From NCBI GenBank assembly GCA_027603945.1, contig JADIIU010000010.1, positions 1 to 64,000 on the forward strand: a stretch of 64,000 bases of DNA, given 5' to 3'. The notes beneath the pieces are model-generated. The model ran no database searches, was not told the origin of the DNA, and saw nothing but the letters and a program-made list of their open reading frames with translations. The translations under genes and the position numbers were made by a program. This document shows positions 1-64,000 of the stretch, piece after piece; position 1 is the first letter of the stretch, and the number at the start of each line of letters is the position of its first letter. The DNA comes from Terramyces sp. JEL0728 (Eukaryota; Chytridiomycota; Chytridiomycetes; Rhizophydiales; Terramycetaceae).

Positions 1-220
1 ATTTAAAATAAATATGAAATGAAATTTACTATAGCTTTTACCATGTACCTTCGACAATAACGCAATATTAGAAACAAATCCAGTATCTTTTGGTGTGAAT
101 AACTTGGAAGAGAGCAAAGATTAAAATACAACGCGGATAATTACCTAATTCTCTATATTTTATAATAGGGCCAGATGTCGTAAATTCTGTTTGTTTTTAC
201 GTGTTTCCCAACAAAACCAA
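1..220. other. Window edge, no gene assigned
   Basis: AT-rich left edge. On the minus strand a short open stretch (about 50-130) is followed by something resembling one of the 20-nt introns of this genome (about 26-45), so this could be the end of a gene lying mostly outside the window. Nothing can be identified. Confidence 0.3.
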
Positions 221-1488
221 ATGTTTAAAAACTTTTATTTGATACACAGATCAGGAAAGACGGTATTTTCAAGAAACTTTTCCTCAGAGAAACTGGATCA
301 GAGCTTTGTAATTGTATTCGCTTCTTCTCTGTCCAACTTTTGGTAATAATCTGCTGACCAAGTAAAACACTGCTGAAGGAGCAAGTAAGAGAAGTCACTG
401 CCTTCAACAGCCGCATCTTCCTCAAAGAAATCGGTGATGTAAATATTTGTTGATTCAGTTTGTTATTTTATGTCACTGCGATTTACTAGTTGGTAGCGGA
501 ATGGTGCAAACGATATTATCGGATTTATCAGATCTATTACAAGTAGATATAGTTAACGTAGATGTTGTTTGGTCCTTGCAGTTTCTGGGACGGCGATTCT
601 GTCGTATTTGATGTCTCTGGAATTCACGATATCATGACAATGTACTTTACAAAAAACAATTTTGATCCCTTTGTAGTTACAAAGGGAATCAACCAAGTAC
701 AATATTCTAACTCAGTGTTTTATTAACCCGGAACTTTCAGATAAACTGGATCGACTATTAGGATCGATGGAGAGCCATCCTGGAATCTGCGGAAACGGAA
801 CCATGCTGCTATTGGGGAACTCTGTTCTCCATTCGCGTATGCCGTTGCAAGAAACTAGAAATGTAAATAGCTTTAACCAAGATTATGCAGTACTTGAAAG
901 CGAGACCATTGGGAAATTGCTCCACCAGATTCACCCCAATTCATTTAAATGACATGTGGCATGCGCTTTATACAATCAGAGTCCAAACTTTTGTGCTCTG
1001 TATCACCTGCTTCATTGAAGTTCCATTCAAATCTATCAGACCAGTTGCAAACATGTTTGAAATGTCGTTGATCCAATCACGGCTTGAAATTCCAACCACA
1101 GTATGCTATTTTAATGGTAGGAAACACCAGTTTTACTTCGGTTTTTCGCAAAGAGGGATACTTTGGCACTGCTGTATCACAATATCAAAACTGGGTACAC
1201 CCTATTCCCAGCATTGAGACCAGGACCGGAAATTCAGCTACAGCAAATATCCCACGAATTCTGGTCAATGTACTCTGAAGCAAGCGTTTACTTGAACCTG
1301 CCAGGTGTAACTGAGTTTTCAATAGTCCGAGACTCGTTTCAATTCTATGCAAAGTAAGTGACATTAATCGCAGGAGCGAAGGCATTCATAAAATATTCTT
1401 GCTGCTTGCTCAAGAAAGTGTGTCTACCAACGTGTCTACGATCGCAAATGAAGTGCTAAGGAACATCAAGAATCAGATTTCCTTATAA
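221..1488 (+). CDS. FUZ: FUZ-like planar cell polarity / ciliogenesis effector (FUZ/MON1/HPS1 longin family)
   Basis: Seven introns of 19-20 nt (343-362, 439-458, 543-561, 697-715, 863-881, 1101-1120, 1354-1373) join eight exons into 376 codons; FUZ is about 418 in human. The start MFKNFYLIHRSGKTVFSR fits the first longin strand pair of the family. The pattern LLQMLFG at about residue 100 resembles LLQMVFG of FUZ, and the C-terminus (KIFLLLAQESVSTNVST) fits the last longin domain. FUZ is known to act with Inturned in the CPLANE complex, which recruits intraflagellar transport proteins to the basal body. MON1 and HPS1 are homologous alternatives; the lack of a long acidic N-terminus argues against MON1. 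The stop codon overlaps an AATAAA signal. Intron assignment is strong because each splice keeps the frame; the FUZ label is by remembered similarity. Confidence 0.6.
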
Positions 1489-1575
1489 TAAACGTTACTT
1501 TAGCACTTTTGAAATCAATCCTTATCTCACACGCTGTAAAAGCAAAAACTTGCAATCTCATTTTTCAAACCTCAT

Positions 1576-4500
1576 ATGGACGAATTAGCGAGTAGTATAT
1601 CAACAACGTTAACAATGGAAAATATAGAATCGATAGCAGCCAGTTCGGTTATACAGGAAGCATCTCTGACCACTGCAGCAGTTGTAAGTTCAGTGACGGC
1701 TTCAGTCGACTCGCATATTGTAAATCCCGAAGGCGATAGTCTAGCCACGACAATAATCATTAAATTCTTCACGCTTGTATTTGGCCATGTTCCATGGACG
1801 ATTTATCGTATACTCTCGTACACTGTAACGGCTTCCATCACTCTGGATTTCTGGGCAATCATGTGGCTAACTACCCTATCGGTGATTGTGATTACTGTTT
1901 TCTACAGATACAAGCTTTACGCACAGTATGCTAGTCTTGAGCCGACGGATTCAAATCCTAGAACAGATTTCGATCTTAAGCCCGACATAGCGCTGGACGA
2001 GAACTTGAACACTCAAGGGTATCCTGGTAAGCTAGCACTTATATTAGATGATTTCATGAATGCCTTTTTGTCTTCAATCAAAATTTTTGGATATTTGGAT
2101 AAACCAGTGTTTCACGAACTCACTCGCCACTTACAAACTAGAAAATTGAAGGCTGGAGACCTGTTATTTGAAGAAGAGTCGTATGATAGAGACTTTGTAC
2201 GTTGTTTTAATTGTAGTATGTCGTTGTCGAAGGAAAAGTTCAAGTTTTTATCAAAGGACTGAAAGATGACGAAAATGAAATTGAAGTTGGGGAAGAAGGC
2301 GACAGTGAATGGGGTGGACATCACTTGTTGAATGAAGTGAAAAGTGGAGGAACAGTGTCGAGCTTATTTGCTATTTTATCCATTTTGTCTGAAGATTTGG
2401 AAATGCCTCAGCCTCTTGTTGCAAAGGTAGCAGAACGTCCAAAAAGCAGCCTCTCTGATACCAAATCTGAAAGTAGTGTAGATACAAACAAGGAATTGGA
2501 CGGACAAATGACTCCAATTGCAGAAGTGCCCACAGAAGGGAATAGTGCACCGTTTTCTGTGGACGGCGCATATCTCCAAGAATTAGATACTCCAAAGGTT
2601 GAAGAAAAGAAAACACCGGACAAACCACGGTCGGTTTACCCCAACCTTGTGGCACGAGCTGCTGCAAACACGACATTGGCAGTTATCCCCGCAGAAGCAT
2701 TTTACAAATTATCAGAAAAGTTTCCAAAGGCTGCTGGTATAGCATTTCCTAATTTAGCACATATGGCCCTTGTTATTTTGACCAGATTCCAAAGAGTTAC
2801 CTTTTTGACATTGCACAGGTACCTTGGGCTTTCAAAGGAGTTGCTGACTATCGAACAAAGAGTCAATGAAATTACCGGGTCAGGATTGCCGGCCGACTTG
2901 TTCCCTCCTGATCTGATAGAACAAGTAAGTTGGAGACTGTCGCACCAAAGAAAAGAGGAAGATACACCGTCTCCTCAATCAACAGATCTCAACTCAAATA
3001 TTGCAAATAACTCTCCAGTTCGAAGGGGGCCTCGTAGAACTGGAAGAAGAGATGATTTTGATATGGACCATGATTTTACGTTTGAAAACTACCGCAAATC
3101 ATTCCATGATGAATTCTCAGAAACGCACAGTCAAGCTTTTACCACTGGAGACCCAGATGAAAAAGTTCGTGATGCCATTTTTGCTTGTATTTCGCAGCTG
3201 ATTGGGTTTAACCTAAAAAGAGAGCCGAATAAAGATGCAGAAAAAAACAGGCATTTACGCACCAGCGTGATAGCAGCACAAAGCTCCGTAGAGCGGTTTT
3301 ATTATTCAACAAGAAGAAGTTCAATTGCTAGCACAAGTCACAGCCAAGATCGTAGATACATTGATCGAGATGATATTTCGGTGTCCAGCAGGGCTTCTTC
3401 CATCGGCGACGGAGATTTTAATGAGGTTCATGACTCTCCAGATATCGAATTGCTATATTTCAAGGAAGGAGAAATGCTGTTACGCGAAGGAGAACGATGT
3501 GGTATCTACTTTGTGTTGGATGGCACTCTTGAAACCTCGATTGATGCAACTCCAACGGATCAATTCATGTCTAGCAAAAACAAAAAGAAAGGAGGCAAAA
3601 AAGGTGTGTTCCTTGTTCGCCCAGGCGGTATCGCTGGATATCTTACTGCACTTACAAGCAATCTATCCTTTGTCAATATTCAGGCAAAGACGGATGTGCT
3701 TGTAGGATACATGCCAAAGCCGGTGCTGGATCGTTACCTTGAAAAATACCCAAATGCCCTTTTGTGCCTTGCAAAACGCTTGGTATGCCAATTGTCTCCC
3801 CTTGTTTTCCATATAGATGTTGCCTTGGAATGGGGACAAATAAATGCTGGGCAGGTGTTGTCGAAACAAGGAGATCCTTCTCAATCCATCTACATTGTGT
3901 TGACTGGTCGTCTTAGAAGTATCCGAGAAGTCAAGCAAGGTTCTACAAGCACGTTTGAAATCCAAAACGAATACGGCCACTCTGAATCGGTTGGAGAAAT
4001 GGAAGTATTAGTTGATGCTCCAAGAGCTAGCACTGTTCATGTACTGTTAATTTAACATTAGGCTATTAGAGATTCTGAAATTGCAATTATGCCAAAGACT
4101 CTTTTTAATGCATTGGCAATACAGCATCCAGATATTATGATTACTATTGGAAGGATGATTGCAACTCGTTCAGCGTCCGATATAAACTCGAAATTTGGAA
4201 ACGATAATGAAAATTTGAAAACTGTTGCGTTATTGCCTCTGTCTAATGATGTTCCAATTCTAGAGTTTGCTGAAAAACTGAATGAAGCCATTACGGAACT
4301 AGGCTCAAGCACTGCCCTGCTATTTCAGCGTGCAATCACCAGTCAGTTGGGAAAGCATGCATTCACCCGTTTGGGAAGGCTGAAATTGATTAGCTGGCTT
4401 GCCGAACAAGAAGAATCGCACAGGATTGTAGTTTATGTTGCCGATGGAGGTATTTCTTCCCCTTGGACACAAAGGTGTATTAGACAGGTAAAACTCGGTT

Positions 4501-5807
4501 GATTTTAGGCCGACTGCGTATTATTGGTCGGGCTAGGTGATGGCGATCCTTCCATTTGTGAAGTTGACCACAAACTGCTTAGTATGAAAACCACGGCCAG
4601 GAAAGAATTGGTATTATTGCACGAACAGCGATCAGTTACGCCTGGTACAACCGCATTTTGGTTAAAGCCTCGCAAGTGGATCCAGGCTCACCACCACGTC
4701 CAAATATCAATAGCTGCCCCTACAGCTTTGAAAATCAAGCAAAATCCGAAACAGATGACGTTTGGAAACCTTGGTGCACACTTCAAGAACTACTACTCTC
4801 AAATATCTCCAAAGAGCTCCACGTCTCCCAACATATATTCTGGGAACAGATCTGATTTTGCCAGAATTGCCAGAAGATTGCTCTCAAAATCTATTGGTCT
4901 GTGTTTAGGCGGAGGTGGTGCAAGGGGTATCTCTCATGTTGGCGTAATCAGGGCTTTTGAAGAAGTGGGCATCCCAATTGATATGGTTGGAGGGACTTCT
5001 ATGGGAGCCTTCGTTGGCGGGTTGTACGCAAGATCGAACGATCACGTCAGTGTTATGGGTCGAGCCAAGTTCCTTTGTATGAGGATGACTAGTCTGTGGA
5101 GGCAGATTATTGATTTGACATATCCTGTCACAGCGCTAATGACTGGAAATGAATTTAATAGGGGTATTTGGAAGTGTTTCCTGGACACGCAAATCGAAGA
5201 TTGCTGGTTGCCATATTTTGCAATTACCGCAAATATTACACATTCCACAATGGGAGTTCATCAGCACGGCTATATGTGGAGGTTTGTTAGAGCTTCAATG
5301 TCACTTTCTGGCTACCTACCACCACTGTGCCACGATGGATCCATGCTTATGGATGGCGGCTATTTGAATAATGTTCCTGCTGATGTAATGAAAAACCTCG
5401 GAGCCAGATATGTAGTTGCAGTTGATGTTGGTAGGCCAGATGACACATCCCCAACCACTTATGGTGATTCATTGTCTGGATGGTGGGTTCTATTCAAGCG
5501 ATTTAACCCATTCGGAAAGAACTATGGTCAAATTCCAACTGTCAGCGACATTCAATCGAGACTAATGTATGCTTCTTCTGTTCCTCGTTTAGAAGCAATC
5601 CAAAAACTTGAAGGCTGTCTTTATATAACACCTCCTGTTCAAGGCTATGCTATCATGCAGTTTGGAAGCTTTGCAGAAATCGAACAAGTTGGCTACGATT
5701 ATGCAAGAAAGATGATACAAGCGTGGAACGATGAAGGCATCCTATTCGAAAGATTTGGTGTGAAATTGGAACGAAACACAGTTACAAACAGAAGAGCATC
5801 AATTTAA
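1576..5807 (+). CDS. NTE1: Patatin-like lysophospholipase NTE1 (neuropathy target esterase family)
   Basis: Introns 2197-2216, 4041-4061 and 4488-4508 (20-21 nt) give a protein of about 1389 residues, close to PNPLA6 and yeast Nte1. Two membrane segments lie at about 64-110. Cyclic-nucleotide-binding-like domains follow (around 175-260 and in the middle third, for example FVLDGTLE and YIVLTGRLRS). The patatin domain is C-terminal: glycine-rich oxyanion loop LCLGGGGARGISHVG near 1090, nucleophile serine in GTSMG near 1118, catalytic aspartate in DGGYLNNVP near 1240. The junction reading STVHAIRD across the second intron is a family signature. The enzyme deacylates phosphatidylcholine and lysophosphatidylcholine at the ER. 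The linker between the regulatory domains is long and charged. The first ATG gives the expected N-terminus. Identification is firm. Confidence 0.95.
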
Positions 5808-5983
5808 TTACACAATAAATTATTCATACTATACCTATCTTGGAAATAGTTACTTGGCCAGTTATTGAGGACAGTTGGCCATATTACTGCTTGTGCAGCG
5901 GGAAATCCGCACACTTATATTCGGCAATCGTTTTGGTTGTCGGAAACTTGATAAGGCAAAAATATATATTTATATTGAAAGAA

Positions 5984-6697
5984 CTAAGGTTTGAAAATCC
6001 CGATAACACCACAAGCCAGTCTGGTCCCGCTGTTTCCAACTGTCAATGATTCGGCGTTTCCACCTTGACCAAGATCATCCTGCTTTTCATGAATGACCAA
6101 AGTTCTACCAAGCACTGTGTTCTTTCCAAACAACGGCAATTGAGGAATATCGTAGCTCTTGACAATCACACCATTTTGATCAGACATGATGTTCCCCATA
6201 TCACCAATATGACGAACTTGAGAGTCAAAGCTGCCATGGTTTTGGTTGAATGGATTGAAATGTGCCCCTGCAACTGTGCAGTTAGGGAAGATCAATCCAA
6301 GTTGATGAACATGTGCCCCGTGTTCAGTGTTTGGCTTTAAACCAGAAAGCTCCACACGAACATGGGTAGGTCCATCTCTGGATTCTTGATTGAAGACGAC
6401 GACACCCTTTAGCCCAGCACCAAGCGGATTGGTTGGATCAGCAATGATTGTAACAACGGCAACTCTTCCATTGGTATTTGGCTGCAGGATTTGTGCAACG
6501 GTCTTTCCCTGGCTGTCTGCATACTTGTGGGTAGAGCTGCTGAATCCATTTGGTCGGGCTACACGAATGTCTTTATCGTATTGCTCGTAATCTTGCACGT
6601 CGTTGCCTTGCAATTGGTATTCCGCATATTTGTTTGATTGGGAGTGGCGATGACGGGCAGCAACGACTGCAGCAAGTAGTAAATTCAAGAATTTCAT
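5984..6697 (-). CDS. Secreted Cu/Zn superoxide dismutase
   Basis: 237 residues, no intron. The start chosen (MKFLNLLLAAVVAA) gives a signal peptide; an in-frame upstream ATG would bury it. Residues 20-75 form a tyrosine- and glutamine-rich spacer. The SOD domain carries the metal ligands: HVH in GAHVHQLG, then GAHFNP and QNHG, an aspartate in HIGDMGNI, and a histidine in TLVIHEKQDDLGQGG. The disulphide cysteines are visible in PNCTVAG and RLACGVIG. Extracellular SODs convert superoxide to peroxide and oxygen. The spacer after the signal peptide resembles that of two other secreted proteins in this window. The gene is convergent with NTE1. Confidence 0.93.
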   Translation of the reverse strand: MKFLNLLLAAVVAARHRHSQSNKYAEYQLQGNDVQDYEQYDKDIRVARPNGFSSSTHKYADSQGKTVAQILQPNTNGRVAVVTIIADPTNPLGAGLKGVVVFNQESRDGPTHVRVELSGLKPNTEHGAHVHQLGLIFPNCTVAGAHFNPFNQNHGSFDSQVRHIGDMGNIMSDQNGVIVKSYDIPQLPLFGKNTVLGRTLVIHEKQDDLGQGGNAESLTVGNSGTRLACGVIGIFKP

Positions 6698-7101
6698 GTT
6701 TTTGGTAAAACAGTTCACCAATTTATAATAATTTTTTGGCCAATAGCAAATTCCTCGCATGCTGTGCCTCAAAAATGTTGATTGGATGGAAATAGTGTAA
6801 AGTACAGGAATAAATGCCGGAAATGCGCAGAGTATAAGGAATGCTAGTTGTTCCCAACTTGGGGGAATGGTTTTGCACGATTAGAGGCTTTAACTCCAGA
6901 ATGTTTGCATTTGGGCGAAGTCGATATCGATGACGGAATATCTAACACGCCTTCGGCGGTTGCACAAGAAAAGAATCGTTTGGTATGGGCAGGTACTTGC
7001 AGCATATCGTCATCGTATACCTTGACAGATTTTCCATGGGTTGAACTGAATTATTGAGCAGGACGTTAGCAAGTTACCAGGTAATAAACTGAACATATAT
7101 A
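6698..7101. other. Intergenic region between two secreted-protein genes
   Basis: About 400 nt between the SOD start and the stop of the next minus-strand gene. It should hold the SOD promoter. A plus-strand open stretch (6848-7057) lacks an ATG and no set of 19-23 nt introns gives it one, so no gene is called. Confidence 0.5.
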
Positions 7102-8061
7102 TTAAACACGACATGCATTTTGAACATTACTCCACTGTTTTTGGACGGTATAAGATTTACCATCACCACCAACAACCACTCCGGTTTGTTGGTTGCACAC
7201 ATCGCCAATTTCGCCACAGCTTCCTTGCTTCAAGTCAAACCACCCATTGTTTTCACTATCAGGGTCAGTTACAGCTTCGATAAGTTCATGCGAAGCCAAC
7301 GCGCACAAGTTTTCCCAAGCATTTCCTGTTCCACAGCCAGAGGTGCATTTCCCACTTTGGTCAGGAACTACTCCAAAGTAAACCTGAATGCCATTGGCGG
7401 TGGCAAAGTTGGTATGATACGCACACCACTCAGTGCACATACCTCCCAGTTCAATCCCCTCACTAAGATGAATAGGATAGTAAGTATTTTCATTTGGGCT
7501 GATTAATTTCTTGGCAATCAAAGCCTCAAACAATTGCTGGATATCCGAATCAGTCAGCGAATTCTTTAAACCATCTGTAACAACAATTGGTGTCTGCACA
7601 GTCCCACGTCCGATCGTACCTTTATCTGTTTTGTATTCTGAAAGCCAATCCATATAAGTAGAATTGACGATCCCTTGATAATATCCATAGATTTCATTTG
7701 CATATTTCAATTTACCGTAATAAATAGGCACCACTTCAACATGAGAAAGCACAGGTCCGCCCTTCCATTCAAGTTTAACATCTTTGTATTGAGTTCCAGA
7801 GATGTTGATATCAAAAGAAGCGGCATCATAGGTAGCTGCAAAATACGTTGCCGATTGTGCAACCATTTTTGATCCCATCTTTACTCTATTCTTTGAATTA
7901 TGCTTGGAATGTGGCCGGCTAGATTGTCGGCTATTGTGGTATTGCACACCCGAATATCTGTTGTCGTAACTTTGTACATCCAGGTCCGAGTCATAACTAA
8001 ATTGCGCATATCGATGACGGTCGTAGGCGGATACTAACGGAAGAAGGAGGAGAGATTTCAT
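7102..8061 (-). CDS. Secreted exordium-like / zincin-like protein
   Basis: 319 residues from the start MKSLLLLPLVSA, which makes a signal peptide; the upstream in-frame ATG adds an implausible leader. Residues 12-65 are a Tyr/Asp/His-rich spacer. The body carries VVPIYYG near 95, IGRGTVQTPIVV, then CTEWCAYHT, VYFGVVPDQSGKC and the motif ASHELIEAVTDP followed by GWFDL and GEIGDVC. The SHExxEAxTDP pattern is known from bacterial, plant (EXORDIUM / phosphate-induced protein 1) and fungal extracellular proteins and resembles a zincin metal site, although proteolytic activity is not established. Six or more cysteines in the second half suggest disulphides. It probably acts in the cell wall or outside the cell. 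Family assignment is by motif only. Confidence 0.7.
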   Translation of the reverse strand: MKSLLLLPLVSAYDRHRYAQFSYDSDLDVQSYDNRYSGVQYHNSRQSSRPHSKHNSKNRVKMGSKMVAQSATYFAATYDAASFDINISGTQYKDVKLEWKGGPVLSHVEVVPIYYGKLKYANEIYGYYQGIVNSTYMDWLSEYKTDKGTIGRGTVQTPIVVTDGLKNSLTDSDIQQLFEALIAKKLISPNENTYYPIHLSEGIELGGMCTEWCAYHTNFATANGIQVYFGVVPDQSGKCTSGCGTGNAWENLCALASHELIEAVTDPDSENNGWFDLKQGSCGEIGDVCNQQTGVVVGGDGKSYTVQKQWSNVQNACRV

Positions 8062-8236
8062 TATGTCTAGGAAATTTTCAAAGTTTTTATAGACCACTCA
8101 GCCGCAATACCTGAGATTTGGGCAAAGTACCAACAAATGTGGATACTCTAAAGGACAATATAGGCGTAGCATCAGTTTATAGTGACCAAGGTGAGTTCAA
8201 TAAGAATTGCCGGCACATGATTATTCTTTCTGAAAA

Positions 8237-8993
8237 ATGTGGATCCCTTTGGAAGCTAATCCAGAAGTGCTCAACAAGGTAATACAGAGTAACGCAGTAT
8301 ATCAAGCAGCTAGGAGTGAATTCGCAACTTGAATTTCAGGATATCTGGTCGTTAGATCCAGAAATGTTGGTGATGGTCCCTAAACCTGTTGGAGCATTGC
8401 TGCTCCTGTTTCCAATCACAGAGAATGTAATGCAATACTAAAAAAGTTTCGAAAAGAAAGAAAAGAAAAGTTGGAGTCGATTGAAAAGCACGGACAGCAT
8501 GTATCTCCAAAATTGTATTACATGAAGCAGACAATTGGAAATGCCTGCGGGACTATTGGATTAATACACGCCTTGACAAACACTTTGGAATACTCTGATA
8601 TGGGAACTGGAGCGTTCGCGTCTCTTTATAACAAGTCTATTCATGCGTCCCCAGTTGAACGAGCAGGGATCCTCGAACAGTCAAAAGAATTGGCCCAGAT
8701 CCACGAAACAAAGTATTCTTTTTTGACTCTAGCTCTCTTGCAGGCCAGACTGAAGCACCGCCTGCTGAGGACGAAGTGAACTTGCACTTTGTCGCGTTTG
8801 TAGAAAAAGAAGGATATTTATATGAAATGGATGGAGATCCAGGTGTTCCAATTTGCCATGGCAAAACCACTGACTTGCTAGCAGATGCTGCCAAGGTTAT
8901 CCAAACCAGAATCGCAAATTCTGAAGGTGACCTTTTCTTTACATAGATAGCACAAACTTTTCAGTAATGGCATTCGCAAGTCCGCCTGAATAA
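8237..8993 (+). CDS. Ubiquitin carboxyl-terminal hydrolase, UCHL3/YUH1 type
   Basis: Introns 8279-8297, 8427-8446, 8713-8732 and 8927-8946 give about 225 residues, the usual size for the peptidase C12 family. The start MWIPLEANPEVLN matches the UCHL3 N-terminus. The catalytic cysteine lies in QTIGNACGTIGLIHA, the catalytic histidine in VNLHFVAFV, and the aspartate in YEMDGDPGVP. The splice at 8713-8732 restores the crossover loop (GQTEAPPAEDEV). The last exon restores the typical ending (NFSVMAFASPPE). The enzyme removes small adducts from the C-terminus of ubiquitin or NEDD8. The fourth intron begins GTGA rather than the usual GTA. AATAAA lies a few bases beyond the stop. Confidence 0.93.
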
Positions 8994-9169
8994 TAATAAA
9001 GAGTGATTTGAATTCCAAGTTTCGTCGCGCAAAGCTTCATATCTCTTTAACGAGTAACGAAACCCCAATTATTAATCTGATTTTGGTATAATATTCCATA
9101 TTTCCAAATTAATTTCAGGGGAAATCCAAGATATCACACGAAAGCGTAAAGTCCGCCTTTTGACTCTAA

Positions 9170-9681
9170 ATGAATATTTCAAGAAGCATATCAGGTAAAT
9201 ATTGTTGATTTCAGCTCCTACGATCGCTGTTAAATACCTCTTTCAAAGGTTAAAGATACCTGTCGAAATTACAATTTTAATATTAAAGTACGCCAAGATA
9301 TACAATTTGGTGGAGTATGAAACTCACCAGGAATCGCTATTTGATTTCAAATACTTGTCGGTACCGCCTGTACAATATCTATCCAAAATTTTCAAGATTG
9401 TTATCACCGCAACCGGCAATCAAGTCGATGAAAACCCGAAACTAAAAACTTGGACCTGGATTGAGATATGCTTAGTTAAGCCCAATGATACCCTCCGGAT
9501 GCAAGTATATTGCGCAAACATGAACAGTTTCGTACCGTATTATCAAGTGGTATTGGATCAAAGTTGTCCGCTGGTAAATTCAGCAACTAATGCCGACAGT
9601 GTGTGTTTTTGGGTGCGGTCAATGTGCTTTGGTAAAGCACAACAATTATCTATTGCTAAAATTCAGATATATTATCATTAA
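9170..9681 (+). CDS. Small unknown protein, possibly F-box-like
   Basis: One 20-nt intron (9195-9214) joins a short first exon (MNISRSIS) to the main exon, giving 163 residues. Not firmly recognised. The N-terminal stretch LKIPVEITILILKYAKIYN resembles an F-box helix pair. The C-terminal half (WTWIEICL, SVCFWVRSMCFGKA, AKIQIYY) resembles a beta-rich domain seen in uncharacterised fungal proteins; this is a recollection, not a search result. The stop codon lies inside AATAAA and only 6 nt from the stop of the convergent TFB4 gene. Confidence 0.65.
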
Positions 9682-9687
9682 TAAAGT

Positions 9688-10552
9688 TTATTGTGCTTCT
9701 TCAGTTTGACAGGTTGGACAAACCTGACTTGGCTTGCAAAATACTAGGATTAACAACTATTACTAGATAAACAAACGCTACATACAAATCCCATGTCGAT
9801 ATTCCTTTTATGACAGAAACATGTTGCTCGGAAATCAATCTTGTCATTTTTTGGGAGTGTCAACATTGATCTGCAATCCGAATCGGCTAAAAATAGATAC
9901 TAAATTATCGAAAATTACCAGCAGGCTGTGAATCAACTCATTTTTATCCTGGAGTATCGCATAAATCCCATGGGTAAGCGATGCAGCTTGGGCTAGATAT
10001 ATAGAAGGAGTATCTGTCAGCCTGCAAACATCGATGGGTATTTCCTTTATCAATCAATCAATTACTGCTCTTTGTGCTGCAAACATTGCATTCATCATTG
10101 AAATGTGCTGGGCAGAATCATCCTTTGAGCTTGAAAATACAATTATCCTGGACAGAAAAGATCCTTCAGTCCTTACTTTGAGTTTATTAACCAGTGTCAA
10201 TGCAGTTGAAATTGCTCCAGAGAGTTTTGGATAATTGGATTGGCTTGAGTATTTCTGTATCGCTTCCTCCAAACTCTTTTCAATCTGAGTATCAATTGCA
10301 TGAAATTGCGTATAAACATTCGCTGGTCTCGTATTCGAAATTTCCAAGTCATCTCTTGGATATAGAATGGAGTTTCCTCCAGTGTTTGATCCAATGAACA
10401 GTAATTCATTCCCATGTCTGCATTAGCGATGGATACCTCTGACTTTGGTGTGCATGTATAAACAATATAATCTGCTCCAGAGCAGACAAATCAGAGAGCA
10501 GGTCCAAGATTACAATCAGCAAACTTCCTCCAGTTGAGATTTCCAAACCCAT
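9688..10552 (-). CDS. TFB4: TFIIH core subunit TFB4 / p34 (GTF2H3)
   Basis: Four introns (10418-10436, 10045-10065, 9900-9918, 9744-9763) give 261 residues. The N-terminal vWA-like domain begins with SLLIVILDL and continues through NELLFIGSN and LYPRDD. The body reads SGAISTALTLVNKL and SRIIVFSSSKDD. The C-terminus carries the cysteine-rich zinc region (CFCHKRNIDMGFVCSVCLSI followed by CPTCQT) typical of p34. The protein is shorter than human p34 because the loop after the first strand is reduced. It binds p44 in TFIIH, for transcription initiation and nucleotide excision repair. The start was chosen at the methionine just before the vWA strand; an upstream methionine would overlap the divergent gene at 10600. 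Confidence 0.93.
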
Positions 10553-10599
10553 TTGGTAAAATATAAATGCAAGTTTCAATTCTGAAAAAGTTGTAAAAA
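10553..10599. promoter_or_regulatory. 47-nt divergent start region, TFB4 / family copy A
   Basis: Only 47 nt separate the start codons of the divergent TFB4 and copy A genes, so both promoters and both 5' UTRs must share or overlap this AT-rich stretch. No recognisable operator is visible. Confidence 0.5.
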
Positions 10600-13242
10600 A
10601 TGTCATTTGCACAATATATTGATATTAAAGCCAAAATCAACACTGCTGTCGAACAGATGAAGCTCGTGCTGGAAAAAGGCAAATCGGTTACGCTGCTCGG
10701 CGATCAAGATCATGAATATGCGGACAAGTACACTGTTTCAGAAGCAGTTACCAACAGTTCGACTCGTGCAGTTAAGATTGCACTAGAATCACTCGGACTA
10801 TCCAAGAAATTAAAGATTGATCCGAGCAAGAATGTAATCTTGCGGTTGGCATACGAGGAGTCTTGCAATTTCAAAAGTAAGGAAAAGAAGACTGTTCCTA
10901 CTTTTGAAGTTACCACCAAAACAAGGACTTTATTCAATAGCACTACAGAGGTCGGAACTGTCGTGGAAGAGTATATCTGGGACTTGAATGTAGTTGTTCA
11001 CGTCTTCCTGATTTATGGTGGTGAACATACGCCATTTGCAGATGTATTTAGCAAGCACAGTCAGCAGTTTGAATTGAAAACAAAGGTAGACGACGTACTA
11101 CGACGAAATATAACCCAAACCTTTGATGCAGATATTACTCCATTCGTTGATCTTGAACCATTTTCGAATGCTGCATTTAAAATCAACCGAACTGATTCAA
11201 AATGCTTTACTCCAAGTAGAAACAAAGATACAGAAAAGTTCCAAGAAGCGATGCAACAGCTACGTGGATGGGCACAGCAAAGTTCTTTGTTGGTTCAAAA
11301 CCAAGTACTTCAGATATCAGATACTGATTTAGCATCTTATCAACAGATCCAACTATTCGCTCCAATTGCACCTGTGTTTGATAAATTGGAAGAAATGCAA
11401 GCGCAAAATGTAATCTATGTGCAAGCTCAAGAAAAAAGTAGTGAATCCCAAAAAGCACACATCACTACTTTGTTCAAGGACGCCAAATTTGTTCCTTTTG
11501 CAGTACTTGGATTACATTTACGCCATTTTGAAGGAATTTCCAATCAATATTTAGATTCCATCCAGTATATTGAAAACTTGATTCAAGAACAACTGGTAGC
11601 TGCAATTGGAAAAGAAATCACTGGCAAAGATTTGGCAGAGTACATGACATTCCACAATCGCAAGCTCTTCAAACAAGATTTTGCTCCAAAGTGCTTTTCC
11701 ATTGATGTTCGAAGACAAGGATACACTCCTGAAGGAAATATTTCCATTGAATCAACCGACAAGACCATCATCACTACCATGTCCAAGCTTTACAAAGATC
11801 CTCCTCCCGTAAAGATTGCCTTGACTGCATCGACCCAAGTGCTTTTGGAAGGATCGCATCACATCCACGGCTTTATTTCGTACCAATTTTCCACTGAAGC
11901 TACTCCATCCTACCAAATCTCTGCCAGAGCTCGTCAATTCTCCAGCTTTATTCTCTTGATTGGAACAGTGGTTGAAAACGACTTGTTTGATGCCAAGCAT
12001 GGCATAATCATCAAGAACAAGGATGATTTATTGATTCCATTGTTATTCGAAACTATTCCTACAGCCAAGGAATTCAAGGATGCAATTGCCTCTCTTTCTC
12101 CAGAACAGCAGCGATTCGCCAAAGCATTCCGCAAGATGCAATTGGAATCCACAATCTTTTCTGTTTGTTTGGTTCAAATCAAACCGCAATTGGAAAATGT
12201 ATTGAATCTTCCTCCTGGATCGCTGACCAAAGAAATCAAACTCACACAAGACTTGATGCAGCTGTTTATTGACCACCAAATCCCATCTGACTTGCTGAAA
12301 TACGAAGGAGACTCCAACAAAGCACTTTTCGACAAGATCAATTATGTCAAAAATGCCGCCAAAGTGTTACTAGATATGATTGACGAAGAAAAGAAAAAGG
12401 AAATGCAAGATTTGCAAGAAATGGCTAAACTCAATGTACAGCAACAACCACCTCTTGCACCGGGTGGATTATTCGGAGGAGCTCCTCTACCAACTAAATC
12501 AGCACCATTTTCGGCGTTTGGTGCTTCAGCAACACCAACACCAAGCTTTTCATTTGGTAGTTCCCAAGCTATTCCTGCTCCTGCATCTCAAGCTTTCGCT
12601 CCTGCTCCTCCGCCAGCTTCTGTTGGATTTGGAACTGCCCCAGTAACAAGAGGTTCCTTTGGAGGATTTTCTTTGTTTGGAGCAGCTCCTGCACCTGTTG
12701 CAAAACCAGTAGCTGAATTGGCTATTCCAGTTCAACCTCAACGTGCTACAGGCGACTATTCACAGCAAAATCAAGACAATTGGGAAGATTTGACTGATTA
12801 CAAGGCAATTCCAACGAAACTTGATGCCGCCTTTGAAAAATACACTTCCGATTCAGCAATCCGCTCCACTATCATCAAAGTTGGAAATTACATTAAAAGA
12901 ACCAGAAAGGAAGGCTTCCATAGCACTGCAGCATCAGAAAATTTGTTTGCGGATAGCATGAAATCTGAGAGATCTCAAGCGCTTGATTTGCTTGATGCTT
13001 TAACTCGTTCTGGAGAGCTATCTTTGTCCGATTGCGAAATGCATGTTGTCATTGCAATGGCCCAGTGTTTTGACAAGACTTTGATGGAAACAATTGTTCA
13101 AGATAACTGCAATCCAATTGAAGTTATTGAAAGATCTGTCTTGCTGATGGCAAAAGAAGTATTGGGCCACACTGTGAAGGAGTTGGTTAACGAATCTGAA
13201 ATTTCAAAAATCAAAGAAGTCTCACCGCAATTATTTGAATAA
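10600..13242 (+). CDS. Uncharacterised large family protein, copy A (with FG-rich linker)
   Basis: 880 residues, no intron. Family not firmly recognised; long stretches such as FAKAFRKMQLEST and TKEIKLTQDLMQLF recall uncharacterised proteins of protists (unverified). Parts seen: an N-terminal domain with VEQMKLVLEKGKSVTLLG and VVEEYIWDLN (1-320), a core at about 324-603 that is nearly identical in copies B and C, a helical end of the core, then a linker (about 610-715) rich in Phe-Gly and Ala-Pro (GGLFGG, FGASATPTPSFSFGSS) found only in this copy, and a helical C-terminal domain (about 720-880) nearly identical to copy C. No signal peptide or membrane segment. The linker resembles FG nucleoporins in composition only. 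The stop codon lies inside AATAAA. Confidence 0.85.
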   Translation: MSFAQYIDIKAKINTAVEQMKLVLEKGKSVTLLGDQDHEYADKYTVSEAVTNSSTRAVKIALESLGLSKKLKIDPSKNVILRLAYEESCNFKSKEKKTVPTFEVTTKTRTLFNSTTEVGTVVEEYIWDLNVVVHVFLIYGGEHTPFADVFSKHSQQFELKTKVDDVLRRNITQTFDADITPFVDLEPFSNAAFKINRTDSKCFTPSRNKDTEKFQEAMQQLRGWAQQSSLLVQNQVLQISDTDLASYQQIQLFAPIAPVFDKLEEMQAQNVIYVQAQEKSSESQKAHITTLFKDAKFVPFAVLGLHLRHFEGISNQYLDSIQYIENLIQEQLVAAIGKEITGKDLAEYMTFHNRKLFKQDFAPKCFSIDVRRQGYTPEGNISIESTDKTIITTMSKLYKDPPPVKIALTASTQVLLEGSHHIHGFISYQFSTEATPSYQISARARQFSSFILLIGTVVENDLFDAKHGIIIKNKDDLLIPLLFETIPTAKEFKDAIASLSPEQQRFAKAFRKMQLESTIFSVCLVQIKPQLENVLNLPPGSLTKEIKLTQDLMQLFIDHQIPSDLLKYEGDSNKALFDKINYVKNAAKVLLDMIDEEKKKEMQDLQEMAKLNVQQQPPLAPGGLFGGAPLPTKSAPFSAFGASATPTPSFSFGSSQAIPAPASQAFAPAPPPASVGFGTAPVTRGSFGGFSLFGAAPAPVAKPVAELAIPVQPQRATGDYSQQNQDNWEDLTDYKAIPTKLDAAFEKYTSDSAIRSTIIKVGNYIKRTRKEGFHSTAASENLFADSMKSERSQALDLLDALTRSGELSLSDCEMHVVIAMAQCFDKTLMETIVQDNCNPIEVIERSVLLMAKEVLGHTVKELVNESEISKIKEVSPQLFE

Positions 13243-13514
13243 ATTTTGTTTCTATAAATCATCTTTTTGTCTGATTCACATTACCTTGTTGCAACGTGGC
13301 AGGTAGAGTAGATTAATTGCTGGCAAAAGATAAACAGAAAGTATCAGCAAATTGACGAATGGTGCCAATCAGTTAATTCGTGGTATTATAACAAACCACC
13401 TTCAAGTCGGATTGGCCCTCAAATTGAGTGGCTGTTACACCTTGATTGATGTTGCCAACATTTTCGTCCGTGACTCATTAAACTATAAAGTTCCTCCCAA
13501 AAAAATTCAACAAA

Positions 13515-16088
13515 ATGACTTTTGAATATTCTTGGGACTTTAAGACTAAAATCAACAATGCTGTCGAACAGATGAAGCTCGTGCTGGAAAAAGGCAAATC
13601 GGTTACACTGCTCGGCGATCAGGATCATGAATATGTGGACAAGTACACAGTCTCAGAAGCGATAGCAACCAGTTCAAACCTCGCGATCAAAACTGCCCTG
13701 GAATCACTCGGATTAACTAAAGATTTGAAGATTGATCCGAGCAAGAATGTAATCTTGCGATTTGCATACCAAGAATCTTGCAAATTCAAACGCAAAAACA
13801 AGAAAACTATTCCTTCCATGGAAGTTAAAGTCAAAGGACTATTCAGTGGTTCTGCCGAGCTCGGAACTGTCGTGGAAGAGTTTATCTGGGACTTGAATGT
13901 AGTTGTTCACGTTTTCCTGATTTATGGTGGTGAACATACGCCATTTGCAGATGTAGTCGGTAAACAAACTCAGCAATTTGAACTAAAGACAAAAGTTGAT
14001 GTTGTGCCAAGAGAGGATTCCACCAGGGTACATGATGTAGATATAACCCCTTTCCTTGATTTGTATCCGTTCACTGAAACTGATTTCAAAATCAATCGAA
14101 CAGATCCAAAATGCTTTACTCCATGCAGAAACAAGGACACTGAAAAGTACGCTGAAACAATTGAAAAGTTGTTATTTTGGGGAAATCAGACATATCAACA
14201 TGTTAAAAACCAAGTTTTGCAGTTGTCCGATACTGACTTGACTTCATATGAAGCCATCCAAGTGTTGGTACCAGTTGCACCTGTCCTGGACAAAGTAGAA
14301 CAAATGCAAGCCAGCAACATAATCTATGTTCAATCACACAAAAACAGCCTAGAAACTCAAACTTCTACTATCGGAACTCATTTCAAGGATTCCAAATTTG
14401 TTCCATTTGCAGTATTAGGACTCCATTTGAAACATTTGGGGGAAGTAGCAAATTCCTACTTGGATTCCTTGCACTTTATTGAAAACTTGATTCAAGAACA
14501 ACTGGTAGCTGCAATTGGAAAAGAAATCACTGGCAAAGATTTGGCAGAGTACATGACATTCCACAATCGCAAGCTCTTCAGGCAAGATTTTGCTCCAAAG
14601 TGCTTTTCCATTGATGTTCGAAGACAAGGATACACTCCTGAAGGAAATATTTCCATTGAATCAACCGACAAGACCATCATCACTACCATGTCCAAGCTTT
14701 ACAAAGATCCTCCTCCCGTAAAGATTGCCTTGACTGCATCGACCCAAGTGCTTTTGGAAGGATCGCATCACATCCACGGCTTTATTTCGTACCAATTTTC
14801 CACTGAAGCTACTCCATCCTACCAAATCTCTGCCAGAGCTCGTCAATTCTCCAGTTTTATTCTCTTGATTGGAACAGTGGTTGAAAACGACTTGTTTGAT
14901 GCCAAGCATGGCATAATCATCAAGAACAAGGATGATTTATTGATTCCATTGTTATTCGAAACTATTCCTACAGCCAAGGAATTCAAGGATGCAATTGCCT
15001 CTCTTTCCCCAGAACAGCAGCGATTCGCCAAAGCATTCCGCAAGATGCAGTTGGAATCCACAATCTTTTCTGTTTGTTTGGTTCAAATCAAACCGCAATT
15101 GGAAAATGTATTGAATCTTCCTCCTGGATCGCTGACCAAAGAAATCAAACTCACACAAGACTTGATGCAGCTGTTTATTGACCACCAAATCCCATCTGAC
15201 TTGCTGAAATACGAAGGAGACTCCAACAAAGCACTTTTCGACAAGATCAATTATGTCAAAAATGCCGCCAAAGTATTACTAGATATGATTGACGAAGAAA
15301 AGAAAAAGGAAATGAAAGATCTGCAAGAATTGGTGAAATTGAGAACGGAAAGCATAGAGAGCCTACAAGAACGGTCTGATACTCTTAGTCTTAGTGCTTC
15401 TGCATTCGAAGTTCCCAGAAAACCTGCAAAAATGATGAAGTTCAAAGCTCCGATGTTACGACAAGCCCTATCTCAACCAGTAGTGCTCAGTTCAGTTCCT
15501 CCTCCTCCAAGACCCATTCTTCCACCTGCACAAGCTGTTCAACTAGCACCGGTTGCTAAAGCAGTTTCAGAAACTGTTCTTCCTAGCCAGGCAGCGCAAG
15601 AAAAGCAACCTCAAGAAAATTGGGAAGAGATCAGTTCCACCGAGTACAAGAGTATTCCTACAAAGCTGGATGCGACATTTGAAAAGTATACCGCAGACTC
15701 TGCAATCCGCTCAACAATTATTAAAGTCAGCGATTACTTTGAACGAACAAGGAAAGAGGGTTTTCATACCGCTGCTGTCACTGGCAAAATGTATGCTGAT
15801 GCAATGAAAACCGAAAAAAATCAAGCACTTGATTTACTGGACGCCCTTACCAGATCTGGTGAGTTGAATTTATTGGATTGCGAAATGCATGTCGTGATAG
15901 CCATGACCCAGTGTTTTGACAAGACTTTGATGGAAACAATTGTTCAAGATAACTGCAACCCTATCGAAGTTATCGAAAGATCTGTCTTGCTGATGGCAAA
16001 AGAAATCTTTGGCAGCAACTTGAAGGAGTTGGTTAACGAATCTGAAATTTCAAAAATCAAAGAAGTCTCGCCGCAATTATTTGAATAA
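13515..16088 (+). CDS. Uncharacterised large family protein, copy B
   Basis: 857 residues, no intron, tandem with copy A (272 nt apart). The N-terminal domain is diverged from copy A except for two nearly identical blocks: the first about 110 nt around VEQMKLVLEKGKSVTLLGDQ, and about 95 nt around EFIWDLNVVVHVFLIYGG. The core (about 14482-15317) is nearly identical to A and C. The linker is different: proline-rich (SVPPPPRPILPPAQ) with no FG repeats. The C-terminal domain is homologous but clearly diverged, apart from short shared blocks and the last ~65 nt. Function unknown. The mosaic of identical and diverged blocks indicates recombination or gene conversion among the copies. Confidence 0.85.
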   Translation: MTFEYSWDFKTKINNAVEQMKLVLEKGKSVTLLGDQDHEYVDKYTVSEAIATSSNLAIKTALESLGLTKDLKIDPSKNVILRFAYQESCKFKRKNKKTIPSMEVKVKGLFSGSAELGTVVEEFIWDLNVVVHVFLIYGGEHTPFADVVGKQTQQFELKTKVDVVPREDSTRVHDVDITPFLDLYPFTETDFKINRTDPKCFTPCRNKDTEKYAETIEKLLFWGNQTYQHVKNQVLQLSDTDLTSYEAIQVLVPVAPVLDKVEQMQASNIIYVQSHKNSLETQTSTIGTHFKDSKFVPFAVLGLHLKHLGEVANSYLDSLHFIENLIQEQLVAAIGKEITGKDLAEYMTFHNRKLFRQDFAPKCFSIDVRRQGYTPEGNISIESTDKTIITTMSKLYKDPPPVKIALTASTQVLLEGSHHIHGFISYQFSTEATPSYQISARARQFSSFILLIGTVVENDLFDAKHGIIIKNKDDLLIPLLFETIPTAKEFKDAIASLSPEQQRFAKAFRKMQLESTIFSVCLVQIKPQLENVLNLPPGSLTKEIKLTQDLMQLFIDHQIPSDLLKYEGDSNKALFDKINYVKNAAKVLLDMIDEEKKKEMKDLQELVKLRTESIESLQERSDTLSLSASAFEVPRKPAKMMKFKAPMLRQALSQPVVLSSVPPPPRPILPPAQAVQLAPVAKAVSETVLPSQAAQEKQPQENWEEISSTEYKSIPTKLDATFEKYTADSAIRSTIIKVSDYFERTRKEGFHTAAVTGKMYADAMKTEKNQALDLLDALTRSGELNLLDCEMHVVIAMTQCFDKTLMETIVQDNCNPIEVIERSVLLMAKEIFGSNLKELVNESEISKIKEVSPQLFE

Positions 16089-16192
16089 AATCTCCTAATA
16101 TTTGGTGTTTGATTGTTTCAATTGTGGGTGAGTCAGAACTGTCACCAAACTCTGTAAATTTTTGATAAAAGGTGAGGATATTCCAGAAACTC

Positions 16193-17110
16193 ATGACTCA
16201 AATAAAACCGATAGTAATTCAGAAAAAAAATGAACTCCCACGGATAATCGAACAGAAAGAGAGACCAATTTCCATTCCAGTAACCAACATAAAAGAACCA
16301 AATCAGTATTTCCCAATTATTGATATTGGAGCCAATCTTACAAATAAGGCATTCGCACACAATCTGCTCAAAGTATTGCAATCTTCTTTTGCGAATGGAG
16401 TGCGGAATATTATAATTACCGGCACTTCCTTGAAGCACAGTGAAGAGGCAATCAAATTGTGCAGACAGTTTCAGCATGAAAACGATATCCCCAAATTAGC
16501 AGCTACAGTTGGGATACATCCGCATGAAGCTCACACTGTTAAAGATATTGAAAAGGTCAAATCGCGTTTGTTATTTCTTATTGAAAATAACAAGGAGCAT
16601 GTTGTAGCTGTCGGCGAATGTGGTCTTGATTACAATAGAATGTTTTCAACAGAACAGGAACAGAAGCTATGCTTTCTAGTTCAACTTGAAATTGCAAAGC
16701 AACTGAAACTACCGCTATTTCTCCATGAGAGAGACGCGTCAGAAGATTTTGTAAAGATCATTAAAAACTACGATATACCTGGTGTGGTGCATTGTTTTAC
16801 TGGCACAAGAGCAGAAATGAAGCAGTATTTAGACATGGGATTCTATATCGGCCTTACTGGGTTCATCAGCGACAAGAAGCGAGCAGAAGAGCAGCGCGAA
16901 TTCATTTGTGAAATTCCTCCTGACAGATTAATGATTGAAACTGATGCTCCGTACATGATTCCAAGGAATGTACATCCAAGACCCAAAAAGAATGAACCAA
17001 AGTATCTGCATTCTGTATTAGAAGAAGTAAGCGAAATCATTGGAGTGGAGCAGGGACGAATAGCCCATTGCACCACTGCAAATGCAATCAACTTATTTAA
17101 TTTGAAATAA
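16193..17110 (+). CDS. TatD-family metal-dependent DNase (TATDN1 type)
   Basis: 305 residues, no intron. Start at the ATG (MTQIKPIVIQ); the first ~45 residues are a basic extension before the barrel. Metal-site residues of the TatD family are visible: DIGANLT (in place of DxH), ATVGIHPHEA, VAVGECGLDYN, LFLHERDA, GVVHCFTGT and MIETDAPYM. TatD enzymes act as 3'-5' exonucleases and have been tied to apoptotic DNA breakdown and repair. Only 17 nt separate its stop from the start of the helicase gene that follows on the same strand. The stop overlaps AATAAA. Confidence 0.93.
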   Translation: MTQIKPIVIQKKNELPRIIEQKERPISIPVTNIKEPNQYFPIIDIGANLTNKAFAHNLLKVLQSSFANGVRNIIITGTSLKHSEEAIKLCRQFQHENDIPKLAATVGIHPHEAHTVKDIEKVKSRLLFLIENNKEHVVAVGECGLDYNRMFSTEQEQKLCFLVQLEIAKQLKLPLFLHERDASEDFVKIIKNYDIPGVVHCFTGTRAEMKQYLDMGFYIGLTGFISDKKRAEEQREFICEIPPDRLMIETDAPYMIPRNVHPRPKKNEPKYLHSVLEEVSEIIGVEQGRIAHCTTANAINLFNLK

Positions 17111-17127
17111 ATTCCCAATTTTTTAAT

Positions 17128-19085
17128 ATGCTTGAAATTTATAGCGAATTTGGAAAAGAGCAACTCTGCCTGTTGGAAAAGGAGCAAGATGCGGATGTCA
17201 ATCAGATGAATGAAATGCTGTCATCCCTGTCTGCTGCAGAATTGCAAAGGAGGGGACTTGCATTAACTGGTTTGCGAGTATCGGCAATGAAGTCAGGAAT
17301 CGGGGGAAATACAATCATTCAATTAGAATCTGGAATTGGCGGAATGGAATCGCTATCAAGTAATAAATTCAGAGTTGGTGATATCGTATTATTGGAAAAG
17401 CATTCTGGAAAAAAGAATGCTAAGGATGAATTGAAAATATCGACGACTATAACCAGGATTAATGATAACATGGTTTCTGTAGCAGTCAAGCAAGACCTTC
17501 CAGATCTGCCAGAATTACTGCAACTCACAAAACTCTCAAACACAATCACTTTTAATAGAATTGAATATGCAATGAAATGGTTACAATCGTTGACAGCGGA
17601 AACATCGTCTCAATTGGTTAAAGTATTATTTGGTCAGAGTCCAACCCATAGTAATATCGAGCCAATTGAGTATTTCGACCAGTTTTTGAATGAGTCACAG
17701 AAAGAAGCCATTCAACATTGTCTGGTGGCAAATGAACTGGCATTGATTCATGGGCCACCAGGAACTGGTAAGGGTAGTACTAAATGCAGGAAAGACATAC
17801 ACCTGTGTAGAAGTTGTTCGGCAACTAGCAAAACAAGGAAAACGAATCCTGGTGTGTGGTCCCTCAAATATCTCTGTCGATAATCTGGTGGAAAGACTGG
17901 CAAAATGTAAACTAGACATTGTGCGGGTTGGCCATCCAGCAAGAATCCTTGAAACTGTTTTGCAGCACTGTCTGGATGCCAGAATCCATAATTCAGATGG
18001 CGGACAGATAGTAAATGATGTACGACAGGAGCTAGACTCAACTTTATCCTCCTTAAACAAGATCAAAAAGAAATCTGATCGGTATAAAGTATATCAAGAA
18101 TTGAAATCACTTCGCTCGGAATTAAAATCTAGGGAACGGGCAGTACTAGCTTCAACAGTTAGAAATGCACAGGTTGTGCTTACAACTCTTAATGGCGCAG
18201 CCTCCAGATTGCTCAATAATGAGCATTTTGATGTTGTGCTGATTGATGAAGTGTCGCAAGCACTAGAGGCTGAATGCTGGATTGCAATTATGAAAGGAAA
18301 GAAGCTGATCCTTGCAGGAGATCATTTGCAGCTACCGGTAAGCTATATTAATATTAGCCTACCGTTAAATCTACAGATAAAGTTGGAAAAGCACTCTCGA
18401 TCACATTGTTTGATAGATTAATCGCCTTACATGGTCCGCGGATCAAAAAAATGCTTCAGGAGCAGTATAGAATGGCAACTACACACTAACATAGAATATC
18501 GATATAATGCAATTCTCATCAGACTACTTTTACGAAAGCAAACTGGTGTGCGCGCCTGGCATTGAAAAGCGATTGCTCACCGACTTGAAAGATGTTGCTG
18601 AAACTGATGAAACAAGTATACCCATAGTATTCATAGATACGAATGGGCACGGAATGGAAGAGGTTAATGACGATGAAGATTCAAAGCTGAATGAAGGTGA
18701 AGCACTATGCGTAGTTGACTATGTTTCAAAGCTTGTAGCAGCAGGTATATCTGAAGCGGATATTGCTGTTATTTCTCCTTATAATGCACAAATTAAACAC
18801 TTAAAGCTGGCATTAAAAGACAAATATCCTAGCCTTGAACTGGGAACTGTGGATGGTATACAAGGAAGGGAAAAAGAAGTAGTAATAATCACATTGGTGC
18901 GAAGTAACGCTAGTGGGCAAGTAGGTTTCCTCAGTGAGAGTAGAAGGCTGAACGTGGCACTGACTAGACCCAAGCGGCATTTGTGTGTGATTGGAGATTC
19001 TCAGACTTTGGGACGCAACATATTCTTAAAGAAGTTGGTAGCGTATCTTGAGGAAACGGCGGAAGTGAGATATCCAGGCGTGTAA
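17128..19085 (+). CDS. HCS1: SF1B helicase of the IGHMBP2 / Hcs1 type
   Basis: Introns 17768-17789 (22 nt), 18338-18357 and 18475-18494 give 631 residues, near yeast Hcs1 (683). Motif I (GPPGTGKTYT) is restored exactly across the first intron. Motif Ia is CGPSNISVDNLVERL, motif II LIDEVSQALE, motif III GDHLQLPP (across intron 2), motif IV QYRM, V GTVDGIQGREKE, VI NVALTRPKRHL. The third intron begins with GC instead of GT and is needed to produce QYRMNIDIMQFSS. The N-terminal beta-barrel region (NKFRVGDIVLL) fits. No R3H or AN1 zinc finger, unlike vertebrate IGHMBP2. Likely ATP-dependent DNA/RNA unwinding. Confidence 0.93.
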
Positions 19086-19553
19086 TAAACTCGTTGCAGT
19101 TTGAACAGTGTAAACTGCTAATAGTAAAGTGTTTTGACAAAGCAAAGGTCAGGTATCTTGTGGAACCTACCAATTGAACGACCAGTGCAACTTAAGGAAC
19201 TGAATGCCATGTGGTACAAGGTGAATCACTTATGAGAATCAGGAAAGATCTTATATGGCCATTGCGCAGGTATTCACGAATCATTAAGTATTGGCGCGGT
19301 TTACTCGTTTTCTTTTTTCCGGCTTCTTGTTTGGTCGGCAACATTTCGGAACATTTCAACTTGGAAAATGAAAAGAGCGTCAATAAACAAGAGAGTATTT
19401 CCATCCCCCGATTCACTGCATCGCTATTCTACAGGTATTCCGCCTTTTTTTGCTCGGAAAGGATTGTTCTGGTCGTACAAACACAACTTACTGAAATATT
19501 GGCCATGCGTGCCGCTAGATATAAAAGGCGCGAAAAAATTCTCCAACTCTAAA
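19086..19553. other. Intergenic region / possible leader of the protease gene
   Basis: About 470 nt with no supported gene. The frame of the downstream protease is open upstream to about 19368 and contains arginine/lysine-rich sequence (MKRASINKRVFPSPD), so an N-terminal targeting extension is possible, but the conserved start (MTLAPPVAKKVPY) is at 19554. Confidence 0.4.
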
Positions 19554-22500
19554 ATGACACTTGCACCACCAGTAGCAAAAAAGGTTCCTTATTCTCATGT
19601 CTACCATGGCAACGAATATCCAGACGAATATCACTGGCTCAAAGATCAAAATCCAAAAGAAAAAAAACCTGAAATTATGGACTATGTTAATGTAGATATT
19701 TGTTAATCCAAGGCTGAAAATGAATACACCAAGCAATACAAGCAAAACTATAACGCCCTTTCAGAAACAATCTATCAGGAAATTATTTCTAGAATCAAGG
19801 AAGATGATTCCCAAGTCCCAATCTTCAAGGCGCCTTACTACTATTATTCAAGAACAGAAAAGGGGAAAAATTACCCAATCAGATGCCGTAAGAAGGACTC
19901 GTTGGATAGCCCTGAAGAAGTGCTTTTGGACTTGAACGAACGGACTGAAGATTTCATTTCATTGTGGTCATACACAACATCACCTGATCACAAGGTAGAT
20001 TTTAATTAACAAGACCCTTGCATATGCTCTTGATTTCGATGGCAGTGAATACTATACAATCTATTTCAAGGACCTTGAAACCGGCAAGGTTTTGGATGAT
20101 AAAATTGAAAAAACCGGAGGCATGGTTGAATGGTTCAACGACAACAAATCAGTTGCATACAACATGACCGACAAAACCCACCGTAGTTATCAAGTGTATA
20201 CCTTTACCCTTGGCACCTCAGGGCATAAAAAGATTTTTGAAGAACTAAACCCAATCTATGCAGTAGCTTCTTCCAAATCTGAATCAAAGAAATATATTTT
20301 CATCGAGTCTATGGGATCTGAAGAATCGGAGCATTACTATATCGATGCTAGTTCTCCTGACTGTGGTACTTTAAGCTTACCGTAGAATTGAAATTGTTTA
20401 GACCAAGAGAATTGAGACACCAGTATGAAATTTCCCACCAAGGAAATCACTTTATCGTTATATCAAATGGGGCAGGAAAGTTCCTGAACAGAAGAATTTG
20501 CTACACTCCTACAGATGCAACTGATATTGAACACTGGAAAGAAATTATTCCATATGATCCCCTTGTTAATATTGAATATGTGTCCACTTTCAAAGACTAC
20601 TTGCTTGTCAATGAACGCGCAAATGCCCAGTGCAAGTTTAGAGTATTTGAAGCCATCCCTGAAGCGCCATTCTATAAACGTAATTCTACTTGACTGTTAG
20701 ATTCTCATTATATCGAAACTAAAGATGCATTGTATGAAATGTCTCCAGCCCACACCTTCTATGAAGAAAATATCTTGCGCTACCAATACGCGACTCCGCT
20801 GACTTCGCCTGCCACGATCGATTATGATTTGCAGACCAAGTTGGCAACATTGAAGAAACAAAATGAAATCCCAGTCGATGCTTCCAAGTATACAATGAAG
20901 TTGGTATATGCCAAGATCCCTGACGAACATGTGTCCCTCGCTCCATTTGATACTCCTGTTCCAGACTCTATCCCAATCTCCATTATCTACAAAACCGATG
21001 CATTTAAAGCAGATGGATCCAACCCTGCATTGTGCTACGCTTATGGGTCTTATGGTATTTCTATGGACCCCTACTATTCTCCACTCCGTATTAGTTATTT
21101 GGATAGAGGATATGTTTACGCAATGGCTCACATCCGTGGAGGAGGCGATTGTGGAAAAGGTTGGTACGAAACCGGCAAGTTCAAGACTAAAATCAACACC
21201 TTTAGAGATTTTATTACTTCATGCAAATGGCTAATCTCAAACAACTACACCTCTTCTGATAGATTAGCTATTCAAGGCGGGTCTGCCGGAGGTCTCTTGA
21301 TGGGTGCAGTATTGAATATGGAACCTTCATTATTTGCTGTCGCCTGTGCTCAAGTACCATTTGTTGATGTTATCAATACTATGATGGATGACACTATTCC
21401 GTTAACCACCATGGAATACAAAGAATGGGGCAACCCTAACGATAAGGAATACTTTGATTATATGATCTCATATTCGCCTTACGACAATATCCCAGCTGGG
21501 AAAAAGGTAGGTTGATATTAATGCAGTTCCCACATTTATTGATTGAATCTGGTTTGTTTGATCCTCGCGTTGCTTACTGGGAACCTGCAAAATGGATTGC
21601 AAAGTTGCGCGCACTTGGATCTGACGGAGGTGAAAAAGATCTCCACAAAAGCACCATTTTGATGGACTGCAAAGTTTCTGGACATGGCGGTGCGTCTGGG
21701 AGATACGGAAGATACAAGGAAGCAGCCGAAACCACCGCATTTATACTCTATCAGATTGACATGTCAATTAAAACTGCAACTGCGAAAGCTGTAGAACTTG
21801 CAAAAAAGGAACTGCCTATCGACATTGCAAACTTTGATTTTTCAGTGTCGCCTGCTCAATCATTCTACAGATACGTCAATGGCGGCTGGCTGATCAAAAA
21901 CAAAATCCCTGCAGAATACTCGACTTGGAATACTTTCCGTATTTTGGACGAAGTCAGCAAAGACAGCCTCAAAGTCATTTTCGATGACTTGTTAAAGCTA
22001 GACACTGGCTCCTCTTTGCTGGCTGAATTCTATGCGTCTGCAATCAACGAAGACGCAGTTGAAAAGGACAAACTGTCTCCGATTGCTGAAGACTTGAAGG
22101 CTATCGACCGTATTGAAAATTCAGATCAATACTTTGAACTGACTGCAAAGCTTGCCAGCGAATACATGGGCAAATGTTTTTGGTATTACTATGTTGGAGC
22201 TGACGACAAAAATTCTTCTATGAATACCTTGATGATGGGACAGAGCGGTCTTGGCTTACCAAACAGAGATTACTATTTGGAGGAAAGCAAGGCAGACAAA
22301 GTTGCAAAATACAAAGAATATCTAAACAAGATCCAAAACATCTTGGGGCTATCAGACAAAGAGTCAACAAAAAATACTGAAGCTATCTATGCCCTTGAAA
22401 AGAAAATCGCAGAGATTTCCCTTCCAAACGACCAACTTCGAGATCCTGTCAAAACTTACAACAAAAGATCGATCAGCGAATTAAAAACAATTGCTCCTTC

Positions 22501-23776
22501 AGTAAACTGGGATGCTTACTTTACTAATCTCGGAATCGAAAACGTCACAGATATAGTGTTGCACAATATTGAATACTTTGAAAAGCTTTCTGTGATCTTG
22601 ACAGAAACCCCATTGGCGACCCTGAAAAATTACCTAAAAGTTCATTTCGTATCCTCAGCGGCCTCTCTTTTGCACCAGGAATTAGTTCAAACCGAGTTTG
22701 ATTTCAAATCAAAAGCTCTCCAGGGTGTCAAGGAAATATTGCCGAGATGGAAGAGGGCCACCGAATGGTCAAACATGCTACAAGATTTGCTCAGCGAAAT
22801 TTATATTTCCAAACACTTTTCAAAGGAATCCAAGGAAGCAGCTGCAGAAATGGTTCAATATATTATCAAAGCATTTGGTAACAGAATCGAAGAAATCGAT
22901 TGGATGGCACCAGAAACAAAAGAAAAAGCCCGATTGAAGCTGTCAACTTTCCGAGTTAAAATTGGCTATCCAGACAAATGGAGAGACTACTCACCGCTGA
23001 AAGGGAAAATCTCCAGAACAAATCCAATCTTGAAGAATTACAGAGAAGTTGCTAAATTCAACGTTCAGTATGAAAATAGCTACTACAACAACCCTGTGGA
23101 CAGAGAAAAGTGGTTCATGCCTCCTTATATGGTCAATGCTTACTATAATCCACCAGGAAACGAAATTGTTTTCCCTGCTGCCATCTTGCAGCCTCCATTC
23201 TTTTATCCCCCTTCTGAAAAATATCCATTGGGTCAGCCGGCATTAAACTTTGGGTCAATAGGAGGGATCATCTCACATGAAATCTCCCATGGTTACGACG
23301 ACCAAGGCGCAAAGTATGACCACGAAGGAAACCTGGTCAATTGGTGGAGTCCTGACGATTCTGCAAACTTTGAAGCACGAACAAAGTTGATTGTTGATCA
23401 GTTCAACGAGTACACTTTCTTTGGGGAGAAACTTAATGGAAAACTCACTGCCGGTGAAAATATTGCTGACCTGGGTGGTATTTCTGTTTCGTACAAAGCC
23501 TTCCAAGGCTATATTGCAGCACATGGAGATAAGGTCAAGCCTTACACTTCCAAATTTACTCGTGAACAAGAATTCTTTATTTCATGGGCACAAGGCTGGA
23601 GAAACCTCATTACAAAAGACGCTGCATTAATGCGTATTGTGAACGATCCGCACGCGCCAGGAGAACATCGTGCAGATGGTCCCCTCTCCAACTTTACAGA
23701 GTTCCACAAAGCATTTGGCGTGAAGAAGGGCGATCGTATGTTTAGAGAACTTGAAAAGCAAGTGTCTATTTGGTAA
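19554..23776 (+). CDS. Fusion of oligopeptidase B (S9A) and neprilysin/PepO-type M13 metallopeptidase
   Basis: Introns 19692-19712, 19995-20013, 20366-20385, 20680-20700 and 21507-21526 give 1373 residues. Residues 1-700 are a complete S9A oligopeptidase: PDEYHWLKD near the start, a propeller, catalytic serine in QGGSAGGLL near 548, aspartate in SGLFDPRV near 635, histidine in SGHGGASGRYG near 675. With no stop or intron the frame runs on, at about residue 702, into a complete M13 peptidase (671 residues): FYRYVNGGWL, NAYYNPPGNEIVFPA, zinc motif HEISH near 1207, ENIADLGG near 1267, and PHAPGEHRADGP. No signal peptide or membrane anchor is seen, unlike neprilysin. Both halves cleave peptides, S9A after basic residues and M13 before hydrophobic ones. 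Two separate proteins from overlapping transcripts cannot be excluded: a methionine stands at the junction (21761). Confidence 0.9.
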
Positions 23777-23878
23777 TTCCTAATAAATTGATTTTCTGCG
23801 CATTTTTTGGCTTCTTAGGCGGAGCGGTGCATTTTTGGGGCTGAAAACTATAACTTGGCGAAAATCTGGAATCCGAAA

Positions 23879-24193
23879 ATGAAATACTTGATTGCTCTCC
23901 TAATCACTTTGGTTGCTTCCGCACCGAACCATAATTCACATTACCAATACGCTGAATACGACGATGATCAGTACTACGACAACTACAGACCACAGCAACA
24001 GAACAAAGCAGCTTACCAACCAGAGTTTAGTTATGAACAAGAGTACAACGAAAAATCTCAATACAAGCAGCACTCAAGTTACAATCAGTATGATGATGAA
24101 GATGATAACCAATCAAGCTCATTTGGATTCGAAAAACTTGCATCAGACCAAACTTTCCCCATCCTTGCTCGGCCATCTTTTCTAAATCAATAA
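23879..24193 (+). CDS. Small secreted Tyr/Gln/Asp-rich protein
   Basis: 104 residues. Signal peptide MKYLIALLITLVASA, then low-complexity sequence rich in Tyr, Gln, Asn and Asp (YQYAEYDDDQYYDNYRP). The segment after the signal peptide resembles the spacers of the SOD and the exordium-like protein nearby. Near the end, SFGFEKLASDQTFPIL is more ordered. Function unknown; a wall or matrix protein is plausible. The stop codon is part of AATAAA. Confidence 0.7.
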   Translation: MKYLIALLITLVASAPNHNSHYQYAEYDDDQYYDNYRPQQQNKAAYQPEFSYEQEYNEKSQYKQHSSYNQYDDEDDNQSSSFGFEKLASDQTFPILARPSFLNQ

Positions 24194-24228
24194 ATCGTAA
24201 TGCTTCTACTGTAATTTATTCTGTACAA

Positions 24229-26295
24229 TTAGTCTATACAAATAACTTCAATCTGTTTTTGTTTTTTGATGTCAACTGGCTTCTTTTCTTTCCAAGTAGC
24301 ATCAGGAGCGATTGTAATTCCTTCGCATTCTTCATCAGTTTTTTGCAACACTTCATACATATATCCATCCACAAATAGATCATAGTGTTGAACATTAATA
24401 TAACAGATCGGGCACTCCCACTTTGGGGTTGTTCTGTTGATTGCAAAGTAAGATGAAGCGTCAAAGCACTGGGTGTGCTTGCACTTGTGTGATCTGACAG
24501 GAACTTTGAGCTTCATCCGCGTGAAAGGATCTTTAATGGAAATAATCTCATTTACGGTTTCAATTTCGTGGTCTTTCTTGCTATTTTTCATTTCTGGATT
24601 AAAAAGGTGTACCGTTTAGAATAGCATCTTTGTGGAGGTACGAAGAGCTAAGCAGATTATATGCAAGGTCCAAATCAGGAATAAGCTTCACAATGACTAG
24701 AAAGAATACGACATTCTAGGTAAACATGAAATTACCTTCTTGGAATTGAAAAACTCGATGTCTACATTATTATTTCCACCATAATCAATCAATTGCGTTA
24801 GGTCCAGCGGAGTTGGGTATTCTGATTGCAATTCTATGCTCTTGCCATTTACTTTGAAGGTAATAATTTCGGGGTATTCCAATTTTACCGCAGTGCCAAT
24901 ATTTTCTGTTAAATAGCCTGTAAGCAGGTATAGTTTATATAATTTGAGGCCGCTATGAACATCAACCAACTCAAGCACATCTGAATCTGCACGCGACAAC
25001 TGAAATCTAATAGATCCAAGATTGTGAAGGAGATGCTTGGAAATCACTTTGACTTCTTTGTAGAATATCGAAGGTTGAAACTTATTGGGAATAAACTTTT
25101 GGAACGTTGAAATAGTTGTGTTTGAAAATTTTGAAGTAAAGAGATTCTTTGTGTAAATATCTGAAAATAGCTCGTTGTTTCCCCGGTTGAATATTCGATA
25201 GTTGGTTTGGTTGGTGATAGGAGGGGGATTGTGAAGTGCCGACATTGAAACATTACTGGTTACACTTGGAGTGTTGTCAAACTCTCTGCCATTCCTTGTG
25301 TGCTGATGAAGACTCGAACTTTGCGCTGAATGATTGCTGATTAAAACTGGATTGCTTTCACGTGGTAGACTAAGTAGCGGACCAGTACTAGTTCTTTGAA
25401 ACCACTGGTCGATTTGTGTTTGTCGTTTTCGTTTTCTTGAATTTTCTACCGCTGTGCTTGGAACAGGCAACTCATCAATCGATCTGGTTTGAGGTTGTCC
25501 AGCACCAAACATTCCAGAACATAACTGACTAACTTGAGATACACTGGTTTGATTTGGAATAGGGAAATTTACCGGTTCTCCGCCTCTTCTCCAGGGAGTA
25601 TTTGAAAATACGACACCAAAAAGGTCGTCATGATTTGAGCGACTTTGAATAGGATTCGGTTGTCTAGGAGATGCATTTAGACGATTCGCTTCCAAAGGAG
25701 CGTGCAGTATTGGAGTTGCATCATCGGTTGCTGCGTCAATCGGGGGTAAAGTGATTCGATTGCGATTTCTAATGTCCGGCTCGGCGTTGACGAAAATCTG
25801 CGAGGAAATTACGTTTGGTATAAGTCCTGTCTCTTCTAACGAACTGTGAGTATTATCGAGTGGCATTTCATTCGTCAATGATATCGGTGTTGGCAGATCA
25901 TTCGTGCTTTTACTTCTAATAGAGTCAATCCAATTCAATATATTACGGTCCAAGTCGGTTGATTTGGGACTGAGTTGAGTAGCACTCGCAGAATGCTCCT
26001 GAAGGTAATTATTGGGATACTTGGCTTTGAATAGAGGGTCAGTATTTCGCTGAATTGCGCTAATATATGGACTGCTATGATTGACTACTTCCTTGTTTGA
26101 GGAATTCCGTTGGAAATTATTGTATTTGAATAGTGTCTGGTATATTAATGGCAACTCCACAAAGGAAGACAGTTGGAGTATCGCCTCTATTAAATCCAAT
26201 CTGGACTTGTTCATTAACCCTATTCCAAACTGTAAAGCGGCCATCTGCAGCACCCGTATAGGTGTGCTGTGCAAAACCTCTTTCAACTCCTGCAT
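24229..26295 (-). CDS. SUMO E3 ligase, SIZ/PIAS family (copy 1)
   Basis: Introns 24716-24735 and 24594-24612 give 675 residues. A SAP-like helix pair lies at about 1-35 (LQFGIGLMNKSRLDLIEAIL). A long Ser/Asn-rich disordered region covers 45-370. A PINIT-like domain follows (SIRFQLSRADSDVLELVDV, AVKLEYPEIITFKVNG, VDIEFFNSKK). The SP-RING at about 575-620 shows the typical cysteines and histidine: HKCKHTQCFDASSYF and KWECPICYI. The extreme C-terminus IEVICID looks like a SUMO-interacting motif. These proteins promote SUMO transfer by Ubc9. Unusual order: the disordered region sits between SAP and PINIT, whereas it usually follows the SP-RING, as it does in the neighbouring copy 2. Confidence 0.88.
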
Positions 26296-26400
26296 TTCAC
26301 AATTTAAAAAATTTCAAACAAATTGTGCTACAGTAAACGCAACCAACTTTATTCTCACGATGAGCCATTGCTTCTCGGAACATTGCTTGAAAGGACAGAC

Positions 26401-28494
26401 CTAGAAAGACGTTTGGTTACTTGGAGGTGGAATATCAAGAACATCTCCGAGAGATAGTTGACTTGTTCCGCTTTCATTCTGTCTCACAGCAGCCGCTTTA
26501 TCTTGAACAAGTTTGAATATTGGATTAAAATTAGTAATATTTGCAGTAGAATTATCGGTTCTGACAGGAGTTAGCGGTTGGCTGATTGGGGTATTTGTAA
26601 AAGGTTGAGAATTGCCAATAGTAGGTGATAAACTAGGAGCGCTTGCTATTCCAGGATTAGTTGATAATGGTGTTGTTAGCCTATTTGGGCTCGTAGTTGG
26701 CACCGGTGTACCAGACATTGTATTTTTTGAAATTGTAAACACTGAGGGCAATCGAGTACGAGCAAAGTGGTCGGATTCTTGAGAAAGATTCCGTAGTGGA
26801 TCAAGATTTAACGGAAGCACAAGTGCGGAAGGCTGGTTGGGTATTGTACCATTTTCTGAAGGAGATATTGATGCACTACGGATGCCCAGCAAATCCTTCA
26901 TTGGTATATCTTCGTCAATGTATTCATCTTCACTAGGAGTAGGGTTAATATTTGGATTTGCAGGCCGGGCAGGAGTGAGCGTGACAGTAATTTGTTTGTT
27001 GCTATTGGTTTCAAGAAGCATTTCGTCAGTATCGTCAGAAATCGGCCTTGATATCCTTCTTTTTTCAACCGGATGTGCCGATTCCGCTACATCGTCATCA
27101 GAGTCGCTTATATTGATTATTTCAATCTCTTTGGTTGGAGTTTTGGTGAATTTTGGAGTACCAGCCATTTTCGGAGTGCCAGCCGCAAAGATTTCATCAT
27201 CAATATTTACAATATTACGAGAAGGCTTCTTTTCACTTGATTTAATCGTTGTAATATTCACCCCGGGCAATTCCCATGTTCCATCGGTGTTTATCGTTAC
27301 AGAATCAACGTCGCCGTTCGTTTTTTGTACAATTTCGTCCATGTATCCATCCACTATTAAATCGTTTGGGTCTATTACTTTATAGCAAACAGGACATTCC
27401 CAGGTCGGCACAGTTCTATTCAGGGAAAAGAACGTCGAGGCTTCAAAACATTGCTTGTGTTTACATTTCCTCGACCTTGATGGCACTGTCATTTTCACTC
27501 TGGTATAGGGATCCTTCAACGTGATGGTTTCAATTCCAGCGACAACATCATTTTCCATTTTCATCGTCGACCGGCCTGTATATTAAATAAATATTACGTT
27601 CTTTAAGAATAACGTCTTTTGAAACAAAGCAAGATTCCTTCAGCGCTCTTGCAATTTCAGAATCAGGAATCTCCTTGACCAACAAGACAAACAGTGCAAT
27701 TGCCTTGAATTAACAACAAATTACAGTTTTTGGATGGTAGCATACAAATGTTACCTCATTCAGCCCATTTTTTCTGATCATCGGCGTCAAATCTCCTGGT
27801 TTCTTTGAATTAGGCTTCTTGTAAGATCCAACAATCTTATCAGGAATATTCTTACCTGCACAGACTGGTTGTTAATTGAAAGACTTGCAGAATCTGAAAA
27901 TTCCAACTTGACTGGGATGTTTGGTGCATTTGGCGAATAACCAACACAACAAAATATTTTGTGCAAATTGAGTCCTGTAGCAATATCCTTGGTATCCAGC
28001 AGTTTTATATCATCTGGGTTCAGGTGAAATGTGCATCTACAGAGCGCTCGCTGACTTGTGGGAAATCGCTTTACTTCTATTGTCCGAACAACTCCAAAAA
28101 ACCTTGATTGTTCGAAAAAAAGGTCCGTTATAGGCAGTTGACTTGGCTGAATGTTGATTTTTGTAACTTTGTTTGTAGTAATATGCAAATTATGGGGTGT
28201 TGGAAGGCAATATGGGAGCGATCGAAGCTGTTCATTGTGCAAATAGTCACTACATTAAATGGGTCTTACTAGCATTGGGATACTTCTGCTACCAATTTCT
28301 CGTAGTTGCCAGTCGATTGTATTGCCCATTGTACTAGTCCTCCAATCAGTATTGCCTTGATTCCAATGTAGTTCAATCCAATCGCTCTGCATACTCTTAC
28401 TAGCTCTGTCTTTTTTAAATTCTTTACTTTCTTTTCGGCAAGCATTTTGATCTAATTTAATGGTTGTACTCACTCTCTCTGGTTGCAGGTCCAT
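26401..28494 (-). CDS. SUMO E3 ligase, SIZ/PIAS family (copy 2)
   Basis: Five introns (28452-28473, 28250-28269, 27836-27855, 27704-27724, 27576-27597) give 662 residues. SAP domain at about 15-50 (LKKTELVRVCRAIGLNYIG), PINIT domain at about 100-270 (FGVVRTIEVKRF, IPVKLEFSDSASLSIN), SP-RING at about 300-340 (SRKCKHKQCFEASTFF, WECPVCYKVI). Then a long Pro/Ser/Thr-rich tail with a SUMO-interacting motif followed by acidic residues (IEIINISDSDDDV). The order is the usual Siz/PIAS one. Adjacent to copy 1 in the same orientation, 105 nt apart, but strongly diverged from it, so the duplication is old. It probably modifies nuclear targets. Confidence 0.9.
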
Positions 28495-28677
28495 TTGATT
28501 ATTTTTTGCAAAGATTTTGAAAGTCAAAAATTTGAAACCTCAGTGGAATAGTTGGATTCGTTGATACTGGTATCTTGGATTCATTTGTTATAACCTTTAT
28601 TCAAAGTCTCCAAATTCTTTCTCCAAATTTGCCTCTGAAATGATATTATTTTTGGCACCAATTTATAGAAACAAAAT

Positions 28678-31149
28678 TTATTCAAATAATTGCGGTGAGA
28701 CTTCTTTGATTTTTGAAATTTCAGATTCGTTAACCAACTCCTTCACAGTGTGGCCCAATACTTCTTTTGCCATCAGCAAGACAGATCTTTCAATAACTTC
28801 AATTGGATTGCAGTTATCTTGAACAATTGTTTCCATCAAAGTCTTGTCAAAACACTGGGCCATTGCAATGACAACATGCATTTCGCAATCAGACAAAGAT
28901 AGCTCTCCAGAACGAGTTAAAGCATCAAGCAAATCAAGCGCTTGAGATCTCTCAGATTTCATGCTATCCGCAAACAAATTTTCTGATGCTGCAGTGCTAT
29001 GGAAGCCTTCCTTTCTGGTTCTTTTAATGTAATTTCCAACTTTGATGATAGTGGAGCGGATTGCTGAATCGGAAGTGTATTTTTCAAAGGCGGCATCAAG
29101 TTTCGTTGGAATTGCCTTGTAATCAGTCAAATCTTCCCAATTGTCTTGATTTTGCTGTGAATAGTTGCCTGTAGCACGTTGAGGTTGATCTGGATTAACT
29201 GATTTGGCAAGATTGGCACATTTCTTCATCACAGTACTAGCAACTGGTTCATTATCGAATAAACCAAACCCCATGTCCATATCTGATGATTCGTATCCAT
29301 CTTTTTGAATTTCTTCACACTTGATTCTTTCTTGTAGTTCTTTCATTTCCTTTTTCTTTTCTTCGTCAATCATATCTAGTAACACTTTGGCGGCATTTTT
29401 GACATAATTGATCTTGTCGAAAAGTGCTTTGTTAGAGTCTCCTTCGTATTTCAGCAAGTCAGATGGGATTTGGTGGTCAATAAACAGCTGCATCAAGTCT
29501 TGTGTGAGTTTGATTTCTTTGGTCAGCGATCCAGGAGGAAGATTCAATACATTTTCCAATTGCGGTTTGATTTGAACCAAACAAACAGAAAAGATTGTGG
29601 ATTCCAACTGCATCTTGCGGAATGCTTTGGCGAATCGCTGCTGTTCTGGGGAAAGAGAGGCAATTGCATCCTTGAATTCCTTGGCCGTAGGAATAGTTTC
29701 GAATAACAATGGAATCAATAAATCATCCTTGTTCTTGATGATTATGCCATGCTTGGCATCAAACAAGTCGTTTTCAACCACTGTTCCAACCAAGAGAATA
29801 AAGCTGGAGAATTGACGAGCCCTGGCAGAGATTTGGTAGGATGGAGTAGCTTCAGTGGAAAATTGGTACGAAATAAAGCCGTGGATGTGATGCGATCCTT
29901 CCAAAAGCACTTGGGTCGATGCAGTCAAGGCAATCTTTACGGGAGGAGGATCTTTGTAAAGCTTGGACATGGTAGTGATGATGGTCTTGTCGGTTGATTC
30001 AATGGAAATATTTCCTTCAGGAGTGTATCCTTGTCTTCGAACATCAATGGAAAAGCACTTTGGAGCAAAATCTTGCCTGAAGAGCTTGCGATTGTGGAAT
30101 GTCATGTACTCTGCCAAATCTTTGCCAGTGATTTCTTTTCCAATTGCAGCTACCAGTTGTTCTTGAATCAAGTTTTCAATATATCGCAAGGAGCGAATAT
30201 ATTCTGATGCAAGTCGGTATATATGAAAAGCATGTACGGTTAGAATACCGAAAGGAATAAGCTTTTCGTCTTTGAGCAGCGATTTGATTTTTTCTTTTGC
30301 AGTTTCAAGACTTTTGGTGTGGTTTTGTACATAAACTGTATTGTTGTCGTGCAATTCTTCTGGTTTATCAAATATTGGTGCCACGAAAGTAAATATCTCC
30401 AATTTGCTACGCAAAGTGTCTCCAGCTACATCCGAGATTGATGGAATAAGTTCAAATGCATGTTCACCACACTCTTCTCCCCAATCTGCCAATTCTACCA
30501 TCGTAGCTTCATAATTCTCAGACTGTTTGTTTCTGCAAGGAGTGAAGCATTTCTGGTCACTTCTGTTGATTTTGAAAAGCTTATCGGTGAACGGTGCTAG
30601 ATCAAATAACAGAGTAACGTCCACTTCGTAGAAATATGTATCATCTTTGCTTGGAGGTTCGTCAACGTTATTTTTTAGTTCGAATTGTTCGAAACGCTTA
30701 CTAAAAACGTCTGCAAAAGGGGTTTCTTCACCGCCATAAACCAAATAGACGTGAGCAGTGATATTCAAATCCCATATGTATTCTTCCACCACCGTTCCAA
30801 TTTCTGTATTACTAGCTTCGGTTCCTGTTGTGTGAGTTATCTCAACTGCAGATATCGTGCGTTTGTCCTTACGCTTGAATTTACAAGACTCTTCAAATTG
30901 GAATCGCAAAAGTATATTCTTTGACTTTTCAAACTCCAAATCTTTTGACAATCCGAGAGATTCCAGAGCAGTTTTGAATGCTCGAGTGGTATTGTTTGTA
31001 ATTGCTTCAGAAACTGTGAACTTGTCTGTATATTCATGATCCTGTTCTCCCAACAGCGTTACTGATTTACCTTTTTTCAAAACCAATTTCATTTGTTCAA
31101 CTGCATTTCCAAGTTTTTCCTTGATTTCCCAGCTGAGTTCGTGATGCAT
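28678..31149 (-). CDS. Uncharacterised large family protein, copy C (inverted)
   Basis: 823 residues, no intron. The N-terminal domain (1-320) is diverged in sequence from A and B while keeping the same frame of motifs (VEQMKLVLKKGKSVTLLG, VVEEYIWDLN). The core (about 29340-30180) is almost identical in nucleotide sequence to A and B. The linker is short and acidic (MDMGFGLFDNE), without the FG repeats of A. The last ~510 nt are nearly identical to copy A, while B is diverged there. It lies 12-15 kb away from A and B in opposite orientation, so sharing is by duplication plus later conversion, not by simple tandem origin. Function unknown. Confidence 0.85.
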   Translation of the reverse strand: MHHELSWEIKEKLGNAVEQMKLVLKKGKSVTLLGEQDHEYTDKFTVSEAITNNTTRAFKTALESLGLSKDLEFEKSKNILLRFQFEESCKFKRKDKRTISAVEITHTTGTEASNTEIGTVVEEYIWDLNITAHVYLVYGGEETPFADVFSKRFEQFELKNNVDEPPSKDDTYFYEVDVTLLFDLAPFTDKLFKINRSDQKCFTPCRNKQSENYEATMVELADWGEECGEHAFELIPSISDVAGDTLRSKLEIFTFVAPIFDKPEELHDNNTVYVQNHTKSLETAKEKIKSLLKDEKLIPFGILTVHAFHIYRLASEYIRSLRYIENLIQEQLVAAIGKEITGKDLAEYMTFHNRKLFRQDFAPKCFSIDVRRQGYTPEGNISIESTDKTIITTMSKLYKDPPPVKIALTASTQVLLEGSHHIHGFISYQFSTEATPSYQISARARQFSSFILLVGTVVENDLFDAKHGIIIKNKDDLLIPLLFETIPTAKEFKDAIASLSPEQQRFAKAFRKMQLESTIFSVCLVQIKPQLENVLNLPPGSLTKEIKLTQDLMQLFIDHQIPSDLLKYEGDSNKALFDKINYVKNAAKVLLDMIDEEKKKEMKELQERIKCEEIQKDGYESSDMDMGFGLFDNEPVASTVMKKCANLAKSVNPDQPQRATGNYSQQNQDNWEDLTDYKAIPTKLDAAFEKYTSDSAIRSTIIKVGNYIKRTRKEGFHSTAASENLFADSMKSERSQALDLLDALTRSGELSLSDCEMHVVIAMAQCFDKTLMETIVQDNCNPIEVIERSVLLMAKEVLGHTVKELVNESEISKIKEVSPQLFE

Positions 31150-31196
31150 TTTTGAAAAAGGTTAAACTTTTGGATGGGGTTTAACTACGCGATGAG

Positions 31197-31478
31197 TCAC
31201 AACAAAATGACACTGAAATTGAAATGATTATTATATTTCCACATCAATGTTTGCCCTTTTTGTCTCGTAACTACTACGACTGCCATTGGACAAATGGGAG
31301 TTTCTAATATTAGACGAACAGTTTGGCTTTTGAAATATGGTATTCTTGTTTCGGCCAAGGAGTGTAAACCAGAATTCCATGTTCGAAAGGAACTACCAAA
31401 ATTAACCACATTTCTTGTGGCTGATTCCCATTGTTTCAAGGGGTGAGAAAAAAACATCTGTATTGTAGCTGGACCCAT
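31197..31478 (-). CDS. Hypothetical small protein
   Basis: 93-codon open frame with an ATG and no intron, upstream of and on the same strand as copy C. Composition is protein-like (TRNVVNFGSSFRTWNSGLH, RLILETPICPMAVVVVTRQ) but I recognise no family, and the coding status is uncertain. Confidence 0.35.
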   Translation of the reverse strand: MGPATIQMFFSHPLKQWESATRNVVNFGSSFRTWNSGLHSLAETRIPYFKSQTVRLILETPICPMAVVVVTRQKGQTLMWKYNNHFNFSVILL

Positions 31479-31714
31479 TAATGCTAGCTCAATGTTGAAG
31501 GGAGCGATTATTTACTAAAAAGCTGATAAAAAACAGTTTATGTTTTGATACGGTAAAAAACCTCGATACAGATATTCCTAGAGATTGGAATACACCGTGT
31601 ATTTACAAATTAGGGTATAAAATAGCCGTTTACTCATCGACCTTTGAATTTATTGGTCAGCGATTGCTTACCCGTCACATGGATTCTAGAAAAAAACTTT
31701 GAAACTTTTTTTAA

Positions 31715-32131
31715 ATGAAGGGAGATAAGTATACTGATATTTTCTATGGGCCAAAATCAACATGGACCCTTGATCAATTCCTCAATATAATGGATAAGGA
31801 TGAAAGGCAGAAATGTGTAGATTTTCACACTGAACTGATGGAAAATGGGAAAGGCAAGGATTATGCAGAAGCGTGGCAAAAAGCTTCAACATACAATCAG
31901 TTTTGCTTTGCTGTGGTCGACAAGTTCTTGGCCCAATACTCGTTACTAAGAAATTATCCCAATACTTTTGACTGGGACGCTTTTGCAATTGGACTCAAAA
32001 TACAGCGATATCGAACGATAAATCCATGCGACAAAGATAAAGTTGAACGCTTTTGTGAAATATACAGGCTAGAAAGTCCGGCTTATTTTGCTGGTCTTTG
32101 GTGTAATTGGTCTGAAATCCAGGACACTTGA
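31715..32131 (+). CDS. Hypothetical protein, 138 residues
   Basis: Single exon with a good ATG. Rich in aromatic and charged residues (WTLDQFLNIMDKDERQKC, YNQFCFAVVDKFLAQY, DWDAFAIGLKIQRY), predicted mostly helical, soluble, no signal peptide. No family recognised. A TATA-like run lies about 100 nt upstream. It could be lineage-specific. Confidence 0.6.
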   Translation: MKGDKYTDIFYGPKSTWTLDQFLNIMDKDERQKCVDFHTELMENGKGKDYAEAWQKASTYNQFCFAVVDKFLAQYSLLRNYPNTFDWDAFAIGLKIQRYRTINPCDKDKVERFCEIYRLESPAYFAGLWCNWSEIQDT

Positions 32132-32243
32132 TTTTTGTCGCAATAAATTTAATGTTTAGAGGATTATCAATGTTTATCCGCCTTTGATTCATTACTCTGG
32201 GCGATATTCAGTATAGTTTTGGATTGCGGATTTGCGGACATTT

Positions 32244-32290
32244 GGGTTCAAGGTGGATGGCAACAATGAACCCACATCCACCTTGAACCC
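32244..32290. repeat. Perfect 15-bp inverted repeat (hairpin)
   Basis: Arms GGGTTCAAGGTGGAT (32244-32258) and ATCCACCTTGAACCC (32276-32290) are perfect reverse complements with a 17-nt loop. The hairpin lies between the convergent 31715-32131 gene and the ABCA gene. Confidence 0.85.
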
Positions 32291-32351
32291 GTTTTGCAGT
32301 CAGTCCTACCAATATCTGGTAAAAAAAGTACAATGACAAGTTATATTCAAG

Positions 32352-35145
32352 TTAAATCAAAGTATTTTCAGAAGCTTTTTCAGCAATAGGATTTTCTCCA
32401 TATCTAGTGATGGTCAAAAAGACCTGTTCAAGAGTGGTTTGAGAAATCCCCCAACTTTTTACAGAAGCATCAGCGTTGAGGGTTTTAACTAATAGCGATA
32501 CACTTGGAAGGGAGGAGAATGGGAACTGGTACAACAGCGCACCTGCTGAAGCATCCTCGAGTTCTGCATCAGGCATGTGGGAAAGGACCAAGTTTCTAGC
32601 GTGCTTTAAGCGATCTGGTTCGGTAATGACAGAAAGTTTATACCCTACACCAAATTTAGTTTTCAAGCTGCTTGAATTGCCGACCGCTCTTATTCTGCCT
32701 TTTGCCATTATAACAATCTGATCACCCAAAACATCTGCTTCTTCCATACTGTGGGTGGTCAAAATAATTACTCTGTTTGTTTTAAACTTTTCAATAAATG
32801 ACCATACATGTCTTCTATTTACAGGATCCATACCAGTGGTAGGTTCTAGGTTAATTCAAAGCTACCATCAAGATACACAATTTTAGGGTCTCCAATAGTC
32901 GAAATTACCACAGACAGCCGTCTCTTCATACCTCCAGAATAGGTATTAACGGGGTTGTCAGCTACATGCAACAGTCTAACAGCTTGTAATCTTTCAGTAA
33001 CGATCGATTCCCAATCTTTTTTTGGGACTCCTTTCAATCCAGCATACAATTCAATGTGCTCTCTAGCGGTCAACTCGTTGAACAAGATATCATGCTGAGG
33101 GCAAACACCCATAATTTTTCTGATCTGATGCATTTCAGTTGTCAAAGAATGGCCATAAATCAGTGCATTTCCACCACTTGGAGGAGTAAGTCCAGATAAG
33201 ATATTGATTGTAGTCGATTTACCAGCACCATTTTGACCAAGTAAGGCAACCAACTTGCCAGTTTCAAAACTGATACAGGTGTCGTGCACTGCGGTTTTGG
33301 CAACTTTACCAGTGAATGTAGTGTAGTCTTTACGAAGGTGGGCGATTTTGACTGATTGCCAGTAGTCTATATTATACGCAAAATACCTTTAGAAAGCGCA
33401 AGCTCTCTTCGAAGTAGCACATCTGCATCAATTGTTTTCGGTAATGGAATACTATTTGCGTTAATAATGTTCATTAGCAGCGCTTTGGAGTGTTCCATAT
33501 CCTTCTTTTCGTTGAAGCCCCAATATGAGCTGGTGAAAAGAAAGTTGTATGGCAATCTGAATCCAAATTCATTTGCAATAACGCAATCTAAATACCAGGT
33601 TAATACAGAATAGAATGCAATATCAATCAAAAACCAGTAAAACATCATCACTGGGGCGGGAGGTACAGCAGAAATACCGTCAGAGTAGGTAATGGTATAA
33701 TCAGATGGAATTTGGGAATAAATAGAGCTCCATGGCATTCCTGGCCCAGCAACTGCAGTGTTTGTCAGAGAATCAATTCTTCCATTTGTAAGACTGGAAA
33801 TCATCAAGAACATCAATCCAAAATTAAAGAATGGAAGGAAGCTTAAAACTAGTATTAAAGCTAAATACCGATAGAAAAGATGACTGGCATTGTCGGCTTG
33901 TACCAGATGTACCCAGTGTAGGATGACGAAAAGATGAAGCTCTCAAACAGCAAGCCGATGATAAATACAAATATGCCGACAAATAGTCCAGCCTGCACCT
34001 TTTTGAATAGCGTGGACAGAAAGAAGGCAAAAGCAATCATTGACAATCCAAACAAAAAAAAGGTAAAAAATACAACCTACAATCAACCCAGACTTACAAA
34101 GACGTTGGATTTTGTGAACGCTTTGAATCCAAAAGCAATCCCGAGAGCAACTGTCACCCAAGCGCCTACGAAAATCAAGAATGAATTGGTGAGAAAATGG
34201 CTGATCCAATAAACAGAAGGCTTTAGCCCCATAACTTCCATGCCAATCCTCAACTTTTTTTCTTTTTCCTCCAAAATTTGACTGAGAACATTGATAAAAA
34301 TTACCATTACGCAGCAAAAGAAAAATACAGGACCCAAGTTTTGCACAATCGTATCTGAGAGCGTAGATGGAGGGACTACGGGCCAATCCATCATTTTTAC
34401 ATCAAAATTTACAGTAGATGGAGTATTCCCTGCGACAGACACTAGAGTTAACTGCGCTTACTAATTGCTTCATCCAGACCCCTCGTAAGTGCTACCAGTT
34501 GCTCTCCAAAGACATCAACTCCGTTGGCAATGCGTGAATGGTTATACCACACTTGGTACCTAATATTTGTAACAGTTCCAGTTTTGATGTCAAAATTGAT
34601 TCCCCAGTTGGTAGTATTTGGATTCGTTACCACGTATCTGTACAAGAAATCAGTGTTTGCCACCGGTATCATTCCTACTTTTTGTAATGGGACTTGATTT
34701 AGGGCTGTAACGCCAGATTGTAAATCAAAAGCAGGTTCACCAGTGCGCAGCGCATTTTTTTGGGCAAATGCGCTTAAATAACTTCTAACTGCAGCGGTAT
34801 CAGGAGTATACATGATATTTATACATCCTTTCCTGCTTTGCGGAGTGCATCCGTAAACTCCAGACAAACTATGCGAGGCCGGATTTTTATTGGACATGCT
34901 CTGTATGGAGAAATCCGCCTGTTGGAAAATATAAATAAGAATCATAAACATTAGCGGTGCACCCACTGTTTGAACCAAATACGTCCGCCAGAATCGCATC
35001 TGAATAAAGAAATATTTACCTGGATGAGGCTGTTGCGCTTTAGCATAATAAATAATTGGCTAATCCATGATGCTTGGTGTCCGGCGATGTGATCATTCAT
35101 ATCTTTGCGAACAGGACCGACTTTTTTGGCGAAGCCTGGAGGCAT
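32352..35145 (-). CDS. Half-size ABCA-type ABC transporter
   Basis: Six introns (35000-35019, 34442-34461, 34077-34097, 33849-33868, 33367-33386, 32846-32865) give 890 residues. One membrane domain: an N-terminal segment near 45-65, a large loop (about 70-230), then five or six segments ([53 protein letters not shown]). One ATP-binding domain at about 590-820: Walker [11 protein letters not shown]-loop VCPQHDILF, signature [10 protein letters not shown], Walker [14 protein letters not shown] (restored by the last intron), H-loop [13 protein letters not shown] proteins move lipids across membranes. A half-size form with membrane domain first is typical of plants and protists; animals have full-length ones. 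It probably works as a dimer. Confidence 0.93.
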
Positions 35146-35245
35146 TTATTAAAAATAAGCAAGCCCAAAAGCCTAAATCAAAGACATTAAAATTGTTTAC
35201 AAACAAATAAACATTGAATGCAGTATTTTTAAAGCTTGTATTGAG

Positions 35246-36066
35246 TTACAACAACCATACTCCAAATAAGAATGAAAGGACGCATAATATGGCGACGACG
35301 TTAAGAGAGAGACCATGCGGTTTCGGTCTCTGTTTAGAGAGCGTGCTTGCGGTGGTGGTAGTTGGTGGGACGGATGTATCTGCTCTTCTTTGGCGCAACA
35401 AATTGACTCGTTCCAGCTCAGATTTATACCCGTCGCAAGCAGCTTGCAAAATAGAAATCCTTTCTTTCAACTCACCGACTTCCTTTTCTTTGCTCTGATC
35501 TACTTTTTCTGCCTTTTCAGTCTTTTCAACAGGAGCGGACACTATATTAAAAAGATGCTACGTGGCTGAGCTGATACCGGTTCTGGATCAACAAAGTTAG
35601 AAACGGAAACCCTATCGGAAATAACAGTAGCTGCCCGAGGTCTGTGAACTTCGTCAATTTGATATACGCATCTGAGTTTCTTTTCCGAGATTACGTCAAC
35701 ATGAGAGGCATCTGGGACTGATTTCCTTACTTGCTCTGCTTGAGTCCACAATTCCGCTATTTTGCTAATCATTTGTTGTTCGTCTAATTTCAAATTTGGC
35801 AGTTTAATGGATTGAACAAGGAACTTGTCTCTTCTCTTTGCATCAAAAGTCGCTCCTTCCTTAATTTGCAAAACAATCAATATCTCGCATTTCTCTCCTG
35901 GTTCTAAGCGTCCTCCATTCGGTTTGACACTGAATTGCTTTGGAGCGGTGGTTTTTACTTTGAAAGCAATAGCTTCTGCATTATTGTTGGTGATAGTAAT
36001 TGATTGCTTTGGGTTTTGGCCTCCAGATTGTTTGAAGACCAAGTCTGCATCTGGTTGTACTTCCAT
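35246..36066 (-). CDS. VAP/Scs2-type ER membrane-contact protein
   Basis: One 20-nt intron (35542-35561) gives 266 residues. MSP domain at 1-125 (VFKQSGGQNPKQSITITNN, AFKVKTTAPKQFSVKPN, GEKCEILIVLQ, RDKFLVQS), which binds FFAT motifs. A coiled coil lies at about 190-225 (EKEVGELKERISILQAACDG). A C-terminal tail anchor (LNVVAILCVLSFLFGVWLL) inserts into the ER. This is the full VAP layout. First of three consecutive MSP-domain genes on the minus strand. The role is tethering ER to other membranes for lipid transfer. Confidence 0.93.
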
Positions 36067-36222
36067 TTGGTAGAAAAACAAAGCGCAATTTCAAATCTCA
36101 AGATGCCGCAAAATTACCCCAAGCGACAAGGGCTTACCGAAATGCCAATTCGCAGCATAATAACATCAGCAAAGCTAAACCGAACGAGGTTGCTTGTATA
36201 TCTTTATTGATCTAGTAGGGTA

Positions 36223-36819
36223 TTAGCAGAAGGAATGGTATAAACGACGCACAACTACCGGACAGCATTCGCATTCGTCGTCATCATCGTAAAGCTTTTT
36301 TCTGGCTGGTTTATTGGAATTGAACGAAGAATTGGACGAAACGCTCATCCGAATTCCGCTGTATTTATCTGAATCAGAAAGCTGCTTACCCTTCTCAACG
36401 TAATCAGCCTTCTTTGGCGCTTGTACCTTGGAATCTGTATAAACAGCGTTGAGCTTGTGGTTTAGAACAGGCACACCAGCTTTGCCTGCCTTTTTCGCTA
36501 GCTTGGCTGCTTCCAAATAGTCCAGAGTTGCTTTTTCATCACTCTGTAAATCATCTGGAATTGCTATTGTTTCTATGAGGAACTTGTCGCCTTTGCGTTC
36601 GGGATCGAACGAGTCCATATCATGAAGCACGACACTGACCACAGCTTCTTCCCCCGGAGCGATATATCCCTTATTTGGCAGTACCTTGAATATCTTTGGC
36701 GCAGTTGTCTTTATTTTGTAATACATGGATTTCAGTTCCAAGTTCTTGATGGAAATGCTGCCTTTGGATTCATGTTCTCCCCGCTGGAATACCAGTTCTG
36801 ACGAGGGTAAGACTTCCAT
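36223..36819 (-). CDS. MSP-domain protein 2, no tail anchor
   Basis: 198 residues, no intron. Start MEVLPSSELVFQRGEHES mirrors the VAP gene start. MSP domain at 1-120 (SMYYKIKTTAPKIFKVLPN, KFLIETIAIPD). No membrane segment. The C-terminus is Asp-rich and then Cys-rich (DDDDECECCPVVVRR), which could be lipid-modified; this is speculation. Probably a soluble or peripheral VAP relative that arose by tandem duplication. Confidence 0.85.
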   Translation of the reverse strand: MEVLPSSELVFQRGEHESKGSISIKNLELKSMYYKIKTTAPKIFKVLPNKGYIAPGEEAVVSVVLHDMDSFDPERKGDKFLIETIAIPDDLQSDEKATLDYLEAAKLAKKAGKAGVPVLNHKLNAVYTDSKVQAPKKADYVEKGKQLSDSDKYSGIRMSVSSNSSFNSNKPARKKLYDDDDECECCPVVVRRLYHSFC

Positions 36820-36933
36820 TGAGTGCAGTTGGATCTGGGTAGTTTTATAATAGATTTGGACCATTCCTTCATTGTTGATTTGGGAGCTGGGGGAACAAAC
36901 GTTTGAAACAACAACAATAATTTATTAAAATAA

Positions 36934-37437
36934 TTAGACTTCAACGGGAGAGAACCATTTTGAAATACGTTTCAAAGAGAATTTTTGTTTAGTCGGTATC
37001 GTACTTTGCGCAGTGAGGACATGGTTTAATGGCGACACGCTTCGTATTTGCGTTAAATTTGCATTTGCCTGTTCAAAGGTTACTTTGAATTTCATTGACT
37101 GCGGACTGGCTGGATTTAATTGTTTCCAATACTGCAAAAGCTGCTCTGAAGAATCTCTGACCACCAGCTTGTCTAGTGCTACAGACTGTACCAGAATCTT
37201 TTGCGATTTGGAAATATCTAGGGTATCGAGGTGTACAAATGAGAATTTTATAGAGAGAGTCTTTCCTGATTCGATTACTGCTATTCTAGGGCTGGCCAAA
37301 ATTACTTCTGGAGCAGTGGTTTTTACTTTGAAAATACGGGGTGTCGCAGTGGTATTTCTAATGGTTACGGTTTTGCTTTCTGCTTGGTAATTGTACAGCT
37401 GGACGTTGAGTTCTGTATATTCCAAGTTTGCGGGCAT
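36934..37437 (-). CDS. MSP-domain protein 3
   Basis: 167 residues, no intron. MSP domain over residues 1-110 with the core TPRIFKVKTTAPEVILASP. The key FKVKTTAP segment is shared with the two neighbouring genes. Followed by a helical stretch and a basic tail (IPTKQKFSLKRISKW). No membrane anchor. Third member of the tandem MSP group. Confidence 0.83.
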   Translation of the reverse strand: MPANLEYTELNVQLYNYQAESKTVTIRNTTATPRIFKVKTTAPEVILASPRIAVIESGKTLSIKFSFVHLDTLDISKSQKILVQSVALDKLVVRDSSEQLLQYWKQLNPASPQSMKFKVTFEQANANLTQIRSVSPLNHVLTAQSTIPTKQKFSLKRISKWFSPVEV

Positions 37438-37546
37438 TTTTCGTTGGTTTTCTGTTCGTCACTCTTTATACCTGGAACCTCATCGCCACTCGCACAGCCA
37501 TTAATCCCCCTCTGCAAACCAATCGACAATGCTATTACAGCTTCCT

Positions 37547-40500
37547 TTATTTAGAAACTACCAAAGAGAATATCTCCTTGATTAACCGGGGAATATCCGC
37601 TGTGTTATTTGCGAGGAACGAACGGCCTTTCGGTAATTTGTCCACCAGGTTATGGGCCTCCTGGCCAATCGAGCCGATAAATAAAGCTGTCACAGATACT
37701 TTTGGATCTTTCTCCAGAACAGAACCAAATTCGTGAGGCGAAATGCCATAGCGTTTTAAATTGGCGTCGGAAATAACAAATACGAAATAGTCATCTGCTT
37801 TGTCAAGAGCAATATCCTGGATCGCTCTAGCAGTCGCGGATATCGTATTATCTCCGCTCCAACAGTACTGTGCATGGGCGTTCATTTGCAACACCACTAC
37901 AGTCAGGTTAATAAATACCTTCCAGCATTTCCCTTTCGTTTTTCGGAGGCTTCCCCGCATTGACAAATGGGATACAAGCAGAATCTCCACTGTGTCCAAC
38001 AATATCATAAACATACTTGTGCTCCAATGATTTCAAACTTTCCATGATCTAGATTAGTAGCCAGCTACCATAATAGCGGTTTCAAGGGACTTTGTCAATC
38101 TCTGATCGTGTCCATTAAATCTATACATGCTGCCAGACACATCAAACACAAATTTGAGACGTTTTGGAAGTTCATGGATAGCTGTATCGCTCTGTTCGTG
38201 TCCGCGGCGTTTGTAAATAGAGTGCTCTCCAGTAATCCCTTCAACCAGTTTGGAATCATCAATTTCTCCATCAGTTTGGTTTCTAAGCCAAATCCTTTCC
38301 TTCTTGCTTGCATTTACAGACTCTAATATAACTCGGAGCTGTTGGACCTGTTGTTGGACATTTTTTGACAATCGGTCAAATACTTCTGCCTGAAAAGCGC
38401 TCATTTCAATTTCTTCAAGTTTCTTTTTGAGAGCATCTTGCCCCATTGCTCTAGCTGCGTCAAGAACACTTTGGGGAACTTTGTTTTTTACCTCCTATTT
38501 GTTATTTCATATGTACATCAGGTAGTTGATGAATAGGATTTCCAGAATCTAAGCGATAAGGCCCACCTCTTCCACCTAACCCAGCAGTATTAGATCCTCC
38601 AGTTCCTAGGTTATAAATGAACTACCTCCAGCCCAGGTATTTCCACCGACATGAGGTTCGTTCTTTTCATCCACTTTCCCATGCTTTGGCCCCTCAATGG
38701 CTGGCGGAGCTTCTTTGCGGTACTGAATAGCTAATTTTTCGTTATTTGGCGCTTGCACTGATTGAAGGCTAATATTTTCAAGGACGATTCCGTGCTTGGC
38801 AAAGGTTTCAATTAAAAACTCAGTCAATTCGGCGCGATGGACATCAAAATCAAATACATTTCTCAAAAGAGCTTCGATTTGCTCTTCTGGGAATCTTTCT
38901 TTGTGTCTTACAATATTGATCAGCTCCTTATGTTAACTATGGCTACCCTCAGAGAATACGGATAGTTGACTAAACCATCATCAAATGCCTTTCTTAGGTC
39001 TCCAAACGCCCCAACCAACTTCTTGATGACTTCAATATCGATTGAAGGGGCAAGTTGAGAGAGAAGCGAAACTTCAGAGTGAAAATCCGGATTTTCTACT
39101 GGATATGTCCCAAATACCTCCCCAATTGCCCCGTAAAAATCGTTACCCAAAAATGGGAATCCAGGTCTATTGGCTAAAACTATCATTCTAAAGTCCTAAA
39201 GTTAATACTAATTACAGGGTGCAAGATTATATCTCCAGGCTGACTGGCTGTCGCTGGACGTATTTTGCGGCCATCCAGAATATCCATCTGCCCAGTTTCA
39301 GCTAAACTCTTTAGGATAGACGTGATGTAGACAGGGGCTTTATCAGCTTCGTCAACAACCAATACCCTGCCATTTTGCGCAGCTTTAATCAAAGGACTAT
39401 CCTTGTAGACTATTTTACCATTTTCCAAAACCGGCTGAACAAGTAATGATTGAACCGTAGTGTCCCGGTGTAACTGTATGTATTCTCTAGGATACTCTAG
39501 CAATTCCAAGAATCGATCAGTAAGCTTGTTTTTGCCAACACCTTGGTTGCCAATCAATAATAAATGTTCTCCCAAAGCAAAATCAAGTGCAATATCCCTC
39601 ATAACGCGTTTGTGAGTAGGATTTTCAAAGAATTTCACTTGTCTTTCATATTTTCCATCAGAATTCACTGAAGTGTGTGGAATCAAGGTTTTGGCTTCCA
39701 AATCGTCAGCCCTTATTTGATATTTTTGAACTTGAACATCGCCAAAGCCAATTGACGAAGGAGAATCTTCAATAGAAATCTAGATTAATGAATATCATAC
39801 TGTTTTTGGAGCATTCTTTGTTATTCCACTGTTCTTTAACAAGTCAAGTAACGCAGTTCTGCCAAGCTGCGGTAAAAATGGAGCCAAGCAAGTGTTCATG
39901 ATTAGCGTATGTAAATCAGACTCTGGGAAAGCAGCTCTCTTACAAATCCGCAACAATTGTCTCGTTGATAGAGAAATGGACTTTGACAGAATGCTTTCAT
40001 GGCCATTTACGTTGGAAAGGTTTCTGAATCGGTGCGCAAAATCAAAAATCAAATCCAACTTTTCTGGAGGGCAGTTTGATTGTTCTATTTATAAATAAAG
40101 TACCTTTAATTAAACGTTTCTCTTCTTCAAAGCTCATTTCGTCGATTTTGATATAGTGGAATAAATTGGAGACTTCCTCGTTGAACCAGTTGAAGTTTGG
40201 CTGGTGTTTGTCAGTACTTGCCGTTGCAATTATTCGGAAGCTTGGATGGATACAGAAGATTCCCTTTCCAGCCAACTGGCTATCAGTAAACCCTCCACTT
40301 GCTTTAATATGCTCATAATTGAGGTGGTTGGTCAAAAAGGTATTGTCAGGCAGTGGTATTTCACGATCTTGAATCAAACGAGAAAGAGCGGCCAGCACTT
40401 CAGAATGAATCCATTGTACTCCATCCAATACTGCAATTTTACCTTGCTTGGCAGCAGTAATAATAGGAGAATCTTGCCAAAACGTAGTGCCGTCATTTCT

Positions 40501-41920
40501 TGTATTTCTGCGTTGTAGAAAATCTCTAGCAGTCATGTCTCTGTACAAATTAACAGTAACAGTTTCGTAATCGAGCATGCGGGCAAATTCATTGATACAA
40601 AAAGTCTTGGAACTAGATTTTGGACCTACAAGCATCATATCTTGGTGCAATATATGAGACTGCGCCATTCTAGTAATAATATCAGAGCATCTTGGCGACA
40701 TTATGAAATTGGTTGGCTGTTGATTTGGAACATCGCCAGAAAGCACTGGGTGCACTACAATATCCTCCCCTTGTTTCAAAATAGCTTTTCCATCCTTGAT
40801 GGAATCAAGCATGTAGTGAGTACGATGAGTAAACACCCTTTTCTTATCCTTTTTAAACTGCAAACCAAATCTAGTCAGCAAATCATCATAAATATTCTCT
40901 AGAGTTTCAGGAAGGGCTTGTTAGCAGTAGCATACCTTTTGGCATCCAAGAATTTGGCCAGAATCTTTGTATTGTATGTTTCAAGCCCAATTGAACGTCA
41001 GCGGGAAACTTGTTTTCAAATACATTAAAATATTCAAGTGCGGATTGTCCGAAAGCTGGGAGCAAGTTGTCTGCGGAAATCAGCTGGCTATTTGTATTTC
41101 CCCCAAGTTTGATACTAGCTACAACATTAGCCAAAGCTTTTGTATTACTTTTGATTTTCAAATCTGGGAACATCGACAAATGCGCCGTCGTAATTGTTGG
41201 GCTATCAGAAATTGAAGCATCGATATATCGTGATTGGAATCTACTTCTGAAAGGCGGGTCTAGGGGTTTCCCAGGATACGGCGGAACTGGAGTGCCAATA
41301 GCAATCACTCTAAACTTTTCATGTGCTCTAATCAGCCCCAATTCATCCAGCTGTTCCTTTGTATGCGTTTTCAATAACTCGTCGTATTGCGAATATGAAA
41401 TAATATGCTTCCCATCCTCAAGAGTCATTTCCCTATTTTCCAACAGGTTATTGAGAACAGGCAATACATTCCGTTCCGCCTTTTCAATCCCTTCAATAAT
41501 CAAACACCGTCCATTTTGGACTGCTCGCACGCAGCTTCCATTAATCCAGAGTAACTCCTGGCCATTCTTTCCGTTAATGATTTCACGGCGTTGTTTTAAA
41601 TCGGATTCGGCAGAAGTATCTGGATGAATTATTATATATTCGGCTTCCTGCTGAGTTAGGTGTAAATATTGCTGGGCGATTCGTCTTTTTAGAGCGCCTG
41701 GTGGTCCGTATAGAAACATGTCTTGTCCCAGACTATCTTTTTTCATCATCCACTGTAAATGTGCCTTGATATCGTTTGGGATATCGGTGAATGGTGGTGC
41801 AGGAACAAGTTCTGGCGATTTCGGTGTGTTTAATGGCATGCAGACAGAGCCGATACAGACTTGGTTCACACTGGCCAGATGTCGCTTGACCATTTCCAGC
41901 CTTTTCCTTGTCCTCTGCAT
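37547..41920 (-). CDS. VWA8: VWA8-type AAA+ / von Willebrand factor A protein
   Basis: Nine introns (40917-40935, 40085-40103, 39780-39800, 39196-39215, 38927-38946, 38606-38625, 38495-38516, 38049-38068, 37897-37918) give 1396 residues; human VWA8 is about 1900. Three AAA modules: the first with a degenerate Walker A (GPPGALKRR), the second VGPKSSSKTF, the third GNQGVGKNKL with Walker B VLVVDEADKAP. Diagnostic VWA8 text follows: FRMIVLANRPGFPFLGNDF, NTWAGGTGGSNTAGLGGRGG, LRNVFDFD. The VWA domain is C-terminal with MIDAS motif FDVSGSM and GHSGDS. Related to dynein and midasin; the animal protein is a mitochondrial ATPase of poorly known role. The N-terminus is basic (MQRTRKRLEMVKRHL), compatible with mitochondrial import. 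The stop lies inside AATAAA. Confidence 0.93.
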
Positions 41921-41963
41921 TTCTATTAAAAAACAAAAATTATCACCTGATTTGATTACAAAA

Positions 41964-42370
41964 CTACTGAATTTTATTATTAGGAACACTAGGAAATTGA
42001 ATATTTTTAGATGCGGTAACCCGCTGCTTCTGTTTATGTTGTGCTTCTCTCAAATCTACTGTTAACTAAAAGTACATGTAAAATTGGAAGTCAGCATGAA
42101 TTTAGTCGGTGCTGGGGGTTCTGGTTTGGAAACTACAGCATCCTTCTTTTCTTCTTTCTTTTCAGTATCCGCTGGTTCTGGTTCTGGCACTGGTTCTATC
42201 TTTGGTTTGCAGAATGAATGATCAGAGAGGTGATTTACACACACGTAGAACCAGTCGTTGGTAGATTTCAGTACGCATGTTGAGAATTTATTGCAGACAA
42301 AGCACGATCCTTCTTTAGTTGCTGGAATTAATCAAATGAAACCAGTCTTTTTTTCGTACACCACTTCCAT
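41964..42370 (-). CDS. VFA1: VPS4-associated protein 1 (Vfa1-like)
   Basis: Introns 42322-42342 and 42056-42075 give 121 residues. N-terminal zinc-binding segment: CFVCNKFSTCVLKSTNDWFY followed by VCVNHLSDHSFC. A Pro/Glu/Lys-rich middle follows, and the end reads REAQHKQKQRV and FPSVPNN, matching the fungal Vfa1 C-terminus. The second intron is needed to reach this ending; without it the frame stops early. Vfa1 binds and stimulates the ESCRT ATPase Vps4 at endosomes in yeast. Confidence 0.82.
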
Positions 42371-42526
42371 TTTAGCAAAAATACTTGGGAATCCAACAGA
42401 TGATTGCAGAGAATACTGCTAGTAAACAGCTGCGAAAGGAATGCACAACGGAGGAGATCTTTACCCAGTAATCATAGTACCTGATTAAAGATCCACAGAT
42501 GATAATATCATGTAAATTTGCTTTAT

Positions 42527-43661
42527 TCAAATTCCTTGAGGAGGATACATCCATCCAAAGGTATCAGACTGTTCGCCGCTCTGGATATCTCTGTAGGCTT
42601 TGTACAATTCTTTAAATCCGCTGTAATCACTATTCAATTGGACAGATTCAATTTTAAAATCCAATGGTTCTTCCTGTCGATCCCACATTTGATTCAAGTC
42701 AGTCAAAACTTGAGCTTCTTTTGCTGGTTTAGTTGGTACCTGCTTGTCAATCTGCCCAACAGGTGTAATAACCACTGCAGTTCCAACAGCTGCTATTTCA
42801 TCGTAGTCATTCAATGTATCAAAAGGAATTTTACGCATTTCCACTTGCCATCCAAGACTACTAGCCAATTCAGCCAAACTTCGGTTTGTAATGCTGGGAA
42901 GAATACTGCTACTCTTGGGAGTTACATAAACGGTCTTTCCATTCGATTTCTTTAACGCAACAAAATTGGAAGTGCCAAATTCTTCAATAAAAGTTTGAGT
43001 CTTTGGATCGAGGAATAGGTTAATCAAGTACCCATCCTTCTTTGCTCTTTCGGTAGGGCCAAGTACAGGGCCGTAATTGCCAGCCAGTTTGACATGTCCT
43101 ACACCGAATGGAGAAGCTCTATCAAATCCATATTGAATGACAGCTTTACATGGAGATCCCATGCCTCCCTTGTAATAATCACCTACAGGATTAACCAAAA
43201 TAATGAATTGAAATTCATGACTTGGCGATAATCCCAAACAACCACCGCTTCCAAATACAAATGGCCTGATATACATTGATCCCTTACTTTCCACTGGCGG
43301 TACGAAATCAGCGTTATCTTTGACTACTTTAACAACCGCATCGATAAACATTTCAACAGATGGAAATGGCATAGATACAGCTTTGCACGATTGTTGCAGT
43401 CTCTTGGCGTTTAATTCTGGTCGGAATATTCTGATTTTACCCGTCTTGTCTTTAAATGCTTTCAATCCTTCAAAACAAGATTGGCCGTAATGGATGCCTA
43501 GTTAGTTTATTTGTACCTGTTGCGAAAGCATCCATTTCAATGTTTTTGGAAGAGATGAATACTCCTGAATCCCATTTACCGTCTCTCCATGTGTATTTTA
43601 GAAATGATTTGGTTTTGATAACATCAAATCCTAGCGTAGACCAGTCGATTTCTGCAGTCAT
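42527..43661 (-). CDS. Branched-chain amino acid aminotransferase
   Basis: One 19-nt intron (43498-43516) gives 371 residues, the usual size. The splice restores GIHYGQSCFEGLKAF. The PLP lysine lies in VGHVKLAGNYGP; other signatures are RPFVFGSGGCLGLSP, EEFGTSNFVAL, TPKSSSILPSITNRSL and GTAVVITPVG. Catalyses the last step of Leu/Ile/Val synthesis and the first of their breakdown. No clear mitochondrial leader from the chosen start (MTAEIDWSTLGFD), so it may be the cytosolic form. AATAAA overlaps the stop. Confidence 0.95.
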
Positions 43662-43733
43662 TTGAAAAGAAAAGTCCAATATCGCAAGTTAAATCTCCAA
43701 ATCACGTGTTCGGAGCCGAACTAGATCACTAGA

Positions 43734-43826
43734 AATCAATAACAGTTTTATCAGCATCTAGTTTTATCAATAACTAGGTTTGTCAGTATCTAGTTTTATC
43801 AATAACTAGTTTTGTCAGCATCTAGT
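43734..43826. repeat. AT-rich short tandem repeat
   Basis: About three degenerate copies of a roughly 33-nt unit built from ATCTAGTTTTATCAATAA and CTAGTTTTGTCAGC, alternating TTTTATCA and TTTGTCAG. It lies in the gap between the aminotransferase and the next minus-strand gene. Confidence 0.8.
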
Positions 43827-43842
43827 TTATTAAACCAAAAGA

Positions 43843-44782
43843 TTATTCCCAGATATCAAAATCTTCATGTTCATCTTCTCCAAACAACTGTCCAACCAAG
43901 GCTCTAGTTTCATTCTTGATTTTTTCAATATCTCTTGTTATCCGCAAATCATCCCTCTTTCTCCTAATTTCAGGATCTTTTGCAAGCAATTTTTCCTGCT
44001 GCTGTTTACTGGTTTGATATTTATTCCATTGCGCTTGGATGATTGCATCCGACTGCACCAGCTCAATAGTTTCTCGTTTAACCCCAAGCAACCTGGTTTC
44101 ATTAGTCAATTGAATCAAATTTGTAAGCTGGTCATTCGTACCCAATTTTGGTTTAATCAGGAACAGCAATGCAAAGTAAAGACTAAATACAAAGCATCTA
44201 TCTTAGGTTTGCTTACCTAATCCTAGAAAACAGATTGTACTGCGTTTCTTCAAATGGAATATCCAACAGCCCGTCATAGCCAAGCAGAACAATTTCAACC
44301 ATTACCGCAATCATTGTGCCAAACATTGTCAATGTTCTTACAGTTGGTCTGTCAAATGTACACACACCAGCGAAAACCAAAAATACAACATGCGGAAACA
44401 AGATAAACGGAAGAGTAAAAGTAGTATAGTCGTACTTGTCTACGCACCAATGGCAATCAATATTCCCGCATGAATAATAAATCTGTCGTCCGATATCGGT
44501 TGATAAAAATCCAATCAAATCTAGTTCCGGTCCAGTATAAACCATCATCTTCTGTTTAATAATAAACGACGGTGTATCTATTTTTATCCCCAGTTCTTTA
44601 AATATATTGTGCCGCGGGAGTAACCCAAGTATAAAATAGACAACCATTGCAATAAAAACAGCCCATTCGACAACTGAATTGACGGGCTTGCTTTTGCCAT
44701 TAACGAAACTGTAAATGTCTCTGGCTTTTGTAATTGCAATCATTATGCCTATCGGTAGTACGACTTGATTAATGACTTGCAT
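43843..44782 (-). CDS. Multi-pass membrane protein with helical tail, family unknown
   Basis: One 19-nt intron (44198-44216) gives 306 residues. Membrane segments at about 5-22, 38-55 (VVEWAVFIAMVVYFILGL), 120-140 (LPFILFPHVVFLVFAG), 150-170 and 190-205. A central block (GPELDLIGFLSTDIGRQIYY then CGNIDCHWC) recalls conserved uncharacterised fungal membrane proteins; this is a recollection only. The C-terminal 100 residues are charged and coiled-coil-like, ending in an acidic tail (GEDEHEDFDIWE). ER or mitochondrial location cannot be told. It starts 23 nt from the divergent EMC8/9 gene. Confidence 0.75.
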
Positions 44783-44805
44783 TTATTGAAAAAAAGATTT
44801 AGAAA

Positions 44806-45279
44806 ATGCTAAATCTACTGGCTTACTCTAAAATATATTTACATGGAGCAAAGTACCCTACACAGCCAATAGTAGGAGTATTGATTGGCACTCAAGATCA
44901 AATCACAGACGCTATTCCACTCTTCCACTCGCTACTGCTTCCAGGACCGTTGTTACAAGCAGCAATGGACCAAATCACGGATAACATAATTGGCCTTTAC
45001 TATTCAAATCAGTCCATTCAGATGATGGAGTTAGTAGGACTAGAAATCAAGAAACAAAACAAGGAGTGTTTCTTGTTAAAGTAAGTTTGGTTAATTCAGG
45101 TTTGATAAAGAGATGGTTGTTTATAAACACACTGAACAAGGATGGAAGGAACAGCAAGAGAAAATGTAATTGATTTTTGATTTAGTTTTATGAAGGAGTT
45201 TGAACAACAGGAAATACATGATTTTGAATCCAGTTTGACAACTCAATCTGATTGGTTCAATAAACATATTAAGGTTTGA
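44806..45279 (+). CDS. ER membrane complex subunit EMC8/9
   Basis: Introns 45081-45099 and 45166-45185 give 144 residues. The N-terminus (LAYSKIYLHGAKYPTQPIVG) matches the EMC8/9 MPN-like fold (AY.K..LHA.KYP pattern), followed by PLFHSLLLPGPLL and NIIGLYYSNQ. The end, DWFNKHIKV, fits the family. Shorter than human EMC8/9 (about 205). No JAMM metalloprotease residues, as known for this subunit. It belongs to the cytosolic part of the membrane-protein insertase EMC. No plant- or animal-specific extension. Confidence 0.88.
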
Positions 45280-45393
45280 TTTGGTCTCTTCCGTATTGCA
45301 ATCATTCATGTTTAATGCCACTAATTTAAATGTTTCCAATTTCTAGATGCTTGTCCAAATACAGTGAACGTGAAGCAAATGCAAATCAAATGT

Positions 45394-47688
45394 TTATTTC
45401 AAAAGCGGAAGCAAGAAGTCAAACTTTTCCAGTTGCTCAAACTCTACAACATCAACTTTCGCTTCTTCTTCAGCAATCTCCACCTGCTCAACAGCAGCTG
45501 CTTTGGTTTTAGGTTTAAGCGATAACAAAAAGAACTGCTCAACGAGTTTACTTGGCGGTGCAATGATATGAGAAGGAGCTTGTAAAAATCCAAGTGATTG
45601 TTGCTCGATATTCTCTACTGATACAGTCTTTGTCTTTGCAGATGTAAACATTTTGATTTTAGCTTCTTCCTTTTCTTCCTGTTTCTCTACCGATTGCTGT
45701 GTAGTTGCAATTTCTATTTGTTGGTTGAGGAAATAGAATCCAGAATCAAGCCAGATAAATCCAAGGATATCTTTATCTTTTATAATAAATGAATCTATCG
45801 GTACTGGTGATGTTGGACTGAACACGTAGACGTGGGTCTGCTTGGTTTGCACTGTAATTGCAAACTGATTGCGCAATAAAGATATCTTTTGAACAGATAC
45901 ATTGAGTGACCATACGACTAAATTAGCAAAAATTACCAGAACAAGAAAGGATGTTCCAAATAGTTAATTTAGTGTTGTCAACTGCAATCAAATACGGCGT
46001 GTTTTTAATAAACAGCAGTTTCTGAATATTTTCATTTGAGAATACCAGCTTGGATTGTAGCTCTCCCTCTGTAGAAAACAGGCAGATGATATTCTTGAAG
46101 CCGACTGCAACCAACGATTCGTCATCTGAAATTGCAATTGTTTTTGGTTGGTAGCCCTTGTAACTTGCAACAGTCTTGAATTTCCAATCTACATTATCAT
46201 TAAAGTACTTGTCTTGGATAATTCCCATAATTTAAATGTGCCATCATCACTAGTAGTACCGCAAATTGTACTGGCTAAACAAATACTGTTTATACCATTC
46301 ATATGGGCCTTGTCTACTCTTGTATTGACCTGGAATGCCTGCTTGCTTTCATTATACTTCCAAAAATTCAAAAAAGTTTCATTTTGGAATTCAACATTAC
46401 TCTTTGTATCAACTGTAACCATCCAATCTCCTTCTGCTGTAAAAGCTGCGTGGCGGATGTGTGGTTGGACAATTTTATCTCCAGCAACTCTATTGTGGGC
46501 CATTAAATCAACCTAAAATTAATACTGCTTACTTCTTTAGCATTCAGGTCTCTGGCAATGTCATAAAATTGAAGAGTAGATGGTCTGCCATTCAAAACTA
46601 GACATTGGGATACTGGATCTACTGTCAAACCAACTGAATGCGGATAGTTGGATTTATCAACTGTAGCTGCTTTCAATCCAGAAATAGTTTGGGTAATTTC
46701 CAACAAAGATGCAGAAATTAATACTAGCGAGTTGTCGTTCAAACACACACTATACTGCATTTGGTTTGGAGAAATAGTAATGTTAATCAGATGCGAAGAT
46801 AAACGAGGGATGAACTGGGTATGTCTAGTTTGCACTTGCCATAGACACAGAGTATCTTCCAGCCCTCCAGAGAGCATGTAGTGTCCATCTGATGAAATAT
46901 CCAGCGATAGCACTTCATACTGATGCCAGTGGAAAAATGTAGTCTTTGGCTCTTCTCTGTACATCAAACTAATGCAGTATGAAAAGGTAATTTTACCAAT
47001 TACATCTCCAAGCACGACGCAAGGCTCAGTTGGATGCATTTTGACTAGACTGATTTCATCAGAGTGTTCAAATCTAAATTAAATCCAAATTACTCTTGAA
47101 CATTTGGATATTCGCCAAATTTGCACACATAGAAGCAGGATGGTCTATAATCTAAAACTACCACAGCAGTGTTCTTTTCCTCATTAATATCAAAATATCT
47201 GAACCCGTAATTAAGGTTTCTATAGTTTTCTTCTCCAAATACCTTGGCAAAATCGAGATGCATTTGCGAGTTGCTTGTAAATTTCTTTACTACATCTTGA
47301 ATAGCGAGAATTTTGCCTTTTTTGCTTTTAGTAATGTTTTCTGTAACGTATAGCAACTCTGGTTCCGCAGATACCAGTTTCTTGATCCTTTCGTTTGTAT
47401 TGATTTCCTTGATTTGTATTCCTTGCTTGAAATCCCACACAAATATTTCGCCATCTGGGAATGCAGCGTATACCTACGATTAGTTTCGATTACGAGGGAT
47501 TGTTTTGCGAGTGCTATAGTTGGAGTGCGCTGAATATCAGCAGTTAGTTTATGTAATTGGATTCCTGTTTTTGCACTGTAAACCTGGACTCCAGCCCGCA
47601 CACTGAACAGAATGTAATTACTATCCTTTGAATATATTGGCCGAGCATGTTTTGGGCCAATACCCATATATTTCAAATCTTTAATCAT
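45394..47688 (-). CDS. UTP17: WD-repeat SSU processome protein WDR75 / UTP17 (Nan1)
   Basis: Introns 47474-47493, 47074-47093, 46513-46532, 46189-46208 and 45918-45936 give 731 residues. Two tandem beta-propellers of WD repeats are recognisable: GEIFVWDFKQG, LSGGLEDTLCLWQV, DGTFKLWEL, LTIWNILSC. The restart HWHQYEVLSLDISSDGHYM is typical of UTP17. The C-terminal tail is helical and acidic, with EQLEKFDFLLPLLK at the end. It is a t-UTP subcomplex member, needed for rDNA transcription and early 18S rRNA processing in the nucleolus. The stop codon is inside AATAAA. Other UTP WD proteins are the alternative. Confidence 0.82.
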
Positions 47689-47734
47689 GTTTTTTCTGGG
47701 ACAAAAAAAAAGAAAAAATTTACAGTTTAAAAAT

Positions 47735-49865
47735 CTATTCAATGATTTTCCCTTTAGCGCCAAACGCTCCATTCTTGATTTTCTTGTGAGAAATGTTGAT
47801 TGTGATATTATCATCGCTAGACAATTCAATCTCGCTCAACAGTCCGGCTGCAACAAATTCAACGACAATAGGTTCAGGTTCAAACCTTTGGCACTCTAAT
47901 TTGGCTATAATTTGATTCAGCTCGAACCCTTCTGTTTTCGTAATATCCCAAAGAAGCGTCCTTGCATCCAGATCCCAAATTGCAACAGGCTGTGTTACCA
48001 CTTCCCCAACATCGCCGTGTTTAGTGATTGGGCAGTTCAGAGTCAAATGTTCCACGGGATGCTTTTCAAAGAACGTTTGGTTGGTTTGATATGCAATTAA
48101 TAGATTAGTTTCGGTGTCAGTGAACCGCCATACAGGATTCAGTGTGATGGGAACGTTTTCCTGGATATTTCCTATTTTTACTTGATACTTCATAATAGGA
48201 ATAGTTTGGTTTTGGAACTCCTGTATCCCTTGCAGCTTGAGCTTGAATTCTCCTTCGCGTTCCAAGGCTTCAACGAATTGGGGGTTAACAATGAACTTTT
48301 CCAAGTTTTCGACATTTGATATCTTGAATATTGACGATTCAGCATGGGAGCTGGCTATTGATGTCAGAGCAAATGAAATTTCCCCTGCGACCAAGAATTG
48401 CTCAATAATACCGCTCTCCTCAATTACATTCAATGTTTCAGAAATGTAGACTTCAAATGATGGGGATAACTTGGGAAATTCAGCTTGATCAAACACACTG
48501 TCGATTTTGCTCATCTTTTCCACTGCGCGACGACCAGGATCTGGGACAACAGGTCCATTTTTGCTTGAATCTGAATTTGCGGTTCCTATTCTTGCATGCA
48601 TATGAGTTCTTGTTAGCATTTGATTACTTTCTGATTGAAGGCGGTTTCTGTAACTGTTCGTTCATGTTCTTGATCGCGCTTGAAGTGGCCGATTCATCTT
48701 CCATAATTACTTCTTCTTGGATAGAGACATTGATTACTTTACGTCTACATTAATGCAAATTACTGAAAGTCTTCATCGCCCCCAAAATTCGCTTTAAAGA
48801 TGTCGTTGTCGTTATTAGGTTTGATTGTGTATCCTTCAGCGTCTACGACGGCAGCATTAGATGGCGTAAGAGACCCTGTTATAGAATAGTTTGGGACGTG
48901 TGGTGTAGGTATTGATTGGCCATCAGCATCCACCGCAGACTTGGTGGGGATCTACATTATATCAGTAGTACCGCCTCGGATGGCCTTGATCCCTAAATTA
49001 ATTGTCTATTACCCTATCGAGACTTTTTTGATCCTTTCTTGCATAGGCTACATTCGCGCGTCCTTCTTTGTTTCCCTTTTCCTGGCAAATGTTGTGGATG
49101 AATTCTTCTGCTTCAAAGTGTACCATCTCTACTGATAAATCATTTGCATTCTGATTTAGACCTAAAAAACCTTGGCAGATGAAATAAATTCCGTTTCAGC
49201 AATTGTTGCGTATTTCTGGAAAATCTTTTTGATTAAATTGCAGCGCTCAATTTCCAACTTTTCAAGTTTCTTGATGTTAATGTTCCATTACATTTAGCAA
49301 GGCAGTAGCGGATCCATTCCACTGTTCTCTGGCTTTTGCCAAATCTTCAACTGCAGACTGAAGCTTCTTTTGAGCTTTGTCTATCGTAAAATTCCGACTA
49401 CCGTTGGAAGCTTGCTTTTTGTATTTCTCTGCTTTCCCCATCTTGTCTTCCAGATCTTTGGTCTGTTTGACAAACGAAGGGTCGTACTTTCCTTTTTTGA
49501 TTGAAACCTGAATAAAAATGAAATTACTCCAATTTGCATCCATTCAGAGCCTTCAATATAAGATTTGAATTCGTCTGAAAGCCCCTGTAAACCGCGATTT
49601 CTCGCTCTGCGCTGATTAATACATCCCGATTCAAATTTCACAAACGATTCCGTCAAAAGAGAGCTGGAAAACTTCAAATATTGCTTTTCCAAGTCAGATA
49701 AACTCTTTTCTTCCTGATTATATTTTTGAAGTAGAAAACTCTGAATCTCTGCATTTGTACTTGTACTGGCTTTTAAATGTTCAAATAATAAATCCAAGCT
49801 CTGTTTAGGCTGTTCAAACTATATTAATATTGCCATACATCAAATGCGTCAATGAAATGGCTCAT
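47735..49865 (-). CDS. Muniscin (FCHO / Syp1), endocytic adaptor
   Basis: Eight introns (49819-49838, 49508-49527, 49270-49291, 49151-49170, 48993-49012, 48952-48971, 48745-48763, 48609-48627) give 656 residues. F-BAR domain at 1-240, starting MSHFIDAFDFEQPKQSL, with YNQEEKSLSDLEKQYLK and a long helix pair. A short linker carries EGYTIKPNND, the conserved muniscin motif. The C-terminal mu-homology domain lies at about 390-656 (FEVYISETLNVIEESGIIEQ, VWRFTDTETNLLIAYQTN, LLWDITKTEGFELN). Muniscins start clathrin-coated pits by bending membrane and recruiting AP-2 and Eps15. Two of the exons are very short: the one between the introns at 48993-49012 and 48952-48971 is only 21 nt. Confidence 0.92.
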
Positions 49866-49951
49866 GATTTTTGGAAATCTTGCTTCTTTTTAACAGCCCA
49901 GTGGCTTAGAGGTAAATTAAGGAGATTCTGTGTTATCACTTTAGCAACAAA

Positions 49952-50703
49952 ATGGCAGACACCATCTACGCATTTCCGAATAATGAAGCGCTCTCATCCG
50001 CTCTTGATGCATTGCTTACTCAAGAATCCGTAAAAGCAGTTCAATCCAGGGGCAGATTCACCATTGCACTTTCGGGAGGATCAATCAGCAGCATTCTGTC
50101 TTTAAAAGTGCAAAACCATGATACTTCTAAATGGCATTTTTACTTTGCAGATGAAAGATGTGTTCCCTTGGACTCTTCCGATTCAAACTACCTGGGATTC
50201 GTGTCGCTATTCGCCAAATTGAATGTACCAAAAGAAAATATTCATACGATAAACCCTGATTTAGTTAATGATCCAACTAAAGCAGCTTTGGACTATAAAG
50301 AGCAGATTACCAAAGTATTTGGAGCAGGAGTGCCTAAATTTGATGTTATTTTACTTGGAATGGGACCCGATGGACATACCTGCTCATTATTCCCTGGCCA
50401 TGCATTGCTAGACTGTAGCGATCTCGTTGCGCCAATTTTTGACTCGCCAAAACCTCCTCCTCAGCGAATTACAATTACTTTTCCTGTAATCAACGCAGCT
50501 AGACATGCAGTGTTTATTGCCACTGGTGAAGGTAAAGCCGAGAAATTACATCAAATGTTTGATTTGGGCCATGATTACCCAGCTGGAAGAGGTAAAGTCG
50601 CGCTAATCTAGTGAAACCAACTGAAGGAAACCTTTTATGGTTCATCGATTCTCCTGCTGCATCTCAATTGAAATCCAAGCCAAAATCTGAATTTAAATTG
50701 TAA
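49952..50703 (+). CDS. 6-phosphogluconolactonase
   Basis: One 20-nt intron (50592-50611) gives 243 residues, the family size. Signatures: FTIALSGGSISSIL, WHFYFADERCVPLDSSDSNY, VILLGMGPDGHTCSLFPGH, and after the intron GRVKPTEGNLLWFID. Hydrolyses 6-phosphogluconolactone in the oxidative pentose phosphate pathway. No signal peptide, cytosolic. It starts 86 nt from the divergent muniscin gene. AATAAA is 8 nt after the stop. Confidence 0.95.
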
Positions 50704-50774
50704 GGATCAATAAATAGCGCACGATTTATTTGTTTTTCATTGACGTCAATTTCACAAAACGTCAAATCTGTCAA

Positions 50775-53056
50775 ATGGGGCATGTCACTATTCTCGTCCA
50801 GCATGCTTGGCAAATAAGATCCTCCAGACGACAAAAGAACGGAAATCCGGTGAGCTACAATTTCGACAAGAACATTGCGAACATTGGAAGAAGTAGCTCT
50901 CCACAGTATCTCTCGCCGCTCTATCCAAAACCGCTTGCTTCGTATGTACGAGTTACTGTTCCATCTTCAATAGCTCAATTGGTCAAGTACTATAATTCTG
51001 CGGATACTTTGGAAAAAAAGAGCGAATGCGAAGCTGCATGTATGGACATTCTGGACAGGCTGCAGCACATAATACTAGCTTCAAATATTCCGGATAATGT
51101 TAGAGTGGATAAGATGAGACAACAACTAGGAGGAGGCAAAGACGGATATTCATACAAGACAAAACTGAATCCTAAACAAAAACCAAAGCAAGCAGAAAAG
51201 GCTGCAAATATCGAGCAAGTAGAAAGAGTTCGGAGCTATTCATCCGAATCTAGAATCTCTGTGGTAATGCTGGCAAGATGTCGGTCGCAAACTATTCGTA
51301 CTCAGTCGATGCTGTTGCTATGTGAAGCTCTGGACACAAATGCCTTATCGACTTGCGACCATGAAATTATGCACTTGCAGATGCTTTGGGTTGAATTGGT
51401 CCAGATGATGAGGCACGTAATAGACGCTAGAAAAAGGAAACTGGCTCTTGGCGATACAAAGCACACTCTTAATGAAAGCGGAATCCTTATTGATAAGGAT
51501 GGTCAGCTTGCCAGCAATGAACCTGACACTAATATCATGGTAGATGTTTATTTAGAACATTTGCTGACTTGCTTGAACTTGACGCTGCAAAGATTGGAGC
51601 ACGCACAGGACGTTGGTAAAGTTATCCAGCCTTCACCTTTGATGGAGGAATCTTATTTGTGTTTATTGGAAGATTTAGAATTATTGAAGACTGATGATCC
51701 ATTTGTTATTCACCTTATCAGTGAAATTGTGCTGCAGGTAGAAGATTTACAAAGCTTGATAGTATTGCAAGGAAAATCTAGAAAGGAGATGGCATTGGAT
51801 GTTGGGGTTTCGGTGCTGAGCCAGGTAATTAGAATGAATTCTCCAGGTCCAAACATAAAAATGCAACATCAGTTTTCGAATATATTACAAGGACTGGCCG
51901 ATGTAAATCAGTGGCATCTGGGAAGGAAATTGTTGCGGCTAATTGCAACTTCTGCCTGCATTGATGTGGAAACTTGTAAAATATTCAACACATTGGTCAG
52001 GGAATTGGGAAACTACAGCTGGAAATGGCAATATTATGCAATACTGTGCTTGGGCACGGTTGTTTGTAGCTCAGACTTTCCAGCTTGCAGGAAAATCGCT
52101 CTCGAAGAAGGAATTATACCCTTCCTATCTTTTGGGCAAGTCAAAGAAGACAGTAATTGAATTATAATCTAGACATACTAGCAAACCAAGGGCTAGATTG
52201 GCTTATTAGATCGGCTGCGGTGATGGTTTTATCCGAAGTATATCAACAGTATCGAACACAACCCCATGGTTTATTGGCTCGAGAAAATATAAATACCCGT
52301 CTAAAAAGCGAAAAACACTCTATCGTGCTGCAATTATTGAATTCGCCCAAAGCCAAAACACCGCAAACAAACTTTATGAAGCGAATTCAGTTTTTATTCA
52401 AATATACTTCAACTTCCTTTGCCGAGATCTACGCTGAGATACAAAGCGATTACCAATACATGCGAAAGTATATCCAAACTGCAGAAAAAGACGAAAAGAG
52501 ACAGAGAAACAAAAGAGCAAGAGCAAAAAGAGGTTTGCGAAACACATTGCTTCTCAACTCCAAGCCTTTAATAGAAGCATATAAAAATACTGAAGCGCCA
52601 TTTTCAAAGAAGGATGCGGTTGATTCAAAATATTTAGCAGGCCCGACACCAGAACCAGCAAAATTATCTACAAGAACAAAGAACATTAATTTTGTAAATT
52701 TGTCAAATATTCAACTCGCCACTGGTGGAGATTACCATAAAAACTACAAGAGTGTCGTGTTGGAACCAAGAGTCCCAAATGAAAACTCTTCAGCCGGGGA
52801 TAAACAGGAATTTTTAGAGCTGTTTGACATGCCTGATAAGAGAGTCCCGCTGCCCCCCTTGACTACATCTCTTTTAACAAAGCACCACACATCTCCAGTG
52901 AAAATCAGTAATACACACGAATATGGAACTGCAAATCGAAGGAAAATGTTTAATGCAGAGAAGCCGGCAGTCGCAGACCCCAAAGAGGAGCTGAAAGCCC
53001 ACAAAGCTACTATAAAGATGCCTCAAGTCCCTCAGTTCTTAATTGGGAGTCAATAA
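50775..53056 (+). CDS. Large helical protein of unknown family
   Basis: One 20-nt intron (52153-52172) gives 753 residues. Not recognised. Residues 1-450 are helix-rich and armadillo-like in texture (SIAQLVKYYNSADTLEKKSE, SQTIRTQSMLLLCEALDTNA, KIFNTLVRELGNYSWKWQY), with lysine-rich inserts. Residues 550-590 are strongly basic (KDEKRQRNKRARAKRGL). The tail is Pro/Lys-rich and probably disordered. No membrane segment. In a genome that keeps a FUZ-like gene, a ciliary role is possible but there is no direct evidence. The stop lies inside AATAAA. Confidence 0.75.
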
Positions 53057-53098
53057 AATGAATGTTTAATGAATACGAAAAACACAAATCTATTGCTG

Positions 53099-54271
53099 TT
53101 AGACAGGAGAATGGCCTTCCAACAGTAATCTTTCTGTTTCAAATGTTGCTTCATACGTTTTTGCCAGATGCTCTTTCACAATTTTGATTTTGTACCATTT
53201 GTATAGTCTATTAATTGCAACGACTGCCACAATCGGGAATATAATTAGTGAAAAGATGAAATAGGACATGTTTGAAGCTGGACAGTCGCCAGTGACTTTG
53301 TGTGTGGAATAGAGAATTGGATCAGAATCTACTCCATCCGCAGTGTAACTGAGGACTGGGTAATGATCACTCGCCTCGGCTGCCCACCTTTTCGGTCCAG
53401 CGTCAAAGAACCCGCCTCCAACTACATATTCGTCTGCTACTTTTGGGAGTAGCACTTTTGTTTTCCAAAGTGAGTGCAGCCTTGCATGAGTTCCTAGCGG
53501 AAACCCATAGTCTAAGGTTTCTCCGCTTTCATCACAGTGCATGTATCGCAAGTAAGCGTTGGTTTCGGGATCGTACGAGTATGGCCCTTCATAATTCAAC
53601 TCTCCTATTTTCCCTAGTTTTCGAATATGCTTGAATTCCGATGAAAACAAGTTGACATTCAAATCTCCGGCAACAAACACCAAATCCTCTTTTGGGATAC
53701 TTAAACGCGCGTGTTTGATCAGTGATTGAAATTGTACCTGTCTGATCTTTTGAGCTTCGTCATAGTTATCGGCTTGCAAATGGGTAGCGTATATATGGAC
53801 TTTCTTTCCTTCTAGTTTGTAATCTAAGGATACTGCTACAAAGCCTTTTGAAGCTAATCTGTCAAAACCTGATCCAACTTTGTATACAAACTGCTCTCTG
53901 TTGAGAATCGGGTATCTGCTTGCAACAAACACACCGCCATTTAATATTGTATTTCCGGAAAGCTGCGTGGAATTCCATTCTGGTTCTACTCGTGAATTCG
54001 ATGCCAACAAATCTGTTTGGTATGGATATTGAACTCTGAGATAATTTTTGATCTGATAAGCAATTTCAGCATCCCAAGCTTCTGTAAATACAACAACATC
54101 TGCTGCCAACAAAAAGTCACTTTGCAATAACACCTTGAATCTATCATCCGACGTTGTAATCGGCGTATGCAGAGGTCCGACAGCCGGCAAGTTTCTTGGA
54201 AATTGCTGTATGTTGTATGACAGGATTTTGAAACAAAGGTAGGACTGGAATAATAAGCAGATACACCACAT
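53099..54271 (-). CDS. Neutral sphingomyelinase-like phosphodiesterase with C-terminal membrane anchor
   Basis: 390 residues from the ATG at 54271 (MWCICLLFQSYLCFKIL). Endonuclease/exonuclease/phosphatase fold with the residues used by sphingomyelinase C-type enzymes: asparagine in SYNIQQFP, glutamate in VVFTEAWD, DxN in FVAGDLNVN, final histidine in EASDHYPVL. A membrane segment lies near 345-365 (YFIFSLIIFPIVAVVAI), then a basic tail. It probably splits sphingomyelin or an inositol sphingolipid to ceramide at a membrane. The start is uncertain: a possible 20-nt intron inside the first codons (54247-54266) would link to an upstream exon, but I found no ATG for it. Confidence 0.82.
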   Translation of the reverse strand: MWCICLLFQSYLCFKILSYNIQQFPRNLPAVGPLHTPITTSDDRFKVLLQSDFLLAADVVVFTEAWDAEIAYQIKNYLRVQYPYQTDLLASNSRVEPEWNSTQLSGNTILNGGVFVASRYPILNREQFVYKVGSGFDRLASKGFVAVSLDYKLEGKKVHIYATHLQADNYDEAQKIRQVQFQSLIKHARLSIPKEDLVFVAGDLNVNLFSSEFKHIRKLGKIGELNYEGPYSYDPETNAYLRYMHCDESGETLDYGFPLGTHARLHSLWKTKVLLPKVADEYVVGGGFFDAGPKRWAAEASDHYPVLSYTADGVDSDPILYSTHKVTGDCPASNMSYFIFSLIIFPIVAVVAINRLYKWYKIKIVKEHLAKTYEATFETERLLLEGHSPV

Positions 54272-54407
54272 AAGTGCTGCAGGTTGAAATTATTTTCAAG
54301 TTGGTTAAGCCACTTGTGATTGTCTCCAAAAGCTTAAAACGTTGCAGGACCCAAAAAAGGGGAAATAACAATGAAAAAAGGAGCTGGAAACAATAACCAT
54401 TAATTTA

Positions 54408-57400
54408 TTAGATGCTCTCAAAATCGTGTATATCGCCAGAGTACTTTCTCCCAGAGAGCAAGTCTGGCTGACCGTCCTTTTCTGCTGGTCTTTGAATAAC
54501 TTTTGCTTGAGAAGCTAGCGTATGCGCACTGGCTAAACGTTTAAAAACATCCGCCCCTCCTAAACCGCCCAGCTCTGTTCTTTTTCTTGTCTTCGGTTCG
54601 TCATCGAGAGAATCACTTTTGGCCAGACTATTGGCACTATCGCAGCGAGATTCTTTCATAAATTCAATTGGCTCTTCCTTTTGAAACAAACTGTTCAGTT
54701 TTGGGATAACCCTGCTGAATGTAGACATCTCCTTTTTTGGTGATTGCGACCTATCCTTTATGACAACTGGTGAGACTATTATATCCCTGCTTGCGATCAG
54801 AGGTCTGCCCCGGAATGATCCAGTATCGCTCGCGTCTTGTGTAGTTGTGGATAGCGATATTGGTTTGACACCAGCTTTTCGTAACGGGGAGGGAATTCTG
54901 AATATTGGGTTGCTGGAGGCAGTTTCATCGATAAAGTTAGAATTGCCAAAGCTCAGTTTTTGCGAAATAGGATTGCTATTTGGAACCAGAGGTTTTGAAG
55001 ATATTGGTCTTTGAAGAGTGTCCTCCTTCTGGAGTGCTTCTTTGATATTCACTTCTTCAACAACTGTGGAATTGCTAACGTCCCCCTGGTCTGTATACAT
55101 ATTAGATTGATCTTCTAGGGATTGAATCACCGGAACAAATAATGTTTGTTTCGAGTCCTCTGCTTGCATTCGTTCATCCAGCATCGATTCTTGGATTTCC
55201 TGAATTTTCTGGCGCAAATTGGAAATCGCATTCTCTTTTTCCGTGATATCTTCCATATATTCTTCTTCCAAAGTACGAAGGTTAACCAAGTCCTCCAAGA
55301 AATAAGTAGTTGCAGATTCCAATTCAAGTCTGTCAAGGGATTTAACAAGATTCAACGCATTGTCCCAACTTAGCTCCACAATCGAAGAAGGATCTGCCAA
55401 TTCCACAGGAACGGAATCCCCATCCAGTATCCCACTGTTTCTTCGCAAGTTATCTTCAAGCGAAACCATTTGGTTGTCAATACTAGTGATTTCAATATCT
55501 ATCGCTTGTACTCTTTCGTCCATATACTGAGGGGATTTGTCGTCGAGGAACCCTGTTGCTTCATAATGTGCCTGCACGACCCTTGATCTTTCGGCGATTA
55601 GCTCTTTCTGTTCGCCAATCAGTCTGTTTCTGCACTGCTGTAGTTTTTGCAGCGTCTTTTGAGTCTTTCGACAGTTTACAGTGGCAGCAAGTTCCTTGTC
55701 AATCATTTGCTTTTTGAATTGGGCATGAATTTCCACAGATGGATGCACTTCAGTAAATTTCTCAGAGATAGAGAGCCTTACTGGGGAGTTTACACTTGCA
55801 AGTGCTTCATTCATAGAGCCTGCGAATCCAATCTTTCGGCCTGGTCTATTGTGTGTAGGGGAAGCAAATCCTGATGCAGCCGTGGATTTGAAAATTTTAT
55901 TGGGGGTTGCTGAGCGCTTCAACAATGACATTACTTTTTGTAATTTGTTTTGTGTCTTGTTAAATTCTTCTGTTCGCTTCTTTAGCATTTGCCGTTGAAG
56001 TTGGTTGCTTTTCTCCAATCTTTTTGCAGTATCGACTGCATTCTTTTCTTTTCGGCGCAACTTTGAAATTTCTCTAAGGCTTGCTGTTTGAGAATCCCGG
56101 TGCTTTTGGTTCTGTATCCGCAAATCCTGTAGCATTCTCATTTTTTCAGCTAGTTGTTAAACACCAGCTACCTTTAAGGGAAGAAATTGTAGCTTGCAGC
56201 TCCTTGGTGAGCATATCATTTCTGGATTTGCTATTCGATTGCATTCGTGAATTCTCTCCCATTTTCCTCTTATATACATCAATCTGCGAGTCCAATCTTT
56301 TCTTTTCTTCGTCAAACCTTGTCTTGGCTGCATTTCGCTGCTGTGCTGATCCAGAACTAGTCCCAAATTTGTTCAGCGCCATATCTCTTTCTTTTTGTAT
56401 TTGGGAAAGTTGGTTTTGAAGAATTTTCAGTTTCGATTCATAGGCTTTTTGCATAACTTCATATTCGGTGTCTCTCTTTTGAATTCGCTCAACTAGGGCT
56501 TCATGCTGGGCAATATCGTTTTGGATTTTGTTGATAATAAGATACACATCAGGATCATCTCCTTCGTGGTTCTGCTCCATTTGACTATCTTCATCCGCAG
56601 CAAACGAGCTGCTGAAAGTTTCCTAAATTAGCTGAATTTACTTTTGATTGCATTTCTTTTAGCTCTTTCAGTGGGTTGTTGACCGCGTCCCTAAATTCAA
56701 TATTTTCTCTCAAAGCCTTCATGACTTCACGTTCTCTGGAGAAATCGGATATCTCCTTATCCTCTGTGTCAAGTTGATCAACACGGGCAATCAACGGCTT
56801 TTTTGGAATATTGAACGATTCAATGTCATTCTCGGACCATGCAGCTTTTGGTTTGACGGATTTACTGCCAAGTTTCGACATTGCTTCGTTTTGCCATGCA
56901 AGCCGGTCTTCACATTCAGACAATTGGTATTTTAATTTCGCAATGGTGGCAGTGTAGTCTTGAATTAAGCGAGAGTAATCATCGCTAGTCTCGTTTTCGC
57001 CATTTGGCACCGGAGAAGGATCCCTAGATCTTCGCTGTTTTTTCTTTGGCGCATCTGTGTTTTGCTGATACCAATTGTTGTATTCCTCAGTGGTCTCGCA
57101 TGATTCATTCGCAGCATTCTTTAGCCCTTGACTAGCAGACTTTGCTAGATTTAGTGCGTGGCATTTTCCAGCTACAGCAAGGTCTCTGTCGGTGGATAAC
57201 TCTAGGTTTTCTTTTGAAAGCTGTTTAATTTTGTCAGTTAAGCGGGCTGCAATAAATTGAAATTTTTCTAATTGGAAAAGGTAGTTGGTAGAATTGACTT
57301 TTAACATATCAATTTCAGATAGGAAATCTCGTTCTCTTCTTTGGCGATAGTTATGTTCTCTTTCGCTTAAATGCTTGAGATTTTCTTGTGGGTTTACCAA

Positions 57401-58680
57401 ATCTTCAACAACTACATTTGAAAGTCCTCCAGCCCTAATCAGAGCAATTTCTGTGCGCAATTGCGATATGGTTGCACGCAGCGCCTTAATTTCCCGTTGA
57501 GCTTCTCCACCAGAACTTCCTGCCCAGTCTTGGTTAACCGCAACTTTATTCTTGATATTTCTCGCTCTATTTGCGTAGTGAAGAGTGTTGACTGTTTCTC
57601 CGTAGTTCAAATCGCTAGGACTGACGCACGCCAACATCAAGGTCTGGCTGTTTCCTCCTAAACTGTCTTGCAACATCCTTGTCAGTTTCGAATCTCTATA
57701 AGGAACGTGTCCAGTTTTTCTACTTTCGTCTCCAAGCGCTGAAATCACATTTCCAAGAGCTAGCAGCCCCTGATTGATTGAAATCCCCTCCTTTTTGCGA
57801 TCGCCTTCGGCATTTGTGCGTTTTAATCGTTCTGAACCAGCAAGATCAACAAAATGAAATTTGGAAAGCAAAATCTGATTTAGGGCTGATCCCTCTTCCA
57901 TGCCTCCAGCTATCACTTGCTTTAAAGTCACAGTAAAAATTGCATGAGATCTAGAGGAGGAGGCATTCATATCCGTCGAGCCAGTTGTTCGACACAGTGT
58001 TCCTCGCTGTAACACACTAGGTTAGCTAAACTTACTTTAGCAGTTCTTCCGTAGACGTGACAGCTTCTTCGGAAAGGTTCTGCCAGACTATCTTCCCCGT
58101 CCCGTCTTCTCTAATTGTAGGGCCACTTGGTGCAGACCTTGGTCTACTGTGTAGGAGGTCAATTAATTCTTCGTTATACAGCTCCATAAATGATACAGTC
58201 ACTGTTGCTTCATAGGCGGGATTTTCATTCTTTATCTTATTAATATACGCAAAAATAGCGTTGATTGCTCTTGGAACGATCCCCTGATTAGCAGGATCGC
58301 CGGCTGAATTAATCCCTTCTAGTCCAATACCCATTGAATATGTTTTGCCAGATCCAGTCTTTGTTAGCGTAAAGTACCTGTCCATATGCCAATATCGTGG
58401 CATTAAATCCTTCCAAAAATCGCTGAACGAGCTGATAAACACTTTGATCAAATAGAAACTCTTGCGATGTAGATTCATCAAACAGGTAATCAAAGGTGAA
58501 TGATTTTTGAGTAAAAGCATACACGGTATCTGTCCCTACACCACAACCTGGTCCTCCGCCAACAACAATCTGTTGAGTTCCTGGAATAATCTCCACGCAC
58601 TCGGAGGAATTTGCTAACAGTTCTTTTGCGGCCATGGGCCTTACCCTTACCGCTACTTTTACTGAAGTTGTCGCCGACAT
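54408..58680 (-). CDS. Kinesin-4 family motor (chromokinesin / KIF21 / KIF27 type)
   Basis: Introns 58359-58377, 58017-58035, 56623-56641 and 56150-56171 give 1397 residues. N-terminal motor at 1-350: [11 protein letters not shown]-loop [14 protein letters not shown] (restored by the first intron), switch [12 protein letters not shown], switch [16 protein letters not shown], neck RARNIKNK. Motor details ([38 protein letters not shown]) are kinesin-4. Residues 360-1050 are coiled coil. The tail is Ser-rich. Members bind chromosomes or control microtubule length in spindles and cilia. The subgroup cannot be fixed by eye; no WD repeats, so not KIF21. The stop overlaps AATAAA. Confidence 0.93.
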
Positions 58681-58880
58681 TTTTCTGTGTTGGTGTTAAA
58701 TTTGTTTTTAGATTCAGAAAAATCCGTGCAATTATCTCGTTTACTTTAATGCATGAAAGTTTTGTATTCAAAGCAAGAGTAAGCCTGCAACCATTCTGCC
58801 AATAATTATGCGTTTAGTTCATCTTGTCCAGATCTTCGTACGAGTACAAACTGCAAAACCATTTTATTTACTGTAGGCAT

Positions 58881-60120
58881 CTATATGCTAAATCTATTTA
58901 GTGTGGACTCTTTGGCTGCACCTGTCAATCCGCCTTTTGCGTCTCGCACGATATCCTTCAATCCGTAGAAATAATCATTCATCAGCATCTTGGCCATGTA
59001 TAAAGTGATGAGATTCACAGTGATCTGTACTAGAACTACAGTTAGAATGGCTTACCAAAAGAAGTCATCCAAATGATCGTAGGTTTGAATGTGGTAGAGT
59101 ATGGGCCGTAAGCAATGATTAAAACCGCGCTTAGCCAGATAATATTCAGACAGCCAATCACGATAAAGGCGAATGTGAGGCTTCTAATAGCTTTCGTTAC
59201 GGAAAAATATCCAAGGATGTGATACAACACAGCGAGCAACAATATTATTCCACAGGCAAACTTTTCAACCGTGCTTGTATCAGCATTTTTCAGGTAGTAA
59301 GAGATGCTAAACTGCAGCAACAAGCCTAGAAAAAAGTACGAGTTTAGTTTCAGTAGCAGAATGAAAATCTGATATTTTTGGAATATTTCTAGGTCAGTTT
59401 GATTGCTACTTTTCTTGTGGAGATCCGCACCTTGTTTTATAAACTCATCCCATCCATAAGACTGGTATACCTGCAGGCAAATGTAGAGGCCGACCAGACA
59501 ACTCAGCATCATGATTACTGAGACAACAATCTGATAAGTGTAAGTGGTATCAAAGATGTGAAGATTGTCTTGTATCCTATCAGCAACAAATGTCAAGTTT
59601 TGTTGGATTGAAGCATTTGACCAGTTTGAAGGGTGGTTTAGCGCGCTGAAAAAGCAAGAATTATCCAGCGCTTTCAGCTGTGGAATCATTTCGTTCAAAG
59701 TCTTTTTGTCTTGGACTATCTCTGTATATTGAATCGCACAGTTTTTGAGATTTCTGATTTGATAGAACTGGATAAAGGAATAAATAACTGTCATGATGTT
59801 AAACACGGTGATTGCTACGACTGATATTAAACCAAAGTACCTTGAATGGGATTTCTTTGTATGTTTGCGTCAACCGCCCCAATAAGTTGGAATATCAGTC
59901 CCACTATGAACAGGGCAAAGTAAGTCAAAATCATCGGCGATGCTCCAGCATATTCTACGGTGAAATATCAAGTACGTTGTTGGAATGTTAAAGTCAAAAA
60001 ATCCGATATGTTTTTTATAATTACAGACTCCAGGATGGACACAATGACGCAAATCAATATTGACAGGATGGTATTATAAAAGGGCCAATTCGATTTCCCT
60101 CGTATCTTGAGAGAGTCCAT
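58881..60120 (-). CDS. UPF0658 Golgi-type multi-pass membrane protein
   Basis: Introns 59955-59975, 59821-59840 and 59036-59055 give 392 residues. About seven membrane segments: NTILSILICVIVSILESV, ILTYFALFIVGLIFQLIG, VVAITVFNIMTVIYSFIQF, YQIVVSVIMMLSCLVGLYI, then four more. The pattern NPIQVVAITVFN with QFYQIRNL recalls the fungal UPF0658 family described as Golgi membrane proteins. Function unknown. Two Asn sites (NWSNASIQQNLTF) in the loop at about 145 could be glycosylated. Confidence 0.7.
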
Positions 60121-60256
60121 TGTTAATTAAAACCCAATCCCAGTTTTATTGCCATTGGCGCCTCATTGATGCGTTTCAAACTCTACACGCCAACAAAGCC
60201 TTCAAAACCCTGTGTTCGCGCTTGATACGCTTCACAGTAATTCGCATGACGCTATT

Positions 60257-61139
<883 letters not shown>

Positions 61140-61167
61140 ATTTTTTTTTGTTTTTTGAAAAACTGGA
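61140..61167. promoter_or_regulatory. 28-nt divergent start region, TRM8 / DBP7
   Basis: Only 28 nt, mostly a T tract, separate the two divergent start codons. Transcription start sites must lie here or inside the opposite genes. Confidence 0.5.
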
Positions 61168-63502
61168 ATGGATTTGCAGTTGAATTTCGACCTAAATGAT
61201 AAACCAACCAACAATATTAATGTGACTACTGTTCTGAATACTCTTAAAAAAGGAAATTGGAGAAAGAGGAGAACAGACGCAAAACGGATAGTTGGGAAAA
61301 AAACTGGAGGACCTTCAACGCAGACAAATCCTAGTCAAGCTGCTCAGCAACCTTTTAAGAGAAAGACTCCGACTGGACCACCCCGCGAGGAAGTTAAACC
61401 AGGATTTTCTTCATCAATCTTTACAGCAAACCCAGATTTACCCGTCCGTCAGAAAAAACCAGCAGTAAATGAAAAAGTTACAGCCCCTGCTGTAGATTTG
61501 AAGGAAACGGAAAAGACAGAAATGAAAGAGCAGGTGTCCCAACCTGAATGCAATTCTGATTTTGGTAGGCTAGGATTGCACACCTTGCTGGTGAATCACT
61601 TGAAGAAGCTTAATATAACCACAGCGACTCAAATTCAGCAGAGTTCTATTCCAAAACTAAGAAATGAATTTAGCAAGGATATCATCATTCAAGCACAAAC
61701 TGGTAATATCTAGATAATATGATAGGCTCGGGCAAAACCTTTTCGTTCCTGCTACCAATAGTAAATCAGCTTTTGATTGCCGCTTCGGAACTGGAAAACG
61801 TTCATGGTCCTGAATTCTTTACTCGTGCTACAGGATCATTTGCAATCATCCTAGCTCCTACTCGAGAATTAGCACAACAGATTGCAAATGTGCTGGAATC
61901 ATTATTGAAATATACAATTAGCACATCAGAATTTGGTAAATCATTTAAACACTGGATTGTTTCTGGTATACTTGTTGGTGGGGAAAGCAAGAAATCCGAA
62001 AAAGCAAGACTAAGAAAGGGGATAAATGTGCTTGTTGCTACACCTGGTAGATTGTTAGATCATTTAAGAACTACCGAATCATTTATTACAGGAAATTTGC
62101 GATGGCTGGTGTTGGATGAAGCGGACAACTTGTTGCATCTAGGATTTGAAGAAACCCTACGTGATATATTAAGAATATTGAACGAAAAGGGCAGGGCGGC
62201 TATAGAAAATGGAGGTCGAGCCAAAATCAAATACCTGCCATTCGAAAGACAGACTGTTCTTTGCTCAGCTACAATTGAAGGAGGAGTGCAAAAGCTCGCT
62301 GAAGAGTCGTTAAGAGACCCGGTATTCATCAAAGCAGAAACCAAAGAAGCAAATTCTTCAGATAAAGAAGAAAAGGAATCTTCAATTTCGATTCCGAAAC
62401 AATTGGGACAGCTGTATGTTCTGTCACCTGCCAAATTACGTCTTGTGAACATGATTGGTTTGATTAGAAAGGTATTCACAGTTTAATCTAGGTTACCAAT
62501 TCCGGAAAAGTTCCAAGGAAAATTATAGTTTTCTTGGCAACTGGCGACTCTGTTGACTGGCACTTTGATATCCTGGCCAGAATTGCTGAAATGCAAAATT
62601 CTGAAAATGATGATCAAGATTTTGAGTTTGATCCTGAAGCCGAGACCAAACCTGTCGAATACAATGACTTGCCAAAATTGCGTGCTGGTTATGATGCTAA
62701 ACACTTGCCCAATTGCAAGCTGTTCAAATTACACGGTTCAATGCAGCAATCTGAAAGACACGCAGTTTACACTGGATATTCCCCGTCTTCAAACTATACA
62801 AAAATTCTACTTTGTACTGATGTTGCAGCCCGTGGTTTAGATTTGCCAGATGTATCTGATATTATCCAATATGATCCACCTGCTGATGTTCGTGATTATA
62901 TTCACCGTATTGGAAGAACAGCCCGTTTAGGCAAAGAAGGTCAGGCATTTATATTTTTATTGCCAAGTGAAGCAGAGTACCTGGATTTATTGGAAGACTA
63001 CAACTGTCACGTTACTGAAGAGCCAATGATTCCACTCTTGGAAATGCTGACACCTCTAGCAAATTCAAAAAAGACAAAACATCAAAAACACTCCTTCCAC
63101 GAAATAGCTGCAACTGACGTACATATGGAATACGAACGGTTTGTGCAATCAACTCAACCAGTAAGTACTTGCTTATTTTAGAATCTGATTCATGCACAAA
63201 AGGCATTCTCCTCGCACATTCGAGCATATACAACCCATATCGCATCGGAAAAACACATTTTTCATATTCGTAAACTGCATTTAGGCCATTTGGCAAAATC
63301 TTTCTGTCTTCGCGAAGCACCACAGCAACTGCAGTCGAAACTGGGCAACCTGGCCAAGACCCTGCACGAAAATGATCTAGCTAGTGGTGGTGGCATCACT
63401 GCCAGCTCGATGAAGCGCAAAGCAAACCAAATGGCAAAGAATGCAATGGTCAGTGAATTTGCTGACGGCAACATTGCTCAATTAATGAAGAAAAGAAAAT
63501 AA
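61168..63502 (+). CDS. DBP7: DEAD-box RNA helicase DBP7 / DDX31
   Basis: Introns 61703-61725 (23 nt), 62472-62491 and 63161-63181 give 756 residues, close to yeast Dbp7 (742). The basic N-terminus contains [14 protein letters not shown], as in Dbp7. Q motif [10 protein letters not shown], motif [12 protein letters not shown] (restored by intron 1), Ia APTRELAQQ, Ib [77 protein letters not shown] long acidic insert follows motif IV, typical of this family. The C-terminal [17 protein letters not shown] and [18 protein letters not shown] match. Needed for 60S ribosomal subunit assembly. Confidence 0.94.
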
Positions 63503-63586
63503 ATTCTAATTTAACCGTTGAAATCTCGTTTAACCAATCTTTTTAGCAATTTAATTTGGTTATGCCTAAAACTAACTTTCCTTTTC

Positions 63587-64000
63587 ATGTCGTCATCTGG
63601 ATTGCATGGCCAAAAGCGAGAACACCAAACGGAAGAGCAAAAGCGACAGAAATTTGAAGCTGAAAAGGAAAAAATCAAAGAGTATTGCGGGCTGGATACA
63701 CTACTATTCAACAATGTATCCACCATTAACTATAGAGAAAAGAAAACAATCACAGTAGGGATGCACTACTAGAAACAACTAAAATGTTGTCAACCAACCC
63801 TGAATACTACACTGTATGGAATTACCGTAGAGAGATACTGGCTTCAATGTTGCCGACACTGGATCAAGAAGGGCAGCAAGAGACCTTGAAGCAAGATTTG
63901 TCACTATTAGACGCTCTACTCCTCAGGGCACCTAAATCCTACTGGGTGTGGAATCATAGAAGGTGGGTCCTGGAAAATATGCCAACCAAGCAATACGATA
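63587..64000 (+). CDS. BET4: Rab geranylgeranyltransferase alpha subunit (BET4), 5' part
   Basis: The gene runs off the right edge. One 20-nt intron (63716-63735) joins MSSSGLHGQKREHQTEEQK to the second exon; about 131 residues are visible. Protein prenyltransferase alpha repeats are clear: YYTVWNYRREIL and SYWVWNHRRWVLE. The N-terminal GLHGQKR and KYGLD-like stretch (KEYCGLDTLLFNNR) fits RabGGTA rather than farnesyltransferase alpha. It attaches geranylgeranyl groups to Rab GTPases with BET2 and REP. Confidence 0.9.

Follow-up and report, generated by a model that had tools for sequence, protein, structure and literature searches.

The bulk of the introns in the genome of the chytrid Terramyces sp. 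JEL0728 are confirmed, at the level of DNA sequence, to be ultrashort and narrowly distributed in length across the sampled contigs. Very probably they belong to the ordinary U2-type (major) spliceosomal class and have been reduced almost to a geometric minimum in a chytrid nuclear genome. In the main sample of 29 contigs, representing ∼2% of the genome, 432 of 455 calls measure 19-24 nt, and such introns were seen on 29/29 contigs, which extends to a wider sample of the genome an observation first made on a single window (the whole 64,000-nt stretch of DNA analysed).

Intron lengths in the window and across the genome

In the window, an ab initio gene finder called 94 introns, 90 of which are 19-23 nt long. 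Lengths are distributed as 17 nt (2), 19 nt (20), 20 nt (45), 21 nt (17), 22 nt (7), 23 nt (1), 26 nt (1) and 85 nt (1). The 90 tiny introns fall into 24 gene-sized clusters grouped from the gene models, with a peak at 20 nt, compared with the ∼85 introns of 19-23 nt in 25 genes claimed by the first-pass annotation. If retained, 86/90 would cause a frame shift or a stop; the other four, all of 21 nt and given below with their genes, leave the frame open and are less certain for that reason. The 26-nt (7135-7160) and 85-nt (7046-7130) calls look spurious, as they overlie the last part and end of an intact 331-residue frame (7105-8097), and a 17-nt call (63814-63830) was left out of the gene-model count. 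No credible longer intron was found within the window.

On the forward strand, a gene model at 221-1488 contains seven introns of 19-20 nt (343-362, 439-458, 543-561, 697-715, 863-881, 1101-1120 and 1354-1373) and an NTE/patatin-type phospholipase gene (1576-5807) contains three (2197-2216, 4041-4061 and 4488-4508) together with two of the less certain, frame-keeping calls (2027-2047 and 2737-2757). The same strand carries gene models at 8237-8993 (8279-8297, 8427-8446, 8713-8732 and 8927-8946) and 9170-9681 (9195-9214), a gene read as a UPF1-like helicase and split over two models (17128-19085; 17768-17789 and 18338-18357), and a prolyl oligopeptidase (POP, family S9) that forms one open frame with an M13 peptidase (19554-23776), whose introns (19692-19712, 19995-20013, 20366-20385, 20680-20700 and 21507-21526) were compared with homologues. 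Further along are gene models at 44806-45279 (45081-45099 and 45166-45185) and 50775-53056 (52153-52172), a 6-phosphogluconolactonase family gene (49952-50703; 50592-50611), a gene read as a DEAD-box helicase (61168-63502; 61703-61725, 62472-62491 and 63161-63181) and a model at the window end (63587-63935; 63716-63735).

On the reverse strand, introns occur in gene models at 9701-10552 (9763-9781, 9900-9918, 10045-10065 and 10418-10436) and 24229-26295 (24594-24612 and 24716-24735), in a MIZ/SP-RING gene (26401-28473; 27576-27597, 27704-27724, 27836-27855, 28250-28269 and 28452-28473) and in an ABC transporter gene, A-type by reading (32352-35145; 32846-32865, 33367-33386, 33849-33868, 34077-34097, 34442-34461 and 35000-35019). 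Genes read as having VAP/MSP domains, more than one in number, occupy 35149-37471 (35542-35561, 37452-37471 and the less certain, frame-keeping 36369-36389). They are followed by a gene with an AAA_5 domain, VWA8-like by reading (37547-42342), which has 12 introns of 19-22 nt (37897-37918, 38049-38068, 38495-38516, 38606-38625, 38927-38946, 39196-39215, 39780-39800, 40085-40103, 40917-40935, 41947-41967, 42056-42075 and 42322-42342) and is fused with its neighbours in the gene-finder model 36934-43661. The strand continues with a class IV aminotransferase gene (42527-43661; 43498-43516), a gene model at 43843-44743 (44198-44216), a gene read as WD-repeat-like (45394-47688; 45918-45936, 46189-46208, 46513-46532, 47074-47093 and 47474-47493) and a model at 47735-49865 (48609-48627, 48745-48763, 48952-48971, 48993-49012, 49151-49170, 49270-49291, 49508-49527, 49819-49838 and the less certain, frame-keeping 49381-49401). 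The last three are a gene read as a kinesin (54408-58680; 56150-56171, 56623-56641, 58017-58035 and 58359-58377), a model at 58881-60120 (59036-59055, 59821-59840 and 59955-59975) and a gene read as tRNA (guanine-N7) methyltransferase-like (60257-61139; 60389-60409, 60671-60690 and 61001-61020).

The length peak is above chance. With a flat length prior of 14-400 nt, so that shortness was not presupposed, 91 of 154 GT-AG introns measured 19-23 nt, against 7-17 for each of eight other dinucleotide pairs (CT-AC, GA-TG, TG-GA, AG-GT, TC-AG, GC-AG, AT-AC and GT-AC), none of which has a length peak. An annotation-free count of donor/3′-site pairs over 264 kb gave 336 pairs at 19-22 nt for 110 expected, and the other eight bins, covering 18-400 nt, stayed between -20.2 and +13.2 from expectation. 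The same 264 kb yielded 388 calls in 162 gene models, among them 326 of 19-23 nt, or roughly two tiny ones for each model. The first-pass view of a fungal-side nuclear genome (here Chytridiomycota, Rhizophydiales, Terramycetaceae) with introns this small at such a density, a combination that it regarded as exceptional, is supported. In 21 further loci, 113/120 calls were of 19-23 nt. Among the 432 tiny calls in the main sample, 19 leave the frame open if retained.

Intron anatomy and spliceosome components

In most tiny introns, ∼8-10 free nucleotides separate a GTA donor from a TRAY-like branch site, which is followed by a tail of mostly 5-6 nt that terminates in YAG. TRAY lies 3-10 nt from the 3′ end in 384/432 tiny introns and is absent from the searched place in 48/432; where a single TRAY motif occurs, the branch A is at nucleotide 14-16 in 314 of 332 cases. 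Lengths of 19-22 nt are thus the sum of two near-fixed spacers (14+5, 15+5 or 14+6, 15+6, 16+6). By their GT-AG ends and branch motif the tiny introns look U2-type (major). AT-AC, the class by which U12-type introns were sought, shows no peak, its 14 calls of 19-23 nt being in line with the other non-GT-AG pairs (7-17). Removal of the tiny introns would proceed by intron definition, the spliceosome recognising the 5′ site next to the branch site. The predicted lariat measures 14-16 nt and its tail 5-6 nt. Since G at position +5 of the tiny introns is at background level, their recognition probably leans on GTA, the branch site and AG.

Several components of the machinery are encoded. U2 snRNA was found at 140 bits with its GUAGUA branch-recognition sequence intact, and the PROCN domain of Prp8 at 774 bits. 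U2AF65, for which the cut-off is 310.3 bits, matches in two pieces (251.7 and 27.9 bits) when unspliced and reaches 334 bits once four tiny introns are excised. A search of the genome gave no Rfam match for U1 snRNA. For U6 snRNA, three patterns were searched; one had zero matches and the matches obtained were no more convincing than reversed controls. Weak U6 matches at two loci (L009 and L010) were rejected, being near-identical duplicated stretches, read as coding sequence, without the AGC triad. The 11-mer ATACTTACCTG, used in the U1/U6 search, occurs 4 times against 12 for its reversed control; compared with Rfam at E up to 5, all four stretches were without a match, and one of them was read as a phospholipase C exon. 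The RED_N family had no match in the genome, a result that is uninformative because control genomes likewise lack one.

Restored proteins and alternative explanations

Spliced proteins align with their homologues, including bacterial ones. In POP, 5 junctions were compared with 12 homologues (5 chytrid, 7 bacterial) chosen among the 120 matches listed, and 4/5 lie in conserved sequence. In CCT-eta, 7 junctions of 20-24 nt were compared with 11 fungal proteins, 9 of which agree throughout; the two that disagree are the public Terramyces model and that of B. macroporosus, and their gaps look like annotation faults. The CCT-eta protein obtained here equals the public Terramyces sp. JEL0728 protein save for an 8-residue gap in the latter, which reads as though 6/7 tiny introns had already been spliced out. 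More generally, four of the six public Terramyces/Boothiomyces CCT models inspected are gapped or truncated (P0001, P0004, P0243 and P0244) and two are sound (P0241 and P0242). The faults lie mostly at Terramyces tiny-intron sites, and protein comparisons that use these genomes therefore need care.

These alignments bear on whether the segments are introns at all. Segments that break reading frames could be indel errors of assembly or base calling, or else frameshifts with which the ribosome copes. This is very improbable, as the segments have GT and AG ends and in most cases a branch motif, all set at near-constant distances, their length peak is confined to GT-AG among the dinucleotide pairs compared, deletion of the whole segment restores homology in POP and CCT-eta, and the public CCT-eta protein already dispenses with six of them. 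Internal eliminated sequences of ciliates are similar in size to the segments, so that elimination at the DNA level, or translational bypass, might be considered in place of RNA splicing. Such an origin is extremely improbable in a fungal genome that encodes U2, U2AF65 and Prp8 and whose segments combine GT-AG ends with a branch site.

A more tangible objection, though still an unlikely one, is that the introns are real but that their narrow spread is partly one of ascertainment, short introns being easily placed and many longer ones missed. Three ordinary-length introns were verified outside the window, of 54 nt in CCT-epsilon, 67 nt in CCT-gamma and 114 nt in CCT-alpha. They exceed the 30-nt limit of the first gene finder, became clear only upon homology inspection and make up 3 of the ∼42 introns read across seven CCT genes, a share above that of the ab initio sample. 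Moreover, recall of synthetic long introns was 62/100, so the ab initio route undercounts long introns. However, calls above 26 nt number 10/379 in the 264 kb sample, which at this recall gives ∼16 even if all are real, or ∼4% of introns. The annotation-free count over 264 kb has no motif-pair excess at 23-59 nt, and after excision of 336 tiny introns the residual calls of 27-400 nt number 11 for GT-AG against 10-17 for the eight other pairs. The first-pass annotation had named many genes with introns longer than 30 nt as the evidence that would count against it; no such abundance was seen in the calls, although a few longer introns are present. Its statement that no longer intron was needed anywhere is correct for the window and fails genome-wide, given the three CCT introns.

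The favoured reading, that of shrunken U2-type introns, includes a small class of ordinary-length introns that persists in the genome. Their absence is not strictly required of genomes with bulk ultrashort introns, because Paramecium also tails to 100 nt (PMC12862383). All three verified longer introns keep G at +5. CCT-eta introns of 23 and 24 nt indicate that introns of this size are real. A 53-nt candidate was noted in a plastin-like gene (L021). The 21 further loci also gave six candidate calls of greater length (85-377 nt), two of them being a single place in overlapping loci and one the window's 85-nt call repeated. Longer introns from the flat-prior self-training run were treated as artefacts, since they often start with a tiny intron. 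Hairpins in four longer introns, three verified and one candidate (z = -1.4, +0.3, -1.6 and -1.2), are too weak to claim.

Comparison with known systems

According to PMC6692369, the minimum distance between the 5′ splice site and the branch site in the human B complex is ∼50 nt; the same work accounts for the need for Smu1 and RED on short introns. Here 14-16 nt appears to be enough across a fungal genome. Tentatively, with the odds slightly against so full an account, the major spliceosome of Terramycetaceae would work at 14-16 nt between 5′ site and branch A, might have two modes (GTA, branch site and AG for tiny introns, +5 G for the rarer longer ones) and would belong to the first such fungal genome, independent of ciliates, nucleomorphs and mikrocytids. 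A literature search found nothing comparable for a fungus, and nothing on chytrid intron length was found in the accessible parts of PMC13391722, PMC11797018, PMC11649378, PMC3569864, PMC10639083 and PMC3629993. Introns of this size are otherwise known in a handful of cases among ciliates, parasites and the relic nuclei of algae, so the genome offers a new fungal test of the smallest removable intron, and a fungus with named, sequenced relatives (Globomyces, Batrachochytrium) opens the question of minimal introns to comparison and genetics.

The likeness to nucleomorphs and ciliates drawn by the first-pass annotation is apt, although the evidence supports a fungal nuclear genome that is neither. 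The closest length range is that of chlorarachniophyte nucleomorphs, with introns of 18-21 nt in a compact, intron-rich genome (as cited in PMC10245619). A nucleomorph, however, is the relic nucleus of an algal endosymbiont, whereas the nearest proteins here are those of Terramyces and Boothiomyces (Chytridiomycota). A search for placement by SSU rRNA gave no match. In the heterotrich ciliate Stentor coeruleus, GU-AG introns of 15-16 nt have their branch A at nucleotide 10-11 and a 5-nt tail, and 18% of genes have introns (PMC9505925). The Terramyces introns share the fixed place of the branch A, mostly at nucleotide 14-16, and the short tail of 5-6 nt, but they measure 19-24 nt, number about two per gene model and coexist with some ordinary introns in a fungus. 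The mikrocytids Mikrocytos mackini and Paramikrocytos canceri have uniform ultrashort introns of 16-17 nt in a nuclear genome, and M. mackini is a parasite with 224 introns in total and a reduced spliceosome (PMC10245619); here introns are far more numerous per gene, and U2AF65 and Prp8 are present. Paramecium has many, mostly ultrashort introns per genome, with a median of 24-25 nt and a spread of 15-100 nt in P. bursaria (PMC12862383), compared with which the Terramyces introns, with their mode of 20 nt, are far more tightly distributed.

Intron lengths in the window and across the genome

A two-strand gene finder, a self-trained codon-phase Markov model that permits introns of any length and so does not presuppose short ones, was run on the window and on 20 other contigs, each sampled by a single 10-kb stretch (264 kb in total), with controls in which GT..AG was swapped for other dinucleotide pairs. 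Under a flat length prior (9-400 nt) and no motif model, 54 of 114 GT-AG introns fell at 19-22 nt against 3-8 for five other pairs; a stricter intron rate under a flat prior gave 40 of 84 against 2-7, and a retrained coding model (flat prior, 14-400 nt) placed 91 of 154 at 19-23 nt against 7-17 for eight pairs, GC-AG and AT-AC included. Flat-prior self-training raised the total to 374 calls, 190 of them at 19-22 nt. The remainder holds many calls of 30-400 nt, which count against a naive reading of the length peak; a number of them open with a complete tiny intron (19-24 nt, GT-AG), and those that do are treated here as artefacts of the flat prior.

An annotation-free count, pairing sites at each spacing from 18 to 400 nt by donor and 3′-site weight matrices only, found 336 pairs at 19-22 nt where 110 were expected. 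Elsewhere the excess was −2.6 at 18 nt, −20.2 at 23-24, −7.9 at 25-29, +13.2 at 30-39, +0.3 at 40-59, +12.7 at 60-99, +1.6 at 100-199 and −14.3 at 200-400 nt, with the limits that matrices trained on 19-22 nt introns would let long introns escape if their ends differed markedly, and that a background averaged over 60-400 nt makes an even excess across that range invisible. A census of the 264 kb and eight chaperonin (CCT/HSP60) loci, under a mixed prior that gave tiny introns 95% of the weight and long ones 5%, yielded 455 introns, 424 at 19-22 nt and 432 at 19-24 nt, with 7 under 19 nt, 1 at 26 nt and 15 over 26 nt. Each of 29 stretches, on 29 contigs, held at least six tiny introns. The main sample represents about 2% of the 15.0-Mb assembly and was picked non-randomly, by contig number. 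At 21 further loci, by-catch of other searches that partly overlap one another and the window, 113 of 120 calls were at 19-23 nt, one at 26 nt and six at 85-377 nt.

The first-pass annotation had placed all window introns at 19-23 nt, and 90 of 94 finder calls bear this out; 86 of these 90 are frame-shifting or stop-bearing and four are neither. Its further statement that no longer intron was needed stands for the window, as far as can be told, and is limited to it by introns of 54, 67 and 114 nt in the genes for CCT-epsilon, CCT-gamma and CCT-alpha. At these junctions, chosen by the analyst, the proteins are gapless against solved CCT chains. The seven CCT genes read contain 39 tiny introns, including one stopless 21-mer visible only by homology, and these three longer ones. 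After excision of 336 tiny introns, GT-AG gave 11 calls of 27-400 nt against 10-17 for eight other pairs; finder recall of synthetic long introns was 62 of 100. Of the 379 calls in the 264-kb sample, 10 are longer than 26 nt, all as candidates only. A longer-intron share of about one to seven percent fits all counts. The three verified longer introns, in the genes for CCT-gamma, CCT-epsilon and CCT-alpha (loci L005, L007 and L008), carry AGATCT or GATC repeats, and the 54-nt intron holds a perfect 8-bp inverted repeat; their fold z-scores are weak.

Some window genes are intronless. Three such paralogues of 823-880 aa lie at 10600-13242 (+), 13515-16088 (+) and 28678-31149 (−); they are 98-100% identical across some 250 central residues, far less alike over most of the remainder, and alike again in the last parts. 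They share identical DNA runs of 272-360 nt, a sequence pattern that looks like gene conversion. The first, the only one scanned, had no Pfam match. At 24229-28445 (−), two adjoining MIZ/SP-RING-type genes, of which Pfam confirmed the one scanned, look like a tandem pair by the analyst's reading.

Junctions compared with homologues and public models

The window prolyl oligopeptidase gene (19554-23776, +) has five introns of 19-21 nt. An alignment set the product of splicing beside 12 homologues (five chytrid, seven bacterial) chosen from the 120 matches listed. Four junctions lie in conserved sequence free of any intron-sized insertion or deletion, although the last intron has a one-residue gap nearby in several aligned rows; the remaining junction, at residue 355, falls in a variable loop. 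The same open frame also encodes an M13 peptidase, with a stop-free join near 21731, which would mean either that the two are made as one fusion protein or that the second has its own start site. The CCT-eta gene on contig C27 has seven introns (24, 23, 22, 24, 21, 20 and 22 nt), and 9 of 11 fungal proteins agree at all seven junctions; the region around the last varies by one residue. For the splicing factor U2AF65, a six-frame search of the unspliced sequence gave a match broken into two parts, of 251.7 and 27.9 bits, and removal of four 19-20 nt introns gave 334 bits (cut-off 310.3).

Six public Terramycetaceae models were examined. Two Boothiomyces CCT-eta models (P0241, P0242) are sound. 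Our CCT-eta is identical to the public Terramyces sp. JEL0728 protein (P0243) save eight residues absent from that model, a gap directly after the last intron, which is 22 nt long; the AG that follows it is at 46 nt, a shift of exactly 24 nt. Elsewhere P0243 fits removal of the other six tiny introns, so that such introns are already present in public annotation, where no remark on them was found. The B. macroporosus CCT-eta model (P0244) has lost the exon that two tiny introns flank, from the third junction to the fourth, and has one extra residue at the last. Of the 120 CCT-beta matches listed, those from Boothiomyces and other Rhizophydiales come nearest. Together with the CCT-eta identity this points strongly to Terramyces sp. 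JEL0728 (Chytridiomycota, Rhizophydiales, Terramycetaceae) as the source of the DNA. Two Boothiomyces CCT-beta models (P0001, P0004) terminate in CAPR, the outcome, in the Terramyces sequence, of reading through a GTAATCC donor into TAA. In P0001 the counterpart of DKILQSISDSK is missing too, as though the right donor had been used with an AG 33 nt too far. Read from these protein models, the pattern suggests that Boothiomyces shares the Terramyces tiny introns.

Intron anatomy and splicing machinery

A TRAY motif lies 3-10 nt before the 3′ end in 384 of 432 tiny introns. Where several matched, the one nearest 5.4 nt was taken, which understates the spread. By this rule the branch A and tail are at 14+5 nt in 89 of 115 19-nt introns, 15+5 in 93 and 14+6 in 66 of 183 20-nt introns, 15+6 in 51 of 85 21-nt introns and 16+6 in 17 of 41 22-nt introns. 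Introns with a single TRAY, free of the rule, have A at nt 14-16 in 314 of 332 cases and a tail of 5-6 nt in 284 of 332. The lengths of 19, 20, 21 and 22 nt thus arise by adding two spacers that hardly vary. At the donor, information resides mostly in GTA, the commonest donor being GTAATT, and G at +5 (82/432) is at about background. All three verified long introns have +5 G (GTATGT, GTAAGC, GTAAGT), with a chance of about 0.007 at the tiny-intron rate; with only three introns and a test picked post hoc, this contrast is a lead only.

The genome encodes a U2 snRNA (140 bits) carrying GUAGUA, U2AF65 and the PROCN domain of Prp8. Rfam models and patterns identified no U1 or U6 snRNA in the genome, while U2 was strong. 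Fungal U6 genes may carry introns themselves; as only part of the first-look candidates were scored and control genomes also gave no U1 or U6, this miss is not read as absence. A weak U6 match in L009 and L010 (contigs C199 and C111) was rejected as false; the two are near-identical duplicated stretches with a longest identical run of 821 bases. RED_N had no match in the genome, nor in any control genome, so that this negative is uninformative.

Relation to known short-intron systems

In human B complexes, the separation of 5′ site and branch site calls for a distance of about 50 nt, and shorter ones are eased by Smu1 and RED (PMC6692369). Stentor introns place the branch A at nt 10-11 and end in a 5-nt tail; it has been proposed that clashes are avoided there because the branching factors close to the active site are poorly conserved (PMC9505925). 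Relative to these accounts, the predicted Terramyces loop of 14-16 nt falls between Stentor and human, and its tail nearly equals that of Stentor. On tiny introns, the extended U6-5′ site and U2-branch helices would be unable both to reach full length, which would fit the loss of +5 G, and the splice-site pairs would be defined together.

In Batrachochytrium, genes have about 4.7 exons each (PMC5364385); no intron-length figure for it was found in the literature looked through. Nor was a report of fungal introns this short found among the papers listed, most of them judged by title and opening of the abstract, with subscription journals largely outside. Available accounts of ultrashort introns give 16-17 nt in mikrocytids, 18-21 nt in nucleomorphs and 15-16 nt in heterotrichs (PMC10245619), and a median of 24 nt in Paramecium bursaria (PMC12862383). 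By phylogenetic position, the Terramyces tiny introns are filed as a case independent of these groups.
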